From assembly GCA_026874595.1 (NCBI GenBank), contig CM049307.1, positions 23,537,079-23,601,078 of the forward strand: DNA of 64,000 bases. The letters run 5' to 3'. A program made the position numbers and the translations under genes. Numbering within the stretch: the stretch's first letter is position 1; every line of letters begins with the position of its first letter. This DNA comes from Sipunculus nudus (Eukaryota > Annelida > Sipuncula > Golfingiida > Sipunculidae). This document shows, one piece after another, positions 1-64,000 of this stretch. The notes under the pieces are model-generated. The model did no database searches. It was not told the DNA's origin and worked only from the letters and a program-made list of their open reading frames with translations.

Positions 1-1430
1 ACAAGGTGACTAACTCACTGAGTAGTCAATAACGGTGACACACCTAAAGATTTCAAGGAACTTAGTCAGATGTGTTGAAAGTCAGAGGTGGTGAACAATT
101 TAATTCACTAGTTCCACAACCCCTGGGCTAGCTAATCCTAACGGAATACATGCAATCACAGAGATAAAACTGACTTCCGGCATGGCTGCCTGCTGCTTCC
201 AGGTAAACTTCTACCTCAAGTGATAAATAGACAGAAATAAGCCAGCCCTCAAGTGCATTCCTGGAAATGTTCCTAGAATCAGGGAGCTCCATGAACCAAA
301 CAGTGCTGCTGGGTAGCTCCTAGTCTGGCTAGCCCCTGCTGGGGCTGGATGTTGCCAGTTAGGAATGCTGGCCCAGGTTGTTGCTGGCTGCCACAGAAGT
401 TTTGTCAGCCAGGTGTGTACAAGCTGTCTCACACTGTGTCTGACAGATTACTGACAGTGCACTGCCTTGCTTGTGACAAACTAACAGCCCAGGTGATCAA
501 ATCTAGCAGCAGAAAAATATTTACTTTCACCCAAATGTCTATAGCCCTGGTGTCACATAAAATATGGGTTGTGGGGGAAATTAATCAGAGGTATTCTTGT
601 GCAGTTCTGCCTCCCTGAACACTACAAATATACAGACTGATTTTTAATGAAACTGGAAAAATATTCTATAAATTTTCACGAGGTACTGCTACTAGGTATG
701 ACAAGTCTCATGAAAAAAAAAGACTTAATTTTCAGCACCCCACACAATACATTATCTACGTACCGGAAAATGTCATTCATTATTTGATAAACAGCAGAAC
801 ATACATGCCTGCAGAGCACCATAAACTAAAAAGAGCCCATCTCTGTGGTAACCAATTCCCGTTTCAATGATTATTAATCCAAAAATTTCTATCTGAAAAT
901 GTTATAGAAATAGCATAGACTTAAAGGCTGTTGCACTGGTCTCATGTCCGGCTGTGTGCCATCAGAAAAAACGTACGAATGATTAACATTTGCAGGATGG
1001 TATTTTAACAGCTGTTACTACCTGACATTTTGTTTGTGACTGGTTTATAGTCACGGATGAACATGCTGTGAAGAAACACGTCGATGAACACCGTTTCTTC
1101 GGCAGTCATTTTGTACTGTTTTTCCTGCTAGAGTATGTTTTCATTATGGAGTAATAACTCTCTCCATCTGCTCATATCAATAACATACTCCAGTATCTAC
1201 AAGTACATCCAGGATGGGCCTTCATGATCTGACAGGTCGTTATACAGACTACTAGAACTCTCACAATGATGAATTATTTACAGCACAAGTTCTCTTGACC
1301 AGGAAATGATGATGCAGTAAAAATATAACTAACCTAACATAACAGCTCATGTTTGAGCACTTACTAATCAGCAGGGACTAGTGAGAAAATGTACAATTTT
1401 AATATCTTCAAGAAGTCAAATCCATTAATG

Positions 1431-1478
1431 CAGGTCAAGGTCACATGTAAAGGTCAAAGTCATACAGAGGTCAAGGGG
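1431..1478 (+). promoter_or_regulatory. Cluster of AGGTCA half-sites
   Basis: Within 48 bases there are four AGGTCA-type half-sites in the same direction. TCAAGGTCA at 1435-1443 matches the extended ERR/SF-1 monomer consensus. AGGTCAAAGTCA at 1451-1462 matches a DR1 element of the HNF4/RXR kind. A further AGGTCAAGG follows near 1468. The motif matches are seen; an enhancer function within the ankyrin intron is only inferred. Confidence 0.3.
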
Positions 1479-1975
1479 TTTGGATTCAATCAGTGAAGCA
1501 TGTATTACAAAGAAAACTAAGTTGAAAATCTGATCTGAGAATGGTGGATTGCACTTAGGCATTCTTTCCAGACCAGGTTTAATGATGAGTCAGATCCATG
1601 TTGGGCCAGACAGTGTACGTCCAGTCAATGCCCAGGACAATATCCACGGCAGAGGTCACTGTCTCAAGCAAAGTAATTGCTTGGTTGATCTGAGACTCAC
1701 AAGGACACTGGTGAATCCTCATTACCATTAAAGCTTGGACTAGTGTGACAGGCTTTCAGTCTGAGAACCTAATAAAGATACCTAATTATGTCTGTCAATT
1801 TTCTTGGATGGCTTTTGCATTTTCAATCATGTCTGTCTTTCTGTGTTTCATTTGTATGTACAAAATATTTCAGATGTGTTAAAAGAAGGATTTCAAATAA
1901 ATATATTGAAGATGTGGGTTATCAGTAAATGATGGGTTCATAACATCTTGTGGCTGAACCAAATCAAGACGGATT

Positions 1976-1981
<6 letters not shown>

Positions 1982-2038
<57 letters not shown>
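1982..2038. repeat. Compound (CT)n(AT)n microsatellite
   Basis: About 27 bases of CT dinucleotides run directly into about 30 bases of AT dinucleotides. It is a simple repeat, likely length-polymorphic. The open frame across it on the minus strand, rich in Ile-Tyr and Arg-Glu, is an artefact. Confidence 0.95.
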
Positions 2039-2044
<6 letters not shown>

Positions 2045-2842
2045 CTGTCTGCCTTTATCTTATATATGTCCTTTTGAAAACACCTGGATGACAAATTAGG
2101 TATTATGACAACATGAGGGTATTTAGATGCTGGTCTACATGAAATCTGGTTTTGTTATATTAAATATTTCAGCTTTTTAGATGATAAGAACACTACAGAC
2201 TTCATTATCACCCTCAGGTATCTGAATGCAGCATAACACAGATGAATTGTAGAGGCAGGTCTCAGATAATGGTTTCTTGACCTGCATTATTACATAAATG
2301 TTTAAATAATGTCAGGTGAAAATGTGCAAAAACTGTGATAGATATAAAAGTATGCTTTTAAAGAGATAAACCACATTTGACTGATATCACAAATTTTCCT
2401 GATACATGGTATGTCAGAGACTGAATAAAACTCACATGGACACATGATTAATTTTTCTGTGTGAACTCTGGCAAGTTTAAGAGGCTGGGTCCTGATGTAT
2501 TACATAGTTCCAGAGCTCCATGCTTGATCATGTATCTCAGCTATACCACATTAGAGCCCTGCTTTTTTCATGGCTGTCATTAAGACAAGGTTAGTGCTGA
2601 CAGCAGCTCAAGCTCTAGAGAATACAGGAAGCTGCAGCACTGACAGAATGATAAACTGTCACCAGCACTGCACTAGTGTGACCTCAACAGCTTCAGTGAT
2701 TCACAATTGCACCACATAAACTACCTAACTTTTATGTTTCACTCTTTTTAATGTTATATTAAAGACTTTTATACGCATAGTAATTATGTGATAACCTGAA
2801 TATTCATCACTGGTTACTTTGGTGTCAAGAGACTGTTCTTAC

Positions 2843-2941
2843 CTTGGTGGCAGCGTCCACATTGGCCCCTCTCTTTAGAAGTTCCGTAACGATGTTCACA
2901 TGGCCCTCCTTGGCAGCAAGGTGAAGGGCATTCAGACCATT
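2843..2941 (-). CDS. Ankyrin, coding exon 3 (one ankyrin repeat)
   Basis: This 99-bp exon codes for exactly 33 residues, one ankyrin repeat. It contains [17 protein letters not shown], then [14 protein letters not shown], the canonical helix-turn-helix of a membrane-binding-domain repeat. It is very close to the first full repeat of vertebrate and invertebrate ankyrins. The acceptor is ...TTATGATAG before AAT and the donor is AAG|GTAAGAAC, both on the minus strand. Both borders are phase 0, so the exon equals one repeat. In the protein this repeat helps form the ANK solenoid that binds ion channels, exchangers and cell-adhesion molecules at the plasma membrane and links them to spectrin. It follows directly from the exon at 6924-7025. 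The symbol of the exact orthologue cannot be decided, because invertebrates usually have one or two ankyrin genes. Confidence 0.95.
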
Positions 2942-5900
2942 CTATCATAAACAGATAAAGTACATAAAAATAATATGTCTGAACATTTTAGGGTGAACAT
3001 ATCACAAAATATACAGAAATGCACCTCAGTCACAGTTATACACAATGCACAGCATGCTGACAGTACACAGGGAGAATGGTAATAACAAATACTAGCAAAA
3101 ATATTACTTGAACTGTAGGAAACAAAACCAGTACAAGGAATCCACAAAGATTCTCAAATTTATTTTCTACACACAAGTAAGCACCATGTCAAACTGATTA
3201 AAATCCAAAACTCACTCATGCTCCATTTTTTTTTTTTTTTTATACTTTGTCCATAGCTACACCTTATTTGCCTTTTTATACTGCAGATTACTCAGAGGAT
3301 TATTTTCTTTCATGCCTCCCTTTCACTTTTCTTATTTTTTTTTAATAATTTCCTTTGTTGTTTTACTTTTTGTTTAATGGTAGTGAGATAGGAGGATGTC
3401 CTGGGAACAGAGTAATAAGCTGCATTGTTACAGCAGAATTTCACCAAGTCTATGCACAATTTGTACCAAGAACTTTATCCATATTCATATTCATATCTCA
3501 TCACACCACAGAGGTCGCACTAAAATCCTTAGTACAAGGACTTACACGGACTATGTCCATCAGAAATCATGGACCAGTCTCTGTATCAGTCATAAAATTT
3601 CTAATAAAAGGCAAATATTGCCAATAAAAACATGTTCATGCTGACGCCTTCATCCCCTACTGTAAAAGATCACTCAAGACAAGCCACATGTCAGGACGGG
3701 GAGAGCAGATAATTTGACAGGACCAGTAGGGATTCAAATTACACAGCCCAGCCATTCAATCCGAAATTTTCAATTAAATAACTTGATCCAGCATTCACCA
3801 TGGATAAAGCATGGACAGCTGCACAAATGCAAAATTCTACAGATTTATAAGGAATTCTGGTTATTTTCTAAAACTTATGTATCCAGAAGTTTTGAATGAT
3901 TGGACTTCATGGTTTTTTAATCACCCGTACACACCTTTTAACAGGTAATCTGTATGAAAACAACAGCTCCCAGTGTTTTGACTTGTATTTTTTTTGTGTG
4001 CACTGTTAGCTCCCTATCCAGTCTCCATGGAGTGTTAATAACCCATATCCTGCTAACAGCTCCTGGTGTTTTGACAATGGGTTGAAGTGGTGTAGGGTAC
4101 AGGTGTGAAGTGGTCTCCAGATTTATATACAACACAGTCTTATTTCATAACGCCAAGGTGATAACACACATATATATATATATAATACACACACTATATT
4201 TAGAGACTCAATTTGTGTATCTTTAGACCTTTAAAGACCTCTGTTATGCTCAACTGGTCATTGTTATAAATTTAACTTTACCATAAAATACCTGTACCAG
4301 TATACACATTTTAAAATTTACTTGTGTTTCAAAATACTTAAAAACCTTAGTAGAATACACAATGAAGAATTTTTTTATATTTTAAGTTTATTAATCTGTC
4401 ATCTGATCCTTCATTCAGTGAAATCAAACATCATGAGAGTTAAAATTTGTAATCTGTATGTTTGCACTGTGAATCAAATTATTAGTGACTTGTGAATGTG
4501 TGAACATTGTTTAATTTGATGATTAAAAGTTAAAATCTACATCACATGTCAAAATCAACCTGCTGGATTATGAAATAACTCCATCCATTTGTATACCTGG
4601 ACATAGCCCAGTTTATAATTTAATGAAATCTCACCATGGTTAGCTCCAAAGAAAACTTCAGCCTTGTACTGCTGAATTATTAAAGAAGTACTCTAGGATG
4701 TGTATATCTGACTACCATTTGCTTGAAACCTTCAATTCTACCTTTATGTCACCTAACTATGGTAACCTTTGAGAGAAAATCTAAAATCTGCATTTCTTAC
4801 CACTGGATTATGAATTAATATGCTAAGCATGTTTATCTTAACACTTAATTTTGAAGTCTTTAAATTCCATCTCAACATCACATCACCATGGTTATGTTTT
4901 AAAGAAAATCTAAAATATAAGTTACTTGTGCTGTTTAGTTATATGGTGATTGTTTAGCAGCAGCCTCTATGAATAACTTTACTTCATGGAGAACTAAGCT
5001 AGAAATACCAGACAGCAGGAAGGAGGTTTCCTATGCAACGCCTAGTTTAATAATCTAACTGACTAGCACTACAAGAGCTCCAATATAAAGAGCGATCTGT
5101 ATCAATCAGTAGACAGGTTCAGTGTACAGTTCTGTAATGAAGACTACTGGTGTGTCCAGTACCTTATCACTCACCTGGTCAACACCACTCAGGTATCTAG
5201 CATTTAAACTATACTGATGAGTACTGTCAATAAACTTGGTGAACCTCACCAAGGAAATTTGGTAAAACAGGGCTTAGGACAGGAATATATAGAGGTAATC
5301 AGAGAATAACCTAGTAACCAAAAGGTCCATGGGTCATGACACGACTGAAATTAACATAAAATCTCCAGCTCCAACAAGTTTTTATTTTGTGTGGGTAACT
5401 ATGCCACTGTGGCAATATAGTGTCTGCATATATTGTTAGATGAGTCCCCTTAATCTAAATCAGGGGTAGTCTGGTAAATGGTACTTACATTACACAAACC
5501 ACAACCAATCTTACAGGAAGGGACAGTAAACACTACCTATTTCAGCAGGATATCAGCTATTTGCCAATGCCCCCTGCCCAGTATATAATTTAGATTGAAG
5601 GTTCTGTAGTGAACAAGGTCTGATGGCTTGAAAAATTGCTACACATGCAGCAGTATGTGGGCCATGCATCATGGTCACTGGTGCAAATGGTGCAAGTCTA
5701 CAACCATGGTCCGGAGGCTAAATCTAACAATGATGATGCTACAAGGATTATCATAGATGCTTTAAGATATCCTTATATTTTATATATTATTATATATGAA
5801 GAATTGTACCATATAAGCCACAAATGACTCATTAATCTGTAAATGTGCAAAGCAAGTGGCATCACTATTTATAAGTTTTTTTTTAATACCCAAAAGCTGT

Positions 5901-6923
5901 GAGGCACAATAAATCTATCTGTCACAGGATTTGGTTAGTTGGTAGTTTGTAAAGTCATTTTGTAATATCATATGAAGTAAAGGAAGTCAGCCTTGACATC
6001 TGGGGTGATCTAAGGATATCACATGGTTTTTACTTTTGTTGTTCCAGTAAGCTATGAAGGTTACAATTATCCTATCAATCATTCTGACAGATATAAGGGG
6101 GCATCATACATAAAATTTGAAAGCACAACCAGAATAAATTATGGGTTTGCAATAATCAAAGGAATTCCTGCAGGCAGTGTGTACTATTTCTTCTATACTG
6201 GAGGTTTCTTTTACACAGTATATGTCCAACAGTATTGGTAATCTTTGGGAAGTAAATTTATACTAACGAGGTATACATGTGTATGAAGTGAGGCAATGGG
6301 ATTGACTTGATACATTATTGCCTTAAAAGACAAAATAATGAAAAGAGTATTTTAAAATGTCTGTTGATACATCCATGGTTAATGCAACTGGGTTGGCTGT
6401 CAAGGAAGCACTGAGATATTGGATGTTCAAATACATGACACATTGTTGGTAGTCTGTGAATGAGGAAGATTTGCACCCTGTGACTTAAAAATTTTGAAAA
6501 TATTTAGACTATACCTGTGAATAAAAGAAAATTGTCCTTTAATTTTCTCACCTCATGAATGCATGCAAGATAAAGGCAGGGTTAGGTGTGCATAAACAAA
6601 ACACTCCAACTTTGCTTACATGTGTAAGGATCAAATAATCATGCCACAAATATTTTGAATTGGTGCAAACTAATAAACTCTGGATAACTGGTCTTGTATA
6701 ATATATCAATACTGCCAACAATGTGGCCATTAATCTTTGCTATCATGAGGAATAAGATTAAATTAATAAAACAGATGAAGTCTTGACAACACCATAAATG
6801 AATAAAATTAATTATTTCTTGACAGAGGGAATGACTTATAATATTTTCACATTCAAACTTGCATGTGACAAGCAATGCATCTTGTGATGAGTGTATCACT
6901 CATTAACATGTTTGTGTACTTAC
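2942..6923 (-). other. Ankyrin intron 2
   Basis: Intron of 3982 bp between the two clearly identified ankyrin exons, with donor GTAAGTACA and acceptor GATAG on the minus strand. It holds a 16-base T run at 3226-3241, a CA/TA microsatellite at 4163-4196 and ordinary AT-rich sequence. Short open frames here show no recognisable protein and no CpG enrichment. I see no gene. Confidence 0.85.
4163..4196. repeat. (CA)n(TA)n microsatellite
   Basis: A short run of ACACACA followed by about ten TA units and then ACACACAC. It is a simple repeat within intron 2. Confidence 0.85.
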
Positions 6924-7025
6924 AGCATTGCTTGTGTTTATGTCTGTGCTGCCTTTCAGGTATTCCAGCACCTTGTCCAAGTTGCCTGCCCTGGCTGCAC
7001 GCAGGAAGCTGGCATTTCCATCACT
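6924..7025 (-). CDS. Ankyrin, coding exon 2 (conserved N-terminal exon)
   Basis: This 102-bp exon codes for 34 residues. It begins with SDGNA and continues [18 protein letters not shown], then [11 protein letters not shown]. That is the diagnostic start of the ankyrin membrane-binding domain, where vertebrate ankyrins have a near-identical [15 protein letters not shown] segment after their variable first exon. The minus-strand acceptor is ...GATTGTTTCAG and the donor is GCT|GTAAGTACA, an excellent consensus. Both borders are phase 0. It joins in frame to the repeat exon at 2843-2941. Every candidate first exon in this window ends in phase 0 after Lys or Gln, so each could be spliced to this exon. 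It is therefore the common acceptor for alternative N-termini. Its identity as ankyrin is secure, but the orthologue name is not. Confidence 0.97.
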
Positions 7026-8277
7026 CTGAAACAATCATGACAAAGTCAGTAACACCTACAGTAAGTAAACAATGATATATATTAAATTCACTTTTTTTTA
7101 ATTGACTGCTCAATCAAACACATCCCACAGTCAATCACGAAACAACAGCAGATTTTGGACATAGTGATTAACTGTAAACACAATATAATTGGTCTTTTTA
7201 ACTTGTTAAAGGCCCATAGAAAAGATTGGAAGGATATAAATAAAATATGTACAATTTTATATAATTATTACTGAATGCATATATTAAGATCATTCATTTA
7301 TCAAAATGAATACACATGAATAAATGTCCTACACAAGGTATAAACCCAATTATAATGACATATAAAGTATAATTCTAAACACAGGTCTATTCACCAGCTA
7401 GATAGATTCCATATGCCTTTGCTGATGCATATTCTGAGCTGGCTGGGCAATGACATAATTAGTGTTAAAATTCAATAAAAAGTACAGATTAAAAGAGGTC
7501 TTTAATCAAAGGAATTCAATATGAAAGCTGATCAGTGTGTTTTCACATATTTCTGAGATAATTTGTGGGGTTGTTATGATACCTCAAATAATCAGGTCAT
7601 TGAACTGCTAACCCTTGATAAAACTGTAATTGATTCAATTTGTTTTGATTATTATATTATGCATGCACCATCAAAACCCTCAGTCAGTTGTCAACTTAAG
7701 GAGCACAGGGCAATGTGAAGATAAACAAAGGACAAGCTACATTTTTCTTTTACATGCAAAAAATTAACTTAAAAAATTGCAGTAAAATAATTGTTTTTCT
7801 TTAAAAGAAAGTCTGAAAATTACTTCTAAGGTAATGATTGAATTGAAAACTGAATGGAAGGTAAAGAACTGATTAACTGTATCAATTCAAAGGCCCCTCA
7901 TGATTCACAGGCCTAATAATTAGTGTAACATCATTCCTATTTCTTGAATCCAAGATCTGTCAACTAAGATATTCTCCCAACCTGCCAGAAAATACATTAA
8001 CTAAGTCTGGGTATTTCTGATATGTCTGAAGGTTAGCCATATGACTGTTAGTGTTACAAGTAACCTGACATTTATAAATAACACAGCATGTGTGGATGCC
8101 CCACCCCTACCTGGCTTAGCTTATCTGGCTGGCTCACTTTACTCACTGGAAGTCCTATGAATGACTGTATACATCTAGCTACATGTGTAATTACAGTAAA
8201 ATGTGGATTTATATCTAGACTTTCGTCTACTCATGGTCTGATTTTAACCATGAGGCTCATAAGAGCAGTGTACTTAA

Positions 8278-8336
8278 GCAGAATACGAGTGAGCAGTGAG
8301 CAGAATACAAGTGAGCAGTGAGCAGAGAACAAGTGA
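8278..8336. repeat. 22-bp tandem repeat, about 2.7 copies
   Basis: The unit GCAGAATACRAGTGAGCAGTGA occurs at 8278-8299 and 8300-8321 with one base difference. A partial diverged third copy follows at 8322-8336. It is a small minisatellite of no evident function. Confidence 0.85.
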
Positions 8337-10753
8337 TTCAGATTTCTGCATATGACAAAAATAGGGAACCTGAACAAAAAAAAATCACAGTGACTATAAA
8401 ACTATTTTGTCAAGGATTCATGCTTTGAGCCACCTGTGTGTCATTATTGGTTAATAAATTATGATGTGACAACTGTAACAATGGTATTTATGCCTGCTCC
8501 TGGCCTTCAGCCTAGTGTAAGTTTTAACAACCAACTACTGGTCTAGAAAAAGACTAAATTAAAGTTTTAAATGTTTTATATCAAACATATCTCAGATAAT
8601 GCCCTTCTTGTCTTGCCTTATTATTTGCATCAGTTACAAAACAATTGGGAAATTTGTATATATAAAATAATTATATTATTTGAATACAAAGGATTTCTTT
8701 ATCATAACCAGCTCATTAACTGAAATATGTCAAAACTGCATTTTTAATGCTTTCATATGATAACTGGAACAAAATAAATAGACAAATGAGTGGATGAATA
8801 ATAAACAAATCTGAGTGAATACTGTTTTTTTATATTGCTTTGTGGGTATATCTGTTTGTCAGTGTCACATTTGTTTGTCAGAATCACATCTGACAGTTCA
8901 GTTAAAAAGGCCTCCTGCATACAGGAAGGATATGAATTTGCACTGGATAAATGTACCCCACAATCAATGTTCAGGTCAGAACAATTTTATTTGTGTAACA
9001 CTGCAACAAGTATAACTCTGTTGACATATTACCTTACATTCCACAGAGCATAAACGATGGGAACACAACCATGTATGTTACCATGACAACCATTTATCCC
9101 GGCTAACCAAGTAAGCTAGGGAGCCTTCCATGGTTAACTAACCAGAGGCTGGTTGTATTATGTAGACAGATTTTATCTGACTACAGACCATCAAGCCAGC
9201 AGTCCCCATGGTCCAGGGCTGGACAGCATGGCATGAAAGGCTACAGCTTGGGAGCAGTCAACCCAGCCCAGCCAAAATCAATACCTGAACAGTGCTGGAA
9301 TGATACTAAATCAATGCTAATGCTGTGTATGCGATGACAATCTGAGACAGTCAGACATACTTTTTCATACTGACACTGACTAAATGCTCAACTTATATAT
9401 ACTCTGTTCAAGAACCCCTGTCAACCATTTTTTTTTCTCAATAAATTTTGTAAACGCACAAATGCTTACTTCTGTCTGCCAAAGGGGCAACTTTGGTGAT
9501 TTTCAGACAGAAAGTGATACTTTCCATTTGTATGAATACCATACCATGAAATAAGACAAAACAAAATACAATATTGTAATATTTCAAGGATGTTGATTAT
9601 ACATAGAGATGACTTGTATGAAACACTTCCAAGTAACCTTTGTTAGTGTTACTAAACACATATCTCCAATATCATACTGATGAACATGTCAATTAAAAAT
9701 GACACCAACATTTTTGCAGCTTTCCTAAGTCAACAGCATTACAATGTTAATGCATGTTGATCTTTCCAAATTCTCTTCAATATAATATCCCCACACTAAC
9801 TCCTATATTAAATTTAAAAGCTGAATTTTAGATGTATATAAAATAAATTTGACAGAAAAATCTTGAAAAATTAGGTGGACAGGGGTGTTGGAACACAGTG
9901 CAGATAAACACTGCCTCAGTATTCTGGGTGTGCTAAACAGTTCACTTCATAATTTTAATATTTATTTATAATAAAAGCTCATTATTCTCAGCCTTGATTG
10001 TGACCTCCTCGACTGGTCAGCCCACAGTTACTGCATTGTAAAATATGCTTAAGAATGGTATGTTGCCCCAAGAATAAGTCTATAGGTGAGCATTTGATGA
10101 CATTTTAATGAGTGCTCTGTAACACCAATATGACCTGACAATATATAGTCTGAATATCTTAATCCCTATGACTGCGGTCATAACCTGCAACTACAGAAAA
10201 TTCTTGCCTTAGATTTCAGATAATTTGGAATTTACAACAAGTAGAAACATCATAAGTGTAATATTGTATGATTATATGGAATCCTATTTTTTATGTCCTT
10301 ACAATATATTATGGCTTAGGTAAATGAAAGGACCAATCAACAACAATAAAAAGAATGTGTGTTTCAGTATGCAATACATTATGATTGTTCAATTGCATTA
10401 TTTAGAAGCCAGCTCAGATTATGAATCACAATAATCCTGTGTTCATCATGGCTTTCATATTTCCATAACACCTATGACATTAGTGATTACCTTTCTATGC
10501 ATGCTCTATGCATGCACCAACAGACTTGGTGGATTTACTATGTGAGCAGCTAACTTTCTTTAAACAGACTGTTTATAAAACATCAATAAGAAGTAGCCAC
10601 CAAATGTATTTGGTTTCACATGTGCCCTATGATCCTGACTTTTATCAGAGGCACTGAAATATTTTGAAATAAAAATTTATTTCATTAGTATCTTTCATTT
10701 TCTGAAGGGTTAGAATTTGTGCCCTTTGGTGTGAATTGGATTAAAAAAAATAT

Positions 10754-10784
10754 CCCCCACACCCCCAAAAAAAGGGGGGTGGGG
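10754..10784. repeat. C-run/A-run/G-run inverted repeat
   Basis: CCCCCACACCCCC, seven A bases, then GGGGGGTGGGG can fold into a GC-rich hairpin with an A-rich loop. It is directly visible. Its function is unknown and it may be a polymerase-pausing or unstable site. Confidence 0.6.
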
Positions 10785-12128
10785 CAGCTACGAGTTGATT
10801 TTACAGTATCAGTAGTGTGATGAAACAAGCTGACCACTTGTGGTGCCATCTTGAGTAATGTTTATATGGCCCCAGATGGGTCAGTAAGCATACATAAATC
10901 ACCCCAGGCCACCTGGTCACCCCCTGACACTTCCTGCTGTAGGGCCCTGGCCCAGGGGGACCATCAATAGCCAGACAAACAAACAGGGCGGTCTCTGTAC
11001 TCCCCCACATCCTCACTGGTGTCAGTGGGTACAAAAACATCAGTAATGGAGCTGTGAGCATTACTCACACATTCCTAACTGATGGCTGTCCAAATCAAAT
11101 CACCACTGTGATAAGTTTGTAATTATCTCCCAAATAATTGCTCTGGCAGATAATCACACCAAATGTGGCCCATACAAATACTTTTATGGCACCTTTTATT
11201 ATGATAACAATTATGTAATTAATCTGAGTTAACATATTTGGTGAGCTCCTAAAGGAAGCAGAATATTTATTTTATCTTGATGCACACTTGACATCCCTTG
11301 GTCTCTGAAGAAGGCACTCTGATCGATTCTTGCAGGAACCTGATAGGGGCACTCATAAGCAATTAAGTATTAGATAAAATGAGGACAATGAGACAACAAA
11401 TGCTTATTAATTTTTTTTTTCAGATTTGCGGGTCTACATGGTTCTTTAGATAACACTATAATTATATATGATGAATTATAAAAATAAATGTTATGATTAA
11501 CCGTGGGAAAGTAAGCAGCATTTGCCTGGCGATTTGGAATAAATTCAATTTTCTGAAGACATGCCATCATCAGCCCTGATAGGTGTGGTGGGGCTCATTT
11601 GAACATATTAATAATCAAAATAAATAAATGTTTACAACACTCCCTGAAGGCAAATAATCAGTTGCAGAAATTCAATACAAATAATCACATGTTCATACCA
11701 CCGCAAGTATTATCACAGAAATAAACCATGAAACATGACAACAAAACCAGATGAGTGTCCATTGTGTCACCACTGAGGTTACATGAATGATAAAACTGAA
11801 GGCATTAACTGTTGTCCAGTTACAAATGACAGATTCAAGGTTAACTCTAAAATGTATTTTTTATTTTAACACACAATATTAACCATCAGGCTGCTTCCTT
11901 GTCATCTGACCACATCAACCACAGACCTCTGCTTCCACATAATCTTCTCCTAACCTGACAGGACAAATGGCCAGTGACCTCATCTGACATCTGTTCCTTC
12001 ATGATGGTACAGATGGTATCTACCAGCCACAATATCTATAACCCGTCATGTTGTTATACAGGTAGATAGGTGACATAAGACAGGTGAGGAGGGTGTGTTG
12101 TGACCACCTGAGATCAGCATCTACATAC

Positions 12129-12146
12129 CTTTTTCTTGAAGGGCAT
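12129..12146 (-). CDS. Candidate alternative first coding exon of ankyrin (MPFKKK)
   Basis: On the minus strand, ATGCCCTTCAAGAAAAAG is followed at once by GTATGTAG, a very good splice donor, in phase 0. The six residues MPFKKK would join directly to SDGNASF in the exon at 6924-7025. Vertebrate ankyrin-G and ankyrin-B first exons also end in a basic Lys-rich stretch before the same SD motif, which makes the candidate plausible. The same frame stays open upstream to an earlier ATG at 12365, so a longer exon of about 79 residues is also possible. The coding part is only 18 bp and the flank is only mildly CpG-enriched, so a chance match is a real alternative. No transcript evidence is available. 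Confidence 0.35.
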
Positions 12147-13952
12147 CCTGACTGTATGGGTAGTGATGTAAACACCAAGAGTAGAGTAATCCAAATAATC
12201 CCGGAGAGTCCAGAATGTGTGGGAAAAAGCCTCCCTGAGTGCTGAGATAATAATTATCTCATCAAGTCGAAATATGCCAGGTTGACCACATACAGAAGCT
12301 CGGTGACCAAGGGGCCCTCCCCAAAATGGCTGGCCTTGCTGTTTGTGTAATAGGTTGGTTCTCACTGACTGTTCCCTGAGACTGGCATCAACATGGCCCC
12401 GCTGCCAAGGCTGGTGTTAAAATAGCTTTGGCTGCAGCAGTAGCCACCAGGTGTGCTGCCCCAGCCAGCAAGCGCATGGCAGTAAGGGTAGAGTTACAAA
12501 ACATGGCCATGCTTGCTCTCCATATAGGGAACACCACAGTCAGGCAGAAAGACCAGTTCCTGGGCTTCTGGTGGGTGGTGCCATACAGCGGCTGCAATAT
12601 CAGTTCATAAACTTCACATGCTGGACACTGGTCACAGTGTGTAATAATATACAAACAGACCCTGGGCTGCCAGATGGAGCTTTCAATGTAGCATCTGTAA
12701 CACTAAAGCTAATGAAAAGGTCAGCTGGCTGTGCTGGAAAGCTGCTGGGGACAGGGGAGGAATTACTCCAGGGGCTTGTTGAGTGGACAAGATCGATACA
12801 GTGGGTCCTTGCAGCTTGTGATATGAAGGGGTATCATGAAAGGCATACTGAATACATGACATGAAGAGGCGGACTGCATCAAAGCCTTGTGGGTAACATG
12901 AAAGCCTCCTGACGCACCGGGAATGCTGGTTTTATATACAAAGTCATTGCTGCAAAGACAGACTCTGGCAGCGCTGGAATCATAAGACAGAGTATACCAC
13001 CAGGTCAACCACATAAAGAAAAATAATTGAAACCTAATAAGTGACCTGGAAAAAAATATGGACCCTGGGAAATCTGCAGAGTGATAGACAACATCTTTAT
13101 TCATATTGTGACCTATAAACAGAATAAATGATGAGGTGGGGATATGATGATAGAAACCAGGAAAGTTTTATAAAAACAAAGAGTGAAAATATAAAGTGTG
13201 CTGTGAATCTGAGGTTGTCATTTTTGAAGTGCCCAACTCTGCACAAACATCACACATCTGCACTGAGAACTCAGGACCTTGACCTGTAAATTCAGTGTCC
13301 CATCCACACACTTATAAAGTCTAATTACCTATGAAATGTCAAAGTTAATACACAACATATATTTAAGAATATCAAGACTGATATATATTTCATCAGACAT
13401 ACAAGAATCATTCTCCCTAGTTGTACACTAGTGTCTTCTAATATCGTTGATTCATTTGGTTCTAACAATGCCAGGAGCTTGAAATCATATTTTTAAATGG
13501 CACTGGATTGTTATATGGTTCATTCTTCTAATAGCAACTTGACTTAAAAAGATGTGACCAGATTCAGATGAAATTTTGTGATAGGTGACTAAGATATAAA
13601 GCTATAAAGTAATAGGTGAGAGAAACACTATTGGAATAATCTAAAAATTAAATTTTTATAGTAATCTGGGTCACCATGTTATGCATTGATTCAAATGATT
13701 CGTAACCATTGTTATACAGAGCAACTTGCTTATCCCAGCCAAGGGTGACTCTTGTCATTTACTGATATAATTTATAAGGGGCCACCACTGATCTACTGAG
13801 CAGAGCTAACCTGTGATACAACCATGAATATGGTGATTCATAACACATTTTCTGGTGAAGCATTAATAAAGTTTCTGGCTTGGGTAGCACACAATAAAAG
13901 AGTATTCACACTGAGATGTGTGGTCTCAGACAACTTTCAAGTTCATGGCAAT

Positions 13953-14150
13953 GTGTTAATGGGAAAGGTATTAATTGTAACCACCCAACCCACAAGGTAT
14001 ATAAAGAGTTAACATCAATTAAGACCGTGAGACCATGCCATCATGTTACTCTAGAAATTAGCTTATGGGAAAGGCATTAATTAAAATCACTCAAAGCAAG
14101 ACCTGGATAAGACATAACACCAGTTAACTCAGCAAGGCCATGCCATCAAT
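13953..14150. repeat. Diverged tandem duplication, about 110-bp unit
   Basis: Two adjacent segments share a common order of motifs. TAATGGGAAAGGTATTAATT ... GTTAACATC ... GACCATGCCATCA is followed by TTATGGGAAAGGCATTAATT ... GTTAACTCA ... GGCCATGCCATCA. It appears to be an old local duplication with no coding potential. Confidence 0.6.
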
Positions 14151-16587
14151 AAACTAGATTTGGACTTTGTTCAACTGGTCCACTGAGAGATCAATAATAC
14201 AGTCTCTTATCTTTCCTGATATGGGATTCAAACAGGGCTCAAGTCATAAATGTTCCTAGAAATCCATCCCAAACTATCACCAGAAGTCAGCTATTCTTTA
14301 TCATGGGACTTGCTCTGGTTTCTGGCCAGGAACTGCCACAGAATGTATTTTGACAGGAGGAGCTTTACAGAACCTTGAACACTGAATGACTAAGATTTTT
14401 TAGACCCTTGCACATTGAATGACTCCTGGTCTACTCTTGTGTTACAGTTTCTGTTCAGATGATGATTAACAATTAAGGTTTATACACTGTAGACTGACTT
14501 AAGAATTAAACACCAATGAAAAGTTTATGATAAAAGACAGGGCCCCATATAATACACTAATATTGCAGTGCATGAACAATATATATCTGCTTATGTATTA
14601 TCAAACAATGACACAATACTACAATCACAAGCAAATAGTATAAAACCCCAGGAAATGATCAACAGAAAATCTGTGACACACCTGAAGTTAGAAACAAGTG
14701 GGGTTGACTCAGCATTAATTTCTTTGAATTTGGCACATACCTATCACTTATGACATCACTTGTGACATCATACATGTAGGAGGTATTCAGACTGAGCCAC
14801 ACACACAAGTATTTAATGAGTAAACAAGTTATCAACTACCTGTGTATGGATGCCTAATAATAATCAATACATTTGTCGATATATTCAAAGGTCATAAGCC
14901 AAACACCTGCTGGAGTGTCCTTCCCAGTGAAAGTGATTTTACTGAACCTCTCTGTGCAAGGCTGTATCTGCACCAGCAAATAATCCGGATTACAAATCCG
15001 TTTAATCTGTCTGCTCTAGACCATTAATCAAGATCAGTTCAGTCTACTGTAGTCCCCTTGGTTCAAAATCAACTAGTTCCTACCACATACAGGCACATTT
15101 GTTTCTAATCTGTGCGAGGCCAGTTTTGCTACCAACTGACCCAATCCTGAAAAAAATATCACTTTTTGCAGCATAGTTAATCAGACTAACAAGTGTAGAC
15201 AGCAAAGCTCATGTTAAAATATTAAATAAAACAATTAAGGCTTTTGTAAAGCCAACTATTACTGTATAGTGTGGATACAAAGCTCATCACTTCTGAATTT
15301 AAGTTAATTTGTTTAGTATCACACCCAACTTAGATGCGAACCAAATGTGGATACAGTCATAGTAACCTGGCTGTAATGATACATGCACTAATATATTGCA
15401 TTATAAAGTAAATCTTTGAATCTGCATCCTCAGATGCCCTAGTAACGTGATTTGTTATGTTGATATTACTTGATCATTTGATGGAAAGTGAGACACTGAA
15501 AGTCTCTTACAACCATACGATGATGTCTATGGTGAAACAGCATTGGTAAGAAATGACCTGACCAACTGATTGGATAATCAACTGGAAATGAATTTCATTT
15601 ATGGTTTAGATAAACATTTTATGACAATGTATGTTTTGTATTCTATATTGTAATTAATCATATGTTTCATGTCGTGTTTAGTATTGTAAGAAAAGTGTTG
15701 TGATACATATTGTATGGTATTGTGACATATTTTATCATTGCAGACCCAGAAAGAATAGCCCTATACATGTACTGTTATTGCACCTGATTTCCCGGTGTGT
15801 AGTCTAGCACACTTTTGGTATGTGTATACACTGCTGTGTCACGTTTTTTGTTGTGAACTCTGACATTTATCCCCGTTATTTGCTGGTGACTCGGCATTCA
15901 GGGGACACTTAATGTTTCACTGGTGGGAAAGCTTGCTTACATAAAATGTTATAGTCATACACCTGTGAAAAGATGACCCCAGTGCGTGATGTTCAATATG
16001 ATTAAATAATCACCAGATGCAACATTACATGTAAATCTGTAAAATGGGTTTATTATATCTTTCATATGGCATTTGAAATTCATATAGAAGACTTTAGCAT
16101 CATTCCAATAAAATAGGGTACCAAGTCAAGTATATATAACTAGTTACTATTTCACATTTTTAGTATCACAATTTCATTATAATTATAATAACTGTATAAT
16201 AAATTGATTTCTAAATGCTGCCTTTATAGATTTTTAAATTCACACAAATGATGAAATATGTGCACACCTTACTCAATTCTCTGCTGCTTTATTTCAGTCA
16301 GTATGATATACAGTTGCTTGTATACATTAACAGACCTTATCTTTGACAGTAATTTTCATATTCATAATGGATTATCAGACCACACATCCACACCTCTATC
16401 ATATTCCTGGCAACATTCAAACAAAGTTCTAATAATTTTACATAATAGCTATATTAGTTTCAATTATAACAGTCAGGTAGTTTACCTACAAAAAAGATTA
16501 AACAAGGAGACTACCCATGCATTTCTGACATTTATGTTGTCTAGACTACCAAACCAGTAAAACCTAAATTATGGGTTCAGCGAGACT

Positions 16588-16601
16588 GTTGCCATGGTAA
16601 C
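16588..16601. promoter_or_regulatory. X-box (RFX-type) palindrome
   Basis: GTTGCCATGGTAAC is an exact match to the RFX-factor X-box consensus GTNRCCNNRGYAAC. Weaker relatives occur in the same intron at 27057-27070, 36870-36883 and 50923-50936. RFX sites often mark ciliary or sensory-neuron genes. Regulation of ankyrin by this site is only a guess. Confidence 0.3.
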
Positions 16602-17056
16602 CCATCAATGGGACAGAGCCTGGATGACTGGTCTTGAAAGGATGCGGTTTGGGTATATTACAGTGTGCGAGGGATGAGGGGGTTGTTTTGCATGCATTAG
16701 GCAGGGCTGTTTGTTCCAGTGAACTGGATCAATTTTACCACCTGTCCTTGGTGTTCTTTTTTTTAACTTCTGATGTCACCTAACTAGCTATTAATTTGAA
16801 AAATGCCAATAAAATTAAACAAGACACTATTGTTAAAATATTTAAAAACTTATGACATATTTTCAAATTATGTTAAAGAGCTCACAATAAAACATGCATA
16901 TCTAAGGAAATCATGGTAAATGTGGAAGTACATCCATCTTAATCTAACTAAATATTTTTAAAAAGGAATGTCACTGAAATTTTGAATTTGATTTTTTTTA
17001 TATTTTATGAGATCAGTTGAGCTATTCAACAAGTGGTGAATAATACAACAAATACA

Positions 17057-17092
17057 AATAATAATAATAATATGTTAATAATTATAATAACA
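17057..17092. repeat. Imperfect (AAT)n microsatellite
   Basis: Repeated ATA/AAT trinucleotides with one interruption. It is a simple AT-rich repeat. Confidence 0.8.
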
Positions 17093-17982
17093 AGGGTTCC
17101 GCTGAAGGATCACAGACAGGAGGCTGACACACCCTGGTGGGAAACCAAGGAACTAACTGTGAATATATGGAAAGTGGAATTCTACCTGTGAACATATAGG
17201 AACAGTGATACACAGTGAGTTCTACAAATAACATCAGATGCTTCGATTCGCTTTAATCTCTCAAAAACAAATCATATATTTGAAAGCAATTACAGACATA
17301 ATCTAGTAAATGTTTCGAAGTAGTATAACATTATCATTATGAGTGTGGTTGTAAGTGATTCAGAATTATTCTGAATATGAAAGGTGGGAGTGCAACATCT
17401 TTTTCAAATGCCATATAAGTATGAGTGATAAACTGATATATAAATCTGAAGTCTGCAGTTTGTGTTCACCAACTCTGAACTTTAAGTCTTTGGACCTCCA
17501 GCAGATGGCACTGCAGTCATCTGAGCTGAAAGAGTGGGGCTTGATTTTACAAAATATAACTTGACTCTCCACATAAAATAATAAATAATTAAAAATCATA
17601 AAAAAAGATGAAAGTGTAATTGTTCTTATCTCTGTAGTTGAAACACAGAAAATTGTACATAATAAAATTCACACAATAGAACTGTAAGGAACAAGTTTAT
17701 GTTGTCCTAGCCATAAGTAGGAAGGCCTGCCACAATTATGCTGCTATCTAGTGGGAGAAACAAGAACTATTCTGCCTTCTAATAATGACAAGATCTTACA
17801 ACACAGAACAGGTGAGCTGGAGTTGGTGGCCACATTAAACATACTTTAATCCCAATTTGGAAAAATTTTAATCCAAAAATAAAATATAATGAAAGTTCTT
17901 CACTGATACCTTGCTGAGAGAGGGATATATTACATCACAGTATGTACCAAAAACACTCAAGTTACCAATAATATATATGTCA

Positions 17983-18233
17983 AGGCCCAGATCCCAATCT
18001 GGACCAATCGGCGATTGGTCCAGACCAGACCAAATCTCGATTGGAATTCAGTCCAGCCAAAACCCCAATTTTGTGAGTTATGAGCTAGATCAGGGATATG
18101 GGTAACCATAACCTTAAACTGATTAAACAGGAAATCATTCTTTTTGTAAATAACTGAAGATCGAGATTTAGGCTGGACTTAATCCCAATCAGGATCTGGT
18201 CTGGATCACTGAGTCCAGATCAGGATATGGGCT
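17983..18233. mobile_element. MITE-like element with long inverted ends
   Basis: The left end starts AGGCCCAGATCCCAATCTGG. The right end, read in reverse complement, starts AGCCCATATCCTGATCTGG. The inverted similarity continues through CCAGACCAGA and TCCAGCC to AAATCTCGAT, roughly 75 bases on each side. A perfect internal hairpin, CTGGACCAATC-ggc-GATTGGTCCAG, sits inside the left arm. The flanks carry TATATAT on both sides, which may be a target duplication or just local AT richness. At 251 bp with no open frame it fits a small non-autonomous DNA transposon. The superfamily is not assignable. Confidence 0.6.
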
Positions 18234-19275
18234 ATATATACATGTGCATAACCTTGACCTGCATTGATGAGAGGCTACTTGTGGCCGTCCAAGGGCCTGG
18301 GCTACTGTCATTAATAAATCAGGAACCAACCATCTACATTCATTTCACGGTAATTAAGAAGATTGATCCATTGGCCAGAAAGCTATAGGATACACAATGC
18401 ACCTGTGCTCCACCTAGTAGGCTGGGATTTTTTTTAGTTTTTTGCACCATCACAATGTAATTTTGATTACACTCTGAGAAGTCTTAACTGCTGAATTACA
18501 TGCTGCCACATTCTGATATGTAACATTAATATTGGAATCTTTCACTGATCATGTTACTCAAACAAACTACATTATTCTTAACTTAACATCAATGCCTTGC
18601 AGGTATAAAGTGAATTAACATAACATTAAAACACCTTTTGAATATCAAACATAGGTTTTCAAATATTTATAGCCCTTTGTCTAAATGCCGATATTTTTCT
18701 TGTCCGTCTTAGATAACTTTAAATGATAAATTATGTTACACACATTTAACTGTAAGATACCTGAGGATATCAGCTTTTTCTTAAAGTAATTTTCTTTGGG
18801 ACATGCTGTTATCCTCTTTGTAAAAACAAGAAAATAATCTGATTCAAATGCTAAGAAAAAAATCCTCATTATTTTCAGAAAAATATCCTGTCATACTCAA
18901 CCCACTAGAATTTATTTATTTTAAAGTTTAAAACAATCCAAGCTACCTTGAAAACTCTTTACAGCATGCCCATGATGCCACTAAAGCAAACTTGTAATGG
19001 GCACCTTGAATTTCCTAACTTGGCTAGTTTTGCCGAGTTAACAAATGATTTTTATTATTGCATATTTAGTTTCAGTTCAAATGATTCTCGTTAACCTTCA
19101 GCAACTCCTGTCTTTGGTAAATGTTTAAAACTTATGAAGATATAACAAAAGCTTCGCTTAATTTTACCTAGAAATGTAAATGTAAATAGGAACGGTATGT
19201 GTCTAAATTCTAAATGGGGGAGGGTGAACATGAACTGTTAAAATTTATCATGTCATTCAGCTGCAAACACAGGTT

Positions 19276-19293
19276 GGGGGGGGGGGGGGGGGG
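19276..19293 (+). repeat. Poly(G) run, 18 G
   Basis: An uninterrupted run of 18 G residues. Similar runs occur at 44243, 53680 and 57284. They are able to form G-quadruplexes and are prone to sequencing-length error. Confidence 0.9.
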
Positions 19294-20059
19294 TTGAAGG
19301 TAATCTTCTAAAGACAGACATAGTCATTAATGATATAATTATAAATATGACCCAGAGATTTCACAACATTTTATGATTCTGGAGCAGCCATGAACCAAGA
19401 TGGTAGCAATCTTAAAAGGACCCAATCACCTATCTGACCTTTATAAACTAAAGGTGATTCCTTGGAGCTTTTGTAAAAATAGGCCAGAGCACTTGGATGT
19501 CACGGCACAGAGGCTGCTTGTTTTGTTTATATAAACATGTTTATAATATGTGGGGGCCCACCAAAATAATTAAACAAACTCAATGAGGGCATCTGGCAGC
19601 AACAAGTGACCCTTCTACCTCCACATATATGCAACTTACATCCTTAGGTTACATGTTTTTCTTATTTGTCAACATTGCTGTGTTTAAAAACATGTTGTTG
19701 ATAAACAAGTTCATACACCTTTCATGGAGGCCTCATAAGAACATTTCACAACCAAAATTACCCTTAGATCATTTATATATACACAGAGGAAGCCAGAAAT
19801 CACACAAATTCTTTTCAAAGGGTATGTGAATGGGCACCTTTAAGAGTCAAAATGCTTATAAATATTACATGCTGCAGCTGCATTTACAGGAAAATGACAA
19901 TCTTATGTCTGCTTGTTAAAGGTCAAAGGATGGCAGTTCAAGACATATTCACAGATAACAAAAGAGTTTTGCATAGTTTTATCAAATTGAGTATAAAATG
20001 ACAATCAGTTGCACAGATAGCTTAACCCAAAGGCACAGCATGACAATTAATTTAACGGA

Positions 20060-20240
20060 GTTTCTCCTAGAGCTTCATCCTGTACTGACCTTTCTACCCA
20101 CTCTCTTCCTGTCAGAGACCCGATCCCATTTCCTCCCGCCCCAACATCCAGGGTTCTCCAATTCTCATGCCCCCTGATGCATCATGGGAAGGAAGAACAG
20201 GCTTACGAAGATGAGCCTAACTAATCGATATAGGATGCAT
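20060..20240. other. Small CpG-richer patch without an identified exon
   Basis: The sequence is richer in C and CpG than its surroundings (ACCCGATCCC, CTCCCGCCCC, TTACGAAG). I searched both strands for an ATG-to-donor unit compatible with the second ankyrin exon. The best donor, AAAG|GTCAGT on the minus strand, has no in-frame ATG before a stop. It could be an unmethylated regulatory element or a non-coding first exon. Confidence 0.2.
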
Positions 20241-23200
20241 TGTACTAATCAATATGGACAGCATCTATTACACGTCACATGGGTGTGGGTTTATGAGATG
20301 CTAGCTCAGATTATGAGCCATCTGACTGGAATTCTACTTCAGGTTTATTAAGTTTATAATCTTTTGGGATTATGCACTATAATATTTATTTAAGTTCAAG
20401 GCCTCTTGCCCATAATACTGATTATGCACTATATATATCTGATTCAGCATCTTAGTAAAATTAACAATTTACTTATCCTATTTTTTAATAATTTAGTATA
20501 ATATCAGATTATGCATCAGTATATCCATATTATATAAATCCAAGATAAATTATATCAACTAATTATGAGCTTCATCATGAAGAATATTTAATCATGTTGA
20601 AAATTTAATACTTCTAGGTCCATTTTTATAAGGCTTATTTTACACTGGTAAACAAGATTCTGACATAAAAGTGTGGGAATAAAAAAAAAACCCATAGTAA
20701 TATGCAGTCTGGCAAATGTTACCTGCACATTAGATGACTAATATTAAATATGCTTATTAGCAATAATGATTGGTTATTTAGTTCTTTTTCAATGTATGTT
20801 TTAGAATGTATGACCTGGTTAATACTGATGTCAGTAATGACACTTAAAAATCTCAAGGCAGAACATAAAGCAGGGTAAGTAGTGTGGTCAATATGACTCA
20901 TTACAATAACTCCAGTACAGCTGAGATGAACTACGCTACTCTTTACATAATATACAACACCAACCCCTTAACAGATACACAGTGCAGAGCTGTGGCCTTT
21001 TCACAACATTTAAACTGACATGAACATCATCAAATAGTGATCATTTTGAACATCAAGTGAGACAGAATCTAACATGATGCTGGAGGCAGCACTGATGTGA
21101 TGAGGATGCAGCTTTTGTGCTGGTACTGATGCTGGGAGGCAGGTTCAGGTAACTGACTTGAGGAGGGGCATAGGTGATGAAGTTACTGATTGCTTCCTGC
21201 ATGGCCAGGTAGTAAACAGAGCAGGTTTATCATTAGCACTGTCATGAATAAAGTAGGTGGGTCTTACCAGCCTACATACAAACCAGGTAAGTGCTCTCAC
21301 CTGTACGCATATACCTGAATCACTACAAACTGTGAGGAGCTTCCATCACTCACTGGACCTACATTTAATCATTACACCTGACCTGTAGCCTTCTATTAAA
21401 CAGACAAATTACACTGAACGTCTTTAGACTATATCTATACTTGCTGACAGAACATGTTTCTTTTACACATCATCTAAATATAGTTTATCTTTATACCCAT
21501 GGTAGCTAAGGTTAATCAGACTCAGATGTCTCTGCTTACCTAACAGAATACCTTTATGATACCAGATATATGCACAACAGTAACAAATTTGCTAACTTCC
21601 ACTTAGAGTGATTTTTTTTATTTCATATTACAGTAATAACTATAGGAATAACTAAGCGTATTTACTTTGTTTTTCTAAGACCATTTTTTTTCCCCAGTTT
21701 CTTCACATGCTAATGATCAATGTTCATGCAGGTGTAATTTGAAGAATTGTCTGGATCAGTTATCCTGACACATGAAAAATAATTATGAAAAAAATTCCTA
21801 ACAAATAAATGAAATGCAATATTACAATTATTAATAATCAAGTGGCAATTAAAGTAACATAAAATCTCACATTAAAGAGCACATCACATTCATTTATAGT
21901 TAGGAATGGAAATTTTATGTCCATTTGTATGTAATTTTAGTGTATCAGGACTTATTAAATTAATCACAAGTAGCTATAAATGAAATTTCATGAAATAAAG
22001 TCATTCTTGCCAAGTGATGATGCAAGTTTTATTAAAGTAACAAATCTGAAGCTCCCTGTGGTATACAACCAGTTAGTCTGCCAGGGACCAGCTGCTGAAT
22101 GGACCCCAGGCTATGAATAACATGAACACAGTACATACCAGGCCAGGGGCCAAGCATCTCACCACAAAATGTTACGCATGTCAGAAGTACACATCATGTG
22201 TGAATTAACTATCCCAAAATATATGGTGTGTTAAAACAGGAACAGGTAAAGAACTATAAATGTATTATACTGCCCTGCCCTCCAGCACTTGAATACCCAG
22301 ATGTGTGTGACCATTATGACCAAAATAATCTCTTCACTGCTGGTAAAAGTATAAAAGGAACATATCTTCATATATAGCTATGACATAAACTAACAAAAGG
22401 AATACTGCATCATTAACCTACCTGATAACTTCTCACCTACCTTAAAATAGAGGTGTTACCACCATGAGTCATAGATACCTTAACATGTCTGAGAAATTAT
22501 ATCAGTTGTTATTTACACGCATAAAAGATAACCATTTGTTATGATTAAATGATATCCATTATTTAAAGTTGATATTTCAGGTAATGATTTTTTAAAAATT
22601 TATAAATAAATTATTAAAATATTAATTAGATTAAATTTTTATTATTAGTCCATGACAATCCATACGGAATGACATCCAAAAGCAATTTATGCATCACAAT
22701 TACATCAACAACTTCAGAGATTTTATTCCTTACAGCATTTCTGTAAAATAAAATATCCCTTAGTCTGCAGACTTCCAGGAATGCTGTTTCTATGATATGC
22801 CAATGCATGCAAACAAATGAACTGACAGATCATCTGCACCAAAGAGAAATGAGCATTTGTAGTAGTATCATGAAAAACCAACATATAACCAAATGATAAA
22901 TGGTGAGCCATTCAAACTGTATCACCATAGTGGCAACTGATTAATTGGAAAAATAACAGCACCTCCTAGAACATATACTTTGAAAAAGTCGAATGCAGCA
23001 GTGGCCCATAATTTCAATAAATGAGAAATACCTGTATTTTCTTATTACCATCCAATCTTTACTGACAGGCTGAGTATCATATATTAGAATGGTTCTGTCT
23101 ATATGTACATGCACATGATTTCTTTATCATCACTTCAATACAGACCTGTGTTAAATATCTGCAGAGATAAAGGCAAACTCTATCAAATACAGCTAGGGGA

Positions 23201-23565
23201 ACACTTAATTGAGAGAGGAACAGCTCATCAAGGTGAAAGTTGTTTACCTCCATGTAATGTAACCCCTGTATCCCACAGAAAACAGTCTTAAACCTTTACC
23301 CAGAACAGCGTGATTAAGATGCTTGTGTACCTGTTCAAACATACTCCATCACTAAAACAATGATCTATTTCTGTAAAGAACACTGTCTAGTTTTTATCTC
23401 ATATACCAAACATTTTGATAAGACTAGATCTAAACCAGGCACTGACAAAACAGGTGCTTACTCAGCATTGGTATACAGATAAACCACTGTCAGGCACGCC
23501 ATACTCTGCAGATAATCTACAGAGCTACTATTACCTGTATGGGAAATAAATTAATCTTTCGTTAC

Positions 23566-23646
23566 CTTAATACAGAATAAAAATCCTTTCCATGGTATCC
23601 TGACAGAGTTATTCCGTTTGATATGAGAATTTTTGGACGGCTCCAT
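23566..23646 (-). CDS. Candidate alternative first coding exon of ankyrin (27 residues)
   Basis: On the minus strand an 81-bp open segment runs from ATGGAGCCGTCC to ATTAAG and meets the donor GTAACG in phase 0. The peptide begins MEPSKNSHIKRNNS and ends GFLFCIK. An in-frame TGA lies upstream and no other ATG comes between, so this would be the start. The segment sits at the downstream end of a CpG-rich patch extending to about 24.37 kb, as expected for a promoter plus first exon. Spliced to 6924-7025 it would give a basic Ser/Lys/Arg-rich N-terminus ahead of SDGNASF. Codon use is unremarkable and the donor is only fair. A competing open frame in another phase overlaps it. Chance is a serious alternative. 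Confidence 0.3.
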
Positions 23647-24370
23647 ACTGACTGATCGTACTGACCAGCAGACAAGTATATACAGTATGTCCAACCCATC
23701 CAACTCGGGGTCCAATCCACAGGTATCACTGACTTGAGGGGGGTACAGTCAGCGGCAGCAACCCCTGCCAGGTATTGTTTGAATAACCTTCCTGGATTTC
23801 CAATTAAGCCCACCTGGGGGCCAGGTGCTTCAAATTGTCTTCACGATCTCTCTTGGCCAGCGCCAAATTGCTGGTAGAGTGCTGGCATTATTCACTGCAT
23901 CCCAAGTACTGGGATAAACTGCTCCATTTGCTTACCTATTGCCTTCACTGTAGGATAAGGTCCTTTGATTACTGACAAGGAAGGTCCAACTGGCATTGGA
24001 ACACGTAAAAGACCTTGTAGATCAACAAACAGCGCCAACAGTGCCGAAACAGCAGGCAGCCAGGGCCCAGGTTAGATACATCTGAAGCTGGGCTGTTCAC
24101 CTGGATGCTCAAGAAGCAAGTACAGCTTCGTCACTTGTTGATTCGACGTGTTCTTCTGCTGCTGGATTCTATGTAGGGTGTTGAGAAGAAATCTGATGGG
24201 GCGTGCTTGGTTAACCGCATTCTCTAACTACCAAGAACTTCACAAGAAACACTGATCTGTTCATGTAAATATCAGAAGAGCATCACTTCCATGTTCGCTG
24301 TTGTTACCTCATCGCTGCGTTATCAACCTGGAGTCAGAGTGGCACTTGCTGTCTTCACCTGGGCCCAATC
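23647..24370 (-). promoter_or_regulatory. CpG-rich patch, possible alternative promoter
   Basis: About 720 bp contain roughly 20 CpG dinucleotides (for example ATTCGACGTG, CAGCGCCAAC, CATCGCTGCG), where neighbouring intron sequence has very few. There is a good minus-strand donor, ATAG|GTAAGC, at 23936, but it cannot be coding in the ankyrin phase. The options are an unmethylated alternative promoter for the exon at 23566-23646, or a young insertion that has not yet lost its CpGs. No transposon ends were found. Confidence 0.3.
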
Positions 24371-25901
24371 TAAGAGAAGCACTTTACAACATGGCCTGAA
24401 TTAGGCTTAATATGCCATCACCAGCCAATGTCTCCTCTTACTGAGTGGGTAAACCTTAAATTTATACTGCAAGATTTCTTATGTAAATAGCCCTATTAGA
24501 AAACATTGGTGGAAAATCAAGGCCTGTGCCTGTAAAACAATATGAAGGCTGATGGAGATAAATATCTGCACATTTACCTGTTCATCAGTCTACTCAGATA
24601 ACAAGCTATATATCCACTTGCCCAGGTGAACATTCAAACCTAGTTTCACAGAAACTATTATAGCAAGTGAGATAACTGTCAAAAAAAGGAGCGCAGTAAA
24701 CATAAAATTTATTGGCCAAGACAGTCAAAAGATGAATATCAGTGTATTTTTACCTGGTAAATTAAAAGACCTGCGGAAAGACAAATGAATAATTGTACAT
24801 AATAAACCTTCTGCAGCTGTAAAATATTTCATAAAAGACATCTGTATTATGAGTACCAAATATGGAGCTTACATGTTTAAAACATGACCCTACAAGAGCC
24901 ATAATTTTTCATATACAGAGAAGCAGCTAGGATTATCAAATTAACACATAACAGTTGAACAAATAAACCCCAAAAACCCCAATTGTTGACATAATTGTTG
25001 GCTCACAGCTCTAAGGTTTCAGCAACAGTACCTGCTTTAATACAAATGGCTTAATAAAAATGGGCTAATCATTTTTATACAATATCCAGAGTTCAAGCAA
25101 AAATTAATCAACCATCCCTGACACTACATTAATGTGACAAAACAATAAAACTCTACTGCAGTCACAAATGCAAGATCACACAAAAAGTCAGTTTGGGTCA
25201 GGTTCCAGTTGGTTATTTCATTTGTTAAACAAATAAACCCCACACATGCTTGTTATGAAACACAATCTTTCAAGTGGTTAAGTGACAAGATACCAAAAGG
25301 CGAGCCAGCAAAGATTTTTCAATCTAATTACTAATGTGCAGGGGTTTTTTTTTTTGGTCATGATCTGACTGTGGGGGCTGAGACATGAGCAACAGGCGCT
25401 GATGAAGCTGAGCTGACTGTCAAGACCAATCTGGCCAATAGCCTACACTGACAGCCACACAAGACTTGATGTGTCTATTACACTTGCTGTGCTTTGTCTA
25501 CACAGCCTTCCCTGCTTCTGGTGTTGTCTCTATGACATGGTGTCAACAGCACTGGTAGGGACAGCACTGATGGTAAAGTAAAGGTGGACATACAGCAGCA
25601 GCTAGTGTTCCTGTCAGGCTGTCTAAACAGTCCATGTTTTAAAATGCTTCAGCTTTAATTCAAACACATTGCTCCTTAATGAATATATCAAGTGTGTTAT
25701 GAAAAAGTTCCTAAAGCATGGGTCTTTCATCAGTCTTCATAGAGACAATCCATGTTATAGATGCATTTGAAAGACATTTGCTGTTTAAAGAAGACATTGC
25801 TGTGTATTAGTACTTAACATGCCAGCCAATGTGTCTGAACCTTGGTTATATCATGTCTGTATATACAAAGTCTGTGTTTTAGAAGCTTCTGTTTTATTTC
25901 A

Positions 25902-25914
25902 AAGACATTAGTCC
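25902..25914. repeat. Target-site duplication, left copy
   Basis: AAGACATTAGTCC, identical to 26292-26304, flanks the SINE. Confidence 0.85.
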
Positions 25915-26291
25915 ATTTTTTTTAAATTTTTTTTATACACGCTTAACTAAGTATTACCTATGTACATCTGCAGAATTCCAGCCTGGTTTTGGCCTCAGTG
26001 ACAGGGTCATATACGCGATAATTTTGCGTCACCCAGGCTTGGTGTATCACACCCCTGGGGCCTGGGTGTGTGTCATCCCACTGCTGGGTCATAACACTGA
26101 GGAACCCCCAAAAGGCATCCTTGTTTGTGAGTGAAACACCACTGTTGGGTACAGTCTCACCATTAAGCCTGCAGATGGCTCACCCTGGGTGAGAGCCGAC
26201 CGTAAAAAATCTCACCGCCTTGGCTAAGATTCAAACTCACAATCTCCCAGCTTTGAGCCCTGTACTCTACCCCTAAGCCACAGAAGCTGGT
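25915..26291 (-). mobile_element. tRNA-derived SINE, full length
   Basis: On the minus strand the element starts with a tRNA-like head. The A-box is TGGCTTAGGGGTAGAGTAC and the B-box is GAGTTTGAATC, with a spacing typical of a pol III internal promoter. A tRNA-unrelated body of about 250 bp follows and then an A-rich tail (seen as T runs at 25915-25935 on the plus strand). Perfect 13-bp direct repeats AAGACATTAGTCC flank it on both sides, which shows LINE-type retroposition and suggests a fairly recent insertion. The acceptor stem is no longer paired, so it is not a functional tRNA gene. The body family is not recognised. It contains paired CCCAGG/CCTGGG segments. Confidence 0.85.
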
Positions 26292-26304
26292 AAGACATTA
26301 GTCC
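26292..26304. repeat. Target-site duplication, right copy
   Basis: AAGACATTAGTCC, 13 of 13 identical to the copy at 25902-25914. Confidence 0.85.
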
Positions 26305-27056
26305 TGGTTAATATATTGAAGTGAATTGTACAAATGTGCCTGTTGTTTGTCTGTGTTACCGGTAGTCTGTATAATTTTATAAAAAGTTCATTTTCATATG
26401 TTTAAGCTTAAGGATACTGCTCTTTTTGACATGTTTAGTTTATTCACTTCATGAACAAATGTTACTGACACTTCTGTCTTTCAACAGCCTTTTTATAAAC
26501 AGTTGAAGTCTTGGAAACATGAATCATTAGTTCATCACTTCATCTGCAAATGTCCCAGCAACGTGTTTGCGTCTGTCTATATATAAACAGTTTAAGAGGC
26601 TTCAAAGACACTATTTTCTAAAAATATAACTTACTGGGATGTATTTGTCCTGCCTCTGGTGATTTCATCAGGCAGTAAAAACAGGTTCTGTTTTAAATAT
26701 TCAATACATTTCAAGACACTGCTTTTTCAAGATATAAAGTGTAATACAAAATCCTAAGTACATATCTCCAAGTTGATTGTGTCTCCATCATATAATCACC
26801 ATGTGTTAATTCAAAGACAGGGCTTTTAATAATTAACCAGGTACCCATGTAATCAGAAGTACACCTTGACCCTGAATCTTGTAGCATATCTGCCATGTAC
26901 TTCATAAATGTTGAATTAAAAAGGACAGATCACATGAAGCTGATGACATGGAGGTTTATTACCATGGGGAACACTTCATTCTGCTGCCTGTCTGCAAGAA
27001 AATGATATTGACATTTGCTAATGTACACCGGCTTTCTGACATTATCATCTGCTGCT

Positions 27057-27070
27057 GTTTCCATGGCAAC
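27057..27070. promoter_or_regulatory. X-box-like palindrome
   Basis: GTTTCCATGGCAAC differs from the RFX X-box consensus at one position. It lies just outside the 2.08-kb inverted-repeat element. Function is unknown. Confidence 0.2.
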
Positions 27071-27154
27071 CAGACATCCAGGTGGAATTAAAGGTCACCT
27101 TGTACAGGAAATATCATGATAATCAAGACCAGATTCGACTGGACTGCCACTATA

Positions 27155-29236
27155 CCGTAAATCCTGTTTTTATCGCCGCACGTCTATTTATAGCCGCATC
27201 ATGAGTTTGCAAGGTCTCTCAAAGGAGCTCCCCCTAAGGTCCGAATATCCAAAACCCCCCTTAAAGGCCGCACCCTGACTTTGCCTCTGGACTGAGGGTA
27301 GCGATAATCAGCTGCAAGTAGCAAAATAAATCACGACATAGCTTGCTTTAATGAAGATTGGAATAAAAAAGTATATATTACAGAGGTTAAATATGTTGCC
27401 GGGTTACGTATTTTAAATAAATTTAACGTTAGAGATAGGGACAAAATATCTGTATGTCACAAACGACTTTTGCATGGACGAGAAGGCATTTATCAGAAAA
27501 GGAAAGATTCCCCGAATGATCATTTCATTTGTACTGTGGTTACGAAAAATGTTTCTTGTATGTATCAAAAACGCTTCTTTGCATGTACGTGCAATTGTCA
27601 AAGACCATTATATGAACACTGAAATGAGGTTTATACAATTATCTATTGATGCAAAAAACCACAATACTAACCATGATTAGGCACAGTCACGCAGGAGCGC
27701 TCATGGGGCGACATGATGGTTAAGACTGCTGAAACTGTCATATTATTAACCTGCACTAACTTAATCAAGACACGTGGTATGAATATAAAAATTAAAATGT
27801 AGAACCTTGAAATGTACATCTTTCTTGCGGTATAGAACTTGTTATAAAAAATCTTGGTAATTATCACCAAATAATACGTTTAAAACCCCCTGCTGTAACA
27901 CACAGCTGCCCACTTTGCACGGAAATAAACGCTTACATTAAACTCATTTGCGGCATTATTTAGCAACGTTTATTTGTTAAGAATGTTAAATGAATAAACA
28001 GCTGACATCTTAAAGAGTCGAATAATAGTTGACTACTGTTTTTCATATCAAATTTGAGTGCCGCCATGTGCATAAACCCCCCAGTCTTCTGCTAGGAATA
28101 TATTTCGAACGGCTGTACGTGTTGGGTGGTAAACAGAACAGCCAACTATTCCGTCCCAGCGTGCCATGCGCAAACACCGACTTAACAAGATGACAGCCAC
28201 AGGGAAACTATCTTCTTGAAAAAAAAACTTTTTTTTTACCTTAACTGGCCACTTCAATTTCACTTTAAAATCATGTTTTCACGCGTCATGTTTCCTGTGC
28301 ATTCTTATCTCGATAAGGTACCAGTTATTTTGATATTTAGTTCACCGGACTGGCGATATTTTATAACGCACCAGCAAGTTGGGACATGGAGCGATGTATC
28401 AACGTACAATGTGACAATGACAATACCAAGGTAACTGATATGAAAATGATTCGAATCTTCCGAGTAATTCAAGAAAATTGACTTTTCATCATAGATTAAG
28501 ATTTCAAAATTTTACTTTAAGAATAAAAACATACATTGACTTCAAAAGTACAAGTAGAATATATTTTTATCCAAAATATTATGGAAAATCAGTTGCAAAA
28601 ACAGAATACGACACAGCATATGAGGCCTATAAAATCTGTTTATTCAGCAAATTCCATCGGCCGTGGTGACATGTTCTACCATTTATATCCACAAGCGGGT
28701 TTCCCCTCTAACAATATTAAAATACAGACCAAATATCCGTGAAAATATGTCGTATAAAAAAACAATGATTAACCAGAAGTAAACAACATTGAATCTGAGG
28801 CAAACCGGCTCCGTCAAAGTTATGAACGGTTGAACAGTAATACCGAAATTGTCCAACAGACGTCACCACAAGTCTTCACCATGAATAATCTCATTCATTT
28901 TAATCTCGATATCAATGTTTTTATTGTTCAATGTTTCGTTTAAAGTAATAATTTGTATTCAAATAATTATTATATTTCATATGAACTATATTATATTTTA
29001 TATGATAGACTATACAAATAAAACAAAAATTCTTTAACTACAAAGAGTATTCCCTCTAAAGTGTTTGATCTCCTATTATCGCCCAAAGTCAAGCCTTGTC
29101 CAGGAGAGTGTCCTTCTCACAGTTCATTTCGGTTAAACCATCTATTTAAGGCCGCATCCCAAGTTCAGAAAAAATGTCGAGATTTTCGATTTTGAGTTTG
29201 TTATTATGGCCGCGGCAATAAAAACAGGATTTACGG
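27155..29236. mobile_element. 2.08-kb DNA transposon-like element with terminal inverted repeats
   Basis: The left end begins CCGTAAATCCTGTTTTTAT and the right end is its reverse complement. The two match at 24 of 25 terminal bases. TA lies directly outside both ends (27153-27154 and 29237-29238), consistent with a TA target duplication as in Tc1/mariner/pogo-type elements. Subterminal motifs such as TATTTA(T/A)(A/G)GCCGCAT occur near both ends. The interior is richer in CpG than the host intron, suggesting a young insertion. No transposase is readable: the longest frames are about 70 codons with no DDE signature. It therefore appears non-autonomous or eroded inside. The superfamily is inferred from the TA only. 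Confidence 0.8.
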
Positions 29237-30109
29237 TAGTTCACTGTTTGGCACAAGCTTCAAATATATAAAACATTTTACATCTTTCCATACATTATCA
29301 GTTCTCATTACTGTATTTCTGTTTTAATACTGTGGTTTGAAGAAGGAACTAAAAATCATGAAAAAGTGATTGATTTTTTTGTTTCACTGAGATTATATAC
29401 TGAACCAATACCCTTGAACATGATGCCACTGGCATCAGATACCAAAGTATCAAGTAAATACACAACAAACAAACATTTATTTACTTGATTATTGCCTACC
29501 CTGCTTTCAAGCAGCATGAATTATAATGCACCATGAGAACAAGTGATAAGGAACTTTGAAGAAACCAAGAAACAAGTCCATATCTGATATATCACTGTCA
29601 ATATGACAAACTGTCAATGTCACTTAGTCAGCATATGTCATTCTTTTTTAAATTAACTAGATTATATAACCTTTGATATATATATATACATGTTGAAAGA
29701 GCTGATAACATAACAGACCCTGTTCCTATCTTTATAAATGTTAGCTGCTGCCTTTTTAATGATTAACCTGACAAAGCTGCATTATGATACTCAGCTCTGC
29801 AGTGCCTGTGGTATCGACCCGCGCCTTCTCATTCCATCATCTTTTCTATCACAGCAGCTGTTAAATTTCTTATTAATATCTACACAGTAAATACACTGAC
29901 TAACGTCCAACAGGAAGACTGAAAACACTGACAACCTACTGCGAACTAAAATCTGTAGTCTATCAACCTATATATATGGTTTATACATATATTTTATATG
30001 ATATTACATATGGAAAATTCTGTCTATAGGCCAGAACCTAATCTTAAACTTACTGAGATGTTAATTAATTAAAGCATATGCTGCTGGCAACCTGTCGCAT
30101 CTTTAAATG

Positions 30110-30560
30110 TTATGATCAAGCCCCACCCAGTACAAGCCGGAATTGACCCAAAATTCATCGGAATCCAAAAGAACTGCACGATCGGTTCATAATCCTATAG
30201 ACACCACCTGTCACCACTGTACAAAAAGCCAATACAAAGCTGGCTCTTTGGGTGTTTTTTATAAACATACAGACAACAACATATACAAACACACACACGG
30301 AGGACCAGCAGTTTATTATGTGTACAACCTGTTTAGACTTTTGGGCACCCGTCTTGGCGGCTGGCGTTCCAGGGCTAGAGTTCTCCATCGTGTTAGGGAG
30401 GATTCATCCTCCTCCTCATCTAGTTGATCATCAACATAATCGGTCAGACTATCAGCGCTCTTGAGATCGTAGCTGGTAGGCCCTTTGAGGCCTGTAGGTG
30501 TCCTATCACTGCATAGGCCTACATTTTCCCAGCTGAACTGCTGCCAGGTTCGGTGGACTG
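30110..30560. promoter_or_regulatory. CpG-rich patch around a candidate first exon
   Basis: About 14 CpG dinucleotides occur in 450 bp (CACGATCGG, CCCGTCTTGGCGGCTGGCG, CAGCGCTC and others), far above adjoining intron sequence. It could be an alternative ankyrin promoter read to the left. The patch also holds longer overlapping open frames on both strands, with an acidic segment on the minus strand, which I read as side effects of composition. Confidence 0.35.
30329..30388 (-). CDS. Candidate alternative first coding exon of ankyrin (20 residues)
   Basis: On the minus strand ATGGAGAACTCTAGC opens a 60-bp segment that ends TCTAAACAG|GTTGTA in phase 0. The peptide MENSSPGTPAAKTGAQKSKQ would run straight into SDGNASF from 6924-7025. 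It looks like known ankyrin N-termini: short, Ser/Pro/Ala-rich, turning basic just before the SD motif. An in-frame TGA lies six codons upstream, so the start is fixed. It sits in a sharp CpG-rich patch. The donor is moderate, GTTGTA after CAG. An alternative is that another overlapping minus-strand frame through 30316-30582 is the real one, but that frame leaves the donor in phase 2, which does not fit the ankyrin exon. Confidence 0.45.
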
Positions 30561-33500
30561 TCTCACCAGTATAAACCAGCAATTATCAGACTCTCTCTGG
30601 AGAGGCCACTGAACATGCTTCTCTACCGATTGCCACTCTAATAATATATGAACCATTCACGTAAGCACCTGCGACACAACAACACGTGATAGGGGGCTTA
30701 GGGAGCTTAACATTGGGTGCTTGAATCTGATGTTTCCTGCTGCTGCAGAAGCAAGAGCAAGAAAAAAACATTAATTAAATATCAGATAAAATAAATGTAC
30801 TACAGGGAGCAATATGATTGTTGTTCCCAGAGGTGCCCAGGCCTGGAGTAGATAATGAATGCTAGCAACCATACCGGCTCCGCATTGATTTTCTGCCGGA
30901 GCCAGGCTGCAGCTCACGGGAGATGCATAAGTTATTCATTTTGAACCTGGTTCCCTTATGCCTCCTGCCCTATGCTCCACCATTATGACTCATATTTAGT
31001 ATTAAAATGCGATCACCTGAAAACCACTGCCATCCAGTACAACCCAAAGGCCATGTCTCTAAATATTTTTTCAACTGATCACAATATTATGGTCTCAGTT
31101 TAATGCCATTAACATCTTTTATGATGATGTTCAGGTGGCATCATCATCAGACCACCCAATACATATAATTTATAAAATGAGTTCCATGAACAGGTGATGA
31201 TCAAGAGTGGCAAAATGGTTTAATTTTATCCTGCTGATGGCAACCAAATCATCTACATGATTAATCAATGAACTGATATTGTTGATCTTCCTCAATTTTA
31301 CTTGTTTTGTTTTTTTACATAATGCTCAAAGCTCAGTTAATCAGCTTCAAGTTTTATATCAGCCATTTAGTGTCAACAGTTAACCTGAATAACTTGTTGT
31401 GGTAATTTTCTCCCACAGACTGAATTCTTTAACCAGGAAAATTAAATCCCCATACAGATCTGAATATTTTAGGCAATGAAACCATATTTTTGTTAACAAA
31501 AATGTTCAGTTGCCAATTAGCCACCTGAAGCTCAGTCCTGTATATGTACCTATACTTAAGCCTGGAGCTTCTGTCATCTTTCATCCTTATATTGCACAAC
31601 CTGTTGGCCAGTAACACTAGAAATTTAAGATTATTAATGATATTACATCATTACACAATGATATTCCATATATTTACTATAAATGAATATGGACTTTTTA
31701 TCATAAGGAATGATGTATATTTTTTAGTTCCAACCTGACCGTCAAATTGTAGCTAAACATGTCTCATTCAGTATCCTGTGAAAATTATTTTATTTAATAT
31801 CTGAAAGTATATTAGACTCTTAGGGGAAACAAATCTATATATATCAAACTTCCATGTACACATTATCCTGTTTTAAGCAGAAATATGTACATATATGTTG
31901 TGTTCTTTTCACAGATAAGTACAACACTGCACTGGTATGCTGTGCCAGTTTAAATTTCATGATCACTTTGACATTACATTTGAAAGCTTGAATCTAAGTT
32001 TTAATTTTGTACTGATCAACTTTTGAAATAAATAAATTATCAGACAATTTTGTGGGGGAAAGGGTGGAATATGAAAAATTTATTCAATGATTCCACAAAT
32101 GCATGCTGTATCTGAATTCAATTTCTAATTTCAAAGCTAATTCCACAAAAAAATAATGAATTTTGAGTTAATAATACAAGCAACTGATCACTAAAATTCT
32201 GAACATAAAGCTATAGAGACCTTTCCTCTCTACCCTTAATAGCTAACCCCTTACAGGCCTAACTAACCTCTAAGTGCAGGGATAGCTACAATAGCCCAAC
32301 CTGAGTGTGCCTGAGGGCTTTTTAACCCATAAACCCTGTGTTTCTAACTAGCCAACAAAATATCCTGTGGTTGTGTGCAGGTACAGCCAGCACAGGTATC
32401 CTGGTGAGTGACCTAAACATGAGGGATGCCTCAATGCTCTCCTGATATTTAGGACACTCCATGTCACTTGTAAACAACTGTCCTACACACACCCTGAGTA
32501 TCGTCATAACCTTTGATGCAGCTTATCAATAACACACAGGGAATAGCTGTAGTAGTATAAGAAGACACTGCTGCTTTAATTAACAAAAATACTGATAATT
32601 CTTGTAGGATGTCATATTTACAAAGGTACATAAAATATACAGATACTATAATATATACAGTGGGAAAGAGGGGGACAATGATGCTGGTTATGACTGATGC
32701 TGGATACAACTTACTAGATTTTTTACATGACCTACACAGTTGCTCTGACTAATATTTTTTAGCTCCAGCCTGCCCTGTCTTATTCTATCCTTACCTGCCA
32801 TGACAGAGTTTATCTCAGTTTTCAAAGTTCTCCCCTATTCTATAATTTCTTGTCTTCTCGCTACCTTTTTGAGTATGATTTAAAATTTAAAGCAAAGTTT
32901 TCATTTTTACAAAAAACAACATATCTCACACCTGGCAATATCTGCCTATATATAATGCATGACTTCCATCTTATAGCATTTTGGTTTCCAAAACTGACAA
33001 GACTTGTCTCAGCACTTGTTTCCACACTGACTAGCACAGGCAATGACAGGCTTGCCTGTCTTAAACAGCCTGAAATTCAAATTAGAATAATTCCACACTT
33101 AAGGATTAAATATCAGAGTAAAGATATTTTTTGTTTGGAATATAGCACTGAACATGTTTACATTATAATTTTGTAAACATACACTGACCAAGAACACATT
33201 CAATATGGTCACTGTGTGAGCAGTGTTTTGCCTGTATATTAACACAGGTATGATAACACATCATACTTCTCATAATTTTTCTTTTAATATATGCTGCATG
33301 ACTACAACTGGCATTACCAGTCTTTTTATTTACTTCATACAGCTATCATACCAGGATCTATTAACTCCTCCAAAGAGGTTATTTTTTCACGGTGTTTCTG
33401 TTGATCTGTCAGAGAATAAATAAACTGCTACCCAAACTGCCACAAAACTGTTAGGAAGGTGGGACATGGCCCAGGGCAGAGCCCCACAACAAATAAGTTT

Positions 33501-33618
33501 ATAAATCTGGACAAAGAGGTCTCTCTAGGATTATATGCCTTGATGAAAGTATAATAAGGAGAGTACCAGTCTAGTTTACATAAGCATTCATATTTATAAA
33601 TCAATGCCATGCTTAGAC

Positions 33619-33652
33619 TGAGAGAGAGAGAGAGAGACAAACAGAGAGAGAC
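33619..33652. repeat. (GA)n microsatellite
   Basis: GAGAGAGAGA with one interruption (CAAACA). A simple repeat. Confidence 0.9.
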
Positions 33653-35726
33653 GCATTTAGTTACACTTAATTGCTGAGTACAGAAACTACTCACTAACCT
33701 GCTGACAATGTTGATAACTCGGGTACCGGTACAAGTTAAACCAAACTTCTTTAACCAGTAGTGTCTTCTGATAGCTATTCATCATAGTTGTAAAATGTTT
33801 ATTTGTGTTTTGGAAAAAACCTCCAGTGCTGGTCGCAGGCACATCTGTCATACAATTTTCTAATTATATCCTTAACAGAGCTGTCTTGTCTCGTTACACC
33901 AGCCACCAGATGGTTCTATGTTAACAAAGACTGTAAGTACAAGCTGGAATAGAGATAGAGCTAATCGGCACCAAAATGCTGAGTTTTATCTTATGAAGTA
34001 AATTAATTGAGCCCTGTGGCTGATTCAATTTAACATGCCCATGCCAAAAAGGATGTAATGAAGAGAAATAGGGACCCATGGCCAAATTAGTGTGAAATAC
34101 CAACGCTGAATACAGACCAAAGATATTTCATCATTTCTCAGATAACTGAGCTAACATAGCCAGCATATAGCTACAATATCAGTCCCATTATACATATATA
34201 CACACAGCAAATACAGGTCTGCATTGGTAATATTTCCTGCATATACATATACATCTGAAACAATTAACAGTTACTTCTTCAGAAATTGGTTTCATTTAGT
34301 GTCTTTATCAATTCATGGTAATAGATATATTTACTCTTGAGGCTTTAACTATGATGATTTTTTTATCTATCTAACCTACACATCAATGGAAATGAATCTG
34401 GCAATAATCCCAGTACTAGGCTGATTGCCAGATAATTTACATTACAATGACACACAATACTATATACTACACCAACCTTAAAATAGGCCTGACCTACTCG
34501 AGGGTGCCAGGATATCATGTGCACCTTTGGCTTCTTCCTGTAAAGTCCTGACATGATCTGACACGCGTTATGTTATCATGTAGAATCTGATCTCACAGTT
34601 GTATGTCATCTACATTTGTTAAATTTATAGTTTATTTCATTTTTTTTTTCATGGTTACTGACACTATCATCTGGAATGTGGGCATGGATAAACAGGACTC
34701 CCCTATCCCATCAGACATATGTGAAAACATGTCACTGAAACTGATTTTGAAAGCAATATTTATCATATGCTGCAAAATTTGTAGGTTGGAATACAGAGTG
34801 TGAGCAAACAGCTGTGGCCGCACTATTTTTTGACTGATTGCAAAATGTATATTAAATAGCATTCTGTGGATACATCCACACAAATCATTTAAGCCTTAAA
34901 CATGCACCATATCTGTGGTTAGAATTTTAAACTGGCTTGGTTTATTTGAAATTCCTCTACTCTAAATACTTATTTATTGGTTAAATTTAATTTCTATATT
35001 TATGCAAGTATCATTTCATATTATGATGTAAGAAGTTCATCAACTGTGTAATCCCTCATCATCTGATGATTCAGATTTTCTGTGTAATATGCAGTGACAT
35101 GTATTGTCTTCATCAAAGGTTCAAAGCTGTTCTGTTGTGGGTTTTTTAACAGCTTGAATCACTGCAGGTGACTCATTCCTAGAGTGATGGGAAAAGAACC
35201 TTTTATCAAATGTGTTCTACATGCAACTGCGCCGTATGTTCTTAAGTTATAACTCCCTATTTACTAGCAGAATCTGCATGTCTATTGATGCCTTCTGTTC
35301 AGAGACACCTTCCACAACAACTTTGCAACTTATTTGATATACCTGGATACAGACAGATAAAACTACAAAATCAACCTTGAAATCTGAATTCAAGAAGATA
35401 GCAACATCACCAGAGAGATAAGATAATAAATTATATTCCTACTTAAATGACTTAAAAAATAAAAGAACCACCCTGAGAGGGATAAAGCAATTAAAAGTTC
35501 AATAAATCAAAGTGTGATATATCTACTACCTTTCTCATAAAGGCTACTGTTCTCAGCCAATGTGCACAGGGACATGAAACTTAAAATAGTGAACCACCAG
35601 TCACTTCATTTATCATGAGATCATAATGTACGCAATTCAGCATGAGGATCAAACTATGATTTGCAAGTTATGGCCATGTTATGCCTCAAGGTCTGGAATG
35701 GGCAAGGGATCGGCAAGTGGACAAAC

Positions 35727-35855
35727 CTTAGGAGGTGGTGGTGGTTCGTGTATAGGTTCTCGTATTTCTATATGGTGAGGCCGTAAGGGTCGTTCCAGGT
35801 GACGCTGTCCCTCCAACACCTGGTGGGCAGTGGTGGGAGCGAAGATGGTGGTCAT
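35727..35855 (-). CDS. Candidate alternative first coding exon of ankyrin (43 residues)
   Basis: On the minus strand a 129-bp open segment starts ATGACCACCATCTTCGC and ends CCTCCTAAG|GTTTGT in phase 0. The 43 residues begin MTTIFAPTTAHQVLEGQRHL and end HEPPPPPK. They join in frame to SDGNASF at 6924-7025, like the main first exon, which also ends in Lys. An in-frame TGA lies nine codons upstream of the ATG, and no other start intervenes. The exon lies in the most CpG-rich patch of the intron apart from transposons, as expected for a promoter-proximal exon. The donor is non-consensus at +3 and +4. No domain is recognised; variable ankyrin N-termini usually have none. Of the intronic candidates this is the best supported. 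Confidence 0.55.
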
Positions 35856-36170
35856 CCCGACGAAGCGACAGAATGCTGGCGTTCACCACTTAAGTCCTGT
35901 TTATGGCAGTAGCAGTCCTGTTCCCCAGCAGATCAATAAGGATGGCTGGCCCTGTCATGTTTGCTCACAAAATGGAGGCCCTTCATTCTGCCACATTGAT
36001 CTAGGGCATTTCTTGTGATCGGCCACCTTAATACCACCGGTGACACGTCCACAGTGAAATGCGTCTGTATGGAGACTGGTGGTGTGCAGCAGTACTGTCA
36101 GCCCGGCTGTCCCCAGTACTGACTTGTCACTCATGCACTCCAATCAGCATGCAACGGTGCTGTGTAGCAA
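35856..36170 (-). promoter_or_regulatory. CpG-rich patch upstream of the 35.7-kb exon
   Basis: CpG stays high beyond the ATG (CCCGACGAAGCGACA at the boundary, then GATCGGCC, ACCGGTGACACGTCC, GCGTCTG). The patch would be the 5' untranslated region and promoter of the alternative transcript. A second open frame here (start at 36143) reaches a weak donor AAG|GTGGCC in phase 0 at about 36029. I consider that less likely than the exon at 35727-35855. Confidence 0.35.
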
Positions 36171-36869
36171 TTATTCATGCCTTCATGACTGGTGGTGGAG
36201 TTCTAAGGCTGGGTTCTCAGACAAGCTGGAGCCAGCCAGCCTTCAGACTTCTGAAAATGGCAGTTTGCTCCACAGGAAAGCATGTAAAGGCTATTGTCCA
36301 GCCAGACAATCACTTCTAGCCTAAGTCGATTATTATCCTGAGCAACATAAAAATGTCCTCCATCATCCAACCATCAATGAACATGGACATTCATTCAGTC
36401 CCTCAGCAGGATCTAATTAGCCAAGGGCTTTAGTATACAGACTGATCAGCTGGCTAATCATTGTCTAGTTCATTGACCAATACTAATGCAAATGTTAGTC
36501 ACTGCAGGGATATTATGTGTGCACATATAAAATATGCAAGTAAGGTGTGTGTTTGTGTGTGTCACGCATGCAGAGGAACCTCCCATCATCGACATCACAA
36601 AACTTCAGGTATCCTATGAATTATCTGATACAGTTTTTCTCTCATAATAAAAAAAAAAAATCAGAACTGTACAGCAGATCTGATCAAACATTTATAATGA
36701 ATCAAAATTTATTCATAAAATTTAATAAAGCAAGTTACAGTGGCAGTTTGTTCAGTATAAATCAAGTTGAATGACTTATGCTTGCCAAAAACTCTGTATC
36801 CAGGGTAGTTGAAATCATTTCAGAACCATCTTCCATATTTAACAAAGCTAATTATGGGGAAAAAAATTG

Positions 36870-36883
36870 GTTTCCATGGTAAC
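36870..36883. promoter_or_regulatory. X-box-like palindrome
   Basis: GTTTCCATGGTAAC, one mismatch to the RFX consensus. It lies about 1 kb upstream of the candidate 35.7-kb exon. Confidence 0.2.
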
Positions 36884-37633
36884 TGTTGCCTGTACATATA
36901 AACATTCATAATCCACCAGTTAAGCACTTGGTTTTTATAGCCGTAATTAGCATTCCGGTAGATGCCACAAACCAGAGATGTTTGCACCCACTGTAAAATT
37001 GTCAGATGCGCTTCATGTACAAAAAGACTCAAGCCATCAATATGTAATCACAGGGGTGAGGGGCTGTAGTCAGGCATTATCACACCAGACAATATACAAT
37101 AACAGTACTTTGCTCATGATATGAAATACACAATATGATACAATGGGCACAAAATTAATGCCTGACCCCCGAAATGGCAGGTAATTTTCTCAGGGGTCCA
37201 GTAAATGTCATCTAGGAACTGGAAATCTTTTTCTGGCTTTTTTTTTTGACAAATCATGTTACTCTAACGAAAAGACAAGCAAGGGGTTCTGCCTGAAGGC
37301 TGGTGACAGTTGTAATGTTACCCATAACAAGAATACGCCTCCCTTAAGATCACTTGTTCCTTAAATAGAATATTTCCATATATGGATATGACATTGCATG
37401 GTAACCAATGATGAAGAAAAGTCATTTGCATACAGAGTCATAGACTGATAGCATACTCCCACTCCTCTGGGCCAATCGGTTTGTTTTCCCCCTGAGAGAA
37501 GTAGATAAACAACTTTGAACAAACAACCATGTGGGGTCAGGTGGAATTCTGTGGGGTATGGAAAATTTTTGGGGTGCCGGACCCCATTTCAGATAAAAAA
37601 GTTATTTCATGTCCTGCCTTGATACACAGAAGG

Positions 37634-37832
37634 TACATGGGAACCTCTCCTAGTGGGCACCTCCATAAAGTGGGCCCCTTCATACAGTTGATAGTTTCTG
37701 ACAATCTTATATTTCTCTACCTTATTAATGTTATTTATGTTAGGGTCATGACCTCCATACTGTGGGAAACTCTAGAAAGCAGGTAGTTTGGACCAGTCCC
37801 ATGGGTGCCCACATTATAGAGGATTCAATGTA
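37634..37832. mobile_element. 199-bp MITE, pogo/Tigger-like ends
   Basis: The left end, TACATGGGAACCTCTCCTAG, and the reverse complement of the right end, TACATTGAATCCTCTATAAT, continue together into GTGGGCACC. Such ends, TACA..GAACCTCT..., are typical of pogo/Tigger elements inserted at TA. The interior of about 140 bp has no open frame. It is a short non-autonomous copy. Confidence 0.65.
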
Positions 37833-40800
37833 TTTTTTTTCTCTGTATATATCAGTTTGTACTCAAAGCCAATACTGTTTTTTCAGGGAAATATTACTTC
37901 GGGAAAAAATATTTTTTAAGTACTGATAAACTTAATGTTCACCATGCCAAAACCCCAGGCTTATAATGAATAATGCATCTAAAATAGCTCCTAATAATTG
38001 ATTTTTCATGCAGCAATTAGCCATTCAGATGCCCTTTAGCTTTTTTTTCACCTTTAATGACTTGGCCATATGGTCTTAAAAGACTTTTGGTCCTATAATT
38101 GCCTAAAATATTCATGTAAAAATGGGAAAATGTAAGTTTTTTAAACTGATTCATAACTGATGACATCTTTACCTGCTATACCTCGATGGTGCATAATGAG
38201 GAAAACCCTCAGGAGCTTACAATGTCAGAGTAACCAATTTTAAGCAACAGTATAAGAAGTGAACCTTGGAAATTCATATGTAAATGTATACAAGCCTATT
38301 AAGTAATGGTGTAGTTCTAAGAGAAATACACTTTAAAAAGAGAAAGAGGCTGATGAAAGTTCCCTAATAATGCCTCTACCAAGGGCCTTCACAAACAAAG
38401 AACATTTGATGGATCTAAGTCCCAATATAGATGTCATAAAACTAAAATGTGGCAAGAAAGTTGAGGGTATTGATTTTGACTCTTGGTTGATTTACTGGCC
38501 TTATTTATGATCACGCTCCCTTCCTCTCCATCACCTACTCCTATTACCTGGCAGCAGGCAGCTCTAGTTAAAAAAGGAGACCCTTTTCCTCTGCATCCTC
38601 AATGGGTTAATTAATGCATGAATGCATTGTAGGTTAAGTAAACCTATATGCTCATAGATGTGCCAATAGTTTTTAAGCAAATCACACAACCTCATGTTTT
38701 AGTGGAAAAATAGATAGAAAAAATGTTTTTCCTCCAGGAATTGAGCTTATTTTATGTAAAATCTACATTAATATTTTTTTCATAGGCAATTATGTTATAT
38801 GATAATATAATGAGATTTGGAATATGTTTGCTTGACCTGAAGCTTAAGGTTAATCAGTGCATGCTATATCTGATGTGCCATGTCTTGCAACTATACTTTG
38901 CTTTGTCTTCTACAAAACATCCTCAAACATTATTTATATACGACAGTTTTATCATTGTCATTCAACAAACAATTAACCTCAACTGAACAAAGAACAAATT
39001 ATGAACAAGCCAAAATTTGACAAGGGCAGTCTGCTTTTATCAAAAACTAAAAACATGACAAAATGCACTTGTTGTCATGCTATGGGTGTTTTCAGTGCTG
39101 CTGCCAATACAGATTTTATGTAAAAAGTATTAAAACCTTGCTAAAAAAGAAACCAAAACATCTGAAAAGCAGTAAAAAAATATCAACTAATGCCAAATGC
39201 ACATCTTTCCATAAAATGTAACTGTAGATGTTGCATTTAACATAATTCAGGAAAGATTTCTGCACTTGTACCAAAAGCTGTAGATAGCTCACCAGTCTGT
39301 AGCATTGCATATTGTTTTGCTATTTCCCCCCGACATTATGTCATACAAAAAGTGAATTTCTTTCCCCTGCAGAAATGGATGCATCTCAGTAAACATTCAA
39401 AAGAAGATTAAAATATTGTCGTTAAAAAAAATTGCTTTGTAATCCACCAGTATATTTTCATCACACTCATGAGTCATAGGCCATAAAAACAGAACATAAG
39501 AAATGAATAAGTAAAGAGAAGTAATATATCAAGTTTCATGGTATCCTGGTTCATTCAGCATCTGTCTAGTGTCCACTGACAGTGCTGCAACAGCAAACAT
39601 GCAGTGCCCTCTGGCGAGAGCAATATAAATCATTCTTAAGTTACAAAAAACTGGTCCAAAACATGAAGTCATCACATGGGCTCGTTATTTTGTCAAATCA
39701 GGTGAATTCTTTCTCAGTGATTCCTATTTCAAGTGGAATACATAAGAGAACAAGGGAAATTTTGACATTTTACCAAATGATTTTATCTATTCAGCCAAGG
39801 ACTAAATATTGAAGTTTGACTTACTATCCAGTGTTCAGACCTTATCCAACATGTACTGAGCTATTATACAAAAAATTCAGTCCTGAAAACAATCAAATTT
39901 TCTGAATCTTCAAACTGACAATACAGCAGAATCTTTTTCATTTTCCTATGTTAGAATATACAGAATATAAAGTTTTTGCACACTGACAGCCTCATGCTTA
40001 AAGTTAAACAGCAAATTTAAACAACTTTGGCTAAGGTTTAAAGACAACCAGAAAAGACTCAATATGACAGTGTATGCCGAGTATTCAGTAGAAGTTCTGA
40101 TGTCATGCTTGAGATGTACTCCATGCACTCTCTGCACTGACAACAACTGTCATGCACCATCACCTGTCCATCATCTGTTAAACATGGTCCTCATCACATC
40201 ATCTCAGATTCAGTTAATGTAATGTCCAGAGGTAAAACATCAGTTCCTTATACTACATGGAGGTGTTCTTAATAGACCATAACAGTACATACAATAGATT
40301 CAATCAGCGTTACAACACAAACAGCCGTGCACTGATGTTCTGTCTTGACAGACTGATAACCAGATGTCCATGGCAATAAAAATGATCCTGTCACATCTGT
40401 GCTGTCCATAGTAGCTTTTGGTAAATAATAAAAGAATGTGCTATCTTGAATGCCCAGCCAAAAACCATGTTCCTTTCTAAATAGCTAGGTGTACTCAATT
40501 AAAGAGCAGTGACAAAAATAGGAGTTTTCTTGGTAATTTAATTATCCTTCAAGTTGTTTCTTACATACCTTTATTTAAAATTGCAAATAACTCAAAATGG
40601 GGCATGGGCTAGTCTTCAATGAGTGTACAATAATTATAGATATATATCTCTGTCCAACTGACAGATTGCCATTGCTACATTTTAGCCCAAGGTTAATGTG
40701 GAAACCATATAACAGATGGAGTCATTGTGACTATGTATCTGCATTAAAAACTGCAATGTATAGCCTGTTTCTTCTCCTATAGCAGGGACTGTTGGGTTGA

Positions 40801-43800
40801 CCTGATATGACAGGTGAGAACGGAGGCCAAGTATTATATCTCAGGTCGGTAGTTGATATTCCAGAAAGACAGATGAACCAAGTGCCGGTACTCCCTTGTA
40901 CCCAGACAGCCCTTAAAGTTATCCCCCTGTGCTGTACCATACATGAGGTACTTGTACACTTGAGTACAACAGGGCCCAGGGATACTGTATATGTCATTAA
41001 CTGTATTGTACACACACATAAAGGGTGACAAACCATGACAAAGTGCTACCACCCTATCCTATTAGCATTCTTTGTCATGTCTTGCTTGTATCATTCAGGA
41101 CCATCAATTTATCATACAGCACATGTTCAAAGCACCCTATAAAATGCCTTACAGAACCCACACATATATCATCATACATCTTATGTACTGTTTACATTCT
41201 GCCTTCACAATGATACCTATGATATAATAATAATATCAATACAGACAAAGGTTTCATTAATACATAAATGTTTTTCTCTTGACCAAATATTGCAAAACAA
41301 TATCTATTGTTTCTCTCCCTGTAATAATAAAACTTAGAAGTTCAAGATTGCTCAGTCAAGGTTAACCAACCAACCAAAAGAGGTATAAGCTCATCGACAT
41401 ACAAAGAAACCTCATTTTTAGAGCACCTCTAACATATGGGCCACTGGGCACCTCTAATAAAAGACAATGTGGTGGACTGGTGGTCCTGTTAACAGCAGAT
41501 CTGAAGGCCTGCAACAACTCTAATACAGGCACCTCTCTAGAATGGGCAACAGGCCAGGTCCTTGATTGGAAGGTCTGGTTCTATTATTAGAAATAAAGTT
41601 TACAATTGAGTTCCTCAATTTTTACAGAGACAGCTAGTCAATCCTTTCATTTATTTTACAAAAGACCTTAGAATTCAGCTACCAGTCTCATCACTTACTG
41701 GCAAATATTTCAAGGCGTGACAAACTGAAATGGGAATAATTATCTTCATCATTTAAGCACTTCTACCCACTATATCATAACAGGCTGCTATTAAATACAA
41801 TAGAAAGAAGTCTGTGTATTAAGATGGGGAAAATCTTTCACCAAATAGGAAAGAAACATTACATTTCAAATCAAGTTAAAGCTTATCACTCATTATCAGA
41901 TTAAAGATAAGCAACAACAGTTGTGGTTATACTGCAATACATTTAAAAAAATGTACTGCCTGTTATATGCCAGCGAACTTTTCTCTATACCAGATTAGAT
42001 AACCATATAAATATCAGTATAACAAAACAATAGAGGATTTGCCGTCACCATCAAGGTGTTAGTGACATAGTAAGTTTGTGTGTACAAAACATGATAGCAT
42101 GTGGGCCCTTTTGAAATGCTTGTAAGGGCTGAATCTGTCAGGGTTTGATCAGGATATGGAAGTACAAAAAAGAAGAACTCAGAGGACAGTGCAAAGGTAG
42201 TGATCTATCCATGGGGAGAGTTTGGTGGTGATTGGACCTATACCTACAGAGAAGAAGCTGGAATCCCACAATTGGGTGACCCTGCCTCTCATTATGCATT
42301 ATTGCAGGATATCTGTTTATCAAAAAGAAGACTAAAGTTCACTCTGTAATGTAAGCAGTTTTTATATTTTATTGTACCCAATGTCAGCACAGATCACTTG
42401 ATTTCAACTGATACAGGCATTACTTCCTCAAGTGCAAGAGATCTAAACCACATAAACAACATGCCTGAATGTGAAACCCTGACTGTACATACATAAAACA
42501 ATAAGTACTGGCTTACATACAGCACCTGATACAATATAATAGTGTTGCTAGTCACAACAAGAGTTTACTAAACTTGACAGTATGAGAGAGGGATATATCT
42601 ACTGGTGCCTGAGTGACAGATGGTGGCCCTGGAGAGCTGCCATGTCTTCATTAAACACTCAGCATGTGAAATGGCATATAATCAGGCCTAAAGCAAACAG
42701 GTTCTGCCCACTCATATCCTGGTCAACACAACTGCCTATGGGTCAATATTTGGTATTCATTAAATCCCCTACCACACTAACTGCCTGCAAATTAAACAAA
42801 TCATGTTAGATCTTTGGATAAGTTATTGTGACAGAGGATAAGCAGTCCTGATGTGAAAACATGTTGTGATCATGTCTTTTAAAACAAATATATAACACAC
42901 TATATAACCTCTTAAGTAAAGAGGATTGAATATAAAATGACACTTTATACGATACAACATAGTGAGGATTGGTTTAATGTATACCATAATATAAATGTAT
43001 ATTAGCTACAAATGGCTTATAAACATAAGTAGTAAAGAACCACAAGGTATTAAAAGAACTAAATTCTCATTTATGTCAAGTTGTTTCACATCAATCTAAC
43101 AAAAATTTATTGATAAATAATCAATCGGACACCTGCATACAGTTAGTTCACTGCTGAAACAGCATTAAAATTACATATAAAACGCACCAACTGAGAGCAT
43201 ACACAAAACACACTGTCTGTGCTCATTAATGTCATGATTATAAAGACTACTCCATTTTATTAGCTTAAATATATATGTAAATTTATTTATATTTACATAT
43301 GTGTTTTTGTGTAAAGCACATATAGTTAAAGTGCATACAAGAAAACTTGTGAACAAGGTTGAAAATCCTACCTAGCTCCAACTCTGTATCCACGTCCACA
43401 ATAAAATTTAAACAATGGTCTTCCTGGGCCTACGTCCCAACCCTCTACAAAGTTTGGTGAAAAAAATGCAGGATGAAACATAACCTCCTTGGCAGAGGTA
43501 ATGAGCATTGCTGATGATAGGAGAGTGGACAGTGGGTGTTGTATTCACAAAGGGTGACAAGTAAAGTGGACAAAACCTTCATGATAACAGTAAACCAAAA
43601 TCCTACAAAAGCCTAGCAGCCACTATTATTACCTGATGTAACAGTTTTTCAAAGATTTAATCTATGTCTATGGAATATAATATATATGTTAAAAGTATTA
43701 TAATGACATTCTTCTACTGGCATAGGTCAATGTCACATTTTCACATGCAGGCATTTCCCATGTATCATACAGATATACAAACACACGACCACTGGCAGCA

Positions 43801-44242
43801 TGGAGGTGGTATGCCAGCTATTTGATACTGTATCACCTTGTACTGTTTCCTCAGCAGATAATGAGCCTGTGTTTTACAACTTGCACATGGGAGAATTTTT
43901 AATGTGTGGTACAACTAATTTCAAACCCTATTGTAAGAGTCAACCAGCACTCAGCTGCTGCTCACTGTATACAGAGCTAATGACAGTTCTGAGTTTGACC
44001 TTACATTCCATGCAGTATATCACAGCTGTTTATGACCCATCACAAAAAAATAATAACTGTAAATGGCATTGGTTCTAACAACACCATGAGAATTAATCAT
44101 TTCAGATGGTAAATAGCTGGGGGAATGGCTCACTCCAGCAAATAAAGTCCATGAAGGTAAACAGCTTTTCGTTTATATGAATACGACATAACACTGATTT
44201 GCAAGACATCAGAAGTGGACATTTAACAGATCTATGATTAAT

Positions 44243-44262
44243 GGGGGGGGGGGGGGGGGGGG
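44243..44262 (+). repeat. Poly(G) run, 20 G
   Basis: Twenty consecutive G residues, a potential G-quadruplex. The true length may differ because of sequencing error. Confidence 0.9.
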
Positions 44263-47200
44263 TTATATAAGTAAAACAGAGATAATATCAGCTAAGTAGA
44301 ACAGACCACATCTCATGATTTGTTCCCCGAGTCATCTCTTTATTGAAGCATCACTTTTCAGGAGTTCTGAATCTGATGTTTACTTTATTTATGTGTTTAC
44401 AAAATATTCAATGGGAGTTAACACTGAGGGATAATTTATTAATAATAAAAATATTAAATAATAAATACAAAATTCAGAAAGCCATTCTGGTTGGTGTTTT
44501 TCTGATACAGAGGTTCCTGGAAGTTGGTTGCCACACATTAGCTGGCTGTCACAAAACCCCAGCCACTCCACTGTACACCTACACTAATTTGTTGCAGGCT
44601 CCAAATAGAAACAACAACCAGAAACAACAGGCCATGTGGACCAATGCTCACAGCATTAACATTCCATCCTGTAAAGTGCTTGCAGCATGAAAACTACATA
44701 CACACACCCTGGCTTGGCTTATGTAGCCCATGTAACAATTCACCCGTCCACTCTTCCTCTCATGTGGTATAAATTCAAAGGCAACAGCCTCATGGTAAAT
44801 ACCCAGCCTGGCTACCCACAATAACCAGGGATAGTTAAATGAAGGCCACAACAGCGAGGCATTTGATCAGCAGTGACTGAGGGCTTCACTGCAATTATCC
44901 AGACTCATTACCTTCCAGTGTCTGTTGTTTTTTATTCCCTCTGTGACTCTTTTTGAGAAGACCCCCTGGGCCCCTACATATAATAACATCTTACAGCCCT
45001 TGGTTGTGGACCACAGGCCACGTTATGCATACATCAATACCCCTAGGGAAATCATGTAACATTTACATGGTTGCTCCAATTGACCCAGGTCTGGCAAATA
45101 CATAGGCACAGCACAGGATCAAGGGGAAATATACACACCATCTCCTGTGCTATATTACTCAATATGACAGATGACCCGGAGAGGCCCAAATAAATGACCT
45201 GCATGAATATTCCCTGAAGTCATCCTCTTGTGACTGTCTGGCCTCTTTATTCTTTCTATTTCAAATGCAATTAATTTGCCATTCAGCATTAGTATTACAT
45301 ATCCCTTTTTAAGTTTGAATGCCCTGATATATATATGAATATTAAATTTAAAATAATATATGGTGGCATACTGATACTCATATCTGAAGTATTTCATTTT
45401 TGACTGCAGTTAACCCTGATCCCCATTGATCAGATGCAAGTACCTGATTTCCAAAACAAACAACAAAACCTTTATCATTAGATCTTAACTTTGACTGACT
45501 GGGTGCTACAACCTAAAGCAGGTCTCACACAGAGCCTTCTTCTATGATTCCAGGAAATGAACTGTTAATATTCCAAAACCATATTGTTCCAGGCAATAGT
45601 TTATCTGTAAAAAACAGGGCCAGTACCTTTCCTGATACAGTTATAGTTCTACATGGGATGGGATGATGAGCCTAATGAGGGTACCTTGAAAATATCAATA
45701 GGTATCATGTTTACTCATTATGAAAGAGGTTGACTTATGGCCGACTGATCATGAATGTAAGCATGTCAAGTTGCAAGTAAGTATGGTGGTGGATATTGAT
45801 TGCTCCATGAGTTTGCTATTATTCATAAACAGAACCTTCCATTTAAGCCTTGCATAATGAAAATAATACAAAATACAGGTTAGCTAACTCATCGGGACAC
45901 AATGTTTATTTAGGAATCTCCAACTGTCCTCACTTATAAAAAGGTTTTGGCTACAGCTTTTTTAGTTTATGAATACATCCTGGAGAAGACCTGTATAACA
46001 AAGCAAGGAATATTGATTCAATATTGTATTACTTCCCTGGTGAATGTCTCACAACCCTGATCAATACAGCAGAGCTCTGGGCGCTGGAGTTTTAGAAATA
46101 TTCAACTCCATGATTTAATCAGGAAGCTGCGGTGGGCTCCCATGTCAATGAAACAGACAAATGTGAATGGGTAATTATGATATAAGGCTACTCCAGAGGT
46201 ACCATGCTAAACCAAACATACTGTACCATCAGCTCATAAAATCTTATTACTGACTGTCTATGAAATTAATATAAATGTATAGCTCCACTCAGGAGCTGGG
46301 TGTACAACACTAAACATGTCTGTAAGTGTAATTCTGATGTGTAAAACGCTGTGATAACCACTGATCAATACAAACCAAATGAGTCATAACGCATTAACCA
46401 CATCAAGAGATTCAATAAACAGCCTAAGTATTAAAAAGCTTGATGTTTGTGGGTTAACGATTGTGCAATGATGATAAATTATACCTATGTCAAAGGTCAA
46501 ATGGCTAGTGATAAAAACAGTCCTACAGGTAAGAGCTAGAGCAGAGTAATCCTTGAGCAAAGATGAGAGTCATCAATCACTTGCTCAGATACAGTAAACA
46601 TCCTTGCTGCCTAGCACACAGGACACTGTTATTTACTAAAATAAATATATACTGCAGTTGTTCACTGTTCAGCCTCACAAACACTGCACAAACATGTGTC
46701 TCAGACACACAGTAAACAGTGGAACCTCACAATTATATAAGAATACTGACATGACCTTGGTTTTAACCCATGATTAAAGATATACCAATTAACTGAATAA
46801 TCGATGCATTTTAATTACAGCATGCAATTAACTGATTATCCATTAATGATACCTAATTGTTTATTTTTCAATTGTTTTGAATAATTTCAGCTATTTTGCA
46901 ACTTCAGTGACACTGCTGTGGATTGATCAATTGGATTTTTCATGGACTTTAATTATAAGTTGCTTTGTTTTTTTTTATCTATGAAGGAGTCAAGTTTATC
47001 ATCAATATCACATTTCTTCAATTTAATACCCAGAAATTGGGAAACCCAGAACAGCTTTTATAAGCAGTATGTTCACCAAATATATAATTAGCATCATCAT
47101 GCATGATACCATGATTTTTAATGTGAAATAGATATTCCTGGAATAATCTAATTAATAACTGAATCACCTAGAATACGGGTAGTTGACAAACGGCAATGAG

Positions 47201-47283
47201 TATCCGCCAAAATCAGAGTGGAATGGGTGAAGTGAGGCATGGATTGAGTGGCAAGGGAAAATAGAGCAAGGTGTGTTGCATAT

Positions 47284-48452
47284 TAGCATGGATGTCTGCA
47301 GCCAAAATGTATATGTAGGTTGCACCACCTACCACAAATGCAGAAAGCTGTCACATAAATGTAGGTGGCGCCACCTGCCAAAAAAAATCGAGAAAGCAAT
47401 CCAAGATGTATAAACATGCAAAATCTTTAGGCAGATAAGTCAAACTACTACAGAGATATGAGTGATTTTAGCTCACGGCAGACAAACAGACAGAAGCTGT
47501 GCAAAAATGGTTGCAGGTGGCCCCTCCAGTTTTGTGCATGATAAAGAGCTATGTGATATCTATACACATGCAAAATTTTGGCCTAATCGGTCAAACAGTT
47601 CCCGAGATATGAGCTTGGATGTCTGCAGTGTAAACTAGAATGTAGGTGGCACCACCTATCATAAAATCCAGAAAGCTGTCCAGAATGTATAAACCAGCAA
47701 GATTTTAGGTAGTTATGTCAAACCACTACAGACATATGAGTCATTTTATCCCAAGGCAGACAAACAGATGGACGCTGTGCAAAAATGGTTGCAAGAGGCG
47801 CCACCAGTTTTGCATATGATGAAGAGCTATGTGAGATCTATACACATGCAAAATTCTGGCCCAATCGGTCAAACGATTTCCAATATATTCATGAGCTTGG
47901 ATGTCTGCAGCATAAACGTGAATATAGGTGGCGCCACCTGTCACAAAATCGAAAAAGCTATCCAGGATGTATAAACCTGCAAAATTTTAGGTGGATATGT
48001 CAAACCACTGCCGAGATATAAGTGATTTTATCCCACGGCAGACAAACAAACGGACGCTGTGCAAAAGGGATTGCAGGTGGCGCCACCATTTTAGTGTATT
48101 TTATAAAGCTATCCAAGGGCTACATTTGTATAAATTTTTTAGCCTGATCAGTCAAACGGTTCCCAAGATATGAGCTTGGATGTCTGCAGCGTAAACATGA
48201 ATGTAGGTGGCGCCACCTGTCACTAAAATCGAAAAAGCTATCCAGGATGTATAGGCATGCTGAATTTCAGGTGAATAAGTCCAACCAATGCAGAGATATG
48301 ACTGATTTTATCCCAAGGCAGATGAACAGATGGACACAGTTCAAAAATGGTTGCAGGTGGCGCCACCATTTTAGTGTATGTTATAAAGCTATCCAAGGGC
48401 TACATTTGTGTAAAATTTTTAGCCTGATCGGTCAAACGGTTCCCGAGATATG
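47284..48452. repeat. Four tandem units of about 280 bp
   Basis: The landmark GAGCTTGGATGTCTGCAG begins at 47611, 47893 and 48172. A variant lies at 47284 and a diverged continuation near 48452, giving periods of 282, 279 and about 280 bp. The first interval is 327 bp because of a small internal duplication. Each unit has two arms of about 140 bp, each carrying the palindrome GGTGGCGCCACC or a close variant. Confidence 0.85.
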
Positions 48453-48645
48453 TGGGTTTATGTGTGGAAACAGACGCACAAATGGACGCAGAGTGCAGAG
48501 GAAAGGCTAGAGGTCAAAACAAAATCGGGGCACAGCAGTTCACATATGACCCGAACATAATCCCGGGTTTTGTAAAATTCCGCCCAGCGGTTACAGAGGA
48601 GTTCTCCGGACACCTACGCTGCGGCGGCGTCCAGCTGAAAACATA

Positions 48646-48675
48646 GTATCCGCAAAACGCTGTTTTGGCGGATAC
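48646..48675. repeat. Terminal hairpin
   Basis: GTATCCGCAAAAC, a 3-base loop GCT, then GTTTTGGCGGATAC pair over 13 bases with one bulged G. It lies exactly at the right end of the tandem-cored element and includes its inverted terminal repeat. Confidence 0.8.
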
Positions 48676-51600
48676 AATAATCAACAGAAGACACTCAAAC
48701 AAATCACAACCCCACCAATCATGAAGAAGATCCTTTGAAGATTACAGACTACCTACAAAAGTTTCAGCAAATCAACTTGTGTCCTTAACAGAGAGGTGCC
48801 CATGAAAAAGGTTTTTTAATTTCCTGTAAGGAAAATCTGATTTACAAAGCTATTGATCTACAAACCTACTATTCCCTCTGTAATGACAAAACTAAATTGT
48901 CCTCACATTTATTCCATTAACAGAAGGATGTTACTGTAACATTATGCCACGAGTTCATGCTTTTACCCTCTGCTTGAAATCTTAAATAGTTTATACCTTC
49001 ACTATCAAAACTGATAAATTATAATTAGCTTACATACTATTCTTTACATACAAGTTTATGCTTGCATGCTGATGACATCAAGGTATATTAGGTAAAATTA
49101 TTAAAATCTTCAATTAAAATGGCTTCTTAACCTAAGAACAAAGAAAATGACCAATTTTACATCTGTCATATTAAGGAACACATGTATGTGTAAATACTAC
49201 CCTCATCCTCTCCTGAGGGCAGTATAGCTCTTACATTTCAAAATCCTTATACAGGATGCTGATCAAAGGGAACATGGTGCTTGTGTGAAAGAAAGGGATC
49301 ATATTGCATTTTCCTTGGTAACTTGCACTCAACAATCCTGAGTCCTCCCCATCATTCATTTTCCCTTTGAAAATATAATTTTGTCATTTTTACATTGTTA
49401 TTGCACTGTTATTGCCACTTTGAGCTCTTTGTGTAAAATATGAAAATTCTTTTCTCCTGTATTCTGAATCCAGCCCAACTAAAACGGTAAAGGGAAAGGT
49501 GACAACTGATTATCAATCGATAATATCTAGGCCATAAACATGGGAAAATGATACGAGTAGTATCGTTTTATAATTTATTGATATGGGATTTTTCAATATA
49601 TCGATATTCTATGTCAAATTTATCTAATTAAATGCACCTGGCAGTGACTAATTACATAATATACTGCATAGTCTTCTTGAAGTAAATAGGCCTATATATA
49701 TCAAATATTCCTAACTTTCTTGTAGATTATGTGATATATTTACTGCACCCTATAACTTTTTCTGACTAATTATGTACACCTTTCATGCCTTATTTGGTCC
49801 TTTAAATATAAAATGTCAGGTGTTGCAGCTATTGCTTTTAATTGAAGATCAAATGTCACCAATGTATCAATCCAAGCTTTGGCCGTATATTACAGGACCA
49901 CCATGGAAACATGGGTTACCTGAGCGAAGATGGTAACACTTTTAAATGTGTTTTTGAGAATAAATTAGGAGTTTTATCAGTTATTACATCTCCAGCACAG
50001 CCTACCCCTGATCCATGGACAGATCTGTATCTACATGCTGGGCCCTTTCCTGACATGTCAGACGTCAATGAAAGAGAAATGAAAGAGAATATGTTACAAA
50101 GCTATACAGCAGTGTCCTGGATCCTCCAGCTCTATGGACACATTTACACAGATATCCTGCTGATTTATGTTATATGTATCACTAGATAATGACTGGTTTG
50201 GCCTGGGTATTCTAGATCAGCTAACCTATCTTTGACAAAACTTCCATAATGTAATTTTTACAGTGCATACTAAAATTTAATAACTCATTTAATCATAAAA
50301 CCCACTCCATTTTCCTTTCTCAGATCACCCTTTAAAAGTAAAATTCAGGACATGGTTATGTTAGCAATTTCCTTTAAAAGCGAACTGTTCTCCAAATGTC
50401 AACTTTTTTTATTATTAAAAACCATAAGATTCCATGACATTAATAGGATTATTTCAAATTTCTGGTACATCCTACCCTGAATATGGTATTTTAAATCCCA
50501 AAACTTTCAAGCTTTAACACAACCAATTGAACCAACAGAAACACTGATCCAGACATTGTCAATACCAATGAATAAAAAATGAGGCATTTATACACACAGT
50601 ATATTTGGCCTAATGCCCAAATTGGGCAGGATGGACACATGATATCAGGATAACATATGACCATCTTCAATTAACCACCATGTCCTCTCAAAACCCTGAG
50701 TGATGTGCATATGAATCTATTTTTTTCACCTAAAATCCAGTAAAATAAAAACATGTGGTACGCAATAGATGAGCGGGTGTTTATTCCTGGAGGTGATAGA
50801 CACCCACGATTTGCAGGCATGGATGGCCCAGTTAAAGGGAACTGTTTGTTCTCTACTTCACTTCATTCAGGGTCAATACACAACTCAGGGATGAAAGCAT
50901 ACATTCAAATTACCAGTCCCTGTTACCATGGAAATACCCATAAAACCAACCTCCCCAGTGGAATTGTATTCACATTCTGTGATCAACGGAGCCAACACAG
51001 GATCTGGGTTTAAAACAAGAGAAATGTCAACAAATAAATCCAGCAGTACATTCTAATAATTTATATGTTAATGCACATATCCTAAGAACACAGTTTTATA
51101 ATAACCTGATGATGATTCATTAAGAGCTCTTGACATGACAAAGGAAATATATGTAGAATTTGAATAATATAACACATTTAAAATTCATTTTTTGTGATAT
51201 TTTCTCTGGAAATATTACAAAAATTTACTTTATATGATTCACAAGAAGTGTGACAAACTTAAAGATTAAATATATCTGGTCTTATTCAACCTCTGATGTG
51301 TTCATATTTTCTTTTAATTCATACAACTTTGTCATTGTTTTCCATGTTTTAAGACATGATCAGCGATTCCTTATGAACAAGAGGGTGATTTACCTCCCCT
51401 GTCTGTGGGATGCCTTGCCCCACCACAATGCCCCAGCTCACAGTCACTGGGTAGGCAGGCTGCAGTCCATTTAGTCACTTAGCATCTATTATTCACAGAC
51501 TTCTAATTTGACTCCCATAACACCCTCCTTGTGTTGTCAAGATTACTGCAGGGGTTCCTTCTAATTACTACCATGAACAATCATCTTAATAAGCCCTGCT

Positions 51601-53679
51601 CAGACTAGTAATGTTAACAATTTATCACACAAATATCTACTCATGTTTAAAAATTAACAATCTCAATGTTTCTAATAATTGCTCCATATTTAATTTTAAA
51701 GCAAAATAAAGAGGTCCATGCCCTCTACTAGAAAGTCCTGCTGCTTCTACATTATGATGGAATCATACGTTCTTCAATTTTTTGCCTTCAATGACCTATG
51801 CTGATAAACTAATACAATTACTGCATTTTCCAGATAATTAACTCTACTTGGTCCTAAACTGCACTAGTAATGCACCACCAGTGTATTCAAAGTCAAACCC
51901 AAAATGTCAAGTTGAAAAATAACTCCATAAAATATTAAATCATCCAGCAAATGTACAAAACCTTCTGTTATTTGTTATATGTAAATCAGAAATGAAAATA
52001 TGAGGTTCTGACAAGAAAAGAGACAATATTATAAAGAATCTAGTGATACTGGATCTTCAGTTTGTGTACAGCAAAAAAGTTCCAAGCTTCAAGTTGAGTT
52101 ATGCCTGCCAGTCAAAACAACTAATAAAACTGGTAATGTGCTGTGTTTTATGTATTTGAGCAATTTGCTGATTGTTTATTTAAGCAGTAGAGACAGTGGT
52201 TGGTAAACTCAGTACCAGTTCTCAATACCATGATTTAAAGAGCTGAGAATATGCAGATAATACTATGAGGTCATCAGACGGCATCACAGACCTGGAACCC
52301 GCAGGCGATGCCCTGGAGTTTACTAGTCCACTGCCACAAAATCAATAGTCCGTATTTTTTCAGTATGACTGAACAAGAATCAAATTTCGCCCAAGGATGC
52401 CTGGGCATGGAGCCAATAATAATGAATTAACAGCCACCAGTTCTATTACCAGGGGGGCAGATGGCTGCTCAGTTGGCTTCTATGCCATAAAGCTTCATTA
52501 GATATGATCAATTTTTATGATGGGAGGTTAAATTAATAACTCAGATAAACATATATGAAACTATTATTTTACCAGAAAAATATAAATGATATAAAATGTT
52601 TAAATGTACCCAGAAATCTCCTTAACAATGTGTACAGCTTAACCAGTTCCTAATTCTGCAGACAATCTGGATTTATTTATAGACATGTCTCAGTCTTCCA
52701 GAATGTCTGTAGACTCGCACAGTACAATCTCAAATAGGTCCCGAGCTAGGGTTGTTTACAAATTAATGTTAACAGTGTATATAACAGTGCTACAGCAATT
52801 GCCTTTAGCCATTAATTTCTCCTGGGACAGTGGAGGAGACATCCAATTTATCCCTTGTATAATTTAGCTTAATACAATGGTTGCCATTATGTCTATGATG
52901 TCATAATGGTTACTACGGCAGATGTGACTGGCAGCATGCCATCAGCCCCCAAGATATAAACTTGGGCCGGCCTCCCTGATTCACAGGGAAGATGGAGTTT
53001 TTTTATTAGTAACACATCAACTGGACAGTACATGGAGACTTAGAATGACCAGCAGGATAGACAGTTGTGAGAAAGCCCCTTGTGGTTTGATTAATAATTC
53101 AGAATCAAAACAGGCAAGCCAAAATTGGAGACTGCCTCTGTGCCTCAGACAGTCCACAATCAATACTGGCGAAAACTGCGGTATTAAGGCAGCCTTGTGC
53201 TGGCAGTCTCATACAGATGGTCAAGTGCTGCAGACATCTGTCAGCCAACAATACTCAATTAAGTGACATAATCCAGGGTAAGACTGCTAAATCATAAGGT
53301 TTCCTATGTTAACAACTAAAGCCTTCACTCTTCATTAGTGTGCTCATAATGCATCCATGTTATCTGCATACATTCCACTGACTTTGTTGTTATCATTCCT
53401 GAACAGATCTTGTTTAATCATCCCATTAAATGCTGAGTGGATCTTCAAACAGGGATGCCCTCATAAGCACACCAATGATGCCTTTTTTAAAAGTGACTGT
53501 CAAGATTAACATTAGAATTTATAAATCTCTGCATGTACCAATAAAGCAAAACCATAATGTTGACATGTCAAACATGAGGAAAATATGAAAGGTCTAGCCA
53601 TATAAGTAAAAAGATTCAGGTTGAGATATAAATTTAATTTATATCATAAGTTAATGTTAAACAGACTTTAAATAAAGCT

Positions 53680-53698
53680 GGGGGGGGGGGGGGGGGGG
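53680..53698 (+). repeat. Poly(G) run, 19 G
   Basis: Nineteen consecutive G residues, about 1.3 kb on the intron side of the main first exon. Confidence 0.9.
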
Positions 53699-54992
53699 AG
53701 TCTTTAATACTGGTACATTATTTTCTTGGGTTGGGCTGTTGAGTAGTTCAAAGTAACTTGTTGTAACACAGATTACAGTATACTAAATGACTTTTAAGGG
53801 GTCAATGATTTGGGTTATAACATCATAGCTCCAGCAGCTGAATGTGGGTACATAACAATTACTGACCTTCGCAATGCAAGTTAACTTTCATTCAAGTGAA
53901 ACTGGGCTTGAAATTTATAAATACATCAGGCAAATGTTCAGTTAATTATTAACCCTGCTTGGTACACCGTTGTATATTTATACTCAAAATCATGTGCTGA
54001 TTGTTAGTTTTTTAATTGTCTGCTTTTGTGATCTACATAAATTTTCCAACCGTGCTTTTGTTATTACCTAAAGTTTGCAAGCATGGAACAGCACCTGTCT
54101 GTATACAAGCATTGTGTAACACCACAAGGCTATGTATCCAAATATCCTCAACTCCTATTGATAGGACCTGCTCATGTGTATTTATATCACCGCAAACATT
54201 TGAACACACTTTACTATCAGACACACCTTGATAAACATAGTAATTAGTATTCCCTCAGGAACAGTAACGGAGCTGAGTGGAGCATTTGTCCCACGTGATA
54301 CAGAATATTTACGCGTAGGTGTGCAAGGGCTTGAAGTCATAACAGGCTGATTTTTAACAGGATGGTTGTCAGTGAGTAAACGTTGGTTTCCTCACAAATA
54401 AAAAATGCTTGTGACATGCATCTGCGCACTCCCTTGATGAACAGCATATGTAAGACAAACCAAATCAAAACACTAAGCATACAACATCATTTGTGAGGCA
54501 CATCTGTGGGTTGGCCTTGTTTTATGAGTAGGCAAAAGTTTGGAGCACATGCACTAAATCACGGCTATCAATAGCCAGTATATCTGCAAGCTTGACTCAG
54601 GTAAATGCAGGCCAGCATGACACACAAACAACACCGGCATAGCTGACACATTTTGACCTAGCCTTATATTAACCTGAGAGGTCATAAAAGGCCTCTGATC
54701 TCTCTAGGGTGGCGACCTTTTTATCAGTCGAGTATTTTCCTGACATTTCGACACAGTGCTCATCATGTATAGCTATGCATTGTCACTGTCAGAATCCCGC
54801 CATTTTGGCTTCTTAGGTTTAAGAGTTCGAGTACCGATGCTTGCCGATAACAAACCAATAGGCAATAAGGCAATATGATATCGGATGTCTCCCCATATGA
54901 GTTTACTGTATACCTGTCACCAATCATGCACATGCCCTGATTCAAAATGCAATATGATGGTGACAGATCGATAAAAAAAATTATTATCTTAC

Positions 54993-55127
54993 CTTTCCAG
55001 TGCGACCTTGCTTGTCACGGACCTGGGGGGAGGGGGTTTCTTGGAGCACCGGCACGGGACGCTGGACGGTGCCTTGCGGGGGCTTCTCACGGGCTGGGAC
55101 TTCAACCCAGGCTTCTCCTCCACTCAT
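54993..55127 (-). CDS. Ankyrin, main first coding exon
   Basis: On the minus strand ATGAGTGGAGGAGAAGCC opens 135 bp (45 codons) ending ACTGGAAAG|GTAAGATA, a consensus donor in phase 0. The peptide begins MSGGEAWVEVPAREKPPQ, has a Pro/Gln/Val-rich middle and ends RDKQGRTGK. It is a disordered, basic-ended tail of the kind that precedes [15 protein letters not shown] in ankyrins. An in-frame TAG at 55155-55157 lies upstream, and the ATG has A at -3 (AAACAATGA), so the start is fixed. The exon and its upstream flank are GC- and CpG-rich, like a promoter-proximal exon. It joins in frame to the exon at 6924-7025 across a 48-kb intron. That pairing is inferred from phase and strand, because variable first exons carry no family motif. 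Confidence 0.8.
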
Positions 55128-55400
55128 TGTTTCTTTCTTTATCCACCTGTCTAACTATCTTGTCGCCTGGAAGCTGATCTTAGGTGATGCAGCCCCGAAA
55201 CCACGCTACGAAGGGCTTGTTTAGAAGCGAGACCCTCTCTAATTCCAGCCCTGGACAAACCTCGCACAATCGACCTCTATTGTGGAGTGCACAAAATCGC
55301 GGACGAGTCCACTGCGGCAAAAATCACATTGGACAGGGGTGACAGCCTCGAACCGACAGGTACTCTGTAAACATATCAACGCATGCACACGAGCAAAACA
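55128..55400 (-). promoter_or_regulatory. 5' untranslated region and CpG-rich promoter of ankyrin
   Basis: The sequence right of the ATG is CpG-rich (GAGACC...GAAGCG, CACAATCGACC, AAATCGCGGACGAGTCC), unlike the surrounding DNA. No TATA box is evident at a fixed distance. It is a probable CpG-type promoter; the transcription start cannot be placed from sequence. Confidence 0.5.
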
Positions 55401-57047
55401 TAGCTTGTGGAAACCATCATACTAACAATGGGACCAGCTACTGATTCAGCCTACCTGAATCTATTAAGTACTATCTTAATATGTGTCATATTAATTTTTA
55501 CCCCAAAAGTAAATATTCCTGGATATGGAAGAAGGGTTATAGTTACTCTATATGCCGCCAGATGGGAGTACGACCCTGAGTGAAAAATATGCCTGTGGCA
55601 CTGATCACCTTACAAGATCAAAGTCAAGGGTTTGTTTATGCTTGGTAGTTAGCACGCGGTTATCAAGTCCTCAATAAATGAAGCACACACAAGTGGAAAG
55701 AAGAGTCTTAATAGAAATGAATTTTTTTCCCCTTTCAATGTTGCATTTTTTTCCTTTTTAGAATCACACCATGCATACACACACGTCTGTGTAAAAAAAT
55801 GAACCTAGAAATAATTAAAAATAAAATACATTTTCTCTTCAATCGATATAGTAACGTAAAAGATCATTTATATTGGCGCATTATGTATTTATATGTTTAA
55901 ATAGGGAGTTTTAAGGAATATTATGTAGGCCTATAAAGGTGAACATTAACAGGCACGTGACCAGAGCAGACGACACGCCAAGGCGCGTGTGGGCGGGAGT
56001 CACGGGGAACAGTAGGCCCGATTCCCGTTATATATGCAAGTATACCATGTTGGTTTACTTTGTATACCAGATGCAACAGCCAACTGGTGAATTCAGTTAT
56101 TTAAAGACTTCATGTGATAATTCTTAAACTGCACCACGAATCGGAAATTTTAACAGGCATAAAAAAGTAACATGATATCATCGTCCATACAGTTGTTGAC
56201 TGTCGTGAAGTTCTGGGTTGTTACAAGTGTGCATAACCTGTCATCCCTGTGAAGTTTTAAGGCTGCCTCATACTGCAGCAGTGATCAGTCAGGCTGTATC
56301 GTTGACTGCGGCAGAACAGTACACATATCATTATGCGGCTGTCGTACGTACTGGTCCTGTATCGACCGGCCCAGTCAAAACAGCTTCCATACACTCAAAA
56401 CGAGTTTACCTCGGGCTGCGATATTTTAAACACTATTTTTTTCTAGAGGGCCAAATGTTTAAACGCGCAGCCACATCAAGTATAAGCATCAGGCTGATAC
56501 CTACACAACCTTTTGTAGGCCAAAACATGGACGCATGCATATAATATATACAAGCGTGAATAAACGTGAATAAAATACGTAGGCCTATCACGTGTACATG
56601 TGTATGCATGCAATGTTAATATAGGCCATATATGAATTACAAAAATTGTATACATACCTTCACATTAGAACGCCAGTACATATATATACACGAACCGAGG
56701 AATACATAGGCCTACTTATGGACGCCCATGCACGCACACAGGTAAACAAAATTAAAAATACACACATGCATAAACACTCTCTAAGATATTCATGCATACC
56801 CCCCTACCACCACAAACACACACACAAACATACACACGCCAGCGCGCTGAACATTGCAAAATCTCCCAACAAACCATACATTAAAAAAATGATTGATAGT
56901 GCAGACGCTCTTTGCGCGGGGGTAAATATACATGTGAATAATATCTAAAATATCATATTATATATGAGCAGCACTTGAAATATGATATCGTGTATGAATA
57001 ATACTTTATGAAATGGATTATATGACACATACTTGATATCAAGTTTG

Positions 57048-57050
<3 letters not shown>
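55401..57050. other. Upstream flank, no gene seen
   Basis: A GC-rich spot at 55960-56030 contains the GC box GGGCGGG (55991-55997) and several CpGs. It might be a distal promoter or a non-coding first exon. The rest is AT-rich with CA-rich simple sequence near 56810-56840. Open frames, such as the one at 56218-56544, lack an ATG at the start and any recognisable domain. Confidence 0.5.
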
Positions 57051-57114
<64 letters not shown>

Positions 57115-57146
57115 CATATACATACATACAGAAAGAGAGAGAGAGA
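57051..57146. repeat. (TA)n(CATA)n(GA)n microsatellite
   Basis: More than 60 bases of TA, then TACATA variants and GAGAGAGA. The paired open frames of Ile-Tyr residues across it are artefacts. Confidence 0.95.
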
Positions 57147-57283
57147 CCCGCCTTGCGTCCAACCCAAAATTGCGACCACCCCACAATTTCGACTACTCTT
57201 CTTAATCTCGAATATATGATCCAGGTAGCTCAGAATTTCCAAAATACTACTGACTACATAGGCTTTGGAGAGTTCATAACAGC

Positions 57284-57317
57284 GGGGGGGGGGGGGGTGT
57301 CACATTTGGGGGGGGGG
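57284..57317 (+). repeat. Two poly(G) runs
   Basis: Fourteen G residues at 57284-57297 and ten at 57308-57317, separated by TGTCACATTT. Both can form quadruplexes. Confidence 0.85.
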
Positions 57318-57936
57318 CGTAGTTGTTTCCACCTAAGGAATGTAGACTGAAAAAAACGGATTTTTCATTCAATTTCATTAAAAGGGTCTCACTGACCTAT
57401 AACCTATGATATATACACTTTCGGACTGGGTTTACTGCATGCTGGCAATTATAATAAATCCGTGAGGTGCATCAGGTTATGAATATATTACCATCATCCT
57501 GGTCACAGCTGAGACAGTAATGAAAATACAGTAGTTTGTAGTATAATTTCAAGTGTCCTCACTTATGCACTGGAGTGCTGATTTACAAATATATCTGATA
57601 AGTTTAAGAAACAGATAAATAAAACCAGAAGAGAAGTTGAAGAATAACTATAGTATTTCTCTTGTCACACACAAGGAAATCTGTGAAACCAAATCAATGG
57701 CCTTCATAGCAAAGGTCAAGAACGACACACTACATCTCCTACATTCAGAGTTCGTATTTAGCTCGGCTGACTGTAAGTCATAGGAGCTGTAGTGATCACC
57801 TTTTGTCCGGCGTCCGTCCGGTTGTCCGGGGGCCGTCCGTCCGTTAACAGGGCACAAATCGTAACCGTTAGAACTAGAAACTTCTAACGCAAAATCCAGG
57901 GAGGTCCTAGGCAAATCTCCTTGGAAACCTGAAATT

Positions 57937-57951
57937 AGGTCACGGTGACCT
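57937..57951. promoter_or_regulatory. Perfect AGGTCANNNTGACCT palindrome
   Basis: AGGTCACGGTGACCT, an exact inverted repeat with a 3-base spacer. It is the consensus oestrogen-receptor-type response element, carried by the tandem unit. The match is seen; binding is unproven. Confidence 0.4.
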
Positions 57952-58094
57952 ATATTTTGTGACCTACGGGCCGAAAACACGATTTTTAGCATGCAGACTC
58001 TCAGAAGGGGCATACATTGTATCCATCAGGCCTAGAACCTCCTAACGTGACATTTAGGGAGGTCCTAGGCATATATCCTTGGAAATATGAAATT

Positions 58095-58109
58095 AGGTCA
58101 CTGTGACCT
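58095..58109. promoter_or_regulatory. Perfect AGGTCANNNTGACCT palindrome
   Basis: AGGTCACTGTGACCT, in the next unit of the array, with the spacer CTG. Confidence 0.4.
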
Positions 58110-58243
58110 ATATTCTGTGACCTATAGGGAAAAGTTGTCATATGAACACCTTGAATATCAGATGGGGACAAATCGTATCTGTTTGGCCTAGAATCTTTTA
58201 ACATAATATCCTGGTAGTTTCTAGGTCAATATCCTTGGAAATT

Positions 58244-58258
58244 AGGTCATGGTGACCT
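58244..58258. promoter_or_regulatory. Perfect AGGTCANNNTGACCT palindrome
   Basis: AGGTCATGGTGACCT. Its spacing from the previous copy is 149 bp, about one unit. Confidence 0.4.
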
Positions 58259-58551
58259 TTAGTTTTACCTACGGCTCGAAAACATGAGTTTGAGCACCCA
58301 GACAGTCATAAGGGGCACAAAGTGTGTCTTTTAGTGTGTCTAGAATCTTCTTACATAAATTCAGGGAGGTCCTAGGCAAATGTCCTTGGAAACCTGAAAT
58401 TAGGTCATGACCTATATTTTGTGACCTACGGGCAGAAAACATGATTTTGAGCAACCAGACAGTCGGATGTGGCACAAATTGTACAAAAATAGAACCCTGT
58501 AACATAAAATTCAGGAAGGTCCTAGGCAAATGTCCTTGGAAACCTGAAGGT

Positions 58552-58566
58552 AGGTCATGGTGACCT
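58552..58566. promoter_or_regulatory. Perfect AGGTCANNNTGACCT palindrome
   Basis: AGGTCATGGTGACCT. In the intervening unit (58402-58413) three bases are lost, leaving AGGTCATGACCT with no spacer. Confidence 0.4.
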
Positions 58567-59510
58567 ATATTCTGTGACCAATGGGTCGAAAACTGGTTTT
58601 GAGCACCCAGATAGTCAGACGGGGCACAAATTGTTTCTATAAGGCCTAGAATTTTGTACCATGATGACCTATACTCTGCAACCTATTGGAAAAGATATCA
58701 TCTGAGCACCATGAATGTCAGATAGGGACAAATCGTATCTGTTAAGTCCAAAATCTTCTAACACAAAAGCCAAGGAGGTTCTAGGCACATCTCTTTGGAA
58801 ACCTGAAATTAAGTCATGGTGACCTATATTTTAAAACTTAGGCAGAAAAAAAAGATTTTTAGCAACAAGACAGACGGGGCATAAATTGTATCCATTAGGC
58901 CTAGAATATTCTAACATAACATTCAGGAAGTTCCCAGGCAAATGTCCTTGGAAACATAAAAGTTAGGTCGCTGTGACCTATTTCCTGCGACCTGCAGGGG
59001 AAAAGGTGTCATATGAACACCCTGAATATCAGATGGGCACAACTTGTATTTATTAGGCCTAGAATTTTTTGAAGCAACATCCGTGGGGGTTATAGGCAAA
59101 TCTCTATAGAAACCAGAAATTATTTCATGGTGCAAAGGCTTTTTTCATGCGTTATGAGCAAAAAAAATATGAATTTGAGCATCCAGACAAACAAGGTACA
59201 AATTATATCTATTTTCCTTTGAATCTTATATTGAAAAGTCTAAGGAGGTCTTTGGCAAATCTTCTTAGAAATCTGAAATTAGGTAACTTACTCCTTATTG
59301 TACATGTCAAATACATTCAGGGTACAAATTGTATCCTTAAGCCCTAAAATCTCCAAACACAAAATCGAAGGAGATCTTGGCAAATCCCACTGGAAATCTG
59401 GACATTTAAGGCAAAAAAAAAAATGATTAGAGTACCTTTAACGTCAAATGGGTACCAAATGTATGCACTAGACCTAGGTCCTGGGCAAATCTCCCTTGAA
59501 ATTTAAAGTT

Positions 59511-59525
59511 AGGTCATGGTGACCT
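59511..59525. promoter_or_regulatory. Perfect AGGTCANNNTGACCT palindrome
   Basis: AGGTCATGGTGACCT in a more diverged unit. Copies at 58811-58825, 58965-58979 and 59669-59683 each have one half-site mismatch. Confidence 0.4.
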
Positions 59526-60205
59526 ATATTCTGCAAGCTACTGACAAGAAGCGTGATTTTGAGCAGTCAGACAGGGCACAAATTGTATCAATTAGCCCTA
59601 GACTCTTCTAACATGTTAACATGACATTCAGGGAAGTCCTTTGCAATTCTCCTTGGAAACCTGAAATTGGGTCATGGTGACCTACACTATGTGAGCTATG
59701 GACCAGAAATATGGTTTTGAGCACCCAGACAGACAGGGTACAAATGGTATTCATTTTCTTTGGAACCCTCTATTGTGAAATCAAGTGGGGGCCTTAGCAG
59801 GTCTCCAATAAATCATGAAAGTTTAATCTCTGTCCATTTTACAACTTGGCAACATTAGCCATAGGCTGTTTCTAAGACAATATATAACATTAACAAGGCC
59901 TATAACCTTAAGGCGAACCTGTGCCATGGGATTACATCAGCTATAATGCTGCCATGCTGGACCGTTACTATTCTAGTACATGTGTGTCATGTATGTGTAC
60001 AATGCAAGCACTGAACATTTTGTACCCGAAAGCATACACAAACTTCACTGCTGAAATACTTGCATAGGTGCACTCAACACAAAAATTAATGTAAGTGGCA
60101 CCACCAGTCTTGTGTACAAGAAAGCCATTAAAGATGTATGGACATAAACGATTTCAGGCTTCAAACCACTCTTCCGGTATGTGCACAGATGCATGAAACA
60201 ACTAG

Positions 60206-61030
60206 ATACAAGTAGTCGAAATCGACTACGTGTATCCCCCGAAATCAGAGTAGCAGAGGTGAAGTGAGGCATGGTTTGAGTGGTCAGGGGAAATAGAGTA
60301 AGATGAATGTCTGCCATGTAAACATAATTGTAGGTTGCACCACCTGAGGCCAATACTGCATATCAGTCCTGAAAGGGCATTAGTTTATTCAACAAAAACG
60401 GCAAGGTAAGTGATGCCACCTGTCTGGTTTAAAAGAAAACTTCCAAAGATGGATGAACATGCCAAATTTCAGACCAATACCCTGACCCACTGCTCAGATA
60501 TGAGCAATTTCAAACAAAGCACACGTACAAATAGACGCCGCAGGAAAACAGATGGTGCAACCTTTCTGGAGTACAAGATGGAGGAGTCCAAGAGCTCTGG
60601 ATAAGCACAATTTCAGACCAAAACTGCGTATCACTCGCGAGAAATGGGCATTAATTTATTCTACAAAAATGGAAATGTGAGTGGTGCCGCATGTTTGGTT
60701 TAAGATAAAACTTTCAAAAGTGGATGATCATGCCAAATATTAAACCAATACCTTGACCCACTCCTGAGATGTGAGCAATTTTCACCCAAAGCACATTTAC
60801 GGATGGATGCTACGGGAAAACGATTGCAGATGGCACTAGCAGTCTTCCGTACAAGAGGGAGGAGTCCAAGATCTATGGATATGCACAATTTCAAGCCAAT
60901 ACGGTGACTCAGTCCTGAGAAAAGGGCATTTATTTATTTTACAAAAACAAAGGTAGGTGGTATCACTTGTCTGGTTTATGAGAAAATTTTCCTAGATGGA
61001 TGAAGATGCCAAATTTCAGATATTTCAAAT
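60206..61030. mobile_element. Second tandem-cored element, related to the 47.2-kb element
   Basis: It starts with a hairpin, GATACAAGTAGTCG-AAAT-CGACTACGTGTATC, pairing 13 of 14 bases. Then comes CGAAATCAGAGT and GGTGAAGTGAGGCATGG, also found at the head of the 47200-48675 element. Inside, GGGCATTARTTTATT... recurs at 60377, 60648 and 60926 (periods 271 and 278 bp). Variants of GGTGGCGCCACC are decayed here, for example GATGCCACC. No clear right end is visible, so it is probably truncated. Confidence 0.55.
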
Positions 61031-61339
61031 TTCAAGGTTGCTGTTTGAAATAACTCTGAATTAAACAGACTTGCATTGGCTTGTTAAAATAATACAATGA
61101 ACGTACCATGAAAACACCACACGAAGCTGTTATAGTAGTTAGACTGCAGCACATAGGCCTGTTCCAATCCAGGCTCTGTGCCAAAGCTATTTATAGAGCT
61201 GCCAATGGTTAACCAAGTGCTGCCATCTGTAAACGAAAGTGGACCCTACTTGAAATAACTTAATAATGTAATAGATGCTGATAAACTGATGCTAGGCTAG
61301 ATGTGACTGCTTCACACAGCTAACATATATGGTAAAATG

Positions 61340-62362
61340 AATCAATCAATCGCCATAATTCAGCCAAAAATCATTCATGTGGAACCATTAAAGACCATTT
61401 TTAAAAGAATTATTGTGGGGATAATTATTGTAAAATATTAAACAAATTCAGTGGCGTCAGTAGAAAACGTTTTGCAGGATTATAACTCACATAGGAAGAT
61501 ACAGCAAATTCACAAAGTTCAGCTAACCATAACTCAGCCAAAAATCGCTGAACCAAAACCATTTGAACAAACTTGAATTTTCAGCATCTAAGGATAATCA
61601 ATGTGTGAGATTTAAGAATTGGCCCTGTGGTTTTTAAGAAGAAGATCTTTGTAGTCACTGAGCTAAAATGGACTGTTATAGCATATGACTAAATTCAGCT
61701 TCCTATAACTAAGTCAAAAATCACTGAACAGAAACCATTTGAACAAACTTAAAAAAACACTACCCTAGGATAATTTCTGTGCGATATTAAACAATTTGAC
61801 CACATGGTTTCAGAGATGATTTTTTTTGTAGCCCTCAGTATGATACAGGCACTTATGACCTCCGAACAAAAAAGGCTGATGCAGGTGGCGCCACCAATAC
61901 CTCAATTTCAGATATGACTCATGCGACCAACACTGGCATAAAATTTTGTGATCATAGCTCCAACCATTTCTGAGATAAAAATTGTAGAATGCTTTTTTTA
62001 GGCAGATGACAAAGTTCAACTTCCTGTCACTTGGCCAAAATCATCATACTGGAACCATTTGAATAAACTTGAGAGAGATTGTTTCAGGGATTATTTCTGT
62101 GAAATATTGGACAATTTGGATGGACAGTTTCGGAAAAGATTGTTAAGGGTTTTTAAGCTTTTTGCCAATAACATCGAAGTTAATGCAGATACCCAATAAA
62201 TATATTCAATCTGATAGAGTTTGACATGTGACTGATTCTTACATGCAATTTTGAGCTGCATGCTTCGACGATTTCTATGATAGCATGGGTTAACGTACGG
62301 AAGACGTCTGACGGCGGACGGACGACGCTGCGCCATCGCATAAGCTCACAGGTTCGCTAATA
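61340..62362. mobile_element. Third tandem-repeat element, about 175-bp units
   Basis: A motif like CATAACTCAGCCAAAAATC followed by ACCATTTGAACAAACTT recurs near 61355, 61529 and 61704 (steps of 174 and 175 bp), and again near 62024. One exact GGTGGCGCCACC lies at 61884-61895. The right end, rich in GACGGACG and CGCATAAGCTCAC (about 62294-62340), resembles GTCCG-rich ends of the other elements in reverse orientation. There is no transposase frame. Confidence 0.5.
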
Positions 62363-62379
62363 AAAGAAATGAGCACCAT

Positions 62380-62560
62380 CAAGTAAGCGGTCGTCCGTAT
62401 ACAGGGTACAAATCGTAACCGTTGGACCTAGAATCTTCAAACTTTAATTCCAGGATGGTCCCTAAAAATCTCCTAGGAAACCTAAAATTAGATCTCTGAC
62501 ACCCATATATTCTCTTAGCTATGGGGCTGATAAGTGCCCCTAGAATAATTGAAAATTTGA
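62380..62560. repeat. Fragment of the 57.8-kb repeat family
   Basis: GGTCGTCCGTATACAGGGTACAAATCGTAACCGTTGGACCTAG and the following AATCTCCTAGGAAACC match the start and the first unit of the 57756-59830 array. It is a short copy without a visible right end. Confidence 0.6.
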
Positions 62561-62695
62561 TACCAAAAGGCCAATATCTGAATAACCAATGTATTGATCG
62601 TCATGATTCTTTGCATGAATATTGATCATGGAGTGTTTCATCAGTTCCTACAGACTGGTGGCGTCACCAGTATTTTTTTCGAATTTTTACGCATG

Positions 62696-63106
62696 TTTTA
62701 GCTCAAGTGACTGAAAGTCATCTGAGCTATAGCAATCACCCTTTGTCCGGCCGGCTGGCCGGGTGTAACTGTTAACAAGGCATAATTCGTAACCATAAAA
62801 GCCTAGAATCATGAACCTCTGCATCCTGAGCGGTCCTGAAAAAATTTCCTCAGAAACCTGAAATAATCTCACTGTGACCTTTATTCTCCGAGTTACGGGG
62901 CGTGTTTGACCACCATAGAAATATTGTAACAAATACATACAAATTAGCAGATATCTCAGGAAAGGCGGAATTGCTTGTTATTAAATTTGGTGTGCTTATA
63001 TGTCTTGATAAACTCAACTAATATCAATGAATGATGATGCCACCTATATTATCTTAATTATCAACAAGTCAGTCGGCTGAGCGTCATGACCCATGGGTCA
63101 CTTGTT
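62696..63106. mobile_element. Short, apparently complete member of the 57.8-kb family
   Basis: The left end carries GCTCAAGTGACT-gaa-AGTCATCTGAGC, a 12-base-arm hairpin with two mismatches. CAATCACCCTTTGTCCGG and one core unit follow. The right end carries the exact palindrome TGACCCATGGGTCA (63087-63100) followed by CTTGTT. The layout, with a hairpin at each end and a variable tandem core, suggests a non-autonomous mobile element that transposes by an end-recognition mechanism. No proteins are encoded. Confidence 0.6.
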
Positions 63107-63119
63107 TTTTCCCCAATTT

Positions 63120-63725
63120 TCGAAGAAGCAGTCGTCCGTTAACAGGACACATATCGTAGCCATTGGACCAAGAATCTTCTAACCTGACAACCAGGGAGGT
63201 CCATGAAAAATCTTAGAAATCTTATGTAAATAGGTCATAGTGACCTGTATGTTCTGCAGGATATGTGAAAGAACATGATTTGAGCATCTTACAGGACACA
63301 TGTGCATGATTGGTTAGTTATAAACTTTTAATTTGATTAAGATCCAGGGAGTTTCCTCTAAAAAATTTCTTGGAAACCAGAAAAAATGTCACTGGGACCT
63401 GTGCTCTGCTAGCTTTATGAATGAACATGATTCTAACACACTATTTTTCAGATGCATGGGCACAGCACAAATGGTGGAAGCTGGATGTAGAAAAAGGTTA
63501 CTGTACTCTATACCTAAGGTCTATTGGCAAAAGATTGATTTTATGCAACCTTGGAGTCATGTTACCCATTTTTCAAGGTTCCTTGGCCATTATTATCAAA
63601 ACACAAACCGTAATTGCTTGATGTAGAAACTGTTTTCATTATATCCTGGTAAGTCCTTGGTAAATCTCCTTGCATACCAAAAAGAATGCAGTCAGCTAAG
63701 CGTCGTGGCCCATGGGTCACTTGTT
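63120..63725. mobile_element. Another copy of the 57.8-kb family with right-end palindrome
   Basis: It begins inside the family head (AGTCGTCCGTTAACAGGACAC), holds about three diverged core units, and ends with TGGCCCATGGGTCA (63706-63719, one mismatch to a perfect palindrome) plus CTTGTT. The left hairpin is missing. The family has therefore left at least two independent right ends 620 bp apart. Confidence 0.6.
63232..63246. promoter_or_regulatory. Perfect AGGTCANNNTGACCT palindrome
   Basis: AGGTCATAGTGACCT, in a separate copy of the repeat family, so the motif is conserved between insertions and not only within one array. Confidence 0.4.
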
Positions 63726-64000
63726 ACATGCTTATTTTTACATGTAACGTCAAATACATTCTGTGTTATTTTTATGTATTTATTTATTTTTATGTAAGTA
63801 ATTGCAAGTCATCATCAAATTCATGGAATTGAAGGCTAAAAAATGTAATCTTATCTTATATCATGTACAAAAACTGACATCGCCAAGATTCCATGTTCTG
63901 GTTCACATTTAATATATACATGGAACATAAGGTGTTTATCGGCTCTTCTCGACTTATATACGTTCTTGAATAAAACTGAAATCTATTGCACATGGAACTA
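63726..64000. other. AT-rich flank, nothing identified
   Basis: AT-rich sequence with TATTTATTTATTTTTATGTA runs and no coding or repeat signature that I recognise. Confidence 0.5.

Follow-up and report, generated by a model that had tools for sequence, protein, structure and literature searches.

Mouse Ank3, the ankyrin-G gene, has five first exons (1a to 1e), which were measured by quantitative RT-PCR and have coding lengths of 24 to 114 nt, all multiples of three (PMC4449188). These exons lie upstream of a 102-bp exon 2b and are spread over about 409 kb, an extra exon 2a follows 1a, and the short coding first exons measure 24 and 36 nt (PMC4449188). Exon 1d was detected in heart and skeletal muscle, whereas brain, kidney, cerebellum and lung lacked it (PMC4449188). 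Because the coding lengths are multiples of three, we infer that the mouse first exons end in phase 0. Another published count of ankyrin-G alternative first exons gives three rather than five. For exons 1b and 1e, the N-terminal peptide beside the membrane-binding repeats is reported to tune channel binding (PMC10733341). Among invertebrate ankyrins, no alternative first exons were recognized in the literature at the level of titles and abstract openings, which is not proof of their absence.

A 64,000-nt window of the Sipunculus nudus genome (C2:23537079-23601078; genome of 1.43 Gb, 153 contigs) was analyzed together with 80 kb of downstream and 40 kb of upstream flanking DNA; positions are those of the window, negative ones lying in the downstream flank. 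The prediction of an ankyrin gene at this locus holds: ANK-repeat exons, a ZU5 domain and a Death domain lie on the minus strand, and the best matches are ankyrin chains. Visual inspection of open frames located seventeen repeat exons of 99, 102, 186 or 198 nt, the first eight measuring 102, 99, 99, 99, 186, 99, 99, and 99 nt, and at least one further repeat exon lies outside this set near window -18.8 kb. A ZU5 exon (C2:23483355-23483573, minus strand, E 1.3e-18) follows at window -53.7 kb and a Death domain exon (C2:23468687-23468854, minus strand, E 1.5e-8) at window -68.4 kb. Both agree in strand and order with the ankyrin repeats and presumably belong to the same gene, which holds one ZU5 match, with no second one seen. 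Since repeat, ZU5 and Death exons share one strand, they outline a canonical ankyrin gene that spans over 120 kb; it is a single-copy ankyrin and, by its exons and domains, of the ANK1/2/3 type. A large open frame rich in Pro, Glu and Ala on the ankyrin strand, between the repeats and ZU5 (window -29.6 to -28.7 kb), is a possible linker exon. Elsewhere, 18 of 24 ZU5 matches, among the matches listed, fall on contig C12, where ZU5 genes may have expanded locally.

Exon 2 (6924-7025, minus strand) is 102 nt long, is in phase 0 at both ends and is flanked by TTTCAG and GTAAGT; exon 3 (2843-2941, minus strand) has 99 nt. As predicted, exon 2 accepts phase 0 only, because stops interrupt its other two reading frames. 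It is thus a 102-bp phase-0 acceptor exon, it has no usable internal start, and it gave one match in a genome-wide search. The nearest PDB chains to exon 2 plus the next exon are ankyrin-2 and ankyrin-1, with exon 2 aligning to the ankyrin-2 chain. The lengths of the first eight repeat exons are those of mouse exons 2b to 9 (Table 2, PMC4449188), and in mouse the alternative first exons enter at the slot before the 102-bp exon with which the first ANK repeat begins. The genes part from the ninth repeat exon onward, with 198 nt in mouse and 99 and 99 nt here. They also differ in that the mouse has five RT-PCR-measured first exons over about 409 kb, whereas one, predicted from sequence, is well supported over 48 kb here. 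The arrangement may echo the alternative first exons of mouse ankyrin-G.

The original prediction proposed up to five alternative first exons in the minus-strand DNA before exon 2, at 54993-55127, 35727-35855, 30329-30388, 23566-23646 and 12129-12146. All five segments start with ATG, stay open and measure a multiple of three, with GT coming next. They end in Lys or Gln as described, but these endings are uninformative because AAG/GT and CAG/GT are the donor consensus, which they merely restate in phase 0. Extended by 200 nt on the upstream side and 100 nt on the downstream side, each segment matched only itself in a genome-wide search that ignores simple repeats and very common words. The surroundings of the 12-, 23- and 35-kb sites likewise gave self matches only. 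No second ankyrin or retrocopy carrying a first-exon/exon-2 junction was found, exon 2 and the five segments having one genome match each.

Donors were scored with a profile that combines a generic prior with 17 donors taken from this gene; on it the training donors score 3.0 to 9.5. The comparison set was the 897 phase-0 segments on the minus strand of 7026-55400 that run from ATG to GT and are 15 nt or longer, searched up to about 400 nt. Coding potential was scored with a 2,307-codon table, in which some training codons come from open frames not proven coding. Donor scores were 7.4 at 55 kb, 5.9 at 12 kb, 1.65 at 23 kb, 0.47 at 35 kb and -7.2 at 30 kb; 2 distinct donors scored as well as the 12-kb one (itself included), 37 as well as that at 23 kb, 59 at 35 kb and 373 at 30 kb. 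Over four control stretches, equals in donor plus length numbered, per 48 kb, 0 for the 55-kb segment, 0-5 for 12 kb, 2-14 for 23 kb, 2.4-8.6 for 35 kb and 123-166 for 30 kb, and on the intron minus strand (each itself counted) 1 for 12 kb, 7 for 23 kb, 3 for 35 kb and 148 for 30 kb. The coding score was 34.4 bits at 55 kb, 21.3 at 35 kb, 15.9 at 30 kb and -2.1 at 23 kb. Among open ATG segments of equal length on both strands of the intron, 0 of 169 reached the 55-kb value and 1 of 186 the 35-kb value (the segment itself); the corresponding intron counts were 1 of 702 for 30 kb (again itself) and 153 of 442 for 23 kb. In an unbiased six-frame scan the coding score tracked GC content, many high-scoring segments being shadows of GC-rich patches. 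Dinucleotide shuffles of the 600-bp surroundings matched donor, length and coding together in 0 of 2000 cases at 55 kb, 8 at 35 kb, 37 at 12 kb, 89 at 23 kb and 98 at 30 kb. Of the five, the 55-kb segment is clearly beyond chance, the 35-kb segment marginally so, and those at 12, 23 and 30 kb are not.

A uniform scan with thresholds of donor at least 0 and coding at least 8 bits returned, on the minus strand of the window, only the sites at 35 kb, 55 kb (with two donors) and 62.2 kb. The plus strand of the window gave a single site, at 60.2 kb, outside the intron. Elsewhere it gave 10 minus-strand and 1 plus-strand sites in the upstream 40 kb, and 2 plus-strand and 12 minus-strand sites in the downstream 80 kb, the latter 12 falling where ankyrin exons lie. 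Two of the upstream minus-strand sites have coding above 16, both within a 453-aa frame described below. The five 601-bp upstream stretches share three 11-mers, about the chance number by estimate, and the word GGCCAGCCAT, spotted post hoc at 12 and 35 kb, was not counted as evidence.

The segment at 54993-55127 (minus strand, MSGGEAWVEVPAREKPPQGTVQRPVPVLQETPSPQVRDKQGRTGK, donor AAG/GTAAGA) is well supported as the first coding exon. Its donor ranks best among the 897 phase-0 candidates, it is the top coding segment of the window, and its coding signal stops exactly at the donor. Of 2000 local shuffles, 5 matched it in donor and length alone, and no stronger donor was found between 55.15 and 67.2 kb, where the best score, reached twice, was 5.9. 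It is almost certainly real as the main first exon, and it would join the 102-bp exon of the first repeat by phase-0 splicing across an intron of 47,967 bp. A non-coding exon may lie upstream of it. A main promoter near 55 kb would start the minus-strand ankyrin gene, and its presumed region is a CpG-retaining stretch at 55150-57000 (CpG o/e 0.59-1.14 in 300-bp bins). When 40 of 8857 first-look candidates were scored, no other copies of 54.5 to about 57.0 kb were found; longer repeat matches set in at about 57.7 kb. Just downstream of the 54993 donor lies the word AAAATGGCGG (54797-54806, minus strand), which we take to be YY1-like. Noticed post hoc, it occurs twice in gene sense within 184 kb and never on the opposite strand, and its position near the donor is suggestive only.

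CpG content changes sharply 0.2-0.8 kb downstream of the first coding exon. The gene body has few CpGs, and a fit over 7-104 kb placed the change point at 54,626 (support 54,226-54,826). Across it, CpG o/e goes from 0.23 to 0.70 when the whole span is counted, and from 0.18 to 0.76 once five repeat stretches are excluded (27.0-29.3, 47.3-48.8, 57.0-58.7, 60.3-61.1 and 70-76 kb); the fit covered this one gene of the genome. In the oyster, methylation is described as lying mostly inside gene bodies, and the likeness is a CpG-poor gene body beside a CpG-retaining flank (PMC3985014). The step is therefore best read as the start of a germline-transcribed, methylated domain, the difference from the oyster (PMC3985014) being that methylation here is deduced from composition only. 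On this reading the gene body from just below the 55-kb exon would be CpG-depleted, presumably through germline methylation, and the promoter side would retain its CpGs. Whichever inner exons prove real, the step at 54.6 kb would be a usable mark of the main promoter.

CpG-rich patches had been reported in or beside four of the segments. This holds well at 55 kb and is weak at 23, 30 and 35 kb, CpG o/e near the inner sites outside known repeats being a modest 0.27-0.67 in 300-bp bins. The large CpG-rich patch near 30 kb (27153-29240) was rejected as promoter evidence, since a genome match search identified it as a dispersed repeat with at least 66 matches including its own, in which identity reaches 93% among the long ones (scoring covered 40 of 1585 first-look candidates). 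A smaller patch at 30101-30700 has no other copies and an o/e of 0.54. Another intron patch, at 47.8-48.7 kb, overlaps a tandem array (47353-48452, unit about 280) and was rejected as promoter evidence as far as the array reaches; beyond the array its o/e is 1.0. A further first exon at 62243-62341 (donor 3.1, coding 20.2, both together above those at 35 kb), the one candidate of 55.15-67.2 kb whose coding score exceeds 8, was also rejected. It is an unlikely start because it lies inside a dispersed repeat (61900 to about 62364) that is 80-84% identical in at least 39 other long matches (40 of 14335 first-look candidates scored), and it shows that such donor and coding scores can arise without an ankyrin exon.

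The strongest inner candidate is the segment at 35727-35855 (minus strand, MTTIFAPTTAHQVLEGQRHLERPLRPHHIEIREPIHEPPPPPK), a possible alternative first exon with a weak donor, AAG/GTTTGT (0.47). It is the sole site in the intron, on either strand, with donor at least 0 and coding at least 8 bits, and in the combined ranking of distinct starts on both strands of 7026-55400 it comes next after 55 kb. CpG o/e near 35.8 kb is about 0.45-0.53, and TG/CA o/e reaches 1.58 in 35801-36100, an excess of the kind left by decayed methylated CpGs. Its coding-like segment continues beyond its donor. We regard a real first exon at 35 kb as a tentative proposal, with odds somewhat against it.

The segment at 12129-12146 (minus strand, 18 nt, MPFKKK, donor AAG/GTATGT) is a possible short alternative first exon, its donor being the second best of the candidates in 7026-55400. 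The mild CpG rise claimed for it is present at the 1-kb scale, where 12001-13000 holds 12 CpG (o/e 0.21, GC 0.48) and the neighboring kilobases 5 and 2, but it is absent around the ATG, where 301 bp hold 3 CpG, a count equalled by 32% of intron positions. The rise is one of GC at the 1-kb scale, not of CpG at the ATG. A real first exon at 12 kb is unlikely.

The two remaining segments are probably chance open frames. That at 23566-23646 (minus strand) has no coding signal and is very unlikely to be a first exon. The segment at 30329-30388 (minus strand) was rejected as drawn: its donor, CAG/GTTGTA, is essentially none, and a longer frame in another phase scores higher, making a first exon there more improbable still. 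This longer frame (30319-30582, minus strand) encodes an acidic stretch of 88 aa, is coding-like (23.7) and is without a Pfam match.

The proposal that all or most of the five segments are real alternative first exons with their own promoters, as in mouse Ank3, draws on the five mouse first exons whose lengths are multiples of three (PMC4449188), on the self-only matches of the five sites, and on the placement of three of them in GC-rich stretches (601-bp windows: 35 kb in the top 1% of the intron, 30 kb in the top 4%, 12 kb in the top 5%; the 23-kb site is in the top 8%). The 35- and 30-kb segments also have the top codon score for their length (best of 186 and of 702). However, codon scores climb with local GC, the CpG patches are partly repeats, the 12-kb site is at chance level, and the 30-kb segment lacks a usable donor as the 23-kb segment lacks a coding signal, and we consider this proposal highly improbable. 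Of the five, then, 54993-55127 is well supported, 35727 and 12129 are possible, and 23566 and 30329 fail.

Whether the 55-kb exon stands alone, with all four inner segments due to chance, or is joined by a start at 35.7 kb, at 12.1 kb or at both, is about even, each having a little under an even chance. For the exon standing alone, every inner site is equalled or bettered in donor plus length on the intron plus strand and in most other control stretches, the 35-kb coding-like segment overruns its donor, and the repeat-derived 62.2-kb site beats it on donor and codons combined. In addition, the 10 minus-strand sites of the upstream 40 kb pass the same thresholds, and raised CpG at the inner sites is modest outside known repeats. 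Against this, the 35-kb site is the only one of its kind on both strands of the intron, and, given the mouse case, at least some alternative first exons are to be expected a priori. Two or three promoters are favored by the rank of the 35-kb site right behind 55 kb and by the second-best donor at 12 kb, short first exons of 24 and 36 nt being described in mouse Ank3. They sit less well with the weak 35-kb donor and the lack of CpG retention at the 12-kb ATG, and the matching shuffles (8 of 2000 and 37 of 2000) are single-window counts, uncorrected for the roughly 80 windows of this size that the intron holds. Both possibilities fit our preferred explanation, which we hold to be probable: a main start at 55 kb, possible inner starts at 35.7 and, less likely, 12.1 kb, and chance segments at 23.6 and 30.3 kb.

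Real alternative first exons may instead lie elsewhere, as two-exon starts like mouse 1a plus 2a or as non-coding first exons. Mouse exon 2a is a precedent, and the first-exon scans here covered one-exon starts; however, a scan of the window for internal phase-0 exons recovered the true exon 2 as its one minus-strand hit and had no plus-strand hit. Because exon 3 escaped it, that scan is not fully sensitive. We consider this possibility doubtful.

In the preferred explanation of a main 55-kb start with possible inner ones, the slot before exon 2 would be open to any phase-0 first exon, and tissue-specific promoters may use the 35.7-kb segment or, less likely, the 12.1-kb segment. If used, the inner exons would place a different N-terminal peptide beside the membrane-binding repeats and could tune channel binding, compare PMC10733341; tissue-biased use would be expected as in mouse Ank3. 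The likeness to ANK3, where exons 1b and 1e give the N-termini NT3 and NT2, is that the first exon sets a short peptide by the membrane-binding repeats (PMC10733341). The difference is that cell-type and channel data exist there, whereas here the DNA gives the anatomy, the exon skeleton, the CpG step and the relative scores, and promoter use, splicing, methylation and function are inferred from these. A single-copy invertebrate ankyrin in which two or three phase-0 first exons (55.1, 35.8 and perhaps 12.1 kb) are each linked to a promoter is put forward tentatively, as somewhat less than an even prospect. If it is true, N-terminal switching would predate the vertebrate ankyrin duplications, promoter-driven N-terminal diversity would be older than ANK1/2/3, and a methylated gene body would harbor active inner promoters. 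If the 55-kb exon alone is real, the gene would be ordinary apart from the length of its first intron.

Within the window, no nested RNA gene matched Rfam at gathering score, and Pfam gave no match at E 0.1 for four open frames, of which three underlie the 30-, 23- and 12-kb sites. Upstream, a 453-aa single open frame (67219-68577, minus strand) has a Sushi match and an Fz match below the curated cut-off; by eye it starts like a signal sequence and carries a membrane segment at its C-terminus, and it is probably another gene, the upstream neighbor. Further along, a LINE-like element occupies 70.7-75.6 kb (minus strand), with a reverse transcriptase match in one frame, and an open frame at 86243-86332 (minus strand) begins MLKCWRERPTERPAFWEIV; it resembles the end of a tyrosine kinase domain. 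In the downstream flank, from window -34.0 to -32.9 kb on the minus strand, open frames of a repeated NQTFLQKSA-like peptide are perhaps a minisatellite. A genome search for the mollusc haemocyanin family gave no match, but as it gave none in any control genome either, it is uninformative. Elsewhere in the assembly, ten long COX1 matches were found, nine near-equal on eight contigs (C60, C61, C62, C66, C72, C74, C75 and C89) and one on C123. Three of them (on C60, C61 and C123) were examined and are bacterial in type, the C60 copy lying beside coxII- and coxIII-like frames and the C123 match resembling a cbb3 oxidase. The best 80 GTDB relatives listed for C60 share 52-58% identity, and the contigs with bacterial-type COX1 are symbiont or contaminant genomes in the assembly.
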